From Paraburkholderia ginsengiterrae (GTDB lineage Bacteria > Pseudomonadota > Gammaproteobacteria > Burkholderiales > Burkholderiaceae), in assembly GCF_001645125.1 (NCBI RefSeq), contig NZ_LXKA01000121.1, forward strand, positions 1-64,000: a stretch of 64,000 bases of DNA. The letters are read 5' to 3'. The notes beneath the pieces are model-generated. The model searched no databases and was not told the DNA's origin. It saw only the letters and a program-made list of their open reading frames with translations. How positions within the stretch are numbered: position 1 is the first letter of the stretch; every line of letters starts with the position of its first letter. A program made the position numbers and the translations under genes. Positions 1 to 64,000 of this stretch are shown here, piece after piece.

Positions 1-2
1 GC

Positions 3-371
3 GAGCATGAATTCCGCGCGACGATCGGCGAAACACGTGTGTCGGGCCGCGTGTTCGTGGACGGCGACACGTTCCACGTGTTCTGTCTCGGCGAGGCGCT
101 GGCGTTCGAATGGCAGAACCTGCTGGCGCATGCGGCGGATGCCGAGCACGGCGAGGGCCGTCTGACCGCGCCGATGCCGGGCAAGGTGATCGCGGTGCTG
201 GTCGAACCGGGCGCCGTGGTGGAGAAGGGCACGCCGCTGATCGTGATGGAAGCAATGAAGATGGAGCACACCATTGGCGCACCGGCGGCCGGCACGGTGT
301 CGGAGGTGCTGTATGCGGTCGGCGATCAGGTTGCCGACGGCGCTCAGCTGCTCGTATTGGACGTGAAATAA
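3..371 (+). CDS. Biotin-dependent acyl-CoA carboxylase alpha subunit, C-terminal fragment (methylcrotonyl-CoA carboxylase type)
   Basis: Only the last ~122 residues lie in the window; the reading frame is open from the first bases, so the gene begins upstream. The tail is a biotinyl/lipoyl carrier domain: an APMPGKV strand, then EAMKMEH, whose second Lys would carry biotin, followed by GAPAAGTV. In these enzymes the alpha subunit carboxylates its own biotin with ATP and bicarbonate and the beta subunit passes the carboxyl group to an acyl-CoA. The segment before the carrier domain resembles methylcrotonyl-CoA carboxylase alpha of leucine degradation, but the substrate cannot be fixed from the tail alone; an acetyl/propionyl-CoA carboxylase is the alternative. 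The following gene, wrbA, is about 200 bases away and probably separately transcribed. Confidence 0.85.
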   Translation, partial: EHEFRATIGETRVSGRVFVDGDTFHVFCLGEALAFEWQNLLAHAADAEHGEGRLTAPMPGKVIAVLVEPGAVVEKGTPLIVMEAMKMEHTIGAPAAGTVSEVLYAVGDQVADGAQLLVLDVK

Positions 372-574
372 GCGCGCGAATCAGGCGAGGCGCGCAGTTG
401 CTCATGATGGAGCAGGCGCCATAAGCGCGATTCGTCGGTCCATCTGTAATGCCGATAGGACGCATCGAAAAATGAGGCCTGTTCAGATGCGACTGACGCG
501 TGCGACATTGCACGGATGTTGTGCATAGCGGATTCTCACCGCGGCGTCGCCGCAGATCACTAAAGGAGCTCGCA

Positions 575-1174
575 ATGTCGAAAGTCCTGGTCCTGTACTA
601 CTCCTCATACGGTCACGTCGAGACCCTGGCGGATGCCGTCGCCGAAGGCGCGCGCGCGGCGGGTGCGACGGTCGACGTCAAACGGGTGCCGGAAACCGCA
701 CCGCAGGAGGTGGCCAAGGCCGCTTACTTCAAGCTCGATCAGAAAGCGCCGGTTGCGACGGTCGCCGAGCTCGCCAACTACGACGCGATCATTGTCGGCA
801 CGCCGACCCGCTTCGGGCGCATCTCTTCGCAGATGGCGACGTTCCTGGACCAGGCGGGCGGGCTGTGGATGAGCGGTGCGTTGAACGGCAAGGTCGGCGG
901 CGCCTTTACCTCGACGGCCAGCCAGCACGGCGGCCAGGAAACCACGTTGTTTTCGGTCATTACCAATCTGCTGCACTTCGGCATGACGATCGTCGGCCTG
1001 CCGTACAGCCACCAGGGGCAGATGACGCTGGATGAGATTGTCGGCGGTGCGCCCTATGGCGCCACGACGATCGCCGGCGCGCAAGGCCAGCGTCAGCCGA
1101 GCGCCATCGAACTCACTGGCGCGCGCCATCAGGGCGAACTGATTGCGAAGACGGCCAACAAGCTGTTCGTCTGA
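575..1174 (+). CDS. wrbA: NAD(P)H:quinone oxidoreductase WrbA (flavodoxin-like)
   Basis: The 199-residue product has the usual WrbA length. It begins [18 protein letters not shown], the flavodoxin-like FMN phosphate-binding loop, followed by a GTPTRFG segment and the PYSHQGQM region near the isoalloxazine ring. The family is tetrameric and FMN-dependent and reduces quinones by two electrons, limiting redox cycling. An in-frame start exists at 500, but the ATG at 575 is chosen because AAAGGAG lies just upstream and the protein then starts at the conserved first strand. The gene stands alone, with a GC-rich hairpin after the stop. Confidence 0.95.
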
Positions 1175-1209
1175 GCGTCATCTATTACCCGCACCGTCGG
1201 CGGTCCAAC

Positions 1210-1243
1210 GGAGCGGCGAGGCGCTATTGCGCCTGGCCGCTCC
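1210..1243 (+). terminator. Hairpin downstream of wrbA
   Basis: GGAGCGGC (1210-1217) pairs with GCCGCTCC (1236-1243). Inside it GGCGC (1220-1224) pairs with GCGCC (1229-1233) around a TATT loop. The stem is strong and sits 35 bases after the wrbA stop, but no T-run follows, so it may be a weak or Rho-assisted terminator or a 3'-end stabiliser. Confidence 0.5.
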
Positions 1244-1288
1244 GAGCGTCGGTGCGATTCGTGATTACCTGATTTAAAAGAACTGGCG

Positions 1289-2245
1289 ATGACAAGTTTG
1301 CCTACCGGGAACGCAGCGCAGGATTTATTCGTCAGGCATGCTCTCGATCCTGAAGACGCGCCGATCATCGCGGCGATGAAAGCCGGGATGCGTGCCACAA
1401 AGGGTGTGCGCCTGGGTATCGAAACACGCGCGGGCTTCGATGCGATGATGGCGAGCGTTGCGCCGCCCGACAACGTCACGTTCGAAGCCGACACGGTGGG
1501 TGGTGTGCCGGGGTTTTGGGTTTATCCCGCGGGTCATCAATCTGACACGGCGATTCTTCATCTGCATGCCGGTTGGTTCAACTTCGGTTCGGCCGGAGCG
1601 TTCCGCCATTTTGTCGGGCATATCGCCGCGAGGACTGGAGCGAAGGCATTTATTCCAGACTATCGGCTCGCTCCCGAACATCTTTTTCCTGCCGCCGTCG
1701 ATGATGTGCTGGCGTGTTATCTGGGACTCGCTGAACGGGGGATTCGCCGGATCGCCGTGACGGGCGACTCTGCCGGAGGCGATCTCGCGCTGGGGCTCGC
1801 CGCGCGCGTTGCGAACGACAAAGCGGTCTCCGCCAGATTGACGCTGGTGGGCGTGGCCGCGCTGTCGCCAGTGACCGATCTGACGCTCTCGGGCGCAACG
1901 TACGAGACACGGGCGGACGCTGATCCGCTTTTCACCCGCCCACAGGCGGCGGAACTGGTGCGAGCCTATCTGGGCAGCGCTGATCCTGAAGATCCGCTGG
2001 CGTCGCCGCTCTATGCGGAACTGTCCGGCTTGCCTCCCGTGCGCGTTCACGTTGGCCACGACGAAGTGCTGCTGGACGATTCACGCCGATTCGTCGAGCG
2101 TGCGATTGCCGCTGGTGTGGATGCCCAACTGGATATCTGGATGGGGATGCCGCATGGGTTTGCCGGCATCGTCGGGCGATTGAAGGCAGCGGACCAAACG
2201 CTGGACGCTGTCGGCAAGTTTCTTGGTGAAAGGCTGCAAGCCTGA
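1289..2245 (+). CDS. Alpha/beta hydrolase, HSL/GDXG-type esterase
   Basis: A 318-residue alpha/beta hydrolase of the hormone-sensitive-lipase-like group. The nucleophile elbow is GDSAGG (Ser161), the acid is probably Asp258 in GHDEVLLDD and the base His289 in MPHGFA. The oxyanion HGGG motif is altered to HLHAGWFNFGS, which leaves activity plausible but substrate unknown. There is no signal peptide, so it is probably cytoplasmic and acts on small esters. It starts at the first ATG after a poor ribosome-binding site (AAAAGAACTGG). It has no obvious functional link to wrbA upstream or to the decayed region downstream. Confidence 0.85.
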   Translation: MTSLPTGNAAQDLFVRHALDPEDAPIIAAMKAGMRATKGVRLGIETRAGFDAMMASVAPPDNVTFEADTVGGVPGFWVYPAGHQSDTAILHLHAGWFNFGSAGAFRHFVGHIAARTGAKAFIPDYRLAPEHLFPAAVDDVLACYLGLAERGIRRIAVTGDSAGGDLALGLAARVANDKAVSARLTLVGVAALSPVTDLTLSGATYETRADADPLFTRPQAAELVRAYLGSADPEDPLASPLYAELSGLPPVRVHVGHDEVLLDDSRRFVERAIAAGVDAQLDIWMGMPHGFAGIVGRLKAADQTLDAVGKFLGERLQA

Positions 2246-2299
2246 TCGCTTTCCTCGTGCTTACCATAGGGACGCGGGAAAAGTACCTGACGTTTCTGC

Positions 2300-2566
2300 C
2301 TACGGCTTCGCCAATTCAGCCAGACACGCCTTTTTGATGTCCTGCAACGCGGGGTCGCGGACCTTGGTCAGTGCCGCTCGAGCGCGCTTGATATACGCCG
2401 GAATATCTTTAACGGTGTCTTCGACGAAGGGCGCGGAGCAAACGCGGCTAACGCCTAGTACGGGCCCGTTATCAGGGTCGATGGCCTTTAGCACTGCCTT
2501 GGGATTCTTGGGGAGCGCGTAGGCCAGTCCGATTCCGAGATCTTCTGAATTTCCGTTGTCCAGCAC
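2300..2566 (-). pseudogene. C-terminal remnant of a small exported-type protein
   Basis: An 88-residue frame whose codons look used: it ends in a regular amphipathic stretch (KDIPAYIKRARAALTKV) and has two Cys. It lacks a sensible start and signal peptide. A signal-like start (MQYKRNITFTLALLC) lies just upstream in another frame of the same strand, as if the middle of an exported protein had been lost by deletion or frameshift. I do not recognise the family. It could instead be a short intact gene with an unusual start, but no Shine-Dalgarno was seen. Confidence 0.4.
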
Positions 2567-2914
2567 AACAAGGCAAGTGTGAATGTGATATTGCGCTTAT
2601 ATTGCATTTCTATAAAAATTCGAAATTTAAATATTCTCATAAATCCGATTTTTTCTTGAAAATTCTGTTCTGTATGTATCTGTTCGGGTAGCACGCCAAC
2701 ATTCTTGAACGCGTATCGCAATCGCAGTTGAATGCAATCGGCATAGATCGCGCCCGCGCCGAGCGTCACCATTCCGGCAACGAAGAATATCCAACGGTCT
2801 AATCACGCACCAAATAGCCAATACGCTTAAAGCGCACCCCATATCACCTCGACCACCAAACTTCCACAGAAATAATTTCCGGAATTGTGGCGCCAGCCCG
2901 ATGCTAATTGTCAT
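2488..2914 (-). pseudogene. Possible frameshifted small membrane protein
   Basis: Two overlapping minus-strand frames read as one protein only if a single-base shift is placed near 2785-2795. The first gives a hydrophobic run ending LAIWCVIRP, the second continues WIFFVAGMVTLGAGAIYADC; joined, they form one long transmembrane segment followed by a basic tail. The region is clearly richer in A and T than its surroundings. No family was recognised. The reading could be chance, so confidence is low; a sequencing error is also possible. Confidence 0.25.
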
Positions 2915-3443
2915 AAATATTCGTATTATTTACTGACCAACTTGAGACAGGGTGTCAATGTCAGCGGCGTGCCTGGCGTATGTTTGGAACCGCACCGCAC
3001 ATTGGCCGCTCTGATGGTGTTCCCACATGGCACGAACGGCCCGTCAAACGACGTTGTTCGAAGACTGCCGCAAACCGTGGCGGTCCAGGCGGCGCCATCC
3101 GCCTGAGTACTCGGCAAGAAATAGAAAACGGCTGCCCATTCCCAGCCGCGGCATGGTCTGACGCCGCCCTTTGCTCGCCGCGCATTTTGCGCTGTACATA
3201 TTGACTACACCGGGGGACCAACGTGAATGCCATTTCCTGCGATGTCCACCCTCCACCAGACGGCCCGAATTCCACGCGCGGCAACGCTCACGCTATGCGT
3301 GCTGGCTGTTGAGCCGACCTGAGCCGCGCGACGCGTCGTCTGATGAAGAACCCGTTCACGCCCGGCGCGGCGCCGGCGCGTGACGACTCCGGCCAGGTTG
3401 CACCTCGTGCGTCGTCCGACGAGGTGAAAGGGTTTCCGATACC
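2915..3443 (+). other. Intergenic region without a convincing gene
   Basis: About 530 bases between the decayed islet and the LuxR-type gene. Short frames exist on both strands, but none has a recognisable domain or good start. A 29-codon frame (GTG at 3223, GGGGGA upstream) ends at 3312 and is most likely chance. The promoter of the LuxR-type gene should lie here but no clear -35/-10 pair was identified. Confidence 0.4.
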
Positions 3444-4484
3444 GTGGATATCAAGCTCGACGAAACAGCCTGGGCAGGCAAGGAGCGATTACGTCTCGCG
3501 CTGATGGCGAATGCCAGCGCGGAGGTGATCGAGCGGCAACTCGTGCAGCCCGACGGCATGTGCATCACGATCGCCACGCGGATCCGCTCCGAGGCTGACC
3601 TGTCTGAGGCGTTCGGGAGCGATCCGCAACGCAACGCCTTGCGCGTGGCTTATCAGCGCGCGCAGGAATGCCACGACCGCTTGCAGCGCGATGATTCTGG
3701 AACGCGCGACGTGCCACCGCCTGCCGGTCTGAATGGGCTCGACGCGATTCGCGCGACCCGCAGCGAGCCGACTCTCGCGTGCCTCGCAACTGCGGTGCTG
3801 TCGCGGCGCAAGCTCGCGCCGGTGAAGTACATCTTCGCGTCGTACCAGTTGTCCGGCCGCGAGCAGGGGATTAGCTGGTGCTACTTCATGTCCGAGGGAT
3901 GTTTTTCGCTGCTGCAGCAATTCGTGCAGCGGCGCTGGTACATGAACGATGTCTTTCTTGAGTATGCGCGCGCGCACAGCGCGCCTTCGTTCAGCGACCA
4001 GATCGAGATTCGCAGTGCCGGCCAGCGCCAGGCGTTCGAGGCTTTTGCCGCGGCAGGGTTCGCGGCGGGGGTGGTGTGGCCGGCCCGAACCGCGGGTGAG
4101 TCTTTCGTTGCCTACTTGCTGGTGGCGGGCACGGGCGATGCCGACGGCCGGCTTCAGTTGATGAAGAAGCGCCACGCGTTCAGGGTGCTCGCGGCCGAAC
4201 TGGTGGAGTGGCGCGCCGAGGCGCGGGCGCGCTCGGCCACCGACGAGTACCGGCTCACACCGCGCGATCTCGAGGTGCTGCGTATGCTCAATCGCGGCAT
4301 GGCGGCCGCGCCTATCGCGGAGGCTCTGGCGCTGTCCGCGAACCAGGTACACCGAAGGATTTATCCGGAGCTCGTGCAGAAACTACGGGTGCGCCACATC
4401 AGCGACGCGGCGGCTGCCGCGCGCAATCTGGGCGTGCTGGTGGGGAGCGCGATGCCGGACCGTACAGGCGGCAACGTCTCTTAG
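3444..4484 (+). CDS. LuxR-type helix-turn-helix transcriptional regulator
   Basis: A 346-residue protein with a LuxR/FixJ-type DNA-binding domain near residues 265-330: YRLTPRDLEVLRMLNRGMAAAPIAEALALSANQVHRRI is the four-helix signature, though the recognition helix is unusual. The N-terminal ~250 residues contain no receiver signature (no Asp-Lys phosphoacceptor set). They may form a GAF/autoinducer-like sensor, but the ligand is unknown. The GTG start follows GAAAGGG, and an in-frame stop at 3381 excludes a longer protein. It sits directly upstream of the SARP-like regulator on the same strand, 200 bases away, so the two may form a cascade controlling the TPS/T6SS region. Confidence 0.75.
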   Translation: MDIKLDETAWAGKERLRLALMANASAEVIERQLVQPDGMCITIATRIRSEADLSEAFGSDPQRNALRVAYQRAQECHDRLQRDDSGTRDVPPPAGLNGLDAIRATRSEPTLACLATAVLSRRKLAPVKYIFASYQLSGREQGISWCYFMSEGCFSLLQQFVQRRWYMNDVFLEYARAHSAPSFSDQIEIRSAGQRQAFEAFAAAGFAAGVVWPARTAGESFVAYLLVAGTGDADGRLQLMKKRHAFRVLAAELVEWRAEARARSATDEYRLTPRDLEVLRMLNRGMAAAPIAEALALSANQVHRRIYPELVQKLRVRHISDAAAAARNLGVLVGSAMPDRTGGNVS

Positions 4485-4684
4485 GTCAACCGCCACCTAC
4501 AAATCAATGGGTAACTTTGTATTTATACGATGAATATGATTGATTCACTTCGCTGGCGTGGACCGGTCGGCGATCACGGCGCCAAACGCGGCACATTCTA
4601 TTGACTTATTCACAATCAATAACTGGAGCAAGCATCCAGTCCAGCGGCGCGTAGCCTGCGCCGTATGGCGGGGGCGGACACGAC

Positions 4685-7171
4685 ATGCTCGTGATCGACA
4701 CACATCCGGCGGGGCAGGCCGCAGTACTGCCACTGACCCAGCATTGCCGCGCGGACGACAACCCGATTGTCGTGCCGCCTGCGAGCCGCATCGCGTTGCT
4801 CGGACCTATGCGTATTGAGCGCGGCGATAGCGTCGTTGCGCTGAAGTATCACAAGTCGCGCGCGCTGCTCGCATGGCTGGTCTCGCAACCGGGGGCCGCG
4901 CATTCGCGCGACTGGCTCGCCGAATTGCTATGGCCGGGCGAGGAGCCGGGCAGTGGCAGGCGCAAGCTCAAACGTGTGCTGTTCGACGTGAAGGCGGCGC
5001 TCGGTGAAGCTTGCTTCGAGATTCATCGCGACCTGCTGAGCCTGAGACCCGATGCGTTGACGTGGGTGGATGTGCACGCGCTGTCGGCGGCAGTCGGCGA
5101 GCTTCCGCCCGACGACCGGCTCGCCGGGGCCGCGGCGCTTGCTCCGCTCGCGCAACTCGAAGCGCTGTCGCAAACGGCCGAACTCTATCGCGGCGAATTC
5201 CTCGCCGATATCCAGATCGACGACGCGGGCGAATTCGAGCGCTGGATGGAAGCGCGCCGCGTCGCCTACCGTTACGCAATTGCGCGCCTGCGCCGCTTCC
5301 TCGCCGCAGGGCTCGCGCAGCACGGCGAGTTCGTGCGCGCGGCGACGCATGCACGCCGCTTGACGGCCGACGAGCCTTGGGACGAATCCGGCTGGCAACT
5401 GCTGATCAGCATACTGATGCGCGACGGCCGCCGGGCCGAAGCGCGCGCCGAACTCGAACACTGCCGCGCCGCGCTCGACGCACCGCCGCATCGCGACACG
5501 CTTGCGCTCGTCGAAATGCCGGCCCGCGCGGTCGCGCCCATGTTCGCGCAGACGGCGGAGCGCCGCCTGATCACCGTTGCCTATTGCCAGCTCACGGTGC
5601 CGCGCTGCGACGATCCAGACGGCTGGGCCGCCGCGCTCGTTGCGCCGCGCAAGCGCTGCGAAGGGATCCTGCAGGCAGCCGGCGCCTTTGTCGTGCATGC
5701 GCCGGCCGGTGGCCTGTTCGCCTACTTCGGTTTCCCCGTCACGCATGAAGGCGCGGTTCGCCAGGCAGTGACCGCCGCGCTCACGTGCTGCGCGTCCGTA
5801 GGCGCAGAAGGTGGCTTACGCGAGCGGACCGGCGTCGCGATTTCGTTCGGTATCCATACCGGATTGACGCTCAGCGCGGTGCATGAGAACCAGCCGGATC
5901 TCGGTTGCAGGCTGACGCGCATCGTCGGCTTGCTGGCCAACAGCGCGCGCGCCGGTGAAGTGCTGATCAGCGACGCCACCGCGCGGTTGCTGCCGGAATG
6001 CGATTTTCGGGCCGTGCGGCAGGTATTCGTGAGCGATGCGTCCACGGGGGAACGCGTGGAAGCGCTGCTGGCGATGCCGCTCGACGCCATGCCGCCCGGT
6101 GACGAGCGCAACCCGCTGATCGGACGCGACGCGCAACTGACGCAACTGGACCAGGCGCTGCGCCAATGCGCCGAGCTGTCGATGCGCGCGCTCGTCATAA
6201 CCGGCGACGCGGGGATGGGCAAGTCGTCGCTCGTCCGGCATTTCGTGAAGAGCCGGGGCCTCGACGCCGTCGAACTGCGCTGCCGCCCGGAATTCGCCGC
6301 GACGCCGTTTCATCCGTTCCGTCATTGGGTCCGCCGTCTCGCCAGGCCGCAAACCGCTCGCGCCGTGGCCGCCCGCGAGACGCTCAGCGAGAGCCTCGAC
6401 ACGCTCGCCAACGAGCTGCTGACGCTGCTCGAACCCGATTCACCGCAGATCGAAGCGCTGGTGAATCAGCTACTCATCCTGCTCGACGACACTGTGCCGG
6501 AAGGCGGCCTCATCTGTCTCGACGACGCGCAATGGGCCGATCCGGGCACCGCGCAAGTGATCGCACGCCTGATGGAAGCGCCTTTGCATCATCGTTTGCC
6601 CGTGATCGTCGGGCGCGACGATTTCGCCGCGCCGTGGATGGCCACGACCGCCGTCGCGCGAATCCAGGTGAAGCCGCTGTCGCCCGAGGCCAGCCTGGAG
6701 TTGCTCGCCGTGCTGACACAGGGCGCCGCGCTCGAAACGGATACGGAGGCGCTCATCGCGCAACGCGCGGACGGCGTGCCGCTCTATCTGATGGCGCTCG
6801 CCGAAGCGGCAGCCGACGTGGAGCGCGAATCGGCCCATGTGGTTCCGCCATGCCTGCATGAATTGCTGATGGGACGCATCGACGCCGTGGGCGTCGCCAA
6901 ACCGCTCGCTCAGTTCGCGGCGGCCAGCGGCCGCGACTTCACCGTGCCGTTGCTCGCCGAGGTGGCGGGCTGCAGCGCCGCCGAGATCGAGCCGCTTCTC
7001 ACCACGTTGCTGCAGGCACGGCTGATCGTCGCGACGGGCGCCGGCTGTTATGCGTTCCGTCATCCGATGCTGCGCGAAGCGGCGTATCAGTCGCTCTCGC
7101 GCGAGCGGCGGCAATGGGTGCATCAGCGCGTCGCCGGCGCGCGGCTCGCACTGGAAGGTAAAACAGCCTGA
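4685..7171 (+). CDS. SARP-like transcriptional activator with BTAD, degenerate cyclase and AAA ATPase domains
   Basis: An 828-residue multidomain regulator. Residues ~35-110 form an OmpR/SARP-type winged helix (LLGPMRI..., HSRDWLAELLWPG, RRKLKRVLFDVKAAL). Residues ~120-270 form the helical bacterial transcriptional activator domain. Residues ~295-450 resemble a class III nucleotide cyclase, but the metal-binding Asp positions are replaced (ITVAYCQLT; APAGG instead of a GDG loop), so it should be catalytically dead. An AAA/STAND-type ATPase follows, with a Walker A GDAGMGKSS at ~507-515 and CLDDAQWAD as Walker B. In SARP activators the N-terminus binds heptamer direct repeats next to the -35/-10. 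Matching repeats occur upstream of the next operon and of the T6SS operon, making this the best candidate activator. Confidence 0.85.
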   Translation: MLVIDTHPAGQAAVLPLTQHCRADDNPIVVPPASRIALLGPMRIERGDSVVALKYHKSRALLAWLVSQPGAAHSRDWLAELLWPGEEPGSGRRKLKRVLFDVKAALGEACFEIHRDLLSLRPDALTWVDVHALSAAVGELPPDDRLAGAAALAPLAQLEALSQTAELYRGEFLADIQIDDAGEFERWMEARRVAYRYAIARLRRFLAAGLAQHGEFVRAATHARRLTADEPWDESGWQLLISILMRDGRRAEARAELEHCRAALDAPPHRDTLALVEMPARAVAPMFAQTAERRLITVAYCQLTVPRCDDPDGWAAALVAPRKRCEGILQAAGAFVVHAPAGGLFAYFGFPVTHEGAVRQAVTAALTCCASVGAEGGLRERTGVAISFGIHTGLTLSAVHENQPDLGCRLTRIVGLLANSARAGEVLISDATARLLPECDFRAVRQVFVSDASTGERVEALLAMPLDAMPPGDERNPLIGRDAQLTQLDQALRQCAELSMRALVITGDAGMGKSSLVRHFVKSRGLDAVELRCRPEFAATPFHPFRHWVRRLARPQTARAVAARETLSESLDTLANELLTLLEPDSPQIEALVNQLLILLDDTVPEGGLICLDDAQWADPGTAQVIARLMEAPLHHRLPVIVGRDDFAAPWMATTAVARIQVKPLSPEASLELLAVLTQGAALETDTEALIAQRADGVPLYLMALAEAAADVERESAHVVPPCLHELLMGRIDAVGVAKPLAQFAAASGRDFTVPLLAEVAGCSAAEIEPLLTTLLQARLIVATGAGCYAFRHPMLREAAYQSLSRERRQWVHQRVAGARLALEGKTA

Positions 7172-7191
7172 AATCCGTTGCCGGCAAGCAC

Positions 7192-7224
7192 GGGAACGTT
7201 TCGGAAACGCGGTCTTCCCATGAT
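7192..7224 (+). promoter_or_regulatory. SARP-type heptamer repeats and -10 for the TPS/kinase operon
   Basis: GGGAACG (7192-7198), four bases, then GGAAACG (7203-7209): two heptamers 11 bp apart start-to-start. After nine further bases comes CATGAT (7219-7224), matching TATAAT at four of six positions. No TTGACA-like -35 is present, as expected of an activator-dependent promoter where the activator covers the -35. It points toward tpsB, leaving a leader of about 110 bases. The same arrangement recurs at 22336-22368 and, on the other strand, at 22201-22169. Confidence 0.6.
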
Positions 7225-7339
7225 GATGGCAACTCGCTGAAATGCGGCGCCAAGGCGCCTCGCTCAGCGAGTCGCAAGCATGGGGGCGTTGCGCATCGCA
7301 CGCAAAAGACACAACAAGGACCGTCCGGGTTTCCATCCA

Positions 7340-9091
7340 ATGCCACTTTTCCTGTGCAGGACGACGACACGCTTTCACGTGTTGCATCGCACAGCCTTGC
7401 TGACGGCTGGCCTGTGCGCCGCATCCACGGGATTCGCGCAGACGCCGCCCACTTCCGGTCAGCTGATGGAGGCGACCAAGCCGCAGCCCCAGGTGCCGCC
7501 GGCCGATCCCAACGTGATCGTGAAGCCGCCGGAGGCGCCGCCCGCGCCGAAGGTGGAAGCCCCCGATTTGCGCTTCACGCCGCAAGGCTTCCGCTTTACC
7601 GGCAACACGGTGATCTCCAGCGAAGAGCTGACCGCCTTGCTCGCGCCGTATGCGTTTCACGAAGTCGACCTCGACGGCCTGAATGAGATCGTCGACAAGG
7701 TAAAGGCCTTCTATCGCCAGCGCGGCTACTTTCTCGCGGTGGCCTTTCTGCCGAAGCAGAATATTTCGGATGGCGTAGTAACCATCGGCATTCTCGAGGG
7801 AAGGCTGGGCAAGATCACGGTCAAGCATCCGTATCCGGCGAACGCGCTCGTCACCGAGGATCAGGTGCTGGGCATGCTGCACGCGCGCCTGAAAGAAGGC
7901 GACATCATCACGGAGCAGTCGGTTGAAACACCGCTGCTGCTGATTCGCGATCTGCCCGGCGCGGTGATCCGTTCCACGCTCAATCGCGGCGCACAGGTGG
8001 GCACGGCCGATCTCGAAGTGGAAGTGTTGCCCGAGAGGCCGAAGCGGATCACCGGCGACGTCGAGGTGGACAACTACGGCAATCGCTATGCGGGTGCGTA
8101 CCGGCTGGGCGTAAAGAGCAGTCTGGTGAGTCCGCTCGGCATTGGCGACCTGCTGTCGGTGCAGGGCTTCATTACCAACCAGAACCTGACGGACTTCGGC
8201 GACGTTAGCTATCTCGTGCCGGTGGGGCATCTCGGCACGCGGGTCGGCGTCGACTACGGGCGGCTCAATTATTCACTCGGCAAGGAGTTCGCCGATCTGA
8301 ACGCGCGCGGCACGGCGGACGTGGTCAACCTGTTCGTGCTTCACCCGATCGAGCGCAGCAAGGACGTCAACCTGTTCGCCCAGGTCGGGCTGACCTACGA
8401 AAAGCTCGACGACGTGCAGAGCAACGCACCGGTGCAGCAGAAGAACATTGCCGGCATCAAGGCGCAGGTGAACGGCGATTCGCGCGGTACAGGCTTCGTC
8501 AACGTCTTCACCGCGGGTGTGATGTTCGGCACGCTCAGTTTCGGCAGCGACGCCGAAAAGGCCGACGACTCCAGCGTGAACGGCTACCACACGCAGGGCT
8601 TCTTCACGAAGTTCTACGGCGACTACGAGCGGCTTCAGCAGCTTGCGCCGAATGTCGCGCTGTTTTTCTCCCTATCAGGCCAGGCCGCGACGAAGAACCT
8701 GACCGCCGCGGAGAAGTTTTCGCTAGGTGGTGCCAATCGGGTGCGTGGCTATCCCGAAGTCGAGGCGCTCGGCGACGACGGCTTCGCCAGCACGCTTGAG
8801 TTGCGCTACACGGTGCCGGGTGTGCATTTCGCCGGGGGCGGTCTGGTGCTGACGGGCTTCTTCGACTTCGGCTACATCCTCGCGAACGCGAAGCCGGGCG
8901 ATGCGCCGCAACTCGATGCAGGGCAGCCGAACAGCGAGCGCCTGCTCAGTTACGGCGTCGGCCTGAACTTCGGCGAGCCGAACAAGTACTTGTTCCGCAC
9001 CAGCATCGCCTGGCGCGGCGGCAGGAAACCGACCTCCGACACGCATGACAACGTGCCGAGAGTCTGGGTGCAGTACGTGCAGTTCTTTTGA
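7340..9091 (+). CDS. Two-partner secretion outer-membrane transporter TpsB (FhaC/ShlB family)
   Basis: A 583-residue Omp85-superfamily porin that exports the TpsA protein encoded next. A signal peptide (basic start, ALLTAGLCAASTGFA) is followed by a Pro-rich linker. A POTRA domain follows near 75-150 (TPQGFRFTGNTVISSEEL), then a second periplasmic region and a C-terminal beta-barrel. VRGY at ~468-471 is the conserved L6-loop motif of FhaC-type transporters, and the chain ends in Phe (VQYVQFF) as barrel proteins do. An in-frame ATG at 7280 would place 20 charged residues before the signal peptide, so 7340 is preferred even though its ribosome-binding site is poor. The cognate TpsA begins 36 bases downstream. 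Confidence 0.92.
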   Translation: MPLFLCRTTTRFHVLHRTALLTAGLCAASTGFAQTPPTSGQLMEATKPQPQVPPADPNVIVKPPEAPPAPKVEAPDLRFTPQGFRFTGNTVISSEELTALLAPYAFHEVDLDGLNEIVDKVKAFYRQRGYFLAVAFLPKQNISDGVVTIGILEGRLGKITVKHPYPANALVTEDQVLGMLHARLKEGDIITEQSVETPLLLIRDLPGAVIRSTLNRGAQVGTADLEVEVLPERPKRITGDVEVDNYGNRYAGAYRLGVKSSLVSPLGIGDLLSVQGFITNQNLTDFGDVSYLVPVGHLGTRVGVDYGRLNYSLGKEFADLNARGTADVVNLFVLHPIERSKDVNLFAQVGLTYEKLDDVQSNAPVQQKNIAGIKAQVNGDSRGTGFVNVFTAGVMFGTLSFGSDAEKADDSSVNGYHTQGFFTKFYGDYERLQQLAPNVALFFSLSGQAATKNLTAAEKFSLGGANRVRGYPEVEALGDDGFASTLELRYTVPGVHFAGGGLVLTGFFDFGYILANAKPGDAPQLDAGQPNSERLLSYGVGLNFGEPNKYLFRTSIAWRGGRKPTSDTHDNVPRVWVQYVQFF

Positions 9092-9094
9092 TGC

Positions 9095-9109
9095 AGGCCC
9101 AATGGGCCT
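9095..9109 (+). other. Intercistronic hairpin between tpsB and tpsA
   Basis: AGGCCC (9095-9100) and GGGCCT (9104-9109) pair around AAT in the short tpsB-tpsA gap, just upstream of the GGGGGA ribosome-binding site of tpsA. It may set the transporter to substrate ratio; it is too short, and lacks a T-run, for a terminator. Confidence 0.35.
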
Positions 9110-9127
9110 GTAGCTGGGGGAAACCGG

Positions 9128-12100
9128 ATGCTGGGTGATAACGGACCGGTGCGCCGTTCCGACCGCTTCTGTGGAGCAAGCCGCCACCGCGCGAGGACCG
9201 CCTCGACGGCGCTGCTGCTGCTTGCGTGCGTGCAGTTGCTGGTCGCTTCGGCCGGCTTCGCACAGAGCTTGCCCACGGGCGGAAAAGTCGTCTCGGGCAG
9301 CGCGACGGTAACGCAGCCCAACGGCCAGCAACTGCTGATCAACCAGGGCAGCAACAACGCGATCATCAACTGGACGAGCTTTTCGATCGGTCACGGCAAT
9401 AGCGTCACGTTCGTGCAACCGGGGGCGAATTCCGTGGCGCTCAATCGCGTGATTGGCGCGTCGCCGTCGGCGATCTACGGCAGCCTGAGCGCAAACGGCA
9501 AAGTCTTTCTGGTGAATCCCGCGGGCGTGCTGTTCGCGCCGGGGGCATCGGTCAACACGGGCAGTTTCGTGGCGTCCACGCTCGGCATTTCCGACAGCAA
9601 TTTTCTGGCCGGCCGCTACACATTCCAGAACGGCGGCGCGGCGGGCGGCATCGTCAATCAGGGCAGCGTGAACGCGCGTGACGGCGCCGTGGTGTTCATC
9701 GCTCCGCAGATCGTCAACGCGGGCAGCATCCGCGCGACCTCGGGCGTGGCGCTCGCGGCGGGCGACCGCGTCAGCATGACGCTCGACGCCGACAGTCCGC
9801 TCCTCCTGAGCGTCGATGCGAGTGCGCTCAAGGCAAGCATCGTCAATAGCGGGACCATCTTCTCCGGCGGCCCGGTGATGCTGAGCGCTCAGGCGCGCGA
9901 CAGCGCACTCGACACCGTGATCAACAGCAGCGGCGTGATACGCGCGGCATCGATCAGTTCGGATGGCGAAGATATTCAGCTCAACGGCGGCGCGCAAGGC
10001 ATCGTGTCGTTGAGCGGCACGCTCGATGCGAGTGGCTCGGGTGCGCACGGCCATGGCGGCAGCATCGCGGTGAGCGGCGATCAGTTGACGCTCGCCGGCA
10101 CGGCGCGGCTCGATGCGTCGGGCGCGGCCGGCGGGGGCACGATTCTCGTCGGCGGGGCGGCGCACGGCGCGGGGCCGTTGCAGAATGCGTCGACCACCAC
10201 CATCGCGCAAGGGGCGGTGCTCGATGCCAGCGCCACCGGCCAGGGCAACGGCGGGCAGGTCGTGGTCTGGTCCAATGACAGCACGCGCTTTGCCGGACAG
10301 ATCGTCGCGCGCGGCGGCGCGGACGGCGGCAATGGCGGTAACGCGGAAGTATCGAGCAAGGGCGCGCTGATCTTCGAGGGCACGGCGGATCTAAGCGCGT
10401 CTGATGGCCGGCGCGGCACGCTGCTGCTCGACCCGGACGATCTGTGCATCGTCTCGGCGGCCGACGCCACTTGCGGTGCTGCGGCGACGGGCACCGGCAC
10501 GGGCGGCGCGACCTTCAACAGCGCAGGCGGCTCCTACGTGCTGTCGTCGACACTGGCGACGCTTTCGACAACGGCCAATCTGGTGCTGCAAGCCACCCAC
10601 GACATCATCTTCAAGACGAACCTGTCGCTCGCGGCGTCGACTTCGGCGTCGAACGGATCGATCCAGATCACGGCGGGCAACGCGATTCAGATGAACGGCA
10701 ATTCGCTCTCTACCAGCGGCGGCAATATCCTGATGACGGCCGGCTCGGGCGGCATGACGCTGGGCAATCTGACGGCCGGTTCGGGGACGATCACGATGGG
10801 CCTGACGGATGCGAACGGGGTTATTACGCAGACGGCCGGCACGTCGATTTCGGGGGCAAGCACGCTGGTGTTCAACGGTGGGACGTTGCAGTTGAGCCAG
10901 GCGAACAGTTATAGCGGCGGGACGACGGTGCAGGGCGGAACGCTGGCTTTGAGCGGCAGCGGCACCGCGGGCGCGGCGGGTGGCGCGATCACGGTCGATG
11001 CCGGTGGGGCGCTCGATGTGCAGAACACGCTTCCCAATGCGGTGACGCTCGCAGGCGGCACGCTGGAGACAACTACAGGCAACGGCTTCGTGAATGGCGC
11101 GGTGACGTTGAATGGCAGCAGCACACTCGCGGCGGGCAGCACTGGCGTGCTGACGGTAAACGGCGATGTGGGCGGCAGCGCGGGATCGGGCGGATTGAAT
11201 GTGGGCGGCACGGGCACGGTGGTGCTGACCGGGACGAATTCCTATACCGGCGGCACGACGCTCGCAAGCGGCAGCACGCTGAGCGGCAATACGGACAGCC
11301 TGATCGGCAACTTCACGAACAACGGTACGCTGGTTTTCAATCAGTCCTCGAACGGCGGCTACAGCGGCACGATCACCGGCACAGGCTCGGTCGTGAAACA
11401 GAACACCGGCACGCTCACGCTGAGCGCGGCACAGAGCTATACCGGTGGCACGAACGTCGTAGGCGGCGTATTGCAAGGTGACAGCAGCAGCCTGCAAGGC
11501 AACATCACGCTCACGGGCGCAACGGGACTGGTGTTCGATCAGTCCTCAAACGGCACGTTCAGCGGCGCGATTGGTGGCACCGGCGCCGTCACGAAACAGA
11601 ACACCGGCACACTGACTTTCGACACCGCGCAGATTTACACCGGCGCCACGAACGTGACAGGCGGAACGCTAGCCTTGACCAGCAGCGGAACAGCCGGTAC
11701 CGCGGCGAGCGCGATCAGCATCGGCAGTGGCGCGGCGCTGGATGTGCAGAACACGCTTCCAAATGCGGTGACGCTGTCGGGCGGCACGCTGGAGACAACG
11801 ACGGGCAACGGCGTCGTGAATGGCACGGTGACGTTGAATGGCAGCAGCACGCTCGCGGCGGGCAGCACCGGCGTGCTGACGGTGAACGGCGTTGTGGGCG
11901 GCAGTGCGGGATCGGGCGGATTGAATGTGGGCGGCACGGGCACGGTGGTGCTGACCGGGACGAATTCCTATACCGGCGGCACGACGCTCGCAAGCGGCAG
12001 CACGCTGAGCGGCAATACGAACAGCCTGATCGGCAACTTCACGAACAACGGCACGCTGGTTTTCAATCAGTCCTCGAACGGCGGATACAGCGGCACGATC

Positions 12101-15100
12101 ACCGGCACCGGCTCGGTCGTGAAGCAGAACACCGGCACGCTCACGCTGAGCGCGGCACAGAGCTATACCGGTGGCACGAACGTCGTCGGCGGCGTATTGC
12201 AGGGCGACAGCAGCAGCCTGCAAGGCAACATCACGCTCACTGGCGCAACGGGACTGGTGTTCGATCAGGCCTCGAACGGCACGTTCAGCGGCGCGATTGG
12301 CGGCGCCGGCACCGTCACGAAACAGAACACCGGCACACTGACCTTAGACACCGCGCAGATTTACACGGGCGCCACGAACGTGACAGGCGGAACGCTCGCG
12401 CTGACCAGCAGCGGAACAGCCGGTACCGCGGCGAGCGCGATTAGCGTCGGCAGTGGCGCGGCGCTGGATGTGCGGAACACGCTTCCCAATGCGGTGACGC
12501 TCGCGGGCGGCACGCTGGAGACAACGACAGGCCACGGCTTCGTGAATGGCACGGTGACGTTGAATGGCGGCAATACGTTCTCGGTGGCGAACAACGCGAC
12601 GCTGACCGTGAATGGTGTCGTCGGCGACGGCACGACGGCGGGGGTGCTGGCTGTGAACGGCACGGGTACGGTGGCGCTCACCGGCCCTAACACATACAGC
12701 GGCGGCACGAACGTCAATGGCGGCACATTGGCGCTGACCGGCAGCGGCACAGCGGGAGCATCGAGTGGCGCCATCACGGTTGGCATCGGCGCGGCGCTGG
12801 ACGTGCAGAACACGCTGGCCAATGCGGTGACGCTGTCGGGTGGGACGCTGGAGACGACGACAGGCAGCGGCGTCGTGAATGGAGCGGTGACGCTGAATGG
12901 CGGCAATACGTTCTCGGTGGCGAACAACGCAACGTTGACAGTCAACGGCATCGTCAGCGATGGCACGACAGCAGGTGCGCTAACAGTCGTCGGCGTGGGT
13001 ACGGTGGCGCTAACCGGTCTCAACTCCTATAGCGCCGGCACGAACGTCAACGGCGGGACACTGGCGTTAAGCGGCAACGGCACGGCGGGTGCGCCGGGCG
13101 GGGCGGTTGCGGTGGCTAGCGGCGCGGCGCTGGATGTGCAGAACACGCTGGCCAATGCGGTGACGTTGTCTGGCGGCACCCTGGAGACAACGACCGGCAA
13201 CGGCGTAGTCAACGGAGCGGTTGCATTGAACGGCAGCAGCACGTTCGCGGCGGGCAACGGCGCGGTGTTGACGGTGAATGGCGTCGTGAGCGGCAGCACG
13301 CCATCGAGCGGACTGAACGTGAGTGGTACCGGCAAGGTGGTGCTGAACGGCTTGAACACCTATACCGGTGACACAACGCTCGCGAGCGGCAGCACGCTCC
13401 AAGGCAATACGGGCAGCCTGAGCGGTACCGTTACGAACAACGGCACGCTGGTTTTCAATCAGGCATCGAACGACACGTTCAACGGCACGATCAGCGGCAC
13501 CGGTGCGGTCACGAAGCAGAACGCTGGCACACTGACCTTCAACACCGCGCAGGGCTATAGCGGCGGCACGGCGATCACAGGCGGCACGCTGGCTGTCACG
13601 GGCGCGGGGACTGCGGGTACAGCGGGCGGTTCGATTAACGTCGGCAGTGGCGCAGCGCTAGATGTGCAGAACACGCTCCCCAACGCCGTGACGCTCGCAG
13701 GCGGCACGCTGGAGACAACGACCGGCAGCGGCGTCGTGAATGGCGCGGTGACGTTGAACGGCAGCAGCGCGTTCGCAACGGGCAGCGGTGCTGTGCTGAC
13801 GGTGAACGGCAACGTGAGCGGCAGCACGCCGTCGAGTGGTCTGAACGTGAGCGGTACCGGCACGGTGGTGCTGACCGGGTTGAACACCTATAGCGGTGGC
13901 ACGACACTCGCGGGCGGCACGCTGCAAGGCAACACGAACAGCCTGCAGGGCGTCATTACGAACAACGCGTCGCTGGTATTCGATCAGGCCTCGAATGGCA
14001 CGTTCATCGGAGCGATTGGCGGCAGCGGTACGGTCACGAAACAGAATGCGGGCACCCTGACTTTCGACACCGCGCAGAATTACAGCGGCGGCACAACCAT
14101 CACCGGCGGCACGCTGGCGGTCACGGGCGCGGGCACGGCGGGCGCTGCAGGCGGATCGATCAACGTTGGCGGCAGCAGCACCTTGGACGTGCAGACCACT
14201 CTCGCCAACGCAGTGAATCTCGCGGGCGGCACACTGGAGACAACCACCGGCAGCGGCGTAGTGAATGGCGCTGTGACGCTGAACGGCAGCAGCACGTTCT
14301 CGACGGGCAGCGGCGCGGTGTTGACGGTGAACGGCATCGTTAGCGGCAGCACGCCGTCGAGCGGATTGAACGTGACTGGTACCGGCACGGTAGTGCTGAC
14401 TGGCCTGAACGCCTATGGCGGCGGCACGACGCTTGCAGGCGGCACATTGCAAGGCAACACGAACAGTCTGCAGGGCATCATCACGAACAACGCGTCGCTG
14501 GTTTTCGATCAGGCGACGAACGGTACCTTCAGTGGCGCGATCAGCGGCAGCGGTACGGTCACGAAGCAGAACGCGGGGACCCTGACTTTCAACAGCGCGC
14601 AGAACTACAGCGGCGGCACCGCCATCACTGGCGGCACGCTGGCGGTCACGGGCGCGGGCACGGCGGGCACAGCGAGCGGTTCGATCAGCGTCGGCAGCGG
14701 CGGTGCGCTGGACGTGCAGACCACACTGGCGAACGCGATGACGCTGTCGGGCGGCACATTGGAAACCACGACCGGCACCGGAGTGGTCAATGGATCCGTG
14801 ACATTGAACGGCAGCGGCACGTTCTCAGCGAGCAGTGGCGCCGTGCTGGCTGTGAACGGCGTGGTAAGCGGTGCGACGCCATCGAGCGGACTGAACGTGA
14901 GTGGTGCCGGCACTGTGGTGCTGAACGGACTGAACACCTATGCCGGCGGCACGACACTCGCAAGCGGCGGCACGCTGCAAGGCAACACCGCCAGTCTGCA
15001 CGGCGGCATCGCGAACAGCGGGTCGCTGATATTCAATCAGGCGGCTAACGGCACATTCAGCGGCACGATCAGCGGCAACGGCACGGTCACGAAAGTGAAC

Positions 15101-18100
15101 ACCGGCACGCTGACCTTCGACACCGGGCAAAGCTATGGCGGCGGCACGGATATCACAGGCGGCACCCTGGCCGTCACAGGTGCGGGCACCGCGGGCAAAT
15201 CGACCGGCGCGATCAACGTCGGCGGTGGCAGCACGCTGGACGTGCAGACCACGCTCCCCAACGCCGTGAACCTGGCGGGCGGCACGCTCGCGACCACCAC
15301 CGGGAACGGTGTCGTCAACGGTGCAGTCGCGCTGAACGGCGGCGGCACTTTCGCGACGGGTAGCGGTGCTGTGCTGACCGTGAATGGCAACGTGAGCGGC
15401 GTGACGCCATCGAGCGGACTGAACGTGAGCGGCACCGGCATCGTGGTGCTGACCGGATTGAACACCTATCGCGGTGGCACGGCACTCGCGGGCGGCACCC
15501 TGGAGGGCGACACGAACAGCCTGCAGGGCGTCATTTCGAACGGCGCATCGCTGGTATTCAATCAGGCCGCGAACGGCACGTTCAACGGCACGATAAACGG
15601 CGCGGGTACGGTCACAAAGCTGAACACCGGCACGCTGACCTTCGACACCGCGCAAAACTATAGCGGTGGCACGGCTATCGCGGGCGGCACGCTGGCGGTC
15701 ACGGGCGCGGGTTCGGCGGGCGCAGCGAGCGGTTCGATCAACGTTGGTAGCGGCGCCGCGCTGGACGTGCGGACCATACTCCCCAACGCAGTGAATCTCG
15801 CGGGCGGCACACTGGAGACAACGAGCGGCAGCGGCACTGTTAACGGCGCCGTGACGCTGAACGGCAGCAGCACGTTTTCGACGGGCAGCGGCGCGGTGCT
15901 GGCGGTGAATGGTGTGGTAAGTGGCAGCACGCCGTCGAGCGGACTGAACGTGAACGGCACGGGCACGGTGGTGCTGACGGGCCTGAACACCTATGGCGGC
16001 GGCACGACGCTTGCAAGCGGCACGTTGCAAGGCAACAGCGGCAGTCTGCATGGCGCTATCGCCAACAGCGCATTGCTGGTTTTCAATCAGGCCTCGAATG
16101 GCACCTTCGGCGGCACAATCAGCGGCAATGGCGCGGTCGTGAAGCAGAACCTCGGCACGCTCACGCTGAGCACGCCGCAGAGCTACACCGGCGGCACATC
16201 TGTCACCGGCGGCGTGTTGCAGGGTAACAGCAGCAGCCTGCAAGGCAACATCAACCTCGCTGGCGCGACGGGGCTGGTGTTCGACCAGGCATCGGCCGGC
16301 ACATTCAATGGACAGATCAGCGGCGCCGGCACCGTCACCAAGCAGAACACAGGCACGCTGACTTTCAACACCGCGCAAAACTATGGCGGCGGCACGGACA
16401 TCACGGGCGGAACGCTGGCCTTAACGGGCGCCGGCACGGCGGGCACATCGAGCGGTGCGGTGAACGTCGGCGGCGGCGCCGCCCTGAATGTGCAGACCAC
16501 GCTTCCCAACGCGGTGAATCTCGCGGGCGGCACACTGGAGACCACGAGCGGCAGCGGCACCGTCAATGGTCCGGTGACGTTATACGGCAGTGGCGCCTTC
16601 GCAACCGGAAGCGGCGCGACGCTGGCGGTCAACGGCGCGATCGCCGACGGCACGCCGCACAGCGCCTTGACGGTCGCAGGCACGGGCCTCGTCACGCTGA
16701 CCGGCGTGAACACCTACAGCGGCGGCACGGCGCTTACGGGTGGCACGCTGCAAGGCAACACGAATAGTCTGCAGGGGGCTATCGCAAACAGTGCATCGCT
16801 GATATTCAATCAAGCCTCGAACGGCGCGTTCAGCGGCACGATAAGCGGAACAGGGTCGGTCACCAAGCAGAACACGGGCGCACTGACCTTCAACACCGCG
16901 CAGCTTTACACCGGCGGCACGCGCGTCACGGGCGGAACACTCACCGTGACAAACGGCGGCACAGCGGGCGGCGCGACAAGTGCGATCACCGTCGGCAACG
17001 GCGCGGCGCTGGATGTGCAGAACACGCTTCCAAATGCGGTCACGCTGGCAGGCGGCACGCTCGAAACCACCAGCGGCGCCGGTGCGGTGAATGGACCCGT
17101 TACCGTCGGCGCGGGCGGTGGCGCATCGCTCTCCGCGGGTGCCAACGCCTCGCTTACCGTCAACGGCGCGATCGGCGACGACGGCACCGGTCAGGCGCTG
17201 AGCAAGCAGGGCACGGGCCTTGTCACGTTCAACGGCGCCAACAGTTACCGGGGGGGCACATCGGTTCAGGCCGGCACACTCGCGCTCGGCGCCGCGAGTT
17301 CGCTCGGCAGCGGCGTGGCGACAGTCGACGGCGGCGCGACACTGCGCCTGAACGGCACCACGCTGAGCACCAACCTGAGCCTGCTGGATGGCAGCACGCT
17401 CGCCACGACAGGCAGCGTAAACGCGCTGACCGGCACGCTCAACGTGCGCAGCGCCACCTTCGACATCGGCGCCGGATCGACGCTCAACGCCGGCAGCGCA
17501 TTCAACCATTTCACCGGCACGACGACACTCACGGGCGGCGGCTCGCTCAATCTGCGGGCGGACTCGGGTGGCATTCAGCTCGGTGCCACCAATCTCGCGA
17601 ACCTGAGCCTGCAGTCGGATGGCGCCGTCACGCAGGCGGCGGCCGCCACGATCAGCGGCACCACCTCCATCGCCACGACCGGCAATGCGCCGATTACGCT
17701 CGATGCGGCCAACCAGTTCGGCGGCGCGCTGCAACTGAGCGGCGGCCCGGCGAGCATCAACAGCGTCGGCGCGCTGACGTTCGGCACATCCAGTGTCGCA
17801 TCGCTGAACGTGAGCGCCGGCGGCGACATCACCCAGACCGGGGTGCTCGCCGTGGCGGGGGCGAGCAACTTCAGTACGCCGAATGGAAATCTCAGCCTCG
17901 GTCTGGCCAATACCTTCGGCAGCCTCGTGAACGTTAGCGCCGCCGGCGGCTCGCTCAATAGCGCGCAAGACCTCGCGGTGACACTGTCCACGCCGGGGAC
18001 GATGAACGTCATGGCCGGCGGCGCGCTGACCCTGTCCGGCACAGCCGGTACGCTGTCTACGACCAGCGGCGGCGCGACCACCTTCGGCGGCACGCAAGTC

Positions 18101-18625
18101 GGCAACGCGCTCACGATCGTCGCGGGCGACCAGGTCACGACATCGTCCGGTGCATCGGTGAGCGCGCGCACCATCACGATGACGCTGCCCGATACCCGTA
18201 ACATCGGCGCACTACGGCCCGGCGAATTTGCGCTTTCCAATGTCGACAAGCTGACGCTGCTGTCCGGTCACGATGCATTCTTCCTGCTTCCGGCCGGCCA
18301 GCAGACGCGTTTCACGATCGGCACACAGGTCGGCTGCGCGCGCGTCAACATGGGCCCATGCATCGGCAACGAAGCGCTCGTCTCGGCGGTCTCGTCGGTG
18401 CAGTCAGGTATTCAGCAGACCGTCATCAATCAGATGCACGAGGAAGACGAGTTCACGCTCAAGGTGAAATACGGTTTCGCCGGCGACTTGCAGCAGGTCC
18501 AGACCTATCCGCACGAGGGCGATCTGGAAGTGCGCCAGCCCGAGACTTGCCAGCTCGCCGACCACGCCGTCGCCGAAGCCCACGGCGAAAGCGTCCGTTT
18601 GCGGGCGCGGGAGGCTTGCCCTTGA
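9128..18625 (+). CDS. Filamentous-haemagglutinin-type TpsA exoprotein with modular passenger repeats
   Basis: A 3165-residue secreted protein. After a signal peptide ending near SAGFAQS comes the TPS secretion domain (~46-165: LPTGGKVVSGSATV..., INWTSFSIGHGNSVTFVQ, and VNPAGVLFAPGASVN, the NPxG-type motif) recognised by the POTRA domains of TpsB. Residues ~590-2700 are passenger-associated repeats rich in Gly, Thr, Ser and Asn (GTGTVVLTG.NTYSGGTTL...GGTLQGNT), predicted to stack as a right-handed beta-helix fibre. The C-terminal ~450 residues are less repetitive and end in a short charged, Cys-containing tail. No toxin domain was recognised, so adhesion or aggregation is likelier than contact-dependent inhibition. 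The stop overlaps the start of the next gene. Confidence 0.93.
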   Translation: MLGDNGPVRRSDRFCGASRHRARTASTALLLLACVQLLVASAGFAQSLPTGGKVVSGSATVTQPNGQQLLINQGSNNAIINWTSFSIGHGNSVTFVQPGANSVALNRVIGASPSAIYGSLSANGKVFLVNPAGVLFAPGASVNTGSFVASTLGISDSNFLAGRYTFQNGGAAGGIVNQGSVNARDGAVVFIAPQIVNAGSIRATSGVALAAGDRVSMTLDADSPLLLSVDASALKASIVNSGTIFSGGPVMLSAQARDSALDTVINSSGVIRAASISSDGEDIQLNGGAQGIVSLSGTLDASGSGAHGHGGSIAVSGDQLTLAGTARLDASGAAGGGTILVGGAAHGAGPLQNASTTTIAQGAVLDASATGQGNGGQVVVWSNDSTRFAGQIVARGGADGGNGGNAEVSSKGALIFEGTADLSASDGRRGTLLLDPDDLCIVSAADATCGAAATGTGTGGATFNSAGGSYVLSSTLATLSTTANLVLQATHDIIFKTNLSLAASTSASNGSIQITAGNAIQMNGNSLSTSGGNILMTAGSGGMTLGNLTAGSGTITMGLTDANGVITQTAGTSISGASTLVFNGGTLQLSQANSYSGGTTVQGGTLALSGSGTAGAAGGAITVDAGGALDVQNTLPNAVTLAGGTLETTTGNGFVNGAVTLNGSSTLAAGSTGVLTVNGDVGGSAGSGGLNVGGTGTVVLTGTNSYTGGTTLASGSTLSGNTDSLIGNFTNNGTLVFNQSSNGGYSGTITGTGSVVKQNTGTLTLSAAQSYTGGTNVVGGVLQGDSSSLQGNITLTGATGLVFDQSSNGTFSGAIGGTGAVTKQNTGTLTFDTAQIYTGATNVTGGTLALTSSGTAGTAASAISIGSGAALDVQNTLPNAVTLSGGTLETTTGNGVVNGTVTLNGSSTLAAGSTGVLTVNGVVGGSAGSGGLNVGGTGTVVLTGTNSYTGGTTLASGSTLSGNTNSLIGNFTNNGTLVFNQSSNGGYSGTITGTGSVVKQNTGTLTLSAAQSYTGGTNVVGGVLQGDSSSLQGNITLTGATGLVFDQASNGTFSGAIGGAGTVTKQNTGTLTLDTAQIYTGATNVTGGTLALTSSGTAGTAASAISVGSGAALDVRNTLPNAVTLAGGTLETTTGHGFVNGTVTLNGGNTFSVANNATLTVNGVVGDGTTAGVLAVNGTGTVALTGPNTYSGGTNVNGGTLALTGSGTAGASSGAITVGIGAALDVQNTLANAVTLSGGTLETTTGSGVVNGAVTLNGGNTFSVANNATLTVNGIVSDGTTAGALTVVGVGTVALTGLNSYSAGTNVNGGTLALSGNGTAGAPGGAVAVASGAALDVQNTLANAVTLSGGTLETTTGNGVVNGAVALNGSSTFAAGNGAVLTVNGVVSGSTPSSGLNVSGTGKVVLNGLNTYTGDTTLASGSTLQGNTGSLSGTVTNNGTLVFNQASNDTFNGTISGTGAVTKQNAGTLTFNTAQGYSGGTAITGGTLAVTGAGTAGTAGGSINVGSGAALDVQNTLPNAVTLAGGTLETTTGSGVVNGAVTLNGSSAFATGSGAVLTVNGNVSGSTPSSGLNVSGTGTVVLTGLNTYSGGTTLAGGTLQGNTNSLQGVITNNASLVFDQASNGTFIGAIGGSGTVTKQNAGTLTFDTAQNYSGGTTITGGTLAVTGAGTAGAAGGSINVGGSSTLDVQTTLANAVNLAGGTLETTTGSGVVNGAVTLNGSSTFSTGSGAVLTVNGIVSGSTPSSGLNVTGTGTVVLTGLNAYGGGTTLAGGTLQGNTNSLQGIITNNASLVFDQATNGTFSGAISGSGTVTKQNAGTLTFNSAQNYSGGTAITGGTLAVTGAGTAGTASGSISVGSGGALDVQTTLANAMTLSGGTLETTTGTGVVNGSVTLNGSGTFSASSGAVLAVNGVVSGATPSSGLNVSGAGTVVLNGLNTYAGGTTLASGGTLQGNTASLHGGIANSGSLIFNQAANGTFSGTISGNGTVTKVNTGTLTFDTGQSYGGGTDITGGTLAVTGAGTAGKSTGAINVGGGSTLDVQTTLPNAVNLAGGTLATTTGNGVVNGAVALNGGGTFATGSGAVLTVNGNVSGVTPSSGLNVSGTGIVVLTGLNTYRGGTALAGGTLEGDTNSLQGVISNGASLVFNQAANGTFNGTINGAGTVTKLNTGTLTFDTAQNYSGGTAIAGGTLAVTGAGSAGAASGSINVGSGAALDVRTILPNAVNLAGGTLETTSGSGTVNGAVTLNGSSTFSTGSGAVLAVNGVVSGSTPSSGLNVNGTGTVVLTGLNTYGGGTTLASGTLQGNSGSLHGAIANSALLVFNQASNGTFGGTISGNGAVVKQNLGTLTLSTPQSYTGGTSVTGGVLQGNSSSLQGNINLAGATGLVFDQASAGTFNGQISGAGTVTKQNTGTLTFNTAQNYGGGTDITGGTLALTGAGTAGTSSGAVNVGGGAALNVQTTLPNAVNLAGGTLETTSGSGTVNGPVTLYGSGAFATGSGATLAVNGAIADGTPHSALTVAGTGLVTLTGVNTYSGGTALTGGTLQGNTNSLQGAIANSASLIFNQASNGAFSGTISGTGSVTKQNTGALTFNTAQLYTGGTRVTGGTLTVTNGGTAGGATSAITVGNGAALDVQNTLPNAVTLAGGTLETTSGAGAVNGPVTVGAGGGASLSAGANASLTVNGAIGDDGTGQALSKQGTGLVTFNGANSYRGGTSVQAGTLALGAASSLGSGVATVDGGATLRLNGTTLSTNLSLLDGSTLATTGSVNALTGTLNVRSATFDIGAGSTLNAGSAFNHFTGTTTLTGGGSLNLRADSGGIQLGATNLANLSLQSDGAVTQAAAATISGTTSIATTGNAPITLDAANQFGGALQLSGGPASINSVGALTFGTSSVASLNVSAGGDITQTGVLAVAGASNFSTPNGNLSLGLANTFGSLVNVSAAGGSLNSAQDLAVTLSTPGTMNVMAGGALTLSGTAGTLSTTSGGATTFGGTQVGNALTIVAGDQVTTSSGASVSARTITMTLPDTRNIGALRPGEFALSNVDKLTLLSGHDAFFLLPAGQQTRFTIGTQVGCARVNMGPCIGNEALVSAVSSVQSGIQQTVINQMHEEDEFTLKVKYGFAGDLQQVQTYPHEGDLEVRQPETCQLADHAVAEAHGESVRLRAREACP
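10900..17100 (+). repeat. In-frame tandem repeat array of tpsA (three module types)
   Basis: The landmark encoding GGTLETT recurs at 11063, 11789, 12515, 12848, 13181, 13709, 14234, 14759, 15287, 15812, 16535 and 17060. Successive spacings are 726, 726, 333, 333, 528, 525, 525, 528, 525, 723 and 525 bases, all multiples of three. The spacings fall into classes of about 111, 175 and 242 codons, consistent with one core module of ~111 residues plus zero, one or two inserted modules of ~65 residues. Near-identical blocks suggest recent recombination and possible length variation between strains. Confidence 0.9.
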
Positions 18626-19071
18626 AGCGATTAAACCCACGCGCGTTGCCCGCCGCCGTGCTGGCCGGTGTCTGCATCACCGCCGGGGCGCAGCAAACGT
18701 GTCTGCCCGATTATCAGATGCCGCCACCGCCGCCGCACGCGCACAGGACCAGCGCGCCGCGCGCGCCGCTCGCGCACCTGGACGATCCGCGCTGCGCGGC
18801 GCAACCCAATGCGGGATTGGACCGGCTGGCGGCCTATCACTGCGCGCAGCTTTACGACGCCGCCGGCAGGCTCGAAGAAGCGCTCGGCTGGTACAGCGTC
18901 GCCGCGGAAGACGGCTATGGTCCCGCGCAAAAGCGTCTTGGCAATCTGTATGGAGGAGAGGGCGAAGTCGAGCGCGATTACGCCCGCGCGGTGTACTGGC
19001 AACGCCGGGCGCGGGAGTCGGGCGAATCGATCGATTTGCCGCACGTTTTCATGGGGAGCGCGCCGCCTTGA
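18622..19071 (+). CDS. Small exported Sel1-repeat protein
   Basis: A 149-residue protein starting at TTG, overlapping the tpsA stop (TTGA), which implies translational coupling. It has a signal peptide (MKRLNPRALPAAVLAGVCITAGA) and a Pro-rich stretch. A Sel1/TPR-like tail follows (~75-145: YDAAGRLEEALGWYSVAAEDGYGPAQKRLGNLYG...RDYARAVYWQRRA). Sel1 repeats mediate protein-protein contacts. The tail closely resembles the C-terminal periplasmic tail of the kinase encoded next, so the two may share a partner. A periplasmic location is inferred from the signal peptide. Confidence 0.75.
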   Translation: MKRLNPRALPAAVLAGVCITAGAQQTCLPDYQMPPPPPHAHRTSAPRAPLAHLDDPRCAAQPNAGLDRLAAYHCAQLYDAAGRLEEALGWYSVAAEDGYGPAQKRLGNLYGGEGEVERDYARAVYWQRRARESGESIDLPHVFMGSAPP

Positions 19072-19083
19072 GCGGGAGCAGCA

Positions 19084-21234
19084 ATGGAAGAGCTACAACA
19101 ACTCGGCAGATATCAGATCCGGCGCGTGCTGGGACGCGGCGCGATGGGCGTCGTGTACGAGGGCGTCGATCCGAAGCTGAACCGGCCGGTCGCGATCAAG
19201 ACCATTCTCAAGAGCCAGCTCGCCGATCCGGAGATGGCCGCGGAATATCAGGTGCGTTTCGAGCGCGAAGCGCAGGCCGTCGCGCGGCTGAATCATCCGC
19301 ATATCGTCGGGGTGTTCGACTTCGGCGAAGAGAACAACGTCGCCTACATCGTCATGGAGCTGATTCGCGGCGAAGAGCTGAAGGCCTATTTCGACAAGGG
19401 CACGGCATTCGCCGTGAAGGACGCCGTGCGCATGACCGGCGAGCTGCTCGACGCGCTCGGCTATGCGCACGAGCAGGGCATCGTGCATCGCGACGTCAAG
19501 CCGGCCAACGTGATGCTCGATGCGCAATTGCGCGTCAAGCTGCCGGACTTCGGCGTCGCGCGCCTGTCGGACACCGGCAGCGATGGCACGCAGGCCGGCA
19601 CGATGGTCGGCACACCTAGCTATATGTCGCCCGAGCAGGCGATGGGCAACCCGGTCGGCCCGCGTTCGGACATCTTCGCGGCGGGTATCGTGCTGTATCA
19701 GTTGCTGACGATGAAGCGGCCCTTCGTCGGCGATGGTCACTGGGCGGTGCAGCGGCAGATCATTCAGGACGATCCGGTTCCGCCGTCCGTGCAGAATCCG
19801 GCGCTCGATCCGGTGTTCGATGCGATCGTGTTCCGCGCCCTCGCGAAGAATCCCGAGGAACGGTATCCCTATGCGCGCGCCTTCAAGGAAGACCTGCAGC
19901 GCGCGCTCGCGGGCCAGGCCATCGACGAAGACGAAGCCACCATGCTGGCGGTCGCCGCGGCGCGCGCGCGGCCGCCTGGAGAAACCGGAGCGGCACGCGG
20001 CATACGCACCGCGAACGATTCGAGCGCGGTTGAGATCGAGTTCTGGAAGACGATCAAGGACAGCAACGACCCCGACGAATTCGAACTGTATATCGCGAAG
20101 TTTCCAAACGGGACCTATGCGGATCTGGCGCGGCGCAAGCTGGCGAAGCTCAATGGCGACGATTCGGCGGCATCGCGCACGGGGACTGGGCGCGATGCCG
20201 GGGGGGATGCGGGTACGCGGATCGCGTCGGGAGGGACGGGTGCGGCGGCAGGTTCCGCTGGGGGCGCGCCGGTCGAGAAGAGGCCCGGCAGGGGTGGCCT
20301 GATTGCCGTGGCGGCGTCGGCGGTTGTGCTGGCGGTGGGCGGCGGGGCGTATTTCATGCTTCGGCAGGGGACGTCCGGGCAGGCGGCCGGTGGCGGGACG
20401 GTGGCGCAGGTGTCGCCGCAGGGCGTGGTGAATCCGGCTTCGGGTGCTGCGGCCAGGCCAGAGAGCGCGTCATTGCCGCAGGAAGCCATCGCGCGAACGC
20501 AGACCTCTGCGGCGAGCGGCGCGAATGCGGCCAGCGCGACGAGTGTGGCGAACGCGGCCAGCGCTGCGAACCCGGCGAGCACGCCAGGTTCCACCGCTGC
20601 CGCCCAACGCGAAGCGGCTCGTCAGAAAGCCGCGTCCGCGGCCGAAGTGGATCGCCGCGCGCGCGAGGCGCTGGCGAAAAATCGCGGTGCCGATACCGTT
20701 GCCAACACGGGCAAATCGGCGAAACCGACCGCCGCGTCAACGGTGGCGTCCGTCGCCGCGTCGAACACGCGTGCGGCGACGCAAACTGCGGTACAACCCG
20801 CACCATCGCAGCCAGCGCAGCCGGTAGCGAAATCGGCCGCACCCGTCTCCGCACCCGTGAGCAATGCAGCGGCGCCACACGCAGCCTCAGCACCGGCGTC
20901 GACCCAGGCGGCAACGCCGTCAGCAGCGCCTTCGACATCCGCGCCGGCGCTCGCCGCCAAACCCGCCGACACCTCTCCGCCACCCGAACCCAAAGTGGCG
21001 CCGGCCGATCTGCTCGCGCAGGCCGCGAAGCTGCAGAACGAGGGCAAGCTCACCGACGCGGTTCGACTCTACAAACGTGCCGCTCGCAATGGCAGCGGCC
21101 AGGCTGCGAAACAGCTGGGCGATATCTATGGAAACGGCTCGGGCGACGTGCCGCGCGATTACGCGGAGTCGATCCGCTGGTACAACGTTGCGCGCACGGC
21201 GGGTGTGGACGTGCCGGATGTGAGCAAGCGGTAG
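19084..21234 (+). CDS. ppkA: PpkA-like transmembrane Ser/Thr protein kinase with C-terminal Sel1 repeat
   Basis: A 716-residue Hanks-type kinase. The Gly-rich loop is GRGAMG (~19-24), the ATP Lys is Lys39 (VAIKTI), the catalytic loop is HRDVKPANV (Asp137) and the metal Asp lies in DFG (Asp155). The activation and substrate segment is VGTPSYMSPEQ. The kinase domain ends near 290. A linker is followed by one transmembrane helix (~405-427, GGLIAVAASAVVLAVGGGAYFML), a long Ala/Ser-rich disordered stretch and a Sel1-like tail (~640-710) placed in the periplasm. With the FHA protein TagH, TagF and the PP2C phosphatase of the T6SS cluster it makes up a threonine-phosphorylation switch. It lies in the TPS operon, 12 bases after the Sel1 gene, rather than in the T6SS operon. 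Confidence 0.88.
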   Translation: MEELQQLGRYQIRRVLGRGAMGVVYEGVDPKLNRPVAIKTILKSQLADPEMAAEYQVRFEREAQAVARLNHPHIVGVFDFGEENNVAYIVMELIRGEELKAYFDKGTAFAVKDAVRMTGELLDALGYAHEQGIVHRDVKPANVMLDAQLRVKLPDFGVARLSDTGSDGTQAGTMVGTPSYMSPEQAMGNPVGPRSDIFAAGIVLYQLLTMKRPFVGDGHWAVQRQIIQDDPVPPSVQNPALDPVFDAIVFRALAKNPEERYPYARAFKEDLQRALAGQAIDEDEATMLAVAAARARPPGETGAARGIRTANDSSAVEIEFWKTIKDSNDPDEFELYIAKFPNGTYADLARRKLAKLNGDDSAASRTGTGRDAGGDAGTRIASGGTGAAAGSAGGAPVEKRPGRGGLIAVAASAVVLAVGGGAYFMLRQGTSGQAAGGGTVAQVSPQGVVNPASGAAARPESASLPQEAIARTQTSAASGANAASATSVANAASAANPASTPGSTAAAQREAARQKAASAAEVDRRAREALAKNRGADTVANTGKSAKPTAASTVASVAASNTRAATQTAVQPAPSQPAQPVAKSAAPVSAPVSNAAAPHAASAPASTQAATPSAAPSTSAPALAAKPADTSPPPEPKVAPADLLAQAAKLQNEGKLTDAVRLYKRAARNGSGQAAKQLGDIYGNGSGDVPRDYAESIRWYNVARTAGVDVPDVSKR

Positions 21235-21322
21235 AGGCTTGCGGCTTGCGTCCGGGCACGTCCTGCCTAGCGTGAGGTGTGATTCTCAAATCGATCAGGC
21301 ATTGTCGTAATGGGCGACCGTT

Positions 21323-22021
21323 CTACGCCGTCTGCTTCTTCCTGGAGTCCCACATTTCAGTTTCACTCTTCACCTCCTGGCAGTTGTACACTTCCCACGC
21401 CGGAATCGGGAAACCGAGTTTTGCAGCCCACGACGTGGATGGGATGCCCGCGATGCTTGCAATCGCCTGTACCCAAGTTCCACAACTCTGACCGCCGAAG
21501 CTACCGATCAGGTTGAACTTCGGAGTGAGGTCCGCGTTCTTCCATTGTTTTTTTGCTTCTTCAAACGCCTTCCATCCCTCGCTGAAGTCGACCTTCCAGC
21601 TTCGATACTGTGCACCTTTCATAAAGTCTGATTCGGTGGCAGCGAGTTCGGATGCCGCAAACTCGGGTCCTCGACTGGTGCCGTCTGAATGCTTCGGCAC
21701 CATTGCTCTTAGTCTCTCGATCCTGCCGTCCACGACATTCCAGGCGGATCCCGTGAGACCCAGTTCATGTGGAGCGGCAGATTGCCCGCGCACGGGGTAG
21801 AGATGGAACGCCTTGTGTTTGCGATAGCTAGCAGTGGATTCGAACCCGTGTCCCCATTCGAAAACGATAACTTGGTGTCCCAACACAAACGTGCCTTGGG
21901 AAACAATGGTAATCACCATTTCCCCGGGTTTTAGTGGATAGCCAGTGTAACGGCTGCGAAGACCGGTATCGGGGCCGTCTTTCCATGCAAGATCCGGATC
22001 AAGTTCCACTGCGGTGGGCAT
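21323..22021 (-). CDS. Unknown protein with permuted papain-like Cys motif; candidate T6SS-linked protein
   Basis: A 232-residue protein of no family I can name. The frame is open back to 22282, but the ATG at 22021 follows a perfect AGGAGG seven bases upstream, so the shorter form is chosen. Residue patterns suggest a circularly permuted papain/NlpC-like fold. An early GHQVIVFEWGHGFES segment, giving one or two candidate His, is followed by KAFHLYPVRG. Much later comes FNLIGSFGGQSCGTWVQAIASIAGI, where Cys starts a helix after a Tyr/Phe-Asn-Leu strand. That order (His first, Cys later) is typical of permuted amidases and acyl hydrolases. There is no signal peptide and no recognisable immunity partner. 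It is divergent from the T6SS operon and carries the same type of promoter. The function as an effector is inference. Confidence 0.6.
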   Translation of the reverse strand: MPTAVELDPDLAWKDGPDTGLRSRYTGYPLKPGEMVITIVSQGTFVLGHQVIVFEWGHGFESTASYRKHKAFHLYPVRGQSAAPHELGLTGSAWNVVDGRIERLRAMVPKHSDGTSRGPEFAASELAATESDFMKGAQYRSWKVDFSEGWKAFEEAKKQWKNADLTPKFNLIGSFGGQSCGTWVQAIASIAGIPSTSWAAKLGFPIPAWEVYNCQEVKSETEMWDSRKKQTA

Positions 22022-22168
22022 GAGTACCTCCTGACTGAGATTTAACCTCAGCGTCCCGGTCGGGGCGCCGGCCTTGGGTCGTGGCGTCGGCCAATTTGGT
22101 GTATGGAAAGGGTAAGCATGGCCGATCTGCGCTGCGTCAAGCTTCGTCGCGCTGGGTACCCGACTCGC

Positions 22169-22201
22169 AGGATAGAAAGTGCACGTTGCCATGACGTTTC
22201 C
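22169..22201 (-). promoter_or_regulatory. SARP-type heptamer repeats and -10 for the gene at 21323-22021
   Basis: Read on the minus strand: GGAAACG (22201-22195), TCAT, GGCAACG (22190-22184), nine bases, then TATCCT (22174-22169), four of six to TATAAT. Period and spacing equal those of the T6SS promoter 135 bases away on the opposite strand. It predicts a leader of about 140 bases before the AGGAGG-preceded ATG at 22021, and supports treating 22022-22282 as non-coding. Confidence 0.5.
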
Positions 22202-22335
22202 GCTCGCTTGAGCGTGACGCATCAAGGGTGTTTTGCTCGACCGAGGTAAGGCCGCTGTGTTTGGTGACACCACGAGTGGCATTCGTTCAGTCTGGTGCTG
22301 AATCCTACGAGAGGGCGTTTTGCAAGGTACGTCAC

Positions 22336-22368
22336 GGAAACGTTTGGGAAACGCATCCTCTCAATAAT
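22336..22368 (+). promoter_or_regulatory. SARP-type heptamer repeats and -10 for the T6SS operon
   Basis: GGAAACG (22336-22342), TTTG, GGAAACG (22347-22353): two perfect heptamers at 11-bp period. Nine bases later AATAAT (22363-22368) matches TATAAT at five of six positions. Transcription would start near 22375, about 20 bases before tssA. No -35 hexamer is visible at the normal distance, consistent with activator dependence. Confidence 0.65.
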
Positions 22369-22397
22369 TCACCCCACAATCCTACCAAGGGGTGAAC

Positions 22398-23432
22398 GTG
22401 TTCGACGCCGATTCAATCCTCACTGAGTTGTCCGCGGACGCGCCTTGCGGCAGCAACCTCGAATACGACCCCGCGTTCCTCGCCTTGGAGGAACTCGCGA
22501 AGGGCAAGGAAGAGGCGCAGTTCGGCGCGACCGTGATCGCCGGCGAGCCGCCTGACTGGAAAGCGATACGCAAGGCGTGCGTGGAACTCTTCACGCGCAC
22601 GCGTGACCTGCGTATCGCCATCCACCTCACTCGCGCGCTGCTCGAAACCGAAGGTATAGCCGGCTTCGCCGGTGGCCTCGTCGTCGTCGACCGTCTGCTC
22701 GACGAACAATGGGACCATCTTCATCCGCCACTCGATCCGGACGACGACAACGATCCGACCATGCGCGTCAACGCGCTCTCGACGCTGATCGATCCCTCCG
22801 CCGTGCTGCTCAAGCTCAAGACCGCGCCGCTCGTCGATGCGGGTCCGGCGGGACGCGTCAGCCTGCGCGACATCGAAATCGCCAACGGCGAAATACCGGC
22901 GCCCCAGGGCGAAGAAGCGCCGACCATGACCGCGATTGAAGGCATCTTCATGAACGTCGAACTCGACGTGCTGCAACGGTCCACGGCCGTGCTCGAAGAA
23001 GCCTGCACGCGCATCGACCATATCGAGTCGCAATTGACGCAGCGTGTCGGCGCCGCGAAAGCGATCGATCTCAGCGATCTCGCCAAACTCCTCAAACGCG
23101 CGCGCGATTTCGCGGCGCAGCGATTGCAGCGCCGCGTGCCTCAGGCATCGGAAGAGACGCCTGCCGACACCGGCGATGCGACCGGCGCGGCAGTCGAGGG
23201 CGGCGCCGTCGCCGCCGCGCGCAAAGACGAAATCACCGGCCGTGAAGACGTCACGCGCCTGCTCGACAAACTGTGCGCGTACTACGAGCGCTATGAACCG
23301 TCGAGCCCCGTGCCCCTGATGCTGCTGCGCGCGCGGCGCCTCGCGACGATGAGTTTCCTCGAAATCGTCGTCGAACTCGCGCCGGAAAGCATCGCGTCCG
23401 TCCGCCATGCCGGCGGCATTCCCTCGGAGTAA
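22398..23432 (+). CDS. tssA: T6SS protein TssA (ImpA N-terminal domain)
   Basis: A 344-residue ImpA/TssA protein that primes and caps sheath-tube assembly at the baseplate. The N-terminal ImpA domain is clear (LSADAPCGSNLEYDPAFLALEELAKGKEEAQFG..., PPDWKAIRKACVELFTRTRDLRIAIHLTRALL). The variable C-terminus ends with the usual YERYEPSSPVPLMLLRARRL segment. GTG codons at 22392 and 22398 both fit; AAGGGG (22387-22392) sits correctly only for 22398. It is the first gene of the operon and lies just downstream of the SARP-type promoter. Confidence 0.93.
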   Translation: MFDADSILTELSADAPCGSNLEYDPAFLALEELAKGKEEAQFGATVIAGEPPDWKAIRKACVELFTRTRDLRIAIHLTRALLETEGIAGFAGGLVVVDRLLDEQWDHLHPPLDPDDDNDPTMRVNALSTLIDPSAVLLKLKTAPLVDAGPAGRVSLRDIEIANGEIPAPQGEEAPTMTAIEGIFMNVELDVLQRSTAVLEEACTRIDHIESQLTQRVGAAKAIDLSDLAKLLKRARDFAAQRLQRRVPQASEETPADTGDATGAAVEGGAVAAARKDEITGREDVTRLLDKLCAYYERYEPSSPVPLMLLRARRLATMSFLEIVVELAPESIASVRHAGGIPSE

Positions 23433-23464
23433 TCCCAGCAACCCCTCGTAAGCGGAGAGTCATC

Positions 23465-23965
23465 GTGGCCAAGGAAAGCAGTCAGAAATTCATCGCTCGA
23501 AACCGGGCGCCGCGCGTCCAGATCGAGTATGACGTCGAGGTGTACGGCTCGCAGAAGAAGGTGCAGATTCCGTTCGTGATGGGCGTGCTCGCGGCCCTGT
23601 CGGGGCGGCCGGCCGATCCGCTCGCGCCGGTTGCGGATCGCAAGTTCCTCGAGATCGACGTCGACAACTTCGACGAGCGCATGAAGGCGACCCGCCCGCG
23701 CGTGGCGATCCAGGTGCCGAATACGCTCACCGGCGAGGGCAATCTCTCGGTCGACATGACGTTCGAGAACATGGAGGACTTCTCGCCCGCGGCGATCGCC
23801 CGCAAGGTCGGCTCGCTCAATCAGTTGCTCGAAGCGCGCTCGCAGCTCGCCAATCTGCTGACCTATATGGATGGCAAGACCGGCGCCGAAACGTTGATCG
23901 CGCAACTGCTCGAGCAACCGGCGCTGATGCAGGCGCTGACCTCGGCGCCGAAGCCCCAGGAATAA
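23465..23965 (+). CDS. tssB: T6SS sheath small subunit TssB (VipA/ImpB)
   Basis: A 166-residue sheath subunit starting at GTG. It has the characteristic opening SSQKFIARNRAPRVQIEYDVEVYGSQKKVQIPFVMGV and the ALSGRP and FDERMKATRPRV segments. TssB pairs with TssC to build the cytoplasmic contractile sheath; its C-terminal helix region (LNQLLEARSQLANLLTYMDG) contacts TssC. It lies 32 bases after tssA and 27 before tssC. Confidence 0.97.
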   Translation: MAKESSQKFIARNRAPRVQIEYDVEVYGSQKKVQIPFVMGVLAALSGRPADPLAPVADRKFLEIDVDNFDERMKATRPRVAIQVPNTLTGEGNLSVDMTFENMEDFSPAAIARKVGSLNQLLEARSQLANLLTYMDGKTGAETLIAQLLEQPALMQALTSAPKPQE

Positions 23966-23992
23966 ATCCCACCGCTACCGACGGAGTGTCAC

Positions 23993-25483
23993 ATGGCCGA
24001 GACCAGTACCGACTCACAAGCCTCGCCAGCAGGCGAGACCGTTGAGGTGAGCGAGTTCGCGAACCTCCTGCAAAGAGAATTCAAACCGAAGACCGACAAG
24101 GCGAAGGAAGCCGTCGAAGTCGCCGTGCGCACGCTGGCCGAACAGGCGCTGGCCGGCACGGCGCTGATTTCGAGCGACGCGCTAGCCACGGTGGGCGCGT
24201 TGATTGCGCAGATCGATAAAAAGCTCACCGAGCAGATTCATCATATTCTGCACAACGAGGAATTCCAGGCGCTGGAAAGCGCGTGGCGTGGCCTGCATTA
24301 TCTGGTGAACAACACCGAGACCGACGAGATGCTGAAGATTCGCGTCTTCAACGTGTCGAAAAACGAACTCGGCAAGACGCTCAAGAAATACAAGGGCACC
24401 GCGTGGGACCAGAGCCCGGTGTTCAAGAAGATCTATGAAGAGGAATATGGCCAGTTCGGCGGCGAGCCGTTCGGTGCGCTGGTGGCCGACTATTACTTCG
24501 ACAACACGGCGCCGGACGTTGAATTGCTGAGTTCGATGGCAAAAATCGCCGCGGCCGCGCACGCGCCGTTCATCAGCGCCGCCGATCCGACCGTGATGCT
24601 GATGGATTCGTGGCAGGAACTCGCCAATCCGCGCGATCTGACCAAGATCTTCCAGACGCCCGAGCACGCGGCATGGCGTTCGTTCCGCGATTCGGAAGAC
24701 GCCCGCTATGTCGGCCTGACGATGCCGCGCTTTCTCGCGCGTGCTCCCTATGGCGCGAACACGAACCCGGTCGAGGAGTTCGACTTCGAGGAAGAGACCA
24801 GCGGCGACCCGAAGAATTACACATGGTCGAACGCCGCTTATGCGATGGCCGTGAACATCAACCGCTCGTTCAAGATGTATGGGTGGTGCTCACAGATCCG
24901 CGGCATCGAGTCGGGTGGCGCGATCGAGGGCCTGCCGGTGCATGCGTTCCCGTCCGATGACGGTGGCGTCGACATGACCTGTCCGACAGAGATCGCGATC
25001 AGCGACCGCCGTGAAGCGGAACTCGCGAAGAACGGTTTCATGCCGCTCATCCACAAGAAGAACACCGATTTCGCGGCCTTCATCGGCGCGCAATCGCTGC
25101 AGCGTCCGGCCGAATACGAGGATCCCGATGCGACCGCCAACGCCAACCTCGCCGCGCGTCTGCCGTACCTGTTCGCGACGTGCCGGTTCGCGCACTACCT
25201 GAAGTGCATCGTGCGCGACAAGATCGGTTCGTTCAAGGAACGCCGCGACATGGAGATCTGGCTGAACAACTGGATCGGCCAGTACGTGGAGAACAACCCG
25301 GCCACCGCCACCGAGGCCGACAAGGCGCGCAAGCCCCTTGCCGGGGCGGAAGTCGTGGTGGAAGAAGTCGAAGGCAATCCGGGCTATTACGGCGCGAAGT
25401 TCTTCCTGCGCCCGCATTACCAGCTCGAAGGACTGACCGTGTCGCTGCGGCTTGTCTCGAAGCTGCCCTCGGCCAAGAAGTAA
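23993..25483 (+). CDS. tssC: T6SS sheath large subunit TssC (VipB/ImpC)
   Basis: A 496-residue sheath protein of standard length. Family landmarks include HNEEFQALESAWRGLHYLV, FGALVADYYFDN, GLTMPRFLARAPYG, NAAYAMAVNINRSF and the C-terminal LEGLTVSLRLVSKLP handshake strand. With TssB it forms the sheath whose contraction drives the Hcp tube out; ClpV disassembles the contracted form. It sits in the core tssB-tssC-hcp block. Confidence 0.98.
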   Translation: MAETSTDSQASPAGETVEVSEFANLLQREFKPKTDKAKEAVEVAVRTLAEQALAGTALISSDALATVGALIAQIDKKLTEQIHHILHNEEFQALESAWRGLHYLVNNTETDEMLKIRVFNVSKNELGKTLKKYKGTAWDQSPVFKKIYEEEYGQFGGEPFGALVADYYFDNTAPDVELLSSMAKIAAAAHAPFISAADPTVMLMDSWQELANPRDLTKIFQTPEHAAWRSFRDSEDARYVGLTMPRFLARAPYGANTNPVEEFDFEEETSGDPKNYTWSNAAYAMAVNINRSFKMYGWCSQIRGIESGGAIEGLPVHAFPSDDGGVDMTCPTEIAISDRREAELAKNGFMPLIHKKNTDFAAFIGAQSLQRPAEYEDPDATANANLAARLPYLFATCRFAHYLKCIVRDKIGSFKERRDMEIWLNNWIGQYVENNPATATEADKARKPLAGAEVVVEEVEGNPGYYGAKFFLRPHYQLEGLTVSLRLVSKLPSAKK

Positions 25484-25546
25484 CCGGGTTCAACCGCACC
25501 GGCAGTCCGGTATTTATCGGGCCGCACTTTCATCAAGAGGAAAAAA

Positions 25547-26032
25547 ATGATTCTCCTGAACTTCGCAACGCAGATCAAAGGCACCTCCAAGGTCGAAGGC
25601 CATACCGATTGGATTGCCGTCAACTCGCTTCAACTGGGCGTGGGCCGTGCCATCTCGACCAGCAGTGACGGCGCGACCGACCGCGACACGAGCAATCCGT
25701 CGTTCTCGGAAGTGACGTTCAGCAAGCCGACCGACATCTCATCGGCCGACCTGTTCGCCCAGTCGATCTACGGCAAGTCGCTCGGCAAGGCGGAAATTCA
25801 CTTCATCCAGACGGGCGGGACCGACAAGAACGATCAGGTGTACCTGAAGATCGAGCTGGAGGAGGCGATCATCAGCAGCTACTCGCTGTCGAGCGGCGGC
25901 GATCGTCCGTCGGAATCGTTCTGCCTGAACTTCGCCAAGATCTCGTACCAGTACGACCAGTTCGACGGTGCGACCGTAAAGACGGGCACGCCGAAGAAGT
26001 GGGATCTGACCGCAAACAAGTCGTCGTATTAA
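25547..26032 (+). CDS. hcp: T6SS inner tube protein Hcp (TssD)
   Basis: A 161-residue Hcp: ATQIKGTSKVEGHTDWIAVNSLQLGVGRAIS opens the family fold and SKPTDISSADLFAQSIYGKSLGKAEIHFIQTG follows. Hexameric rings stack into the expelled tube and carry small effectors. The ribosome-binding site AAGAGGAAAAAA is strong, and the 3' side carries a stable hairpin, both consistent with higher output than neighbouring genes. Confidence 0.97.
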   Translation: MILLNFATQIKGTSKVEGHTDWIAVNSLQLGVGRAISTSSDGATDRDTSNPSFSEVTFSKPTDISSADLFAQSIYGKSLGKAEIHFIQTGGTDKNDQVYLKIELEEAIISSYSLSSGGDRPSESFCLNFAKISYQYDQFDGATVKTGTPKKWDLTANKSSY

Positions 26033-26054
26033 TCGCCAGCCGGCTATCACCGTT

Positions 26055-26088
26055 GCCCATGGCGCGGCATCCGCGCCGCGTCATGGGC
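26055..26088 (+). other. Stable hairpin directly after hcp
   Basis: GCCCAT (26055-26060) pairs with ATGGGC (26083-26088) and GGCGCGG (26061-26067) with CCGCGCC (26071-26077) around CAT, with a small one-sided bulge. No T-run follows. It may protect the hcp 3' end from exonucleases or attenuate transcription into tagJ, so that hcp mRNA exceeds that of the downstream genes. Confidence 0.55.
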
Positions 26089-26105
26089 CGCATACGGAAC
26101 TTGCC

Positions 26106-26921
26106 ATGACCACCCAGGAACTGTTGCGAACCGCCCAGCTCGACGACGCGCTTGCCGCCTTGACGCAGGAAGTCCGCGCCAATCCGGCCGATGCGAAAAG
26201 CCGGATCTTCCTGTTCCAGTTGCTCGCCGTGCTGGGACAGTGGGAACGCGCCAACACGCAGCTCACCGTGTGCGGCGAACTCGATGCAGGCGCGCTCGCG
26301 ATGGTGCAAAGCTATCGCGAAGCTCTACGTTGCGAGGCACTGCGCGCGGAGGTCTTCGCGGGGCGGCGCGCGCCGGTGATCTTCGGCGAGCCCGAAGCGT
26401 GGATCGCAATGATGCTTGAAGCACTGAAGCACGATGCCGAAGGCCGCTTCGGCGAGGCGGCAAAGATTCGCCAGGACGCGCTCGAAATCGCGCCGGCCAC
26501 GCGCGGCACGCTCGACGGCGCGCCATTCGAATGGATCGCCGACGCGGATGCACGTCTCGGTCCGTTACTTGAATTGATCGTCAACGGCCACTACTACTGG
26601 GTGCCGTTTCATCGGCTGAGCGAGATCGTGCTCGAAGCGCCCGCCGACCTGCGCGACACCGTGTGGATGCCGGCGCATGTGACCTTCGCGACGGGCGGCG
26701 AGAGCGTCGCGTTCGTGCCGACCCGCTACGACGGCACGCTCGGCGCGCACCGCGACGGCGACGTGCTGAAACTTGCGCGCCGTACGGAGTGGCTCGAACT
26801 GCACGAGGGCGTCTTCACGGGATTGGGCCAGCGCGTGCTGTCGACCGATGCCGGCGACTACGCGCTGATGGACGTGCGCCAGATTAAACTCGATGCCGCC
26901 TCCGCGGCACCGCTCGCGTGA
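26106..26921 (+). CDS. tagJ: T6SS accessory protein TagJ (ImpE)
   Basis: A 271-residue ImpE/TagJ protein. The N-terminal half is TPR-like (LLRTAQLDDALAALTQEVRANPADAKSRIFLFQLLAVLGQWERA). The C-terminal half has the conserved WIADADARLGPLLELIVNGHYYWVPF and WMPAH segments. In characterised systems TagJ binds the TssB N-terminus and accompanies sheath recycling by ClpV. It stands between hcp and tssE, its usual place in this cluster subtype. Confidence 0.92.
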   Translation: MTTQELLRTAQLDDALAALTQEVRANPADAKSRIFLFQLLAVLGQWERANTQLTVCGELDAGALAMVQSYREALRCEALRAEVFAGRRAPVIFGEPEAWIAMMLEALKHDAEGRFGEAAKIRQDALEIAPATRGTLDGAPFEWIADADARLGPLLELIVNGHYYWVPFHRLSEIVLEAPADLRDTVWMPAHVTFATGGESVAFVPTRYDGTLGAHRDGDVLKLARRTEWLELHEGVFTGLGQRVLSTDAGDYALMDVRQIKLDAASAAPLA

Positions 26922-26928
26922 GGCGACC

Positions 26929-27438
26929 ATGGCCGAACTGACCGCCAAAGAGCGCTTGCAGCCTTCGCTGCTCGACCGCCTGACCGACGACGAGCCGCAC
27001 AACACGCAGGAAGCGCGCGAGCGCCGCGTGCTGTCGATGCGCACGCTGCGCCAGGCGGTGTTGCGCGATCTCGCGTGGCTCTTCAACGCGAGCGGCATCG
27101 GCATCGTGCAGGACCTCGAAGCGTTTCCACTTGCGGCGCAATCGGTCGTGAATTACGGCATGCCGGATTTCTCGGGGCAGACGGCGTCGGGGATCGATAT
27201 TGAAATGGTCGCGCGGCGTATGCGCCAGGCGATCTGGGATTTCGAGCCACGCATTCTGCGCAACACCGTGCAGGTGCGTCCGATCGCGTTCGATAAGAGC
27301 ACGCACAACCAGCTGGTGTTCGAACTCGAAGGCGAGCTATGGGGCCAGCCTGTGCCCGAGCGCCTCTTTCTGAAGACCGAACTCGACCTGGAAATGGGCG
27401 AGATTCGCGTGACCGATTTCGACGCGGTGTTCTCCTGA
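26929..27438 (+). CDS. tssE: T6SS baseplate protein TssE (gp25-like)
   Basis: A 169-residue gp25/TssE baseplate wedge protein. Landmarks are LQPSLLDRLTDDEP, RERRVLSMRTLRQAVLRDLAWLFNAS (containing the region that contacts the sheath), NYGMPDFSG and the IRPFEPRI-like WDFEPRILRNTVQVRPI. The ATG at 26929 is chosen over upstream codons because the protein then begins MAELTAKERLQPSLLDRL, normal for TssE. Its stop overlaps the tssF start in TGATG. Confidence 0.95.
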   Translation: MAELTAKERLQPSLLDRLTDDEPHNTQEARERRVLSMRTLRQAVLRDLAWLFNASGIGIVQDLEAFPLAAQSVVNYGMPDFSGQTASGIDIEMVARRMRQAIWDFEPRILRNTVQVRPIAFDKSTHNQLVFELEGELWGQPVPERLFLKTELDLEMGEIRVTDFDAVFS

Positions 27439-29315
27439 TGGATACGCGGCTCTTGCGCTATTACGAGCGCGAACTTCAACACTTGCGCGAAACCGGCGGG
27501 GAGTTCGCGCGTGAATTCCCGAAAGTGGCGGGGCGCCTCGGGCTGGAGAGCTTCGCGTGCGCGGACCCGTATGTGGAGCGCCTGCTCGAAGGCTTCAGTT
27601 TTCTGGCCGCGCGCGTGCAGATGAAGATCGACGCGGAATTTCCGCGCTTTACCGAACATCTGCTGGAACTGGTTTATCCGCATTATCTGGCGCCGACTCC
27701 GTCGATGGCCGTCGTGCAGTTCGCTCCCGACCTCGCCGAGGGCAGTCTCGCGGCAGGCTTCACGCTGCCGCGCGGCACGGCGCTCAAAAGCATTCTTGGC
27801 AAGAACGATCAGACCCCGTGCGAATACCGCAGCGCGCATGACGTCACGCTGTGGCCGCTGGAAATTGCGCAGGCCCAGTATTTCGCGCATGCGGGGGAGA
27901 TTGGCGGCGTCGATTTCTCGCGCCTCGGCAAGGTGCGCGCTGTGCTCAGGTTGCGGCTGCGCGCCACCGCGGCGCTCGCCTTCAACGAGTTGTCGCTTGA
28001 ACGATTGACCGTGCACCTGCGTGGCGCGGATGCCGTGCCTGGGCAACTCTACGAGCAGATCTTCAGCAATGCGCTCGCCGTGATCGCGATGCCCGCGCGA
28101 GCCAATGCGTCATGGCATGAGGTGATCGACCGCGCGCAACTGCGGCGCGTCGGCTTCTCCGCCGAAGAAGCGCTGCTGCCGCATGGGCCGCGTTCGTTTC
28201 ACGGCTACCGGCTGCTGCAGGAGTATTTTGCGTTCCCGCAGCGCTATCAGTTCGTCGAGTTCGGCGGCCTCGCGCAGGCGGTGCGGCGCTGCCGGGATAA
28301 CGAACTGGATGTGCTGGTGCTCTTCGACCGTTTGCAGCCCTCGCTCGAAGGCGGCGTCGGCACCCAGACCTTCGGCCTCTTCTGCGCGCCCGCGATCAAC
28401 CTGTTTCCGAAGCGCGCGGATCGCATTCATCTCTCGAACCAGCAGGCCGAGTTTCACGTGATCCCCGACCGCACCCGGCCGATGGACTTCGAGATTCATC
28501 AGGTGCTGTCCGTGACGGGATATGGCAGCGGCAAGGACGAGGTGCAGCCGTTCCGCCCGTTCTACTCCGCCAACGACCTGATGAGCGAGCGCGAAGCGGG
28601 CGCGTACTACCAGGTGCGCCGCGCGCGCCGCGTGCAGTCCGAGCGGCAGCGGCGCCAGGGGCCGCGCTCGAGCTATATCGGCAGCGAGATGTTCGTGTCG
28701 CTGGTCGATCCGCTGGAGGCGCCGTATCGCAGCGATCTGCGCCAGCTCGGCGCCGAGCTGCTGTGCACCAATCGCGATCTGCCGCTGTCGATGCCGCTCG
28801 GTCTCGGCAAGACCGATTTCACGCTCGAAGCGAGCGCGCCCGTGCAGGCCGTGCGCTGCGTCGCGGGTCCGACCGCGCCGGCGCCGTCGTACGCGGAAGG
28901 CGAGGTCGCATGGCGCGTCGTGAGCCATCTGTCGCTCAACTATCTGTCGCTGCTCGATCAGGACGAGAAAGAGGGAGCGGTGGCGTTGCGCGATCTGCTG
29001 CGCCTCTACGTCGGCACCGCCGACACCGTTGGGCAGCGGCAGATAGAAGGTGTGCGCTCGATGTCGTCGCAGCCGGTGGTGCGGCGCATTCCCGGGCCGG
29101 GACCCATCGCCTATGGGCGCGGTTTGCAGATCGCCGTGACGATGGACGAGAACGCGTTCGAAGGCGCCGGCGTGTTTCTGTTCGGCAGCGTGCTGGAGCA
29201 GTTCTTTGCGCGCTACGCATCGCTCAATACGTTCACCGAGACCGTCGTGCGCTCGACCACGCGCGGCGACATCATGAAATGGCCGGCGAGGAGCGGACGA
29301 TGCGAGATCCTCTAG
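27438..29315 (+). CDS. tssF: T6SS baseplate protein TssF (ImpG)
   Basis: A 625-residue baseplate component opening with the family signature LLRYYERELQHLRETGGEFAREFPKVAGRL and CADPYVERLLEGFSFLAARVQMKID. TssF and TssG form the wedge that surrounds the VgrG hub and docks on TssK. The start overlaps the tssE stop by one base (TGATG), indicating coupled translation. Length is typical. Confidence 0.97.
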   Translation: MDTRLLRYYERELQHLRETGGEFAREFPKVAGRLGLESFACADPYVERLLEGFSFLAARVQMKIDAEFPRFTEHLLELVYPHYLAPTPSMAVVQFAPDLAEGSLAAGFTLPRGTALKSILGKNDQTPCEYRSAHDVTLWPLEIAQAQYFAHAGEIGGVDFSRLGKVRAVLRLRLRATAALAFNELSLERLTVHLRGADAVPGQLYEQIFSNALAVIAMPARANASWHEVIDRAQLRRVGFSAEEALLPHGPRSFHGYRLLQEYFAFPQRYQFVEFGGLAQAVRRCRDNELDVLVLFDRLQPSLEGGVGTQTFGLFCAPAINLFPKRADRIHLSNQQAEFHVIPDRTRPMDFEIHQVLSVTGYGSGKDEVQPFRPFYSANDLMSEREAGAYYQVRRARRVQSERQRRQGPRSSYIGSEMFVSLVDPLEAPYRSDLRQLGAELLCTNRDLPLSMPLGLGKTDFTLEASAPVQAVRCVAGPTAPAPSYAEGEVAWRVVSHLSLNYLSLLDQDEKEGAVALRDLLRLYVGTADTVGQRQIEGVRSMSSQPVVRRIPGPGPIAYGRGLQIAVTMDENAFEGAGVFLFGSVLEQFFARYASLNTFTETVVRSTTRGDIMKWPARSGRCEIL

Positions 29316-30406
29316 CGTACGCCGCACCGCAAGCGTCCGACACAGCCGGCTCACCTGATGCGCCTGCCGTGACTGATGCACCGCACACGCCGCCTGCGGC
29401 TCATGAGCCTCACACGCGCCTCGCCGCGCTCGACGAAGCTCCGCGCGGCTTCGAGTTCTATGCGGCGCTGCGGCTGATCGAAGCCGCCTATCCCGGCAGC
29501 CCGCGCCTGGGCCGCTCGCAGCGCGTCGCCGACGATCCCGTGCGTCTCGCGCAAGCCGTCACGCTCGCGTTCGAGCCGGCCATGATCGAGAAGCTCGAAT
29601 GGCGCGGCGGGTCAGCGCCGCGCCTCGAGGTCAACTTTCTCGGCCTGAGCGGTCCGAATGGCCCGCTGCCTTTGCATCTGACCGAGTACATCCGCGATCG
29701 CGTGCGCAATTCGTCCGACCCGACCATGGCGCGTTTTCTCGACGTGTTCCATCACCGCATGCTGTCGCTGTTCTACCGCGCGTGGGCGAGCGCGCAGCCG
29801 TCGGTCAGCCTCGACCGGCCCGATGCGGACCGCTTCGCGGGCTACATCGCTTCGCTGATCGGCACCGGCATGGCTTCGCTGCAGCATCGTTCGGCGCTGC
29901 CCGAGGTCGCCAAGCTGCACTACGCGGGCCGTCTTGCCGATCAGCGCCGCAACGCCGAAGGGCTCGCCGCGCTGCTGGCCGACTTCTTCGGCGTGGCGGT
30001 GCGCGTCGAGCCATTCGTCGGGCACTGGATGCGCCTGCCCGCCGATGAACGCACGCGTCTGAAGTCCGGCATCGCCGCCGAGCGGCTGGGCGTCAGCACG
30101 GTGCTCGGGAGCGCCGTGTGGAACGTGCAGCACAAGTTCCGCTTGCGCATCGGGCCGCTCGACTACGAGCAATTCCGCGCCTTCCTGCCAGGCGGCGCGA
30201 ACCTGCGGCGCCTGATCGACTGGGTGCGCCAGTACGTCGGCGACACCCTCGCGTGGGATGTGCGCCTCGTGCTGAAAAAGGAGCAGGTGCCGCGTTTGCG
30301 GCTCGGCCGCACCGCGCGGCTTGGTTATACGACCTGGGTCGCCGGCCAGTTGCTCACTCGCGACGCAGAGCAGTTGTTGTTCGATCCGGTTGCTGCGCAC
30401 TCCTGA
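29300..30406 (+). CDS. tssG: T6SS baseplate protein TssG (ImpH)
   Basis: A 368-residue TssG. After a Pro/Ala-rich leader the conserved fold begins GFEFYAALRLIEAAYP, continues VNFLGLSGPNGPLPLHLTEYIRDRVRN and ends DYEQFRAFLPGG...LRRLIDWVRQYVG...LGYTTWV. The ATG at 29300 has GAGGAG upstream; the alternative at 29279 does not. It overlaps the end of tssF by 16 bases. It joins TssE and TssF in the wedge complex. Confidence 0.95.
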   Translation: MRDPLAYAAPQASDTAGSPDAPAVTDAPHTPPAAHEPHTRLAALDEAPRGFEFYAALRLIEAAYPGSPRLGRSQRVADDPVRLAQAVTLAFEPAMIEKLEWRGGSAPRLEVNFLGLSGPNGPLPLHLTEYIRDRVRNSSDPTMARFLDVFHHRMLSLFYRAWASAQPSVSLDRPDADRFAGYIASLIGTGMASLQHRSALPEVAKLHYAGRLADQRRNAEGLAALLADFFGVAVRVEPFVGHWMRLPADERTRLKSGIAAERLGVSTVLGSAVWNVQHKFRLRIGPLDYEQFRAFLPGGANLRRLIDWVRQYVGDTLAWDVRLVLKKEQVPRLRLGRTARLGYTTWVAGQLLTRDAEQLLFDPVAAHS

Positions 30407-30478
30407 GGCCGCCGCCTTCCATGAAGCGATGCAGAACCTTTCCCGCAACCTGAGCAACCCCACGCTCACGAGGAACTC

Positions 30479-33151
30479 ATGGCTGAAATCAGTCGCGTCG
30501 CGCTGTTCGGAAAACTGAACGGGCTCGCCTATCGGGCGATAGAAAGCAGCACGGTGTTCTGCAAGCTGCGGGGCAATCCCTATGTGGAGCTTGCCCACTG
30601 GATTCATCAGATCCTGCAATTGCAGGACTCGGACCTGCATCGCATCATCCGCCATTTCGACATCGACGCCGCCGTGCTGGCGCGCGATCTGACCGCGGCG
30701 CTCGACCGCCTGCCGCGCGGCTCGACCTCGGTGACCGATCTGTCGTCGCAGGTCGAGGAGGCGGTCGAGCGCGCGTGGGTGTACGGCACGCTGATGTTCG
30801 GCGAATCGCAGGTGCGTACCGGCTATATCGTGGTCGGCCTGCTGAAGACGCCGCGCTTGCGCCATGCGCTGTACGCGGTCTCGCGGCAGTTCGAGAAGGT
30901 GAAAAGCGAAACGCTCGCGGATGCCTTCGATGAAATCGCCGGTGGCTCGCCCGAGGCGAACCTTGGGGCGACTGATAATTTTCAGGCGGGCACCGCGGCG
31001 CCCGGCGAAGCAAGCGGCGCGCTCACGCCCGCCGCACTCGGCAAAGGCGAAGCGCTCAAGCGTTTCACGCTCGACCTCACCGAGCAGGCGCGCGGCGGCA
31101 AGCTCGACCCGATCGTCGGCCGCGACGAGGAAATCCGCCAGGTGATCGATATCCTGATGCGCCGCCGCCAGAACAACCCGATTCTTACGGGCGAGGCGGG
31201 TGTCGGCAAGACGGCGGTGGTCGAGGGCTTCGCACAGCGCATCGTGGCGGGCGACGTGCCGCCGCAATTGCGCGACGTGCGGCTGCTGACACTCGACGTC
31301 GGTCTGCTGCAGGCGGGCGCGAGCATGAAAGGGGAGTTCGAGAACCGCCTGCGCCAGGTGATCGAAGAGGTACAGGCCTCGGAAAAGCCGGTGATTCTTT
31401 TCATCGACGAGGCGCATACGCTGGTGGGCGCGGGTGGTGCAGCCGGCACGGGCGACGCTGCCAACCTGCTCAAGCCGGCGCTCGCGCGCGGCACGCTGCG
31501 CACCGTGGCGGCGACCACCTGGGCCGAGTACAAGAAGCACATCGAGAAAGACCCCGCGCTCACGCGCCGCTTCCAGGTCGTGCAGGTGCCGGAGCCGTCG
31601 GAAGAGAAAGCCTTGCTGATGATGCGCGGCATTGCCTCGTCGCTGGAAACGCATCACCGTGTGCAGATTCTCGATGAAGCGCTCGAGGCCGCCGTCAAAC
31701 TGTCGCACCGCTATATCCCCGCACGGCAACTGCCGGACAAGGCCGTCAGCCTGCTAGACACGACCTGCGCGCGCGTGGCGGTCAGTCAGCACGCCACGCC
31801 CGCCACGATCGACGACGCGCGCAAGCGCATTGCCGCGCTCGAAACCGAACTGGCGATCATCGGCCGCGAGACGGCGGTCGGCGTCGATACGCTGGAGCGC
31901 GAAACGCTCGCCACCCAGAAGCTGGTGGCCGAAAAGGCGCGCCTCGCCGAACTGGATGCGCGCTGGCAAACCGAAAAGGCGCTGGTCGAGCGCATCCTCG
32001 AATTGCGCGGCAAGCTGCGCGACGCGACCGGCAAGGTCGAGGGCGCGCAGGACAACGGCGAAGCAGCAACGTGGCTCGCACAACTGAAAGACTTGCAGGC
32101 GCAACTCGCCGAGCACCAGGGCGAGACGCCGCTGATTCTGCCGAGCGTCGATCAGGAGGCGGTCGCGTCGGTCGTGCAGGACTGGACCGGCATTCCGGTC
32201 GGCCGCATGGTGAAGAACGAAATCGAGAACGTGTTGAAGCTAGCGGACACGCTGTCGCAGCGGATCATCGGCCAGCGCCACGCGCTCGACATGATCGCGC
32301 GCCGCATCCAGACCTCGCGCGCGGGGCTCGACAATCCGAGCAAGCCGATCGGCGTGTTCATGCTGGCCGGCACCTCGGGCGTCGGCAAGACCGAGACCGC
32401 GCTCGCGCTCGCCGAAGCACTGTATGGCGGCGAACAGAACGTCATCACGATCAACATGAGCGAGTACCAGGAGGCGCATACGGTTTCGTCGCTCAAGGGG
32501 GCGCCGCCGGGATATGTGGGCTACGGCGAGGGCGGGGTGCTGACCGAGGCGGTTCGGCGCCGGCCCTACAGCATCGTGCTGCTCGACGAAGTCGAAAAGG
32601 CGCACCCGGATGTGCACGAAATCTTCTTCCAGGTCTTCGACAAGGGCTGGATGGAAGACGGTGAGGGTCGCGTGATCGACTTCAAGAACACGCTGATCCT
32701 GCTGACTACTAACGCCGGCACCGATCTCATCACGAGTCTATGTAAGGATCCCGAACTTATGCCAGACGCCGAGGGCATCGCCAAGGCCTTGCGCGAGCCG
32801 TTGCTGAAAGTGTTTCCACCGGCGCTGCTCGGACGGCTCGTGACGATCCCGTACTACCCGCTCAACGACGAGATGATCGGCGCGATCATCCGCCTGCAGC
32901 TGGGGCGGATTGCACGGCGCATGGCGCAAAGCCACAAGGTGCCGTTCACCTACGACGACGAAGTGGTGCGTCTGATCGCGAGCCGCTGCACGGAGCTCGA
33001 AAGCGGCGGCCGGATGATCGACGCGATTCTCACCAACAGTGTGCTGCCTGCCATCAGCGGCGAATTTCTCACGCGCCTGATGGACAGCAAGCCCGTGCGG
33101 CGGGCGCATATCTCAGTGGTGAACGGCGAGTTCGGCTATGCGTTCGATTAG
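30479..33151 (+). CDS. clpV: T6SS sheath-disassembly AAA+ ATPase ClpV (TssH)
   Basis: An 890-residue Hsp100/ClpB-family ATPase. A divergent N-domain (HWIHQILQLQDSDLHRIIRHF) binds contracted sheath. AAA module 1 has Walker A GEAGVGKTA (~238) and ILFIDEAHTL; a coiled-coil middle region (~410-530) separates it from module 2, with Walker A AGTSGVGKTE (~630) and SIVLLDEVEKAH. ClpV extracts TssC from spent sheaths so subunits can be reused. It is followed 23 bases later by the PAAR-like gene. Confidence 0.97.
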   Translation: MAEISRVALFGKLNGLAYRAIESSTVFCKLRGNPYVELAHWIHQILQLQDSDLHRIIRHFDIDAAVLARDLTAALDRLPRGSTSVTDLSSQVEEAVERAWVYGTLMFGESQVRTGYIVVGLLKTPRLRHALYAVSRQFEKVKSETLADAFDEIAGGSPEANLGATDNFQAGTAAPGEASGALTPAALGKGEALKRFTLDLTEQARGGKLDPIVGRDEEIRQVIDILMRRRQNNPILTGEAGVGKTAVVEGFAQRIVAGDVPPQLRDVRLLTLDVGLLQAGASMKGEFENRLRQVIEEVQASEKPVILFIDEAHTLVGAGGAAGTGDAANLLKPALARGTLRTVAATTWAEYKKHIEKDPALTRRFQVVQVPEPSEEKALLMMRGIASSLETHHRVQILDEALEAAVKLSHRYIPARQLPDKAVSLLDTTCARVAVSQHATPATIDDARKRIAALETELAIIGRETAVGVDTLERETLATQKLVAEKARLAELDARWQTEKALVERILELRGKLRDATGKVEGAQDNGEAATWLAQLKDLQAQLAEHQGETPLILPSVDQEAVASVVQDWTGIPVGRMVKNEIENVLKLADTLSQRIIGQRHALDMIARRIQTSRAGLDNPSKPIGVFMLAGTSGVGKTETALALAEALYGGEQNVITINMSEYQEAHTVSSLKGAPPGYVGYGEGGVLTEAVRRRPYSIVLLDEVEKAHPDVHEIFFQVFDKGWMEDGEGRVIDFKNTLILLTTNAGTDLITSLCKDPELMPDAEGIAKALREPLLKVFPPALLGRLVTIPYYPLNDEMIGAIIRLQLGRIARRMAQSHKVPFTYDDEVVRLIASRCTELESGGRMIDAILTNSVLPAISGEFLTRLMDSKPVRRAHISVVNGEFGYAFD

Positions 33152-33174
33152 TTTGACCAAGGAGCGAGGCAATC

Positions 33175-33564
33175 ATGGCTAGCCAGGTCTCGATGGGCGC
33201 GACCCTTCAGTGCTCGTTCGGCGCGGCGCCGTCGAGCCTGGTGGTGCTGCCCAAAAACAAGGTGCTTGCGGAGGGGCCGCCCGCCGCCAACATCATGGAT
33301 CACATTCCGCTCGTGAACATCATGCCTTTCGGCATGTGCAGCGCGCCTTCCAATCCGACGGTGGCAGCGGCGACCACGGCCGCGCTCGGCGTGCTGACAC
33401 CGATGCCCTGTGTGCCGGCCACGGCTTCGCCGTGGACGCCCGGCGCGCCGACCGTGACGATCGCGAATATGCCGGCGCTCGATAACACGTCGAAATGCCT
33501 GTGCAACTGGGGCGGCGCGGTGAGCATCGTTATGCCCGCCACCACCAAAACCATGATTCCCTAG
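33175..33564 (+). CDS. PAAR-like DUF4280/DUF4150-type spike-tip protein
   Basis: A 129-residue protein with several conserved Cys and no signal peptide. The opening SQVSMGATLQCSFGAAPSSLVV, the central INIMPFGMCSAPSNP-like stretch, LTPMPCVPAT and NTSKCLCNWGGAVSIVMPATT match the PAAR-like family found next to VgrG. PAAR proteins sharpen the VgrG spike and may carry effectors. No toxic extension is present here, so it is a bare tip. It sits 9 bases before vgrG. Confidence 0.85.
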   Translation: MASQVSMGATLQCSFGAAPSSLVVLPKNKVLAEGPPAANIMDHIPLVNIMPFGMCSAPSNPTVAAATTAALGVLTPMPCVPATASPWTPGAPTVTIANMPALDNTSKCLCNWGGAVSIVMPATTKTMIP

Positions 33565-33573
33565 AGGCGACGC

Positions 33574-35559
33574 GTGGCAACCTTGGCGACCACTCAGAAA
33601 TATCGCCCGTGCGGCGTGTCGAGCCCGCTCGGCGAAGACGTGCTGCTGTTCGCCGGCATGACCGGCAGTGACGAACTCGGCCAGCTCAGCGAGTACCGGC
33701 TCGATCTGCTGAGCGAGAACGATTCGATTGCGCTCGCGGACATTCTCGGGCACCCGATCGGTGTGCGCCTCGGCAGGCCGGGCGGCGGCGAGCGCTATTT
33801 TCACGGCCACGTCACGCAGTTTTCGCATACCGGCTGGCGCGGCCGCTACGCCACGTATCAGGCGACGCTGCACCACTGGCTATGGTTTCTCACGCGGGCG
33901 AGCAACTGCCGCGTGTTCCAGAACAAGACCGTGGTCGAGATCATCAAGGCGGTGTTCGCCGACTATCCGGCGACCTTCGAAGCATCGCTCTCGGCGACTT
34001 ACGACGCGCTGCCGTACTGCGTGCAATACCGCGAGACGGATTTCGCGTTCGTGAGCCGTTTGATGGAGAGCGCCGGCATCTACTACTTCTTCAGGCAGGA
34101 CGAGTCGAGCCACACGCTCGTGCTCGCCGATTCATACGCCGCGCACGACTGGCTCGACGGGTACCGTTCGATTCGTTTCGTGGCGGGCGGCGGGGGCATG
34201 CGCGGCAGCGAGTGCATCGGCGAGTGGGCGGTGCGCGGCACGATGCAGACGCACGAGCAAAGCGCGAGCGACTTCAATTTCGAGATGGCGACCAACCGCA
34301 CGAGCAGCATTCCGCTCGCGCAGGCCGCGATGCAGACGGATTACGAGAACGGCAGCGCCGTGGGTTTCGATTATCCGGGCGGCTTCGCGACGAGCGCGGC
34401 GGCGGAGACGGTGGTGCGCACGCGTCTCGAAGCGTTGCAGGCCCAGGTGCTGCGGATCAGCGGCGGCACCAACGCGTGCGGGATGGCGCCGGGCGGATTG
34501 TTCAATCTGACGGATCATCCGCGAGCCGATCAGAACACCGGTTATCTCGCGGTGGGTGCGCGATATGAGATTACGTACAGCGGCTACGATCCGGGTGGCG
34601 GCGCGGACGGTCTGCAGTTTCTCTGCACCTTCGACGCACTCGACAAAACCTACGCGTTCCGTCTGCCGCGCGTCACGCCGAAGCCGGTGGTGCGCGGTCC
34701 GCAGACGGCGTTCGTGACCGGCGCGAGCGGCGAGGAAATCTGGACCGATCAGTATGGCCGCGTCAAGGTGCAGTTCCACTGGGACCGCTCGGGCGTGAGC
34801 GACGAAAACAGTTCGTGCTGGGTGCGCGTGGCGCAGTCGTTCGCGGGCAAGCGCTGGGGCGCGCTGTTCGTGCCGCGCGTCGGCCAGGAAGTGGTGGTCG
34901 AGTTTCTCGAGGGCGATCCCGACCGGCCGCTCGTCACCGGCACCGTCTACAACGCGGGCATGATGCCGCCGTATGCGCTGCCGGGGCAGGCGACGCGTTC
35001 TGCAATCCGGACCAATTCGTCAAAAGGCGGCGGCACCTACAGCGAACTGCGCTTTGACGACAAGGCCGGCAGCGAGCAACTGTTCCTGTTCGCGGGCCGC
35101 AATCAGGACAACACCGTCAAGAACGATTCGCTCGAGTCGGTCGGCAACGACCGGCATCTGTCGGTGACCGGCAACCACTATGCGAAGGTGGCGGGCGACC
35201 GGCACGACACTGTCACGGGTTCGCACAAGGGCAAGATCGGCGGCACCTTGTCGCTCGATGTCGGCGCCGATACGCAGCACAAGTCGGCCACTAATCTCGC
35301 GCTGACAGCGGGTGAAAAAATCGACCTGAAGGCGGCGACCATCACGCTCGAGGCGGATCAGACGCTGACGCTCAAGGTGGGCGGCAGCTCGATCGTACTG
35401 TCGGCGAGCGGCATTTCGATCGCGGGTGTGCAGATCGCAATCGACGGCTCGGCCATGGTCAATATCAACGGCGGCGGCGGGGGCGGCGGAGCTTCCGCGC
35501 AAGCGGCCTCGCCCGAAGCACCCGATGCGCCCAAGGAGGCCGACGATGGCACGAGGTAA
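33574..35559 (+). CDS. vgrG: T6SS spike protein VgrG (TssI)
   Basis: A 661-residue VgrG starting at GTG. It has a gp27-like half (LSEYRLDLLSENDSIALADILGHPIGVRLG..., VQYRETDFAFVSRLMESAGIYYFF). Next is the gp5-type OB fold (WTDQYGRVKVQFHWDR...SSCWVRVAQSFAGKRWGALFVPRVGQEVVVEFLEGDPDRPLVTG). A beta-helical needle of short repeats follows. The C-terminus is only a Gly-rich tail and a short acidic end, with no enzymatic domain, so effectors must bind non-covalently. Confidence 0.96.
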   Translation: MATLATTQKYRPCGVSSPLGEDVLLFAGMTGSDELGQLSEYRLDLLSENDSIALADILGHPIGVRLGRPGGGERYFHGHVTQFSHTGWRGRYATYQATLHHWLWFLTRASNCRVFQNKTVVEIIKAVFADYPATFEASLSATYDALPYCVQYRETDFAFVSRLMESAGIYYFFRQDESSHTLVLADSYAAHDWLDGYRSIRFVAGGGGMRGSECIGEWAVRGTMQTHEQSASDFNFEMATNRTSSIPLAQAAMQTDYENGSAVGFDYPGGFATSAAAETVVRTRLEALQAQVLRISGGTNACGMAPGGLFNLTDHPRADQNTGYLAVGARYEITYSGYDPGGGADGLQFLCTFDALDKTYAFRLPRVTPKPVVRGPQTAFVTGASGEEIWTDQYGRVKVQFHWDRSGVSDENSSCWVRVAQSFAGKRWGALFVPRVGQEVVVEFLEGDPDRPLVTGTVYNAGMMPPYALPGQATRSAIRTNSSKGGGTYSELRFDDKAGSEQLFLFAGRNQDNTVKNDSLESVGNDRHLSVTGNHYAKVAGDRHDTVTGSHKGKIGGTLSLDVGADTQHKSATNLALTAGEKIDLKAATITLEADQTLTLKVGGSSIVLSASGISIAGVQIAIDGSAMVNINGGGGGGGASAQAASPEAPDAPKEADDGTR

Positions 35560-35565
35560 CCCGTC

Positions 35566-37248
35566 ATGTTCCTGATTCTGCGCGTCGAAACCTATCGCAA
35601 CGCGCCGGTGGCCACGCCGCTCGAACGCAAGTTTGGCGTGGACGGCGGCACGATTGGCCGCTCGAGCGACAACGACCTTGTGCTGGAGGATCCGGACAAG
35701 CTGATCTCGCGCGCGCATGCGCGCATTGAGTTTCGCGACGGCAACTTCCTGCTTCAGGATGTCGGCAGCAATCCGAGCGTGCTGAACGGCAAACCGCTGG
35801 GAGGATCGCGCCAGGCCCGGCTCGCGCATGGCGACGACCTGGCGGTCGGCGAGTATGTGCTGAGCGTCATCGAGCAGGCAGAGACCCCGGTCCCGGCAGC
35901 CGCGCCGGTCGCGCCCGTTGCGGTGGGGGCGACGCTCGACGATCTGCTCGGCGCGCCGGGCGTGGCGCCTTTGCCTGATCCGCTGGCGCGTCCGGCGGGG
36001 CTCGACAAGCTGCAGATCGGAAGCGGTCCGGCGGACGATCCGCTTGGCTTGAACGGGCCGCTCATCCCGAACGCGGGGCCGCTGGCCGACGTGTTGTTCG
36101 GCGGAGCGTCGATTCAACCCACGCCGGGTTATACGGGGTCGATGGGCACCGCTGCGGCGCCGGAGTCGCTGCCGTTTGCTACCACACCGATCGGGATTCC
36201 TGCCGATTACGATCCGTTTGCGGATTTGGGGCGGGGTGGTCATGCAACGGCTGCCGTTGAGCAAAAACCGGCGCAGATGAGCGCGACGCGCGAAGCGCCG
36301 GTTGTGGCGCCGGTTGCAGCGCGGGTGATGTTGCCCGAGTTCACGATTCTTGGGCGTTCGGGTTCGGGTTCCGTGTCGGGAGCTGTTGCGCAGCAGGTCG
36401 TCCAAACGCCGCCGGTATCGCAAGCGCCGCAGGCTTCCCCTGTGCCGGATACGCCGCAAGTGCGACAGACACAGCCGGCTTCAGGCATACCGCAGGCGCA
36501 GGAGCCGCCCCAGGTGCAAGCGGCGCCTCAAGTAGCACCGGCTTCGCAAACCCAATCCGTGCTGTCCGCGCCGCAAGCGCAAACGGCGCAGCCATCGCAA
36601 CAAGCGCAACCGGCCCCCCAACCACAAGCCACCGCACCCGGCAAGCCAGTCTCCAACGACGACGCTGTCTTCCATGCCCTCCTTAAAGGCCTCGGCGTGC
36701 CCGACCTGCCACGCGGCTCGCGCAGCGCGACCGATCTCGCCGAACTCGTCGGCCAGATGCTGCGCGAGGCGCTCGGCGGCACGATCGACGTGCTGATGGC
36801 GCGCGCGCTGACCAAGAAGGAAATCCGCATCGACATGACGGTGATCGGCGTGCGCGACAACAACCCGCTGAAATTCTTCCCCGACGTGGACAGCGCGCTT
36901 ACGCAGATGCTGTCGGGCCGTGGCGCGGGATACCTGCCGCCGCTCAAGGCGATCTGGGCGTCGTTCGACGATATCAAGGCGCACGAACTCGCGATGGTGG
37001 CCGGCATGCGCGCGGCGCTCCTCGACGTGCTCAAGCGCTTCGATCCGGCCGCGATCGAACAGCGCGTCGCCGCGCCGAGCGTGATGGACAAGATGCTCGG
37101 CGGCAACCGCAAGGCGCGCATGTGGGATCGGCAGGTCGAGATGTACGACGAAATGGTGCGCGAAGCCGACGACGATTTTCAGCGTCTGTTCGGCGAGCGC
37201 TTCGCCAGTGCTTATGAAGACCAGATCGGACGCATGCGCACCAAATGA
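35566..37248 (+). CDS. tagH: T6SS FHA-domain protein TagH
   Basis: A 560-residue protein. An N-terminal FHA domain (~25-100: GGTIGRSSDNDLVL, ISRAHARIEF, QDVGSNPSVLNG) binds phosphothreonine. A long Pro/Gln/Ala-rich linker (~120-360) follows, then the TagH/ImpI C-terminal domain (LAELVGQMLREALGGTIDVLMARALTKKEIRIDMTVI...FERLFGERFASAYEDQI-type end). In threonine-phosphorylation-controlled T6SS the FHA protein is the target of PpkA and is reset by the PP2C phosphatase; both enzymes are present in this window. Its stop overlaps the tssJ start in ATGA. Confidence 0.93.
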   Translation: MFLILRVETYRNAPVATPLERKFGVDGGTIGRSSDNDLVLEDPDKLISRAHARIEFRDGNFLLQDVGSNPSVLNGKPLGGSRQARLAHGDDLAVGEYVLSVIEQAETPVPAAAPVAPVAVGATLDDLLGAPGVAPLPDPLARPAGLDKLQIGSGPADDPLGLNGPLIPNAGPLADVLFGGASIQPTPGYTGSMGTAAAPESLPFATTPIGIPADYDPFADLGRGGHATAAVEQKPAQMSATREAPVVAPVAARVMLPEFTILGRSGSGSVSGAVAQQVVQTPPVSQAPQASPVPDTPQVRQTQPASGIPQAQEPPQVQAAPQVAPASQTQSVLSAPQAQTAQPSQQAQPAPQPQATAPGKPVSNDDAVFHALLKGLGVPDLPRGSRSATDLAELVGQMLREALGGTIDVLMARALTKKEIRIDMTVIGVRDNNPLKFFPDVDSALTQMLSGRGAGYLPPLKAIWASFDDIKAHELAMVAGMRAALLDVLKRFDPAAIEQRVAAPSVMDKMLGGNRKARMWDRQVEMYDEMVREADDDFQRLFGERFASAYEDQIGRMRTK

Positions 37249-37940
37249 ACAAGCCCTCACGATCGCGCCCGGCTCGCCGTGTGCGGACAAGCCTGAAGAC
37301 AGACCCGGCCACTCAGGGAGATGGGCCAGCGGGCGCCTTGCCCGCACCGCCTGCGCGGTCCACGCTCGTTGTGCGTCGGCGCGTGCTTGGTCTCGGCGTG
37401 GCGAGCGCATTGCTGGCCGGTTGCAGCATGCTCGACAAGCTGCCGCTGATCGGCTCGGCCAAAAAACCGCCGCCCGCGCCCGCGGCGCCACCGCCCGCGA
37501 GCCCGCCGCCACCGCAGCTCGTCGACGTCGCCCTCGAGGCCGCGCCCGGACTGAACCCCGATACGAGCGGGCGGCCGTCGCCGGTGGTGGTGCGCCTGTA
37601 TCAGCTGAAGTCGGCCGGCAAGTTTGCCAACGCCGATTTCTTCGCGCTGTTCGATCACGACGCCACTTTGCTCGGCGCCGACCTGCTGGCACGCGAGGAT
37701 CTCGACATCGCGCCGGCGGCGAATCGAACCGTCGTGCTGGAGCGCGCCAAAGACGCGCGGCAGTTCGCCGTGCTCGCGGCCTATCGCGATGTCGACTCGG
37801 CGCACTGGCGCGCGGTCGTCGACGTGTGGCCGGCGAACGTCAAGCGTTTCGACGTGCGGCTCGATGCGCTGGGCGTCGCGGTCACGCCGGCCGCCGCCGC
37901 GCCAGTCGACCACGCGGCGTCGCAGCCGAAGCCTTCGTAG
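37245..37940 (+). CDS. tssJ: T6SS outer-membrane lipoprotein TssJ
   Basis: A lipobox LLAGC (Cys60) follows a basic, hydrophobic signal (RRRVLGLGVASALLAGC). After a Pro-rich spacer comes the transthyretin-like TssJ domain (VDVALEAAPGLNPDTSGRPSPVVVRLYQLKSAGKFANADFFALF). TssJ anchors the TssM periplasmic domain to the outer membrane. As annotated from the ATG overlapping tagH, the protein carries ~40 residues before the signal peptide; an in-frame GTG at 37371 would give a normal lipoprotein and may be the true start. Confidence 0.9.
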   Translation: MNKPSRSRPARRVRTSLKTDPATQGDGPAGALPAPPARSTLVVRRRVLGLGVASALLAGCSMLDKLPLIGSAKKPPPAPAAPPPASPPPPQLVDVALEAAPGLNPDTSGRPSPVVVRLYQLKSAGKFANADFFALFDHDATLLGADLLAREDLDIAPAANRTVVLERAKDARQFAVLAAYRDVDSAHWRAVVDVWPANVKRFDVRLDALGVAVTPAAAAPVDHAASQPKPS

Positions 37941-38017
37941 CACGCATCGGTTGTGCCAGATAATCAGGAAACCGAACGTATTCGCTAATCGACGCCTAAC
38001 TGGAGTCACCACACGCG

Positions 38018-39352
38018 ATGTCCTGGAACAACAAAGTCATCTGGTCCGAGGGGATGTTTCTGCAACCGCAGCATCTCCAGCAGCACGACCGCTATCTGCA
38101 CGCGCTGGTCGAGTCGCGCGCGGCGGGGCTCAGGCCCTACGGCTGGGGCTTTACGACGCTCAGGCTCGACGACGCGCAGCTCGCGCTCGGCAAGCTGGCG
38201 ATTCGCGAGTGCGCGGGCGTGCTGCCCGACGGCACGCCGTTCGCGTTGTCCGCCGACGATGCGCCGCCGCCCGGCATCGACATTCCCGACGACGCCCGCA
38301 ACGCGCTGGTCGTGCTGGCATTGCCGGTGCGCCGCGCGGGCATACCGCGCGCCGCCGCCGCGCCCGCGGCTGACAGCTTCGCGCGCTACGGCACGGTCGA
38401 ATACGAAGTGACCGACAGCAACGCCGACGGCACCGGTGCCGCGCTCCTGCAGATCGGCAAGCTGCGCCTGAGGCTCGCGTTCGAATCCGAAGTGGTGAAC
38501 GCGCACGCGTGCCTCGGCGTCGCGCGCGTGATCGAGCGGCGCGCCGATAACCAGATCGTGCTCGATGCCGACTACGCACCACCTTGTCTGGACTTCCGCG
38601 TGGCGCCACGGCTCGCCGCTTTCGCCGATGAATTCACGGGCCTCCTGCGCCAGCGCGGCGAAGCGCTCGCGAGCCGGCTCACGGCGCCGGGCACTGGCGG
38701 CGCGGCGGAGATTCAGGACTTCCTGCTGTTGCAACTCATCAATCGCGCCGAGCCGCTGGTGAGCCATCTCGCGACGATGACGGGCCTGCATCCCGAGGAA
38801 CTGTATCGCGTGGCCGTGGCGCTGGCGGGCGAATTGTCCACCTTCTCGCAAGCGGGCAAACGGACCGCGCAGTATCCCGTGTACCGCCATGACCGGCTGG
38901 CAGACACCTTCATGCCGGTGATCGCCGATCTTCGGCAGTCGCTCAGCATGGTGATGGATTCGGCCGTCGTGCCGATTCCGCTCGAAGCCCGCAAGTTCGG
39001 CGTGCATGTCGCGGTCGTGGCCGACACGGAGCTGCTCCGATCCGCCACTTTCGTGCTGGCCGTCAACGCACAGATGCCCGCGGAAACGGTGCGCAACAGC
39101 TTCATGCAGCAGGTCAAGATCGGGCCGGTCGAAAGGATCCGCGACCTCGTCAATCTGCAGCTTCCCGGCATCGCGCTGCGCGCGCTGCCGGTCGCGCCCC
39201 GGCAGTTGCCGTTTCATGCCGGCTTCACGTACTACGAGCTCGACCGCGGCAACGATCTGTGGAAGCTGCTGCCGACCTCGGCAGGCTTCGCGATGCACGT
39301 GGCCGGGGATTTTCCAGGCCTGCAGCTGGCGCTCTGGGCCATCAGGAGGTAG
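38018..39352 (+). CDS. tssK: T6SS baseplate-membrane connector TssK (ImpJ)
   Basis: A 444-residue TssK with the invariant opening NKVIWSEGMFLQPQHLQQHDRYLHALVESRA. The PYGWGFTTLRLD segment follows, and LLQLINRAEPLVSHLATMTGLHPEELYRVAVALAGELSTFS lies in the helical middle. Trimeric TssK resembles phage receptor-binding proteins and joins the baseplate to TssL/TssM. The 77-base gap before it holds no recognised terminator. Confidence 0.97.
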   Translation: MSWNNKVIWSEGMFLQPQHLQQHDRYLHALVESRAAGLRPYGWGFTTLRLDDAQLALGKLAIRECAGVLPDGTPFALSADDAPPPGIDIPDDARNALVVLALPVRRAGIPRAAAAPAADSFARYGTVEYEVTDSNADGTGAALLQIGKLRLRLAFESEVVNAHACLGVARVIERRADNQIVLDADYAPPCLDFRVAPRLAAFADEFTGLLRQRGEALASRLTAPGTGGAAEIQDFLLLQLINRAEPLVSHLATMTGLHPEELYRVAVALAGELSTFSQAGKRTAQYPVYRHDRLADTFMPVIADLRQSLSMVMDSAVVPIPLEARKFGVHVAVVADTELLRSATFVLAVNAQMPAETVRNSFMQQVKIGPVERIRDLVNLQLPGIALRALPVAPRQLPFHAGFTYYELDRGNDLWKLLPTSAGFAMHVAGDFPGLQLALWAIRR

Positions 39353-39358
39353 CCGATC

Positions 39359-40699
39359 ATGAGTCGAGACGACATGGCCGCGGAGCAGGCCGCCACCTTT
39401 CTGGTGCCGCGTCCCGGCGGCAAGGGCGCCGCGCCCAACGCCAACACCCCCAACCCGGCGCCGGAAGCGCCGCCTGCGCCGACCTCGCGGCATGCGCCGG
39501 CTGAAGTGCCCATGTCCGGCGCGATCCACACCAGCGGGATCAATCCGCTGCTGCGCGCGGCCAACCCGTTGCTCGATCTGATCGTGCCGCTGCGCCATAT
39601 GTCGACGCACTCCGATCTGGAAGACCTGCGCCAGCGCCTGGTGGACGGCGTGCGCCGGTTCGAGAGCGAGGCGCGCGAGGCCAATCCAGGTCTCGAAGCG
39701 TTGTCGGCCGCGCGTTACGCGCTGTGCACGTTCCTCGACGAGACCGTGTCGAGCACACCGTGGGGCGGTGGCGGCGCGTGGTCGGGGCGCAGCCTGCTGA
39801 TCCTGTTTCATAACGAGGCGTCGGGCGGCGAGAAGTTCTTTCTGATCCTGCAACGGCTTGCACAGGACCCGCGCGCGAACCTCGACGTGCTCGAACTGAT
39901 GTACGTCTGTCTCGCGCTCGGCATGGAAGGGCGCTACCGCCTGATCGAAGGCGGCCGCGCGCAACTCGACGTCCTGCGCGAACGGCTGCTGGCAATGATT
40001 CGCGAACGACGCGGACCGGTCGAGCGGGACCTGTCGCCGCATTGGCAAGGCGTCGTCGACAAGCGCAATCCGCTGATGCGCCTGCTGCCGCTGTGGGTGC
40101 TCGCCGCACTGACCGGCGTGATCCTGATGGCGCTGCAACTGGCGTTCTCGATCAGCCTGAACCGCGCGTCCGACCCGGTGTTCGCCGCCTTGCACGGCGT
40201 CAAGACCGCGGTTGCCGAACCCGCGGCTCTGCGCAAGGCGGTGCCGTCCATCGAGCCCGCCAAGCCGCGTCTTGCGGCGTTCCTCGCACCGGAGATCGCC
40301 CAAGGGTTGGTTAGCGTGGCCGATTCGCCCGGCAAGTCGGTCATCACGTTGCATGGCGACGGCATGTTCAGTTCCGGCAGCGCGGATGTATCGAGCGGTT
40401 TCTATCCGCTGCTCAACCGGATCGGCGATGCGTTGAAGACGGTGCCCGGGCGCGTGGTGGTCGCAGGGCATACGGACGATCAGCGCATCGTGTCGGCGCG
40501 CTTTCCGTCGAACTGGCATCTGTCGCAAGCGCGGGCCGAGGCGGTCAAGCAGGTGCTCGCCGCCCGCACAGGTACGCCCGATCGCTTCGTAGCAGAAGGG
40601 CGCGGCGACACCGAGCCGCTCGTGCCGAACGACAGCGCCGCGAACCGCGCGCGCAACCGGCGTGTGGATGTGACGGTCTTTGCATCGGGGGCGCCGTGA
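39359..40699 (+). CDS. tssL: T6SS inner-membrane protein TssL with OmpA-type peptidoglycan-binding domain
   Basis: A 446-residue evolved TssL/DotU. A cytoplasmic hook domain (NPLLRAANPLLDLIVPLRHM...ARYALCTFLDETVSSTPWG...GGEKFFLILQRLAQDP) is followed by one transmembrane helix (~243-265, LWVLAALTGVILMALQLAFSI). The periplasmic OmpA-like domain has VVVAGHTDDQRI, LSQARAEAVKQVL and AEGRGDTEPLVPN...RNRRVDVTV. The domain should anchor the membrane complex to peptidoglycan without a separate TagL. Confidence 0.97.
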   Translation: MSRDDMAAEQAATFLVPRPGGKGAAPNANTPNPAPEAPPAPTSRHAPAEVPMSGAIHTSGINPLLRAANPLLDLIVPLRHMSTHSDLEDLRQRLVDGVRRFESEAREANPGLEALSAARYALCTFLDETVSSTPWGGGGAWSGRSLLILFHNEASGGEKFFLILQRLAQDPRANLDVLELMYVCLALGMEGRYRLIEGGRAQLDVLRERLLAMIRERRGPVERDLSPHWQGVVDKRNPLMRLLPLWVLAALTGVILMALQLAFSISLNRASDPVFAALHGVKTAVAEPAALRKAVPSIEPAKPRLAAFLAPEIAQGLVSVADSPGKSVITLHGDGMFSSGSADVSSGFYPLLNRIGDALKTVPGRVVVAGHTDDQRIVSARFPSNWHLSQARAEAVKQVLAARTGTPDRFVAEGRGDTEPLVPNDSAANRARNRRVDVTVFASGAP

Positions 40700-40751
40700 A
40701 CGCGGCATGCGCAGTGTCTTTTTCGTTCCACCTTTCGCCGGGTCATCTGTC

Positions 40752-43700
40752 ATGAAACGACTCTTTAGCTGGCTGACCCGGGCTTGGGTGCTCGCGTTCT
40801 TCGGCGCGCTCGCGCTGTCGCTGATAGTCTGGATAGATGGGCCGCTCGTGGCGTTCAACGGGCATGCGCCGCTCGAATCCGCGTCGAGCCGTTTGACCTT
40901 GATCGCGATTATTTTCGTGCTGTGGGCCGGGTTCTTTATCGTCAAATGGCTGATTGGAAGGCTGGCCAATCTGAAGCTCATGCAGAGCGTGGCGGCTCAG
41001 CCTGCTGCGGCTGCCGATGCCGATGCCGCAAACGCGGCGGGTGCGGCGGGCGCTTCGACGCCCGGCAACACACGCACGAGTGCCGAAGTGGCGGCACTCA
41101 ACCAGCGCTTCCAGGAAGCGCTCGCCGTGTTGCGCCAGGCGCGCGGCGGGCGCCGCTTCGGCGGCCAATATCTGTATCAGACGCCGTGGTACATGTTCGT
41201 CGGCGCGCCGGGTGCCGGCAAAACGACCGCGCTGGTCCATTCGGGCCTGAAATTTCCGCTCGCCGACAAGTTGGGCAGGGAGGCGATTCGCGGCATCGGC
41301 GGCACGCGCAACTGCGACTGGTGGTTCACCGACGAAGCCGTGCTGCTCGACACGGCAGGCCGCTACACCACGCAAGACAGCGATAGCGAAGCCGACAAGG
41401 CGGCGTGGACCGGCTTCCTGCAACTGCTGAAGAAGTACCGTCGGCGCCGGCCGATCAACGGCGTGATCGTCGCCGTGTCGGTGGCCGATCTGTTGCGGCA
41501 GACCGAGGCCGATCGCAAGCAGCAGGCGCAGTCCATTCGCGAGCGGATCAAGGAGTTGCACGAGCGCCTCGGCATCCGCTTCCCCATTTATGTGCTGGTC
41601 ACCAAGTGCGATCTGCTGGCGGGTTTCGTCGAGTTCTTCGACGACCTTGGCCGCGATGAACGCGCGAGCGTGCTGGGCATGACGTTTCCGGTGGCCGAGG
41701 CGGCCAGCGTGGATCAGCTGCTGAGTGCGTTCCCCGCCGAATTCGATGCGCTGGAAGCGCGTTTGCAGACGCGTGTGCTCGATCGTCTGCAAGCAGAGCG
41801 GGACGTTCGGCGGCGCGCGTTGATCTATGGTTTTCCGCAGCAACTGGCGTCGTTGCGCGATCTGCTGGGCGGCTTTCTGGGCGACGTGTTCCAGTCGAGC
41901 CGCTACGAGGAAAACGCGTTGTTGCGCGGCGTGTATTTCACGAGCGGCACGCAGGAAGGCAGCCCGATCGATCGCGTGATGGGCGCGCTCGCGGCGAGCT
42001 TCGGCGTCGACCGTCAGGTGCTGGTCGCGAATACCGCGAGCGGCCGGAGCTATTTCATCACGCGGCTGTTGCGCGACGTGCTGTTCCAGGAGTCGGGCCT
42101 CGCGGGCGCGGACCTGCGCGTCGAGCGCCGTCGCGCATGGCTGCAGCGAGGTGCTTGGGTGCTGGCCGCGGTGCTGATCTTGTTGGTTGCGGCCGGTCTC
42201 ATCACGAGTTATGTGAGGAACAAGGCTTATGTGAACGAGGTGTCGTTGCAGGTCGCGTCGATCGATGCGCAGGCGCGCAACCTCGTACCCGACGCGGGCG
42301 TGGCGAGCGTGCTGCCGCTGCTCGATGCGGCCCGTGCGATACCCGGCGGTTACGCGGACCGTATGGGCGGTGCGCCGTTTCTGATGACCATGGGCCTGTA
42401 TCAAGGCGACAAGCTCGGCTCGGCCGCGCAAGCGCTGTATCAGCGGCTGTTGCGTCAGACGCTGCTGCCGCGCCTCGTCGGCCGTCTCGAGGACCAACTG
42501 CGGCGTGGCGATGCCAACAATCCGCAGTACCTGTACGAGACGTTGCGGGTCTACCTGATGCTGGGCGATCCGCGCCATTTCGACGCCGACTCGGTGGCGG
42601 GCTGGGCCGATTACGACTGGAGCCGCAATCTCGCCGGCCGTCTGACCGACGACCAGCGCAAGGATTTGTCCGCGCACATGGCCGCGCTGCTCGAGCATGT
42701 CGAGGACGACGGCCCGGTGACCCTCGACGGCGATCTGGTTGCCTCGACGCGCGCGGCGCTCGCGCGGGTTCCGCTGCAACAGCGGGTCTATGCGTCGCTG
42801 CTGCGCGGTCTGCAACGCACGGGTTTGCCGGACGTGTCGCTGGCGAGCGCGGCCGGACGGGACGCGGCGCTCGTGTTCGTGCGCAAGAGCGGCGAACCGT
42901 TGACGCGCGGTGTGCCGGGGCTCTATACCCGCGATGGCTACCGGCAGTTCCTCGCGCATCGCGATCTCGCGGTGGCCGGTGTCGTCAAGGACAACTGGAT
43001 TCTCGGCAAGGACGAGGCAGTCACCGATCCCGCGGCGATCGAGCAATTGAATGCTCAGGTTCTCGAACTGTATTACGACGACTATATCCGGCGCTGGGAC
43101 GCGTTTCTGTCCGATGTCGGCATTGTGCCGTTCCGCGATCTCGATCAGGCGGCGCGGGTGGTGAACCTGCTCGCGCAGCCCACCTCGCCGCTGAAAAAAT
43201 TCCTCGTCACGGCTACCAACGAAACCACGCTCTCCGGCGTGAAGCAGGGGAGCCTCGTCGACTCGGCGAAAAGCAAGCTCGACAGCGTCAAGCAGAAACT
43301 CGAGAGCGCGCTCGCTTCCGCCGACGACGCCGCGCCGGCCACCGCGGCCGCGCCGGTGCAGAATCCGGTCGATCTGCATTTCGAGGCCCTGCATCAAATG
43401 GCGGCGGCGGGCGCGGGCGGCGTGTCACCGCTGGATGCACAACTTGCTTCGCTTAACGAAGTATTCGTCTACCTCGATGCCGCCAACACCGCGAGGCGTC
43501 AGGGCGCGCCCGCGCCGGCGTCGGATGCGCTGACGAAGCTGAAGCAGGGCGCCGAAGGCAAACCCGCGCCGCTCGCCGCCATGCTGACGGGGGTGGCGGA
43601 TTCGGGTTCGTCGCTGACGCTCGGCAGCGAACGCGGCAGGTTGAGTTCGCTATGGATCGCGAATGTAGCGTCGTTCTGCCATCAGGCCATCGACGGCCGT

Positions 43701-44339
43701 TATCCGCTCGTGCGCAACGCGGCGGATGCCGTGACCCAGGAAGACTTCGGCCGCGTGTTCGCGCCGGGCGGGTTGATCGACGACTTCTTCCAGCACAATC
43801 TGCTGCCGTACGTCGACACGTCGAGAACGCGCTGGACATGGCGTCCGTTCGGCAACGTGTCGCTCGGCATTCCGGACGATGTACTCGCGCAGTTCCAGCG
43901 TGCCGCGAAGATCCGCGATGCGTTCTTCGCGGGCGGCGGCAAGATGGCCTCGGCGCGCTTCGAGCTGAAGCCTGTCACGATGGACCCCGCCGTCACGCAA
44001 TTTACGCTGGATCTCGACGGGCAGACGCTCACTTACGGCCACGGCCCGACGCGTTCGACGGCGTTCCAGTGGCCGGGCGGCAAGGTGTCGAGCACGGTGC
44101 GCGTCGACTTTGCGCCGCCGGGCGCGGCGGGCACGAGCGGCTACTCGACGGACGGCCCGTGGGCATGGTTCAGGATGATCGACAAGGGCGTGCTGGAGCC
44201 GACCGCGCAGCGCGACCGCTATAACCTGACGCTGGATCTGGACGGCCGGAAGGTCACGCTCGAGCTGCGCGCGAGCAGCGTAGTGAATCCGTTCAACCTC
44301 GACGCGCTGACCCAGTTCCGCTGTCCGGCAAAGCTATGA
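40752..44339 (+). CDS. tssM: T6SS inner-membrane protein TssM (IcmF/ImpL)
   Basis: A 1195-residue IcmF protein. Two N-terminal transmembrane helices (~8-30 and ~45-65) are followed by a cytoplasmic GTPase-like domain with an intact Walker A GAPGAGKTT (~153) and DTAGRY. A third helix (~468-490, WVLAAVLILLVAAGLITSYV) leads to a long periplasmic domain ending in the VasK-type C-terminus that contacts TssJ. Starts at 40680 and 40707 are possible, but MKRLFSWLTRAW at 40752 is the usual beginning. Its stop overlaps the tagF start in ATGA. Confidence 0.96.
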   Translation: MKRLFSWLTRAWVLAFFGALALSLIVWIDGPLVAFNGHAPLESASSRLTLIAIIFVLWAGFFIVKWLIGRLANLKLMQSVAAQPAAAADADAANAAGAAGASTPGNTRTSAEVAALNQRFQEALAVLRQARGGRRFGGQYLYQTPWYMFVGAPGAGKTTALVHSGLKFPLADKLGREAIRGIGGTRNCDWWFTDEAVLLDTAGRYTTQDSDSEADKAAWTGFLQLLKKYRRRRPINGVIVAVSVADLLRQTEADRKQQAQSIRERIKELHERLGIRFPIYVLVTKCDLLAGFVEFFDDLGRDERASVLGMTFPVAEAASVDQLLSAFPAEFDALEARLQTRVLDRLQAERDVRRRALIYGFPQQLASLRDLLGGFLGDVFQSSRYEENALLRGVYFTSGTQEGSPIDRVMGALAASFGVDRQVLVANTASGRSYFITRLLRDVLFQESGLAGADLRVERRRAWLQRGAWVLAAVLILLVAAGLITSYVRNKAYVNEVSLQVASIDAQARNLVPDAGVASVLPLLDAARAIPGGYADRMGGAPFLMTMGLYQGDKLGSAAQALYQRLLRQTLLPRLVGRLEDQLRRGDANNPQYLYETLRVYLMLGDPRHFDADSVAGWADYDWSRNLAGRLTDDQRKDLSAHMAALLEHVEDDGPVTLDGDLVASTRAALARVPLQQRVYASLLRGLQRTGLPDVSLASAAGRDAALVFVRKSGEPLTRGVPGLYTRDGYRQFLAHRDLAVAGVVKDNWILGKDEAVTDPAAIEQLNAQVLELYYDDYIRRWDAFLSDVGIVPFRDLDQAARVVNLLAQPTSPLKKFLVTATNETTLSGVKQGSLVDSAKSKLDSVKQKLESALASADDAAPATAAAPVQNPVDLHFEALHQMAAAGAGGVSPLDAQLASLNEVFVYLDAANTARRQGAPAPASDALTKLKQGAEGKPAPLAAMLTGVADSGSSLTLGSERGRLSSLWIANVASFCHQAIDGRYPLVRNAADAVTQEDFGRVFAPGGLIDDFFQHNLLPYVDTSRTRWTWRPFGNVSLGIPDDVLAQFQRAAKIRDAFFAGGGKMASARFELKPVTMDPAVTQFTLDLDGQTLTYGHGPTRSTAFQWPGGKVSSTVRVDFAPPGAAGTSGYSTDGPWAWFRMIDKGVLEPTAQRDRYNLTLDLDGRKVTLELRASSVVNPFNLDALTQFRCPAKL

Positions 44340-45064
44340 ACGCCACGTTCGATACACCCGGTTTCTTCGGCAAGGCGGTCACGCATGGGGACTTTCTGTC
44401 GCGCCGCTTGCCCGCCGATTTTCTCGACGCCTGGGACGAGTGGCTACAGCGCGGGCTGCACGCGAGCCGTCAACGTCTGCGTGAAACCTGGCTGGCTGCG
44501 TATCTGACCAGTCCTGTATGGCGTTTCGCGGTGGGACGGCATGTGTGTGGCGAACGGGCGTGGGCAGGCGTGATGATGCCTGGCATGGACCGCGTCGGGC
44601 GCTATTTTCCGTTGACTATAGCCGCGGGCTGCGACGCGGAATTCGATCTTGCGGACTGGCTCGGTGTGAGCGGTGCGTGGTACGACCGTCTCGAAGAACT
44701 TGCACGTTCGACGCTCGACGAACGATTTCAGGTCGATGCGCTCGACGCGTCGCTTGAAGAGTTGATCGCGCCTGCCGTGCTGATGGCAAGCGACGTCTAC
44801 GCCGCGTTGTGCTACCCGCTCGGATCGATTTCGAACGACATGCTCACCGAAGCCGCTCGCAAGCTGACGCTGGATCAGGCCGCTTCAGGCTTGCGTCGAC
44901 GCAGTTGCTGGTGGAGCGAGGGCGCCGAGTCGGCCGGATGTGTGCTGCTGTCGTGTCCCGGACTGCCCGATGAGCAGCGCTTCTGCGCGCTCATCGACGC
45001 GGGATGGCAGGAGTCCGGTTGGCGTGTGTTGAGCGAAGAGAGGGCGTTGCCGCCGGCCTGGTGA
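44336..45064 (+). CDS. tagF: T6SS-associated regulator TagF (ImpM)
   Basis: A 242-residue TagF/ImpM: FFGKAVTHGDFLSRRLPADFLDAWDEWLQRGL, SPVWRFAVGRHVCGERAWAGVMMPGMDRVGRYFPLTIAA and a C-terminal CWWSEGAESAG segment. TagF is a post-translational brake on T6SS assembly in species with a threonine-phosphorylation pathway, by sequestering the FHA protein. It is the last gene of the operon, translationally coupled to tssM and convergent with the phosphatase gene 26 bases away. Confidence 0.94.
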   Translation: MNATFDTPGFFGKAVTHGDFLSRRLPADFLDAWDEWLQRGLHASRQRLRETWLAAYLTSPVWRFAVGRHVCGERAWAGVMMPGMDRVGRYFPLTIAAGCDAEFDLADWLGVSGAWYDRLEELARSTLDERFQVDALDASLEELIAPAVLMASDVYAALCYPLGSISNDMLTEAARKLTLDQAASGLRRRSCWWSEGAESAGCVLLSCPGLPDEQRFCALIDAGWQESGWRVLSEERALPPAW

Positions 45065-45090
45065 ACTGGCAAGGTGTCAGCGTCCCGGCG

Positions 45091-46029
45091 CTACGCGTCG
45101 AACCACACCAGCACGACGGTGACGTTGTCCTTGCCGCCGTGCTGCTTGGCAAGCTCCACGAGTTGCGCGCTGCACGCGGCGAGCGACTCCGGCGCGGTTT
45201 GGCGCAACACGTCGGCGATCTGGTTGTCGGCGAGCATGCCGTGCAGACCGTCCGAGCACAGCAGATAAAGATCGCCAGGCCTCGCGGTGAGACGGTGCAC
45301 CTCCGGCTCCACCAGCGGCGACGGACCGATGGCCTGCAGCAACTCGTTGCGTGCCGGCAGATTGATGGTGATGCCCGCTTCGAGCGCCTGCTGATAGAGC
45401 GTCTGATCGCGTGTGATCTGCAGCATGCGGCCCTCGCGCCAGCGGTACAGGCGGCTGTCTCCGACATGAAACGCCACCATCGTCGCCGTGTTCGGCTGGC
45501 GCCAGAGGCCGGTCATGGTCGTGCCCATGCCGCGCCCGTCCGCGCGCCTGTCGCTGAGGTTCATTGCATACAGATGGTCGTTGACGTGTTCGACCGCGCG
45601 CGTTGTGGCGGTGACCACCGGGTGCGGTGCCTGCGGCGCGGTGCCGTCGGACTTGACCGAATAGCGGCCGGGCAGGGTGGCGTCCGGGTCCTCGCGCGGG
45701 CCGGACGCAAACGCGTGCGGGTCGAGTTCCGCGATGCATTGATGCATCAGCACCAGCGCCTCGGCACTGGCGACTTCGCCGGCATCGTGACCGCCCATGC
45801 CGTCGCAGACGATGGCGAGGCCAAGCGCTTCGTCGATCAGGAAACCGTCTTCGTTGTTGCGGCGCACGAGTCCAATGTCGGACAGGCCGAATGCATAGCC
45901 CGTGGCGAGCCGGTAGGTCTGACTGGACGAAGTGGCTTTCAAGTGGGTCGTGGCGGTTGTGCTTCGATTCAGTGCGCGGCCATAAAGGCGGACGTAGCGA
46001 AAAACACCGTATTTCAGGCCATTATCCAT
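45091..46029 (-). CDS. pppA: PP2C-family Ser/Thr phosphatase (PppA/Stp-like)
   Basis: A 312-residue PPM/PP2C phosphatase with the metal-binding motifs SDIGLVRRNNEDGF, VCDGMGGHDAGEVAS, MGTTMTGL, LLCSDGLHGML and GKDNVTVVLVW, so it should be active. About 45 residues precede the fold. The expected role is to reverse PpkA phosphorylation of TagH and shut the T6SS down. It is the only T6SS gene on the minus strand, tail-to-tail with tagF and separately transcribed; a heptamer pair lies 30 bases upstream of its start, but in the opposite orientation. Confidence 0.93.
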   Translation of the reverse strand: MDNGLKYGVFRYVRLYGRALNRSTTATTHLKATSSSQTYRLATGYAFGLSDIGLVRRNNEDGFLIDEALGLAIVCDGMGGHDAGEVASAEALVLMHQCIAELDPHAFASGPREDPDATLPGRYSVKSDGTAPQAPHPVVTATTRAVEHVNDHLYAMNLSDRRADGRGMGTTMTGLWRQPNTATMVAFHVGDSRLYRWREGRMLQITRDQTLYQQALEAGITINLPARNELLQAIGPSPLVEPEVHRLTARPGDLYLLCSDGLHGMLADNQIADVLRQTAPESLAACSAQLVELAKQHGGKDNVTVVLVWFDA

Positions 46030-46058
46030 GAACCCTTACCGGCGTCAACTTAGGACCC

Positions 46059-46076
46059 GGAAACGCTTGGGGAACG
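46059..46076 (+). promoter_or_regulatory. Heptamer pair upstream of the phosphatase gene
   Basis: GGAAACG (46059-46065), CTTG, GGGAACG (46070-46076): the same 11-bp spacing as at the other three sites. Relative to pppA it is reversed, and nine bases after it only TAGGGT is found, a poor -10. It lies inside an imperfect inverted repeat (GGACCC 46053-46058 with GGGTCC 46079-46084). It may be an operator acting differently, or chance. Confidence 0.4.
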
Positions 46077-46160
46077 TTGGGTCCCTAGGGTGTGTGGCGG
46101 TGAGGTGTCGACGTTGTGAGGCGCTGGGCTCATGCCTAAGGCGGTTGGACTGTTGCTGCC

Positions 46161-46196
46161 GTCGGGCGGCATGAGGAAGACTCACGCCGCCCGGAC
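46161..46196 (-). terminator. Hairpin after the acyl-CoA dehydrogenase operon
   Basis: GGGCGGC (46164-46170) pairs with GCCGCCC (46186-46192), extended by GTC/GAC with one bulge, 30 bases beyond the stop of the minus-strand gene at 46224. No T-run follows on the minus strand. Confidence 0.45.
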
Positions 46197-46223
46197 GCCT
46201 TGCGCGTGATTGACTCGTGTGGC

Positions 46224-47354
46224 TTACTCGCGTCCCAGCGCGGCAAACCGTTCGAGATGATGATCCTCATCGCCAAGCTGATGATCGATCATCACGAGGC
46301 GCTTCGCGTAGTGAGCGAGCGGCAGCTCCCACGTCATGCCGATCCCGCCGTGCAATTGAATGCACTCCTCCGCCACGAGCGTGCCGATTCGCCCAATACT
46401 GTATTTCGCCGCCGACACCGCGCGCTCCCGCACCTTGCGCTCGGCGCCCAGCGCCGCGGCCGCGTTGATGACCGCCGAGCGTGCCTGCTCGATTTCGAGC
46501 AGCAGATCGGCCATGCGATGCTGCAACGCCTGGAAGCTGCCGATCGGCACGCCGAACTGCTTGCGCGTGCGCAGATATTCGAGCGTGTGGTCTTTCGCTA
46601 CATCCATCGCGCCAACCGCTTCGGCGCACAGTGCCAGCACGCCGCAGCCCGTTGCGTACTCGAGCGTGGCAAAACCTTCGCCTGCGCTGCCGAGCAATGC
46701 GTCGTCGTTGAGCGTGACGTTCTCGAACGTCACCTCGGCGGCACGGCCGCCGTCGATCTTGCGATAGCCGCGCACACTGACGCCCGCCGCATCACGCGGC
46801 ACGAGAAAGAGCGTGACGCCATCTTGCGCATCGGCATCGCCGCTCGTGCGCGCCGAGACCAGAAAGAGTGACGCGTGCTCGCCATGCTGAACTACCGCTT
46901 TCGCGCCGTTCAGCTGCCATGTGTTGCCGCTGCGCTCGGCACGCGTGGTCACACGGGCCAGCTCGTAGTGAGATTCGGGTTCACCATGCGCGAGCGCGAC
47001 GATGCGCGAGCCTTCCATCAATTCGCCGAGCACGGCCTTCTGCGCGTCATTGCCACTGCGCGCCACGGCGCGGCCGACGATCAGCGTATCGAGAAACGGC
47101 TCGACCACGAGACCGCGGCCTAGGCTCTCGAACACCACGGCAATGTCGAAGCCGGCGCCGCCAAAACCGCCGTCCGCTTCGTCGAACAACGCGCCGATAA
47201 CGCCGAGCTCCGCGAAACGGCTCCAGAGATCCTTGCTGAAACCTTCCGCCGAGCACGCAATGCGGTCGCGCGCGTTGAAGTCGTATTGCTCGCCGATGAA
47301 CCGGTTGAGCGTATCCGCCAGCATGCGGCGGTCTTCGGTGTGCTGGAAATTCAT
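46224..47354 (-). CDS. pimD: Acyl-CoA dehydrogenase, pimeloyl-CoA dehydrogenase small-subunit type
   Basis: A 376-residue flavoprotein of the acyl-CoA dehydrogenase family. It has an N-terminal helical domain (MNFQHTEDRRMLADTLNRFIGEQYDF), central beta domain (GNTWQLNGAKAVVQHGEHA) and C-terminal helices ending in LHGGIGMTWELPLAHYAKRLVMIDHQLGD. It and the next gene upstream form a pair like PimD/PimC, a heteromeric dehydrogenase of dicarboxyl-CoA and fatty acyl-CoA beta-oxidation that passes electrons to ETF. Gap to the large-subunit gene is only 12 bases. The true chain-length preference cannot be read from sequence. Confidence 0.82.
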   Translation of the reverse strand: MNFQHTEDRRMLADTLNRFIGEQYDFNARDRIACSAEGFSKDLWSRFAELGVIGALFDEADGGFGGAGFDIAVVFESLGRGLVVEPFLDTLIVGRAVARSGNDAQKAVLGELMEGSRIVALAHGEPESHYELARVTTRAERSGNTWQLNGAKAVVQHGEHASLFLVSARTSGDADAQDGVTLFLVPRDAAGVSVRGYRKIDGGRAAEVTFENVTLNDDALLGSAGEGFATLEYATGCGVLALCAEAVGAMDVAKDHTLEYLRTRKQFGVPIGSFQALQHRMADLLLEIEQARSAVINAAAALGAERKVRERAVSAAKYSIGRIGTLVAEECIQLHGGIGMTWELPLAHYAKRLVMIDHQLGDEDHHLERFAALGRE

Positions 47355-47366
47355 GAGGTGCGCCCC

Positions 47367-48575
47367 TTACAGTCCCAGGATCATTTTGGAAATGATGTTC
47401 TTCTGGATTTCGTTCGAGCCGCCGAAGATCGACAGCTTGCGGTTGTTGAAGTAAATCGACGCGGCGCTCGCGGCTCCGTCGGGGCCGATTTGCTCACCCT
47501 CGTAGCCGTCATGCATGGCTTCTTCGATAAACGGCTGTGCGTACGGACCCATCGCGCGGCGCATGAGCGACGAGATTTCCTGACGGATCTCGGTGCCGCG
47601 AATCTTCAGCATCGAACTTTCGGCACCCGGCACGCCGCCGCCGGCCACCGCCGCGATCACACGCAGATTGGTGGTCTTCATGTTCTCGAGATCGATTTCG
47701 ACGCGCGCCATGCGTGCTGCGAACGCCGGATCGTCGGCGAGCGGCCGGCCATTGCGGCGCTGTTTCGCGGCGACCTTTTGCAGCCGCTTAAAGGCTGCCA
47801 CCGAGAAGCCGACGCCCGCGATATTGGTGCGCTCATACGTGAGCAGATACTTTGCGTAAGTCCAGCCCTTGTTCTCTTCGCCGACGAGGTTCTCGACCGG
47901 CACGCGCACGTCGGTGAAAAACACTTCGTTGACTTCGTGCTCGCCGTCGAGCGTGATGATCGGCCGCACTTCGATGCCCGGCGTATTCATGTCGATCAGC
48001 AGAAAGCTGATGCCTTCCTGCTTGCGCGTGTCGGTTGCGCTGCGCACGAGGCAGAAGATCATGTTCGCGAAGTGGCCGAGCGTGGTCCACGTCTTCTGGC
48101 CGTTGACGATGTAGTGCTCGCCTTGCGCATCTGTGCCGCGCACGGCGGTAGTCTTTACCGAGGCGAGATCGGAGCCGGCGCCCGGTTCCGAATAGCCCTG
48201 GCACCACCAGTCCGAACCATCGAGGATGCGCGGCAGCCAATAGCGCTTTTGCGCCTCGCTGCCGTACTTGATCAGCACCGGTCCGAGCATGTTGACGCCG
48301 AACGGCACAATACGCGGCGCGCCGGCCAGTGCGCATTCGTTTTCGAAAATGAATTTCTGCACGGCGTTCCAGCCCGGGCCGCCGTACGCTTCGGGCCAGT
48401 GATTGGCGAGCCAGCCCTTCTCGTTGAGAATCGCGTGCCACTCGGCCATATCGGCGCGGGTGAGACGGCGGCCGCCGTGCACCTTGTCGGACAGACGCGA
48501 GGGCAACTTGTCGCGCAAAAACGCCAGTACTTCGGCGCGGAAGGCTTCTTCTTCAGGAGTGAAGTTCAGATCCAT
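47367..48575 (-). CDS. pimC: Acyl-CoA dehydrogenase, pimeloyl-CoA dehydrogenase large-subunit type
   Basis: A 402-residue acyl-CoA dehydrogenase beginning MDLNFTPEEEAFRAEVLAFL. The FAD/substrate region is WCQGYSEPGAGSDLASVKT and the second FAD region NGQKTWTTLGHFAN; the C-terminal domain ends IFGGSNEIQKNIISKMILGL, the flavin-binding end typical of the family. The close pairing with the 376-residue partner is the pimC-pimD arrangement. It lies ~80 bases downstream of the fused hydratase/dehydrogenase, which would catalyse the next two steps. Confidence 0.85.
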   Translation of the reverse strand: MDLNFTPEEEAFRAEVLAFLRDKLPSRLSDKVHGGRRLTRADMAEWHAILNEKGWLANHWPEAYGGPGWNAVQKFIFENECALAGAPRIVPFGVNMLGPVLIKYGSEAQKRYWLPRILDGSDWWCQGYSEPGAGSDLASVKTTAVRGTDAQGEHYIVNGQKTWTTLGHFANMIFCLVRSATDTRKQEGISFLLIDMNTPGIEVRPIITLDGEHEVNEVFFTDVRVPVENLVGEENKGWTYAKYLLTYERTNIAGVGFSVAAFKRLQKVAAKQRRNGRPLADDPAFAARMARVEIDLENMKTTNLRVIAAVAGGGVPGAESSMLKIRGTEIRQEISSLMRRAMGPYAQPFIEEAMHDGYEGEQIGPDGAASAASIYFNNRKLSIFGGSNEIQKNIISKMILGL

Positions 48576-48655
48576 GGCTGGTTCTTCCGTAGAGAGTGAA
48601 TGGACCGGTGCGGGTGATACGCGGCCGGTCGCGATGTGCTTGATTTCAGACTGTC

Positions 48656-50788
48656 TCAGGTCGTTTCGTTCAGGCTCGCGAAATCCGCGCCGCGTTCCAC
48701 CAGTTCGACGAGCAGCGGCGACGCTTTCCAGAAGATCGGGTCTTCCTTCGCGAACTCGCGAATGTCCGCGAGAATCTTCGGCAGGCCGACGCTGTCCGCG
48801 TACTTCATCGGACCGCCGCGATAGCGCGGAAAGCCGTAGCCGTACAGGAAAGTCACGTCGACATCCAACGGCCGCAGCGCGATGCGTTCATGCACGACGT
48901 TGGCGCCTTCGTTGATCATCGCAGCCATGTAGCGGCGCATGATTTCTTCGTCGGTGAAGCTGCGCGGCGTGATGCCGGCGCGCGTGCGTTCGGCCTCGAT
49001 AATCGCTTCGACCTCCGGATCGGGCGCGCCGCTGCGCGAACCTTCGGGGTACAGATAAAATCCGCGGCCGGTTTTCTGGCCGAACCAGCCGCGCTCGCAC
49101 AGGCGGTCGGCGATCTGCACGTAGCGCGCGGCGGGATTGCGCGTGGCCGCGCGGCGCTTGCGCGTGGCCCAGCCGATGTCGCCGCCCGCCAGGTCGACCA
49201 CCTGGAACGGTCCCATCGGAAAGCCGAAGGCGCGCACGGCCGCATCGATCTGATAGGGCGACGCGCCGTCTTCCATCATCGCGTCCGCGGCGGTGCGGTA
49301 CACGGCCAGCACGCGGTTGCCGATGAAGCCGTCGCACACGCCCGCGCGTACCGGCGTCTTGCGCAGCTTCTTCGCGAGTTCGAAGGCGGTGGCCACCACG
49401 TCGGCGCTGACCTGCTTCGGAACCACCACTTCCAGCAGTTTCATGATGTTGGCGGGCGAGAAGAAGTGCAGGCCGATCACATCCGCCGGGCGCGAGATGC
49501 TCGCGGCAATCGCGTCGATGTCGAGGTACGACGTGTTGGTCGCGAGCACGGCGCCAGCTTTGCAGACGCGGTCGAGTTCGGCGAACACGGCCTGTTTTAC
49601 CGCGATGTCTTCGAACACGGCCTCGATCACGAGATCGGCGCCGGCAAGCGCGTCGTAGGAGGTGCTGCCGCTCCAGCGCGCCATCACGGCGGCTTTCTTC
49701 TCTTCGCTCAGGCGGCCTTTGGCGATCAGGCCGTCGTAGACCTTTTCGATGTGGGCGCGGCCGCGCGCGAGCGAGGCGTCGTCGCGTTCGATCATCGTCA
49801 CCGGCAAGCCGGCGTCGAGCACCGCGACGGCAATGCCCGCGCCCATCGTGCCGCCGCCCACCACGCCGATGCTGTTCAGCGCGCGCGGTTTGGCAGCGCG
49901 CGTTTCGGGCGCCTTGAGCACTTCGCGTTCGGCGAAGAATGCGTGAATCAAACCGGCGCGCTGCGGACTGTCGAGACACTCGAGGAACAGTTTGCGTTCG
50001 AGCCGCAGACCGTCGTCGAAAGGCTGTTCGATGGCGGCTTCGACGGCCTCGACGATTTTCAGCGGCGAGAACAGGCCGCGTGATTTTTTCGCGGTGTCGG
50101 CGCGTGCCGCGGCAACGGCCGCGAGGCTCGCGGCGCGGTCGCCGAGCGCCTTGGCTTCGCGTGTGCGGCGCACCGGCGCATGAGCGGCCAGCAGTTCGTG
50201 CGCGTACGCGAGGCCCTCGGCGAGGATATCGTCGCTGCCGCCCACACGGTCGACGAGACCGAGCGCAAGCGCTTCCTTCGCACTGGCGTGGCGGCCGCTG
50301 AGAATCAGGTCGAGCGCGGCCTGCGCGCCGATCAGACGCGGCGCGCGCTGCGTGCCGCCGGCGCCTGGCAGCAGGCCGAGTTGCACCTCGGGCAAGCCGA
50401 GCTTCGCGCCTTCGACGGCAATCCGGTAATGAGCAGCGAGTGCCACTTCCAGACCGCCGCCGAGCGCGGCGCCGTGAATCGCCGCCACCACCGGCTTCGT
50501 GCACGCTTCGATGCGGTTGCAGACGTCCGGCAGCGAAGGCGGCACCGGCGGCTTGCCGAACTCGCGGATATCCGCGCCGGCGATAAAGTTGCGCCCCGCG
50601 CCGAGGATCAGCACGGCTGCCACGGCCGGGTCCGCATCCGCGGCCTCGACGGCGGCGAGCAGACCGCGCCGCACGTCGGCGGACAAGGCGTTCACGGGGG
50701 CGTGATCGATGGTCACCAGCAGTACCTTGCCGCGCAACTCGCGCGTTACAACGTCGACGGCGGCGTCGGCCGAAGGGGTGGGGCTCAT
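48656..50788 (-). CDS. Bifunctional enoyl-CoA hydratase / 3-hydroxyacyl-CoA dehydrogenase (FadJ/PimF-like)
   Basis: A 710-residue fused beta-oxidation enzyme. The N-terminal crotonase part (~1-190) holds GRNFIAGADIREF (oxyanion hole) and the LPEVQLGLLPGAGGTQR Glu. A linker leads to the NAD-binding fold (IGVVGGGTMGAGIAVAVLDAGLPVTMIERD, ~300), the catalytic-His segment GLHFFSPANIMKLLEVV and two C-terminal dehydrogenase domains. The frame is open to 50890, but the ATG at 50788 follows AGGAGA at good spacing and gives the normal N-terminus. It heads the operon with the two dehydrogenases and is divergent from the LysR gene. Confidence 0.92.
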   Translation of the reverse strand: MSPTPSADAAVDVVTRELRGKVLLVTIDHAPVNALSADVRRGLLAAVEAADADPAVAAVLILGAGRNFIAGADIREFGKPPVPPSLPDVCNRIEACTKPVVAAIHGAALGGGLEVALAAHYRIAVEGAKLGLPEVQLGLLPGAGGTQRAPRLIGAQAALDLILSGRHASAKEALALGLVDRVGGSDDILAEGLAYAHELLAAHAPVRRTREAKALGDRAASLAAVAAARADTAKKSRGLFSPLKIVEAVEAAIEQPFDDGLRLERKLFLECLDSPQRAGLIHAFFAEREVLKAPETRAAKPRALNSIGVVGGGTMGAGIAVAVLDAGLPVTMIERDDASLARGRAHIEKVYDGLIAKGRLSEEKKAAVMARWSGSTSYDALAGADLVIEAVFEDIAVKQAVFAELDRVCKAGAVLATNTSYLDIDAIAASISRPADVIGLHFFSPANIMKLLEVVVPKQVSADVVATAFELAKKLRKTPVRAGVCDGFIGNRVLAVYRTAADAMMEDGASPYQIDAAVRAFGFPMGPFQVVDLAGGDIGWATRKRRAATRNPAARYVQIADRLCERGWFGQKTGRGFYLYPEGSRSGAPDPEVEAIIEAERTRAGITPRSFTDEEIMRRYMAAMINEGANVVHERIALRPLDVDVTFLYGYGFPRYRGGPMKYADSVGLPKILADIREFAKEDPIFWKASPLLVELVERGADFASLNETT

Positions 50789-50883
50789 GAGGTCGTCTCC
50801 TGACTGCGATCGGGGTGTGATGGGGCGCATGCGAGGCATGCCGGGTCTGGCGGATTCTGCGATTGTGGTTCGGTCAAGGTTTA

Positions 50884-50930
50884 TTGACAATCACATGAAC
50901 CGTTGACAGACTGTCAAAGTTTCTTTGACA
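50884..50930. promoter_or_regulatory. TTGACA palindrome and flanking copies in the LysR/beta-oxidation divergent region
   Basis: A perfect inverted repeat TTGACA-GAC-TGTCAA occupies 50903-50917. Further TTGACA copies lie at 50884-50889 and 50925-50930. The cluster sits immediately upstream of the LysR start (50942) and ~100 bases upstream of the fused-enzyme start on the other strand. It is a good candidate LysR-type recognition and activation site; TTGACA also matches the -35 consensus, so a promoter may overlap. Confidence 0.55.
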
Positions 50931-50941
50931 AAGGCGGCGCC

Positions 50942-51850
50942 ATGGACGTCAATTCCCTGACCTTGCTGGTGGACATCCTGGACGCGGGCAACCTCAGCGA
51001 AGCCGCACGCCGCCTGAAGATGAGCCGCGCGAACGTGAGCTACCACCTGAACCAGCTGGAACGGTCGATCGGGCTGCAACTGGTCAGGCGCACCACGCGC
51101 CGCGTCGAGCCGACCGAAATCGGACTCGAGCTCTACGAGCACGGCCGCACGATCCAGAATGCGCTGCTCGCGGCGCGCGAATCCGTCACGGCGCTCGGCC
51201 AGAGTCTGCGAGGGCGCGTCCGCCTGAGTGTGCCGAGCGGCTACGGGCAGCTGGTCATGTCGGATTGGCTGATCGCGTTCAAGCGGCTTTATCCGGAAAT
51301 CGTGCTGGACGTGGTGTTCGAGAACCGCGTCGAGGATCTCGTGCGCGACGAGGTCGATATCGCGGTGCGCGTGATGTCCGAGCCGCCGGAAAATCTGGTC
51401 GCGCGCGACATGGGGCCGGTGCGGTACGTGGCGTGCGCGTCGCAGGCCTTTGCCGAGCAGCACGGCATGCCGCTCCAGCTGGACGACCTGCGCACGGCGC
51501 CGCTGATTACGGCGACAGTGGTCGGCAAGCAGTTGCGCCTTGCCGCCTACTTGCGCGACGAGCGGCACGAGGTGCTGCTGGAGCCGGCCATCATCTCCGA
51601 GAATTTTCTGTTCCTTCGCCAGGCGGTGCTCGCGGGTCTCGGCGTGGGGCTCGTGCCGGACTACGTGGTGCAGGACGATCTGCGCCGCGGCGAGGTGGTG
51701 ACCACGCTCGACGAATGGCGGCTCAGCATCTACGGCACGCACATGTATATGGTGTACATGCCGAACCGGCATCACACGCGTGCGGCTGCGACGTTCATCG
51801 AATTCATTCTTCAGCAGGCACACGGCAGCGGGCGAGGGGACGCTGCCTGA
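50942..51850 (+). CDS. LysR-family transcriptional regulator
   Basis: A 302-residue LysR protein. The winged helix-turn-helix is at ~3-60 (LTLLVDILDAGNLSEAARRLKMSRANVSYHLNQLERSIGLQLVRRTTRR), followed by the effector-binding domain (LRGRVRLSVPSGYGQLVMSDWL, DIAVRVMSEPPENLVARDMGPV). The ATG at 50942 is preceded by AAAGGCGG and gives the standard N-terminus; the ORF extends 13 codons further up, into the palindrome. Divergent orientation suggests it controls the pim-like beta-oxidation operon, with an acid or CoA-ester ligand not predictable here. Confidence 0.9.
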   Translation: MDVNSLTLLVDILDAGNLSEAARRLKMSRANVSYHLNQLERSIGLQLVRRTTRRVEPTEIGLELYEHGRTIQNALLAARESVTALGQSLRGRVRLSVPSGYGQLVMSDWLIAFKRLYPEIVLDVVFENRVEDLVRDEVDIAVRVMSEPPENLVARDMGPVRYVACASQAFAEQHGMPLQLDDLRTAPLITATVVGKQLRLAAYLRDERHEVLLEPAIISENFLFLRQAVLAGLGVGLVPDYVVQDDLRRGEVVTTLDEWRLSIYGTHMYMVYMPNRHHTRAAATFIEFILQQAHGSGRGDAA

Positions 51851-51877
51851 CCCCGACCTTGACCCTGACCCTGACTC
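51848..51877 (+). repeat. Five tandem hexamers starting at the LysR stop codon
   Basis: TGACCC, CGACCT, TGACCC, TGACCC, TGACTC in direct succession; the first TGA is the stop codon. Short arrays of this kind can vary by slippage, but changes here would not alter the protein. Confidence 0.7.
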
Positions 51878-51967
51878 GCTTGCGATAAACGCTAATTGCG
51901 CCTCGCTTGAATATGCTTTGACAATAAGGCAGGGGCTGTTTCACAAAAGGGGTCGGGGAGACATGAG

Positions 51968-52150
51968 ATGAAAGGGATCATCGGACTGCTTGCCGTGCTG
52001 GCACTCGCCATAGTGGTTGTTCTGATCTCACGCTTACCGTCCGAAACGGCGATTCGCTTTGCCGGCTATGCGGCGACCGCCGCGTTTGCCGCGCTCGTCG
52101 GTTTTGTGCTGCGCCGGCGTGCCGGGCATCGAGCGAAACAGCCGGATTAG
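51968..52150 (+). CDS. Small two-helix membrane protein, unknown function
   Basis: A 60-residue protein: two predicted membrane helices (~3-21, IIGLLAVLALAIVVVLIS; ~30-48, FAGYAATAAFAALVGFVL) and a basic tail (RRRAGHRAK). The start ATG has GGGGAG upstream. Basic residues after the second helix suggest both ends cytoplasmic. No family recognised; its reality rests on the hydrophobicity pattern, start signal and position in an otherwise empty stretch. Confidence 0.6.
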   Translation: MKGIIGLLAVLALAIVVVLISRLPSETAIRFAGYAATAAFAALVGFVLRRRAGHRAKQPD

Positions 52151-52197
52151 CGCATGCTACGATGCTTCGCTGATCGCGCATAACGCCGGAGACATGG

Positions 52198-52578
52198 ATG
52201 CGTCCTGAGAGTGCCACTCGTTTTGATGAGCAGTTTGCGCCTCGTATCGCCGAGGCGATTGCCGCGTGCTTCGCTACCACCGTGCATACCGACGTGCTGC
52301 CGTACGGCGGCCACGGGCATCCCACGCGCGTGCGGATTCATGCGTCGCCCGTTGAAGGCTTGGGGCAGTATCCGCATCCGCTGAATCTGTACCTGACCTG
52401 GGACAGCGACGAGATCGAAAGACTGATGGGGGCGGAGGGGCCGGCGCGTTTCGCCGGCTATCTCGCCGCGCTGCCGCGCAAGCTCGCGGCATGGACGCGT
52501 GCGCGCGAACTGGATTTTGTGGCGCACACCCAGGCCGATCCTGTGGCTTTGATCGGCGGGCTCGACTTCGAGAGTTAA
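52198..52578 (+). CDS. DUF5594-type protein
   Basis: A 126-residue soluble protein resembling the DUF5594 family, known mainly from Burkholderiaceae and of unknown role. No signal peptide, no catalytic motif; features are an acidic helix (SDEIERLMGAEGPARFAGYLAAL) and a His/Gly-rich turn (PYGGHGHPTRVRIHASP). CGGAGA precedes the ATG. It follows the small membrane-protein gene by 47 bases and may be co-transcribed with it. Confidence 0.7.
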   Translation: MRPESATRFDEQFAPRIAEAIAACFATTVHTDVLPYGGHGHPTRVRIHASPVEGLGQYPHPLNLYLTWDSDEIERLMGAEGPARFAGYLAALPRKLAAWTRARELDFVAHTQADPVALIGGLDFES

Positions 52579-52601
52579 GTGTTAAGCGCTAAGCGTTAAG
52601 C
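52574..52601 (+). repeat. Four tandem heptamers at the end of the DUF5594 gene
   Basis: GTTAAGT, GTTAAGC, GCTAAGC, GTTAAGC in direct succession; the first unit contains the TAA stop. Slippage would leave the protein unchanged. Confidence 0.7.
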
Positions 52602-52638
52602 GGCGCATTGCACGCCGCGCGCACGCAGCCTGATCGAA

Positions 52639-52662
52639 GCGCCGTGCACAGAAGCACGGCGC
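52639..52662. terminator. Bidirectional terminator between convergent genes
   Basis: GCGCCGTGC (52639-52647) and GCACGGCGC (52654-52662) form a perfect nine-base stem with a six-base loop. It lies between the stop of the DUF5594 gene and the stop of the minus-strand chemoreceptor at 52670, so it can serve both; a short T-rich GTTCTTC follows on the plus side. Confidence 0.7.
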
Positions 52663-52669
52663 CGGTTCT

Positions 52670-54250
52670 TCAGGCCGCGGCGCCCAGCCGGAAGAAACTC
52701 ACGCTCTGCACGAGTCCCGACGCCTTGCTCTGCACCGCATCCGCCGCCGCGGCCGCCTGCTCGACAAGCGCCGCGTTGCTTTGCGTCACCTGATCCATCT
52801 GCGTGACGGCATCGTTCACTTCCGCAATCCCCGTTGCCTGATCGACGCTCGCCGTCGCGATCGATTCGACGATGCGCGTCACGCTGCCGGCGCTTTCCAC
52901 CACGCCGTTCATGGTGTGGCTCGCGTGATGAATCAGTTGCGTGCCGGCGTCGATGGTGGCGGCCGACTCGCGAATCAGCGTCTTGATCTCGTGTGCGGCG
53001 TCGGCGGAACGTTGCGCGAGACTGCGCACTTCGCTTGCCACCACGGCGAAACCGCGCCCTTGCGTGCCGGCGCGTGCGGCCTCGACCGCCGCGTTGAGCG
53101 CAAGAATATTGGTCTGCGCCGCGATCGCTTCCACCACCGCGATGATGTCGACGATGCGCCTGGAAGACTCGTTGATCTGACCCATCGTGCGCACGGCATC
53201 GCTCATGACGGTGCCGCCTTCGCGCGCGGCTTGCGCCGCCGTTTGCGCGAGCGCGGTGGCTTCGCGCGCGTTGGCGGCGTTGCGCTGAACCGAATCCGTG
53301 AAATGCTGCATCGAGGCAGCGGTTTCTTCGAGCGACGCCGCCTGCTGTTCCGTGCGCGCGGACAGGTCGAGATTGCCCGCGGCGATTTCCTGCGTGGCCG
53401 TCGAAATCGTATGCGCGCCTTCACGAATCTCGCTGACGATATGCCGCAAGCGATGATTCATGTCGTTCAACGCGAGGAGCAACTGGCCGGTTTCGTCCTG
53501 GCTCACGACTTCCACGTCGGCACGCAGATCGCCAGCCGCGACCGCTTGCGCGACGCCGACCGCCTGCCTGACCGGCACTGTGATGCTGCGGCTGAGAAAC
53601 CAGACCGCAAACGCGCCGACGCCAAGCGACGCGGTCACGACCGTCAGCAGCAGCACCGAGGCAATCGTGTACGCACGCTCGGCGGCTTCGCGCGTGCGTT
53701 CGTTGGACTCCTGCGCCTGCTGCATGACGGCGGCGACGATGCCGTCGATCGCGGTGGTGGGGGCGCGGTCGATGCCTTTGACGAGACCGTCCACCACGTG
53801 CGCGGTGTTCGGATCGGCGGCGTCGTAGTTTTTGAGCGCGTCGAGGTAGCTGTCTTGCAGCGAGGCGTGGGTGGCGATTGCGTTATCGACACCGTCGACG
53901 TTGGCACCCAGTGCGCTCAACTGATCCTTCAGGCGCAGCAGGGCGGCGTGCGTCGTGTCGCTTTCCTTGCCGAAGGCGCCACGGTACTTGGCAAATGCAG
54001 CCGGATCGGCGCCGCGCAGCAGCAGGTCCTTCCATTCCTGCACCTGTTTCTTGAACTCGACCTGAGCGACGCGCGCCGTGTCGGCGGCTTGCGCATACTG
54101 GCTGAGCGTCTGCGCGGACTCGATTTGCAGCGCATGCGTATTCGACAACGCGCGCCAGCCTTCCAGGCCCACGATCATCGTCGCAGCGAGCAGCACCGCG
54201 CCGAGCAGCGCCAACTTAACGGCGATCTTCAGATTTCTATAGAACGTCAC
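52670..54250 (-). CDS. Methyl-accepting chemotaxis protein, four-helix-bundle sensor
   Basis: A 526-residue Tar-type receptor. Transmembrane helix 1 is ~11-32, a helical periplasmic sensor follows (~35-190), then transmembrane helix 2 (~192-213, [23 protein letters not shown]) and HAMP (~214-265). The signalling hairpin (~290-500) contains [38 protein letters not shown] at the CheA/CheW tip. There is no CheR-tethering pentapeptide at the C-terminus. The ligand is not predictable. It follows the second receptor by only 25 bases, so the two may be one transcript. Confidence 0.95.
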
Positions 54251-54275
54251 GGTGTTGCCCCGGCTATTGCGCTTA

Positions 54276-56075
54276 TTAGTCCAGCTTGAATTGCGCGACC
54301 GCGCCTGCGAGGCTCATCGCCTGATTTTGCAACGCTGCCGCGGCCGCTGTGGATTCCTCGACCAGCGCCGCGTTCTGCTGAACCATCTCGTCGAGCTGGC
54401 TGACCGCGCGGTTGACTTCCTGAATGCCGCGCGTCTGCTCGTTGGCTGCCTGCGTGATTTCGGAAATGATGGTGGTCACGTTGGCGACGTTGCTGACGAT
54501 CTCCGTCATCGTCTCGCCGGCCTGGCGCACCTGGCCCGAACCCGACGTCACGCTCGCCACGGTCGCTTCGATCAGCGCCTTGATTTCCTTCGCCGCCTGC
54601 GCGCTGCGTTGCGCGAGGCTGCGCACTTCGCCGGCCACCACCGCGAAACCGCGGCCCTGTTCGCCCGCGCGCGCGGCTTCCACCGCGGCGTTCAACGCGA
54701 GGATGTTGGTCTGGAACGCAATGCCGTCGATCACGCCGATAATGTCGGAGATTTTCACCGACGCGTGCTGGATCTCGCCCATCGTCGTGATCACTTCGGA
54801 GATCACGACGCCGCCGCGCGAGGCGACCTGCGAGGCGGACACGGCGGTATCGTCGGCCTGGCGTGCCGAGCTTGCCGATTGCGTGACCGTCGAGGTGATT
54901 TCTTCCATCGACGCAGCGGTTTGCTGCAAGCTCGCCGCCGCCGATTCCGTGCGGCCCGACAGATCGACGTTGCCGGCGGCGATTTCATTCGCGGCCACGC
55001 GCACGGAGTCGCTGGCGTCGCGAATCTGGCGCATCACGTGGCTGAGTTTGTCGATGAAGGTATTGAACGAGCGCGCGATCTGCGCGACTTCGTCTTGACC
55101 GACCGCGGGCAGGCGTTGTGTCAGATCGCCTTCGCCGGAGCCGATGGCGTCCATGGCGTCGCGCACTGCCGACAGACGCTTGAACGACACGGCAGTGACG
55201 GCTGCGACGATCGCGGCGGCGATGCCGGCAATCACGATCAGCGCGATCACCGAGGAGGTCAGCAGCGAACGCATGCCGGCGGTGGCTTCGGCTTTGTCGA
55301 GGGCGACGACCGCGTACCAGTCGGTGCCGGGAATCGCCTGCGCGCGCAGGAGTTTTGTGCTGCTGTTTATGTCCGCTTCGACGGGATGGTCGGCGGTGAG
55401 GAGGGCGGCGAGCTTGTCGCTGGTTAGGGCGGGCACCAGCTCCGAGACCGGTTTCAAGGTCAGTTTCGCATCCGGGTGCGCGACGATGTGGCCGCTCGCG
55501 TCGATCAGCATGCCGAAGCTCGCGGGGGTGGGGTGAATCGCCTTGACGTTGGCGATGACGGTGTCCATGGTCACGTCGCTTGAGACGACGGCCTTCACCG
55601 CGCCATCGCGCACCACCGGGACGGCGAACGAGACCACCAGCTTGCCCGTGCCCATGTCCACATACGGCGGCGTCACGACCGGCTTGCCGGCGGCGACGGC
55701 CTGCTTGTACCACGGGCGGCCGGTCGGATCATAGTCGGGCGGAATGCCGGTCGGGTCGGTGAACTTCCAGGTCTTGTCCGCATAGCCGACGTACACGTTG
55801 ATGAACTTCCCGGCGGCGGCGACCTGCTTCAACGCGGTGAGCGGTTCGGGTTGCAGCACCGCGTCCTGCAACGAGTCGATCATCTGGCTGTGGGTGGCGA
55901 TCCAGTCGCTGATGCCGTCCACGTGACCGCTTTCCACTGCGTTCAGGCTGCTTTCGATGGCATCGGCGTTGTACGAGTTGGCGACGACGTAGTTGAGCGT
56001 GGCGTTGACGGCGAGCGCGACTACGACGATAGCTACGCACAGGGCGACGATGCGCGCGCGGATTGAGGTGAACAT
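54276..56075 (-). CDS. Methyl-accepting chemotaxis protein with dCache-type sensor
   Basis: A 599-residue receptor. After a first transmembrane helix (~8-30) a large periplasmic double-Cache domain runs to ~275. It has [57 protein letters not shown], with the WYK-Y-D pattern common in amino-acid-sensing dCache domains. A second helix (~280-305), HAMP and the signalling tip [38 protein letters not shown] follow. The ORF is open to 56324, but that extension is Pro/His/Arg-rich shadow sequence; [19 protein letters not shown] at 56075 is the natural start. The ligand, perhaps an amino acid, is inferred. Confidence 0.94.
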
Positions 56076-56620
56076 GGCGGGGGTTTCTTGGGGTGAGCGG
56101 TGGAACGGATGGAGTTGATGCGGCGGGGGCCTCACAGGAGGTATACGGCTTGTGCGGTGCAGACTTGAGGGAGGAAGCCTTCGCGTGGCTAAGCAGCGTC
56201 GCGAGTACCGTGTGGGACGGGGCGCTGGGCGGTGGCGTGATTTCTTGGGATGGTGCTGGTTTTTCAGTGGAGGCGGAAATAGTGGTTCGTTTTGCGGCGG
56301 CGAGCGCTGCGCGGCGCCCTGCATTTGTATGACGATAGCGGTGGTTCGGCGGATGTGTTTCGACCCGAAGCGGACTGCTGGTTCGTGGTGACCTTCGCGG
56401 CCTTGGCGACCGCTTTCCAGATGCTATGGGCTCGCGCGCGCGGGCGTGGATAGAAGACCTCCCGGTTGTTCTCCGCCCCGTTGATTCACCCGACGCCTAG
56501 TCAATTTTGATCATTCCCGTTTCGATCGCCGAAACCTACTCTGACTTCGACAACTGCGCGTCTTCATCGAGGCGGTTGCCAACCAGAGTAACGCTTTGTG
56601 CCTCGTAACGGAGAATCACC
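56076..56620 (+). other. Intergenic region between divergent units
   Basis: About 545 bases between the dCache receptor (-) and the exported-protein gene (+). The left part is G-rich leader-like sequence of the receptor without a recognisable gene; the right part (56500-56620) is AT-richer and contains the palindrome at 56519-56535 and the ribosome-binding site of the next gene. No IS or RNA gene was seen. Confidence 0.4.
56519..56535. promoter_or_regulatory. Palindrome upstream of the exported-protein pair
   Basis: GTTTCG (56519-56524), ATCGC, CGAAAC (56530-56535): a perfect six-base inverted repeat about 85 bases before the start at 56621. It is the size of a dimeric-repressor operator. 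No adjacent promoter hexamers could be assigned with confidence. Confidence 0.35.
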
Positions 56621-57142
56621 ATGGACTCGCCTCACCTCTCAGGCTCCGAATGCCGTCCCGCGCGGATAACCGGTATCCGGATCTGCTTCGTTTGTTTGAT
56701 GGCCGTGTCTGGCCAAGTGCTCGCGGGCGGTTGCCACGAAAATCTATCGTACCTGCGGGCACGCTTTCCAAGTTTTACTGACCCATCGTTGCAGCAAGTC
56801 GAGCAGGCCATCTACTCGACGAGAGTATCCGACGCGATAGCGGAAGCCAAGTCCAAAGGGAGTTCTCCCGAGGACGCGGTGTCAGCCGAAATGGAGCAGG
56901 CCAACCAGGATCTGCAGTCTGCCAAAGAGGCGTCGAACACCTTTGTATCGGTGTCCATATCGGATAGTTCGGCTGACGAAGTACTTCGCGAACTTAACGG
57001 CCCGCATGTCGACCCGAATCTCGAATGCGATGGAGTGGCCGGCAGCAGCGCCTGTGCTGCGGCGGTCGGGCTGATGGGGGCGGTTGCCAATCACGCGCTG
57101 GCTGCGGAGATGCAGTGCTTCGCACGCAACGGGATGTGGTGA
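56621..57142 (+). CDS. Small exported protein of unknown function
   Basis: A 173-residue protein with a signal peptide (ITGIRICFVCLMAVSGQVLAGG) and a mature part rich in Ser, Ala and acidic residues. Conserved-looking Cys lie in ECDG, SACA and QCFA, suggesting periplasmic disulphides. The ATG has CGGAGA upstream. No family recognised. The stop is one base before the next start, so the pair is probably a functional unit. Lower GC than the flanking housekeeping-type genes hints at accessory origin. Confidence 0.65.
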   Translation: MDSPHLSGSECRPARITGIRICFVCLMAVSGQVLAGGCHENLSYLRARFPSFTDPSLQQVEQAIYSTRVSDAIAEAKSKGSSPEDAVSAEMEQANQDLQSAKEASNTFVSVSISDSSADEVLRELNGPHVDPNLECDGVAGSSACAAAVGLMGAVANHALAAEMQCFARNGMW

Positions 57143-57143
57143 A

Positions 57144-57683
57144 ATGAAAATCGAATATCGCCTGGTCCTCGTAGTGGCAGGAGTGCTGGCGTCGGGCGGC
57201 GCCACAACGGTCAAAGCGGCGGATTCCTGCGCTATTCTGTCTTCGGGTGATGCCGCGAACATGGCTATTGATAGCCCGGACGAGTTTCAGAAGCTCTCTG
57301 CCCAATGTCGCGACAGCAAGCGCAGCGCGACGGCATCTGCAAAGCCAGCGCCTGCGGCGTCGGGAACGCAGCGCTCGGCCGGGAAAGCCCCGCAAGCATC
57401 CATTTCGTCGGCATCCTCGCAAAAGGAGGAGCCGAAAGGACTTCCGCCCAACTGCGGTTTTGTCTTTTACCAGGCTGAAGTACCGAATGGAACGCACACC
57501 TTCGGTGAGAATTTCTGCCAGGGCGGGAAGATCGTGAGATGCGAAAGTACCAAGCCACCGTCAAAGGAATGGGTGCAACTGGATGCATCCTGCGACGACG
57601 ATCCCACTAAGGGGAACGTGTACATCAAGGAACTTAATGCCAAAAATATCCGGGATACGCTCCAGAAGATGAACAGCGATTGA
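57144..57683 (+). CDS. Small exported Cys-containing protein of unknown function
   Basis: A 179-residue protein with a signal peptide (IEYRLVLVVAGVLASGGATTVKAA). A Ser/Ala/Lys-rich linker (~55-95) leads to a compact C-terminal domain with four Cys (NCGF, FCQG, RCES, SCDD). The ATG at 57144 directly follows the stop of the partner gene, whereas the longer frame from 57084 would overlap it and hide the signal peptide. The role is unknown. It is convergent with the LuxR gene, 46 bases away. Confidence 0.65.
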   Translation: MKIEYRLVLVVAGVLASGGATTVKAADSCAILSSGDAANMAIDSPDEFQKLSAQCRDSKRSATASAKPAPAASGTQRSAGKAPQASISSASSQKEEPKGLPPNCGFVFYQAEVPNGTHTFGENFCQGGKIVRCESTKPPSKEWVQLDASCDDDPTKGNVYIKELNAKNIRDTLQKMNSD

Positions 57684-57729
57684 CTGCTGGCATTCGCTCC
57701 CCACCACAGTCAGCGTAGCTGTCGGGAAG

Positions 57730-58692
57730 CTAGGGCCTGGCGTGCCGCAGCTGTGCGGCCAGTTCCGCATTGTTGTGCACGCCCACCCGTTCATGAATCG
57801 CTCGCAAGTGGTTGTTCACGGTCGCGGGGGAGATCTTCAGGGTTTTTGCCACCTCTTTGTGCGTGAGGCCGGCAGCCACAAGCTCCGCGATTTCGCGTTC
57901 CCGATGAGTCAGATTGTCGAGTGCCTCGCGCGCCCGCGCTTTCAAAAATATCAAATGCTTCGTAAAAAACGGAGTGACGAGGATGCGCCGTCCAACGAAG
58001 GACCGGTGGGGAGCGGCGAGTAGATGTTGGAAGAGCGCTCGTGGCACCGCGTGTTCGGATGCGCCAGGCCATTCCGTTTGCAGGTCCGCAATAAATCGTG
58101 GTTCCGCAAAGCACAGCACACCACCTGTATCGGCGACGGCGACGCTCCACCGTCCGTCGCCGGCTTCGCGATAGCGTTCGGCCTGTAGCGTCTGGCTAAT
58201 CTTGAGCGCTTCCTGGAGATGCGGAAAGACCGCTTGCATCAGTTGACGCTGGGCTTCGGAGAAGGCTCTGGCTTTCGACGCCCGGTACAGCGAAACCGAG
58301 GCCAGCGTACCGGTCTGCGGGTTGTGGAATCCCGTGATGAGGCCTTGCTCATGGCCATAGCGAAGCGCGTAGGCTTCCAAAGCCTTTGAGTGTCGCGATT
58401 GTTCTGGCAAGTAGCAATTCACTGTGACGCCAGGATTCGAAAGGCAGTAGAAAGCCACTCTGTCCTGGTCGCGAACGGGCGCGTATTCCTGCAAACTGTC
58501 AGGCGAGTCGTTGTAAAGATACGGCGAGTGGAACACCACGCCCTGCGCGTCACGGATGCCTGAACCCCACCTTGCAGCGTCGAAAGGCAATAGTGCTTTG
58601 AGGAGGACGACGGCCTGCTCCTGAAACTCCTCGAGAGGAACTTCGCGCACGCTGCGATACAGTGTGATCAACAGTTCATTCAGCCCGTCCAC
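57730..58692 (-). CDS. LuxR-family transcriptional regulator
   Basis: A 320-residue protein with a textbook LuxR helix-turn-helix at ~255-315 (LTHREREIAELVAAGLTHKEVAKTLKISPATVNNHLRAIHERVGVHNNAELAAQL). The N-terminal ~240 residues show no receiver signature and no autoinducer-domain residues I can match; a GAF-like sensor is possible (RWGSGIRDAQGVVFHSPYLYND). Target genes are unknown, though the adjacent exported pair is a natural guess. Confidence 0.82.
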   Translation of the reverse strand: MDGLNELLITLYRSVREVPLEEFQEQAVVLLKALLPFDAARWGSGIRDAQGVVFHSPYLYNDSPDSLQEYAPVRDQDRVAFYCLSNPGVTVNCYLPEQSRHSKALEAYALRYGHEQGLITGFHNPQTGTLASVSLYRASKARAFSEAQRQLMQAVFPHLQEALKISQTLQAERYREAGDGRWSVAVADTGGVLCFAEPRFIADLQTEWPGASEHAVPRALFQHLLAAPHRSFVGRRILVTPFFTKHLIFLKARAREALDNLTHREREIAELVAAGLTHKEVAKTLKISPATVNNHLRAIHERVGVHNNAELAAQLRHARP

Positions 58693-59041
58693 ATACCCAC
58701 TCCGCGAAGGCCTCTTGTAATCTGGAACGCGTCAGTCAATACAAGGATGGATCGTCTCGACCGTATTCGTCAGAGCGATAGGAGCGAACATCGGGCCCCT
58801 ATTCGAACATTGGCTTCGTCTCGTTGCCGTCTTTACGATACGGATTTGGCTGACTGTATGCTTCTCTGGCTGGATGATCAAGACGTCCGCGGCGAATCGA
58901 AGCGCTGCGAGCGTCCGGGGTTTTTCGGAGCAGCTGTTTGAATGACAAGGCAGGCATCGTGGCGGATGGTCAAAGCCTTGATTCAATGAAATGTCAGGTC
59001 TGCGCCGCACAATGAAGAACCAGCCGCAGCATACGAATACC
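58693..59041 (+). other. Intergenic region upstream of the LuxR gene
   Basis: About 350 bases with short frames on both strands, none with a credible start, length or domain. It should hold the promoter of the LuxR gene on the minus strand. No repeats or RNA gene were recognised. Confidence 0.4.
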
Positions 59042-59076
59042 AAAAAAGAACAGCCGCTGCGTATCACCGCAGCGGC
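59042..59076 (-). terminator. Intrinsic terminator of the phospholipase C gene
   Basis: GCCGCTGCG (59053-59061) and CGCAGCGGC (59068-59076) form a perfect nine-base stem with a six-base loop. On the minus strand it is followed by a run of six T (complement of 59042-59047). It lies about 30 bases past the phospholipase stop at 59108. Confidence 0.85.
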
Positions 59077-59107
59077 CGTCCTATTAACCCCAAAACACCC
59101 AGCTAAC

Positions 59108-61219
59108 TTACCCCCCCAGCGCCGGATCACTCATACTGCTCTTCCCAGTCTCCACATGCCCAGCCAAACGCCGCGCGAACAGCGGATCCGTATCGACCGT
59201 AATAGCCAGGTCATACCACCCATGCGCGTTCCGAAGATCGAGATAAAGCTGTTCAGTATCACCGCCGCGCACTGAATGCCGGATCACATTGCTCGGGTCA
59301 TACGCATTGACGATAGTGAACTCACAATGCGCGCTACCGACGTTCTCCAGCCGTAGCTGCAAATTCCCATTCGACACATCGTAGCCTTCAGCCACTTCCG
59401 GCCGCGCAATATCCGACCCATTCCACCAGCTACGCGCCACCGGCCGCCCCGCAAAACGGCGTAGGTAACCATTCGGCCCATACACAGTGAAGTCGTAGCT
59501 GCCATCCACATTCAGCGGCAATTGATCCTGCAAACGCTTACCCGCTTCAACCGTATAAGTACGCGGCGCATCGAGACTATGAGCGGCGTAGACGAGGAAC
59601 ACCGCACCCGCGCGCCCCGTATTGACGAAACGCATGCTGAGCTTGTTAGCCGCTCCCTCACCGTGCACACGCACAAACAACTCATACGGCAGCGCCCGAG
59701 CAGGGCGCACACCAGCTTCCTGCTTCGGCACAGCCTGCAAAACCGGCGGCAGCGGCACATAATCCGTATGCCGGTTCTGATCGGGCGGTACATACCCGCT
59801 CGTACTCGGCAGCGTCGGGAAAGCATCATTCGGATTGCTGAAGTTAAACGCCGACATCAGATCACCGCACACCGCACGGCGCCAAGGCGTGATATTCGAC
59901 TCGCCAAGATTGTGATCATGCCCAAAGCGCTTTTCGATAAAACGAATCACCGAAGTGTGATCAAACAGTTCCGAGCACACATAACCGCCTTTCGACCACG
60001 GCGAGACCACCAGCATCGGCACACGCGGACCGAGCCCATACGGAGCAGCAGGGTTGGACGAATCGCCCGGATAGATCTCGTTCGCCGTATCAACGGTAGA
60101 CAAACCATTCGCGCTCGACGCCGACGCAAACGGCGGCGCCATATGATCGAAGAATCCGTCGTTCTCGTCATAGTTGATCAGCAGCACCGTCTTGCTCCAC
60201 ACCTCTGGATTCGACGTCAGAATCTGCAAGACCTGATCGATATACCACGCACCATAATTCGACGGCCAGTTCGGATGTTCCGAATAAGCTTCCGGCGCAA
60301 CGATCCACGACACTTGCGGCAACGCGTTATTCTGCACATCCCGCTTCAGAATATCGAAGTAACCATCACCTTTCGCCGCATTCGTCCCAGTACGCGCATT
60401 GTCATACAGCGGATTACCCGGCTGCGCATTCCGATACTGGTTGAAGTAGAGCAGCGAGTTATCGCCGTAGTTGCCGATATACGGGTTCTGCGTCCATCCC
60501 CACGACCCATTCGCGTCCAGGCCGGTACCGATATCCTGATAGATCTTCCACGAGATGCCGGCGTTCTGCAGCACTTCCGGATACGTCGACCAGCCGTAGC
60601 CCACCTCGGCATTGTTGATCACCGGACCGCCACCGTTACCGTCGTTACCCACCCAGCCGCTCCACATGTAATAGCGGTTCGGGTCCGTCGGTCCCATCAG
60701 CGAGCAGTGATACGCGTCGCAGATCGTGAAAGCATCGGCGAGCTGATAGTGAAACGGGATGTCCTCGCGCGTGAGATAGGCCATCGTCGTCGTGCCCTTG
60801 GCGGGCACCCATTGATCGTAGCGGCCGCCGTTCCATGCCGCGTGCGTGCTGGTCCAGTCGTGCGCGAGATCCTGCAGGAATTGCAGGCCCAGGTTCGGCG
60901 CGGTGGGATGGAACGGCAGCACGTAGCCGAGATCCGCCGCGAGCGGCTGATACCACACCGGCTTGCCGTTCGGCAGATTGATCGCGCGGGTGTCGCCAAA
61001 ACCGCGCACGCCCTTGAGCGTGCCGAAGTAGTGGTCGAACGAGCGGTTTTCCTGCATCAGCACGACGATGTGTTCTACGTCGCGGATCGTGCCAGTCTTG
61101 TTGTTGGCGGGAATAGCCAGCGCGTTGCGAATGCCCAGCGGCAGCATGCTCAACGCGGTGGCGGAACCGGCGGCATGCGCGGCGGAGCGTAGAAAATCAC
61201 GGCGGTTTTTTGAGGTCAT
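59108..61219 (-). CDS. Phosphocholine-specific phospholipase C, Tat-exported
   Basis: A 703-residue phosphoesterase-family phospholipase C. It begins with a twin-arginine signal (KNRRDFLRSAAHAAGSATALSMLP). The catalytic region has EHIVVLMQENRSFDHYFGTLKGVRGFGD, NYDENDGFFDHMAPP and LGPRVPMLVVSPWSKGGYV, metal- and Thr-type active-site segments of the acid-phosphatase-like superfamily. Two C-terminal beta domains (~510-690) match the paired domains of PlcN/PlcH enzymes. It hydrolyses phosphatidylcholine, releasing phosphocholine, and is exported folded. Phosphate-starvation control is common in this family; no certain Pho box was found. It lies downstream of a small lipoprotein gene, probably one transcript. 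Confidence 0.93.
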   Translation of the reverse strand: MTSKNRRDFLRSAAHAAGSATALSMLPLGIRNALAIPANNKTGTIRDVEHIVVLMQENRSFDHYFGTLKGVRGFGDTRAINLPNGKPVWYQPLAADLGYVLPFHPTAPNLGLQFLQDLAHDWTSTHAAWNGGRYDQWVPAKGTTTMAYLTREDIPFHYQLADAFTICDAYHCSLMGPTDPNRYYMWSGWVGNDGNGGGPVINNAEVGYGWSTYPEVLQNAGISWKIYQDIGTGLDANGSWGWTQNPYIGNYGDNSLLYFNQYRNAQPGNPLYDNARTGTNAAKGDGYFDILKRDVQNNALPQVSWIVAPEAYSEHPNWPSNYGAWYIDQVLQILTSNPEVWSKTVLLINYDENDGFFDHMAPPFASASSANGLSTVDTANEIYPGDSSNPAAPYGLGPRVPMLVVSPWSKGGYVCSELFDHTSVIRFIEKRFGHDHNLGESNITPWRRAVCGDLMSAFNFSNPNDAFPTLPSTSGYVPPDQNRHTDYVPLPPVLQAVPKQEAGVRPARALPYELFVRVHGEGAANKLSMRFVNTGRAGAVFLVYAAHSLDAPRTYTVEAGKRLQDQLPLNVDGSYDFTVYGPNGYLRRFAGRPVARSWWNGSDIARPEVAEGYDVSNGNLQLRLENVGSAHCEFTIVNAYDPSNVIRHSVRGGDTEQLYLDLRNAHGWYDLAITVDTDPLFARRLAGHVETGKSSMSDPALGG

Positions 61220-61300
61220 GGTATCGGCTTTCGATCTTCAGTAGAGGAACCCTGCACGCAGCGCGCGAGCCTCGCCCGCGCGTCGCGTGAGACGGGGAAC

Positions 61301-61624
61301 TCAGTCCACGGTGTGGATGACGGGTGTGGCGAGCGGCCTCGACGCGGCCGCGGACAAAGCCGGATCGGCGCTTGATGCGGGTCGTGCTGGGGTTTGAATC
61401 GTGAGTGCGGCGGGTGTGGCTGAAGCAGACGACGGATTCGTCGGCAGAAGCGCAGCGCCGTTGCCGCTGCCGGCTTGATTTTTTGTAGAGCTAATCGTAT
61501 TCGAGTCCTGCGCCTTGTCGTCGTCGCTGCACGCACCGGTCAGCGCACAGAGCGACACAGCAGCCAGCACGCCTGCCAAACGTTTGCAGCGCAATGCGAA
61601 AGTTGGCTTCGACACAACGGACAT
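61301..61624 (-). CDS. Small lipoprotein encoded upstream of phospholipase C
   Basis: A 107-residue protein with a signal peptide and lipobox (VLAAVSLCALTGACSDDD, Cys as the lipidated residue; Asp next to it suggests inner-membrane retention if Lol rules apply). The rest is a low-complexity Ser/Ala/Pro/Thr tail with no recognisable fold. It lies 81 bases upstream of the phospholipase gene on the same strand and may be co-expressed. Its role is unknown. Confidence 0.7.
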   Translation of the reverse strand: MSVVSKPTFALRCKRLAGVLAAVSLCALTGACSDDDKAQDSNTISSTKNQAGSGNGAALLPTNPSSASATPAALTIQTPARPASSADPALSAAASRPLATPVIHTVD

Positions 61625-61855
61625 GGCAACGTCTCCGGCACGGGGAAGGGGCGCCAGGGCATCCGTGTGCCCAGGTCAGCGATGCCGAAGGATAAACGCT
61701 TACCTGTGTAACTTTTGTGAACAAATGGTGAGTTGTGGATTTTTGAGGAATTCACTGGCGACGCCAATTTGGCCGCATGACGAGCTTGGCGGCCACCAAC
61801 AATGTGACGGCGGCGTGACGCTTTCGCGGCTGGGATTTAACATTCGGCGGCGCAG

Positions 61856-61886
61856 GCACAAACAAAAACTGCGCCGGAGTGGCGCA
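61856..61886 (-). terminator. Intrinsic terminator after the benzoate-ligase/hydrolase operon
   Basis: ACTGCGCC (61866-61873) and GGCGCAGT (61879-61886) form an eight-base stem with a five-base loop, followed on the minus strand by TTTTTGTTT. It is about 30 bases after the hydrolase stop at 61918. Confidence 0.85.
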
Positions 61887-61917
61887 GTCGTTGGGTGTTT
61901 CGGCCTGAACGGTGTGG

Positions 61918-62748
61918 CTATTTCTGTTTCGAAACGAAGGCGGCAATCGCCTCATTCAGCGCCTGCGGCGCATCACGATGCGGCGAGTGTCCGCAGCCAT
62001 CAAGCTTGACCAGCTCCGCATGCGGCACACAGTCGGCAATCGTGTCGATCTGCGCCATCGTTCCGTAGTTATCGTCATGGCCTTGCACCGCGAGCAACGG
62101 CACGCGAATGGGCGCCAGTTCCGAGGTAATGGTCCAATCCCGGAATGCGGGATTCAGCCAGATGTCGTTCCAGCCGTAAAACGCGGAATCGACATCGGCG
62201 TGATAGCGGCCGAGCTTGGCGCGCAGATCAGTGGTTTCGTAAAGTTGTTTGGTCTGCGCGATGCTTTCCACCGAAATATCTTCGACGAACACATGCGGGG
62301 CAATCGCCACCGCGCCGGCCAATGCATCGGGATGGAGCGCGGCGTAGAGCAACGTGATCGAGCCGCCGTCGCTATGGCCGATCAGCCACATGCTCCGGCG
62401 TTCGGGCAGGTCGATGTCGAGCGCGTCGAGCAAGGCGGGCAGAATATCGCGCGCCTGGGCCGTCATGAAATCGACAGGCCATTTCACATCATGCGGGCGC
62501 GGTGTCGAAAGCCCATAGCCGGGCCGCGAATAGACGAGTCCGCGCATGCCGAGCCGCTCGCATAACGCTTGCGGCCAGTCGCGCCACATCGAAATCGAGC
62601 CGAGCCCTTCATGCAGGAAGACGGCGATTGGTGCGTCGCAGGCCGTTTCGTTCACCCAACGATATTCGATGCGCAACGGCCCGTGGGACGCCGTAGCGGG
62701 CAGTTCAGCGAACTCGCTGGCGGAAGTGGCGGCGGCGGGGTTCTGCAT
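61918..62748 (-). CDS. Alpha/beta hydrolase of the benzoate-CoA ligase locus
   Basis: A 276-residue alpha/beta hydrolase. The fold opens with IAVFLHEGLGSISMWRDWP (oxyanion His-Glu-Gly) and the nucleophile elbow is GHSDGGSI; the acid probably lies in the VQGHDDNYGT region and the base His in the DGCGHSPHRDAP end. It starts 8 bases after the benzoate-CoA ligase stop, so the two are one operon. Hydrolases of this type accompany aerobic benzoyl-CoA (box) gene sets, perhaps as thioesterase or ring-cleavage accessory enzymes; the exact role is uncertain. Confidence 0.88.
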   Translation of the reverse strand: MQNPAAATSASEFAELPATASHGPLRIEYRWVNETACDAPIAVFLHEGLGSISMWRDWPQALCERLGMRGLVYSRPGYGLSTPRPHDVKWPVDFMTAQARDILPALLDALDIDLPERRSMWLIGHSDGGSITLLYAALHPDALAGAVAIAPHVFVEDISVESIAQTKQLYETTDLRAKLGRYHADVDSAFYGWNDIWLNPAFRDWTITSELAPIRVPLLAVQGHDDNYGTMAQIDTIADCVPHAELVKLDGCGHSPHRDAPQALNEAIAAFVSKQK

Positions 62749-62756
62749 GAATCACC

Positions 62757-64000
62757 TTATGACTGTTCGCGCAATTTGAAGCGTTGGATCTTACCGGTAG
62801 CGGTTTTCGGCAGATCGTCGACGAACACGATATCGCGTGGATACTTGTGCGGCGCGAGCCGGTCCTTGACGAAGGCTTTCAACTCTTCAGCGAGTATCTC
62901 AGACGCGGCGAATTCCTGCTTCAACACGACGAATGCGCGCGTTTTGACGAGGCCGCCGTGATCGACGCCGACCACCGCCGCTTCGAGCACCGCGTTGTGC
63001 TGCACCAGGACCATTTCCACTTCGACGGGCGAGACATACTGGCCGCTCACTTTCAGCATGTCGTCGCTGCGTCCGGCATACACATAGCAGCCGTTCGGCA
63101 ACCGGCAGTACTTGTCGCCGCTGCGAATCCATTCGCCCAGGAAGGTGGCGCGCGACTTCTCCCGATTGTTCCAGTACATCACGGCCGCGCTTGGCCCCTT
63201 GATATACAGATCGCCGACGTCGCCATCGGGCACCGCGTGGCCGGCGTCGTCACGCAATTCGACTTCGTAGCCCGGCACCGGCCGGCCCGTGGTGCCGTAT
63301 TCGACGGCGCCCACGCGATTGGACAGAAAGATGTGCAGCATTTCAGTCGAACCTATGCCGTCAAGAATCTCGCAGCCGAAGTGCGCGGTGAACCGCTCGC
63401 CGATTTCACGTGGCAATGCTTCGCCGGCCGACGTGCACACGCGCATCGCGACATCGGCGCGCGCGGGCAGATTGGGCGACACCAGCATGTTCGCATAGAG
63501 CGTCGGCACGCCGTAGAACACCGTCGGCCGATGCTTCACGAGGCGCGCAAAAATCGCGTCGGCGGTAGGGCGCTCGGCCATCAGAATCGCGGTTGCGCCG
63601 ACCGAGAGCGGGAACGTCAGACCGTTGCCGAGACCGTAGGCAAAGAACAGCTTCGCGGCCGAGAACACCACATCGCTCTCGACGATCCCGAGTATCGGCT
63701 TCGCGTACAACTCCGCGGTCCAGTACAGGTTAGCGTGCGTGTGGACCGTGCCCTTCGGCTTGCCGGTCGAGCCGGACGAATACAGCCAGAAGGCGATATC
63801 GTCGCATCCGGTCGAGGCGGATTTGACGGCGGGTGCGGCGGCCTCGATCAGTGCTTCGAACACGGGCACAGTGCGCGGGTCGCCTTCGCACGGCTGCGAG
63901 ACGATCAACTGGCAACCGTCATGTTCGGCGGAATCCAACGCTTGCGTCACGTTCGGCAGCAGCGCGCCCGAAGCGATTACCGCACGCGCGTGACTGTGGG
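62757..64000 (-). CDS. bclA: Benzoate-CoA ligase, N-terminally truncated by the window end
   Basis: The last ~415 residues of an ANL-superfamily ligase; the frame stays open to the window edge, so the true start lies beyond it. Seen are the P-loop SSGSTGKPKGTVHTHAN, the A5-type GIGSTEMLHIFLSN, GDKYCRLPNGCYVYAGRSDDMLKVSGQYVSPVEVE and the C-terminal PKTATGKIQR with the catalytic Lys. GIGSTEMLHIFLSNRVGAVEYGTTG is characteristic of benzoate-CoA ligases. It activates benzoate with ATP and CoA for aerobic degradation through 2,3-epoxybenzoyl-CoA. An internal GTG at 63950 is not the start. Confidence 0.92.
   Translation of the reverse strand, partial: HSHARAVIASGALLPNVTQALDSAEHDGCQLIVSQPCEGDPRTVPVFEALIEAAAPAVKSASTGCDDIAFWLYSSGSTGKPKGTVHTHANLYWTAELYAKPILGIVESDVVFSAAKLFFAYGLGNGLTFPLSVGATAILMAERPTADAIFARLVKHRPTVFYGVPTLYANMLVSPNLPARADVAMRVCTSAGEALPREIGERFTAHFGCEILDGIGSTEMLHIFLSNRVGAVEYGTTGRPVPGYEVELRDDAGHAVPDGDVGDLYIKGPSAAVMYWNNREKSRATFLGEWIRSGDKYCRLPNGCYVYAGRSDDMLKVSGQYVSPVEVEMVLVQHNAVLEAAVVGVDHGGLVKTRAFVVLKQEFAASEILAEELKAFVKDRLAPHKYPRDIVFVDDLPKTATGKIQRFKLREQS

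Follow-up and report, generated by a model that had tools for sequence, protein, structure and literature searches.

Paired GGAAACG heptamers and a SARP-LAL-type protein suggest a shared regulon for type VI secretion, an exoprotein and small cargo genes in Paraburkholderia ginsengiterrae

RESULTS

Gene organization of the locus

The window, a 64,000-nucleotide stretch of the P. ginsengiterrae genome, carries a LuxR-type regulator gene (3444..4484, + strand), whose product matches GerE and, barely above cutoff, an autoinducer-binding domain in Pfam, followed by the gene for an 828-aa SARP-LAL-type regulator (4685..7171, +) that is recognized from Pfam, NCBIfam, a profile match and its orthologs. 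Next on the same strand are tpsB (7280..9091), a ShlB/FhaC-type outer-membrane transporter by Pfam, and the gene for a putative 3165-aa TpsA exoprotein with passenger-associated transport repeats (PATR; 9128..18625, Pfam). An in-frame ATG at 7340 in tpsB agrees with the ortholog starts in our reading of the alignment. Pfam gave no TPS signal domain in the exoprotein at E 0.001; the PATR repeats and the adjacent tpsB are present. A small gene with a sub-cutoff Sel1 repeat (18622..19071, +, Pfam), whose start codon overlaps the tpsA stop in our reading, precedes a Ser/Thr protein kinase gene, also with a Sel1 repeat (19084..21234, +, Pfam). Judged from the spacing, the kinase gene appears to end the tpsB transcription unit.

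Beyond a 232-aa orphan gene on the opposite strand (21323..22021, -), a candidate cargo gene in a variable slot with a heptamer pair of its own, lies the T6SS cluster (22392..45064, +; Pfam and NCBIfam). Its order is tssA, tssB, tssC, tssD (Hcp), ImpE-like, tssE, tssF, tssG, tssH (ClpV), DUF4280, vgrG, the FHA protein TagH, tssJ, tssK, tssL, tssM and tagF, and both databases find the core from TssA to TssM plus VgrG complete in the window, with Hcp over cutoff in Pfam and under it in NCBIfam. The cluster is followed by a PP2C-type Ser/Thr phosphatase gene in the PppA position (pppA; 45091..46029, -), whose product has an Stp1-like NCBIfam match of E 5.2e-52 that is nevertheless under the equivalog cutoff.

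The regulator has a SARP-type N-terminus

The regulator is predicted to consist of a winged helix and BTAD (residues ~33-265), a class III cyclase-like domain (~288-466) and an AAA_16 ATPase (477-633). Pfam found the BTAD and AAA_16 parts, while the winged helix had no Pfam match of its own, and a sub-cutoff NCBIfam match to a TOMM kinase-cyclase covers residues 280-821. There was no Pfam match to GerE (LuxR-type HTH) in the regulator, and its C-terminal half consists of the cyclase-like and AAA/LAL parts. An N-terminal profile built from 19 relatives matched EmbR (E 8.9e-14) and AfsR (E 3.4e-12) across winged helix and BTAD; a designed TPR protein ranked first, and the bulk of the remaining matches were TPR- or PPR-type proteins aligned solely to the BTAD part, so that the winged helix was spanned as well only by EmbR and AfsR. 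When the profile held only the window regulator and four close orthologs, just AfsR was returned (E 0.0098). The N-terminal fold was predicted from an alignment of these five proteins with low confidence (mean pLDDT 60), and in Foldseek its first six matches were EmbR and AfsR (E 9e-4 to 3e-3, TM-scores 0.30-0.43). The preliminary description had proposed a SARP-like regulator encoded directly upstream of the system, and these matches agree with it; the predicted layout of SARP, cyclase-like domain and AAA is that of the SARP-LAL (PimR) class.

Heptamer pairs lie before the tpsB, orphan and tssA genes and beside pppA

Four GG[AG]AACG-N4-GG[ACG]AACG pairs occur in the window, all with 11 bp from start to start. 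Pair 1 (GGGAACG-N4-GGAAACG, 7192..7209, +) lies before tpsB, nine bases upstream of a -10-like hexamer CATGAT (7219..7224, +) that reads CATCAT in four orthologs. Pair 2 (GGAAACG-N4-GGCAACG, 22184..22201, -) lies before the 232-aa gene, with TATCCT at 22174-22169 and the ATG 180 bp away. Pair 3 (GGAAACG-N4-GGAAACG, 22336..22353, +) lies before tssA, with AATAAT at 22363-22368 and the tssA start 56 bp away, and pair 4 (46059..46076, +) lies beside pppA, with TAGGGT at 46086-46091. Compared with the four pairs observed, dinucleotide shuffling of the window (100 shuffles) gave on average 0.00 exact pairs, or 0.59 when one mismatch was allowed. The pairs and their 11-bp period are thus as first described, and the nine-base gap noted at three of them extends to the fourth. 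Their positions next to the system also hold, except that pair 4 points away from pppA, the nearest gene of the system.

The cluster and three of its pairs are conserved in five genomes

Orthologs of the regulator with 78-80% identity are found in four other Paraburkholderia genomes. The order luxR - regulator - tpsB - tpsA - kinase - tssA...tagF - pppA is common to all five, and so are the pairs before tpsB, before tssA and beside pppA; loss of the heptamers from orthologous clusters had been named as evidence against the regulon, and they are kept at these three places. The tssA orthologs of the four genomes are 77-81% identical, while G005 and G092, also searched, gave only weak tssA matches. 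The search for heptamer pairs gave none upstream of the regulator gene in the five genomes. Between luxR and the regulator gene our reading of the alignment instead shows a conserved inverted repeat, TACAAA...TTTGTA.

More distant relatives of the regulator (36-45% identity) occur outside this clade of five. In six genomes carrying them (G015, G044, G272, G174, G160 and G180), comparison of about 20-60 kb around the relative with a set of window genes revealed no other gene of that set (E 1e-5), so that the link to a T6SS is seen only in the clade of five.

The position and orientation of pair 4 are constant in all five regulator-carrying genomes. Only about 100-150 bp separate it from the gene that follows, both in the window and in G043, and no conserved reading frame follows it in G035, G037 or G052. 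We therefore rejected pair 4 as a gene promoter, there being no conserved downstream gene across the five genomes.

The full pattern tracks the regulator across the genus

The whole 8.53-Mb genome contains eight occurrences of GGRAACGN4GGVAACG, four of them in the window; two more lie before small genes on contig C346 and the last two resemble chance. The reversed heptamer pattern occurs once. We then considered the full 33-bp pattern of heptamer pair plus -10 hexamer, whose frequency in the genome had been set beforehand as a test. It proved to be nearly restricted to regulator-carrying genomes, with 24 sites distributed over all five of these and three sites in two of the 138 genus genomes that lack a close regulator ortholog (Fisher p = 4.5e-8). 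Two of the 138 have a 38% relative of the regulator and zero sites. The reversed control gave a single site in the 143 genomes. Among 399 genomes of the family, a sample partly shared with the genus set and containing three of the five regulator-carrying genomes, matches outside the genus amounted to seven single sites only. G005 has two full sites, yet it lacks the regulator (E 1e-60) and a close tssA ortholog; the middle of one of its two site-linked genes is missing.

Spacing and hexamer are also constrained. When GGAAACG-N(0..20)-GGRAACG was counted in the five genomes, 24 of 66 pairs fell at N4 and six at the next commonest spacing. Of 34 pairs found there by heptamers alone, 26 have A second and T sixth in the hexamer, where A and T contents of ~0.18 each predict about 1.1, a count in which sites at orthologous genes are not mutually independent.

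Pairs also precede unlinked small genes

The slot beside tssA differs in its reading frame among four genomes and is empty in G037. The 232-aa gene and its pair occur in the window genome only among the five, and its product has no Pfam, PHROG or NCBIfam match. Besides itself, it matched two partial sequences, both in one of the 143 genus genomes, and its AlphaFold model (mean pLDDT 31) was not used. Unlinked pairs stand 59-149 bp before a small-gene start in the cases read, with one exception, a pair in G037 oriented toward a truncated relative. The original proposal of a regulon joining adhesin, kinase, unknown gene and T6SS is supported; its part on the unknown gene applies to the window genome only, and the regulon reaches further than was claimed, to unlinked genes.

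The small genes behind unlinked pairs probably encode T6SS effectors or accessory cargo. None of ten candidate proteins exceeded the Pfam cutoff, and their cargo role consequently rests on context; one had a sub-cutoff deaminase match (E 0.042). Nine candidates gave no PHROGs match and a single NCBIfam match, a CFI-box C-terminal domain in one protein. By our own motif reading, some may resemble Cys-His hydrolases or deaminases. Plasmid searches returned weak Azospirillum relatives for one candidate and no relative of the 232-aa window protein.

DISCUSSION

Overall, these results make it very probable that the regulator activates a single regulon of T6SS, exoprotein and cargo. Sequence shows the conservation and geometry of the sites, the regulator's domain layout and the co-occurrence, whereas binding and activation, gating by a signal and an effector role of the unlinked genes are inferred. 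The 828-aa protein (4685-7171) would be the activator. Two winged-helix/BTAD copies would sit side by side on two GGAAACG heptamers one helical turn apart, covering the -35 region of promoters whose -10 element is weak, and would bring in RNA polymerase in the manner of AfsR, while the cyclase-like and AAA domains would take in a signal and gate activation. The targets switched on would be the tpsB-exoprotein-kinase unit, the T6SS operon, the cargo gene in the window-genome slot and the unlinked small genes.

Heptamer direct repeats of 11-bp period near a weak -10 have the geometry of SARP sites, and we infer that the pairs are targets of this regulator. Direct repeats in SARP sites are described as lying 11 or 22 bp from each other, with 8 bp between the 3' repeat and the -10 (PMC10936776); the gap here is nine bases. 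AfsR of Streptomyces coelicolor (8hvr, 8jke, 8k60) shares the wHTH and BTAD, and its two 11-bp direct repeats overlap the -35 and stand upstream of a poor -10 (PMC10936776); unlike the regulator here, it carries NOD and TPR parts after the SARP domain and no cyclase-like domain. Closer in layout are the Streptomyces SARP-LAL proteins PimR, SanG, FilR and PolR, which likewise combine SARP, cyclase-like and AAA/LAL parts and have heptamer direct repeats as sites (PMC3367932, PMC10972967), with 4-bp spacers in PimR (PMC3367932). Their heptamer is CGGCAAG rather than GGAAACG, the PimR site has three repeats and no -35 overlap whereas pairs occur here, and their targets are antibiotic genes, in contrast to the proteobacterial host and the proposed T6SS, exoprotein and cargo targets.

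Two comparisons concern secretion. HilA-type activators of type III secretion have an OmpR-type winged helix and a TPR/BTAD-like part and control a secretion system, as is proposed for the present regulator; no link of HilA to BTAD or SARP was among the best literature matches listed. BTAD-type regulators have been proposed near extracellular contractile injection systems (PMC8213781), which are contractile injection machines as here but not T6SSs, and the available text of that source describes an association without sites.

The pairs may instead be conserved promoter elements bound by an OmpR/PhoB-type response regulator, with the SARP-like protein working elsewhere. Such regulators have similar repeat geometry, PhoB-type boxes being likewise 7-bp direct repeats with 4-bp spacers close above the -10. 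We consider this unlikely: the sites track genomes with the SARP-like gene, that gene adjoins them and has a SARP-type N-terminus, and no OmpR-type response regulator appeared among the scanned window proteins, which represent part of the reading frames. That the LuxR-type protein (3444-4484) activates the pair-bearing promoters is quite improbable, even though its gene accompanies the regulator in all five genomes and its product has a GerE domain, since LuxR-type proteins usually bind inverted repeats and the pairs are direct repeats at 11 bp. The inverted repeat between the two genes makes a cascade from LuxR to SARP likelier. Chance or a functionless repeat family is scarcely credible. Although 123 of 143 genus genomes contain heptamer pairs when the -10 is left out of the pattern, only seven do when it is included; 24 of 66 spacings are N4, window shuffles yield no pairs, and positions upstream of orthologous genes are kept, a conservation that in practice refutes this explanation.

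We suggest tentatively, with somewhat more doubt than conviction, that the box is a portable promoter recruiting genes of different origin into one T6SS regulon. On this reading, genes arriving with GGAAACG-N4-GGAAACG-N9-TANNNT would join the regulon and the box could locate unknown T6SS cargo genome-wide, while the tssA-side slot and the unlinked single genes, which have no evident partner, would together form a set of effectors that rotates under an activator of the antibiotic type.

SARPs are familiar above all from actinomycetes, where they switch antibiotic genes. SARPs and T6SSs are both known kinds of system, while their combination and a box marking unlinked cargo genes look new; no SARP-controlled T6SS was among the best literature matches listed. 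A soil bacterium appears to use an actinomycete-type switch to turn on a T6SS together with a large surface protein and dispersed small genes that resemble cargo of the T6SS. A SARP-LAL running a Gram-negative secretion machine, an exoprotein, a kinase and cargo would widen the known roles of this activator class. Its sites would offer a promoter-based listing of cargo genes missed by sequence families, and the regulator opens the question of the T6SS-inducing signal to direct testing.

Heptamer pairs and their candidate targets in the window

The preliminary description placed four pairs of GGAAACG-like heptamers, 11 bp start to start, in the window, and saw a nine-base gap between the second heptamer and a -10-like hexamer at three of them. 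All four pairs were found where described, at site 1 (7192-7209, plus strand), site 2 (22184-22201, minus), site 3 (22336-22353, plus) and site 4 (46059-46076, plus), and the nine-base gap is present at every one, the fourth included. GGVAACGN4GGVAACG has exactly four matches in the window, all at these sites, and none in dinucleotide-preserving shuffles of it; with one mismatch allowed the count stays at the same four, compared with 0.59 expected from the shuffles. In the 8.53-Mb genome, GGRAACGN4GGVAACG gave eight matches and the reversed pattern one. Two more matches lie on another contig (C346), correctly oriented 75-79 bp upstream of small genes, with the hexamers TAAAGT and TTAAAT. The remaining two look like chance occurrences: one has the hexamer TGAGAT and its nearest downstream frame 487 bp off, and the other has CGCCTT and falls inside a 263-codon open frame.

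Site 1 is upstream of tpsB, which is followed by genes for a 3165-aa exoprotein, a small Sel1-like protein and a Ser/Thr kinase; because the gaps between these genes are at most 36 bp, they may be transcribed together. Site 3 lies ahead of tssA and of a complete type VI secretion system (T6SS) cluster with an FHA protein and TagF, at the end of which a PP2C-type phosphatase gene lies on the opposite strand. Site 2 is upstream of a minus-strand orphan gene encoding a 232-aa protein, in the variable slot between the kinase gene and tssA. Besides itself, this protein had only two partial matches, both in one of 143 genus genomes.

Conservation of the cluster and its pairs

Among 144 Paraburkholderia genomes besides the window's own, orthologs of the 828-aa SARP-LAL-type regulator (4685..7171, plus strand) were found at 79-80% identity in four (G035, G037, G043 and G052), and 38% relatives in two, at E 1e-60 or better. 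A scan of named genomes gave orthologs at 78-79% in P. haematera, P. fungorum (in two records) and P. lacunae, which appear to be these four genomes. All five genomes share one gene order: luxR, regulator, tpsB, tpsA, kinase, tss genes, tagF, pppA. The proposed comparison of orthologous clusters showed the heptamers to be conserved: as in the window, all four have a pair directly after the regulator gene, ahead of tpsB, and another ahead of tssA, and all four have one beside pppA, with two in a row in G043. Of seven genomes searched for tssA, four besides the window's own hold orthologs (77-81%), and G005 and G092 gave weak matches only. In G035, G043 and G052 the slot is occupied by other reading frames, the longest being plus-strand frames that lack a second pair; no reading frame was found there in G037.

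In all five genomes, site 4 (box 46059-46091; same place in loci L063-L066) is upstream of pppA but faces the opposite way. Its -10-like hexamer is present in four and poorer in G052, and no conserved gene was found downstream across the five. Site 4 may be the promoter of a small RNA, or the trace of a slot that has lost its gene. Separately, the regulator gene is preceded in all five genomes by a conserved stretch, following luxR (window 4485-4684; orthologous stretches in L067, L069, L071 and L073), that contains an inverted repeat, TACAAA...TTTGTA, which may be an operator controlling the regulator itself.

Specificity of the pattern

Frequent random occurrence, named in the preliminary description as an argument against a regulon, was not observed for the full pattern. 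The 33-bp pattern including the -10 is present in only 7 of 143 genus genomes, with 24 sites in the five regulator-positive genomes, two in G005 and one in G092. In a set of 399 family genomes, partly shared with the genus set and containing three of the five regulator-positive ones, seven single sites lie outside the genus, five of them one near-identical sequence from a single genus. Of 66 spacers between heptamers, 24 are four bases long, and no other length occurs more than 6 times. Since the search pattern already held part of the -10, the hexamer is better assessed on 34 pairs found from the heptamers alone: 26 have A and T at the expected places (~1.1 expected). The eight that fail include the C346 site TTAAAT, one of the two G043 pppA-side pairs and the G052 pppA-side pair (TCATCT). 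All of these counts overstate the number of separate events, since sites at orthologous genes are not independent.

Unlinked sites and candidate cargo

Unlinked pairs ahead of small genes are present in all five genomes, and we infer that the genes behind them are candidate T6SS cargo. Pfam gave no match above cutoff for ten candidate cargo proteins, including the window's 232-aa protein and the G005 remnant; two of them show clear similarity (E 2e-44), and for a third the similarity is weak (E 0.003). One G037 pair has only a relative of a C346 gene in front of it, and that relative is truncated. In G035, G052 and G005 two unlike genes, one box each, converge. In G005, which has neither the regulator nor a close tssA ortholog, this convergent pair persists with two full boxes (L054). 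There one gene of the pair is without its middle, which fits decay in the absence of the T6SS machine; it is the other gene that is truncated in G035. For the gene that lacks its middle in G005, a search of 143 genus genomes gave relatives in four: G052, G035, G005 and, weakly, G103. Elsewhere in G005 (contig C1, L089), a one-mismatch box with the hexamer TATGGT lies upstream of another uncharacterized reading frame.

The regulator and its relatives

Pfam identified BTAD and AAA_16 in the regulator. With a profile of six full-length relatives, nucleotide cyclases matched residues 288-466, and AfsR and EmbR matched the N-terminus weakly (E 0.006-0.009). With a profile of 19 N-terminal sequences, the matches that span both winged helix and BTAD were EmbR (E 8.9e-14) and AfsR (E 3.4e-12); the remainder, the best match included, were mostly TPR- or PPR-type proteins on the BTAD part. 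The first six Foldseek matches were EmbR and AfsR, with an N-terminal AlphaFold model of low confidence (mean pLDDT 60). As the usual metal-binding aspartates seem to be missing from its sequence, the cyclase-like part is probably inactive. In domain layout the regulator agrees with SARP-LAL proteins of the PimR class, and PimR is described as recognizing heptamers with four-base spacers (PMC3367932, PMC10972967, available text). According to the accessible portion of PMC10936776, SARP sites have repeats at 11 or 22 bp, with 8 bp between the 3' repeat and the -10, which is poor in the promoter that AfsR targets.

A regulator relative (36-40% identity), whose open frame usually spans about 1260-1340 codons, also occurs in 28 genomes of one other family genus (L117-L143); no T6SS gene was found in its surroundings in the two genomes inspected (G272 and G174).

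No SARP-controlled T6SS appeared among the best matches, as far as their text was available, for SARP/BTAD proteins with type VI secretion, secretion systems or Burkholderiales, in a literature source whose coverage leaves out most subscription papers and all bioRxiv preprints. A text search of a T6SS regulation review gave nothing for SARP, AfsR or heptamer (PMC10482370), and the available part of a P. fungorum genome paper reports T6SS and TpsB with no mention of the regulator (PMC7474880). Overall, a SARP-type regulon joining a putative two-partner exoprotein, a kinase and a T6SS, as originally proposed, is supported to the extent that sequence allows. The regulator and the machine are themselves of known kinds; the novelty lies in their combination and in the box-linked set of candidate cargo.
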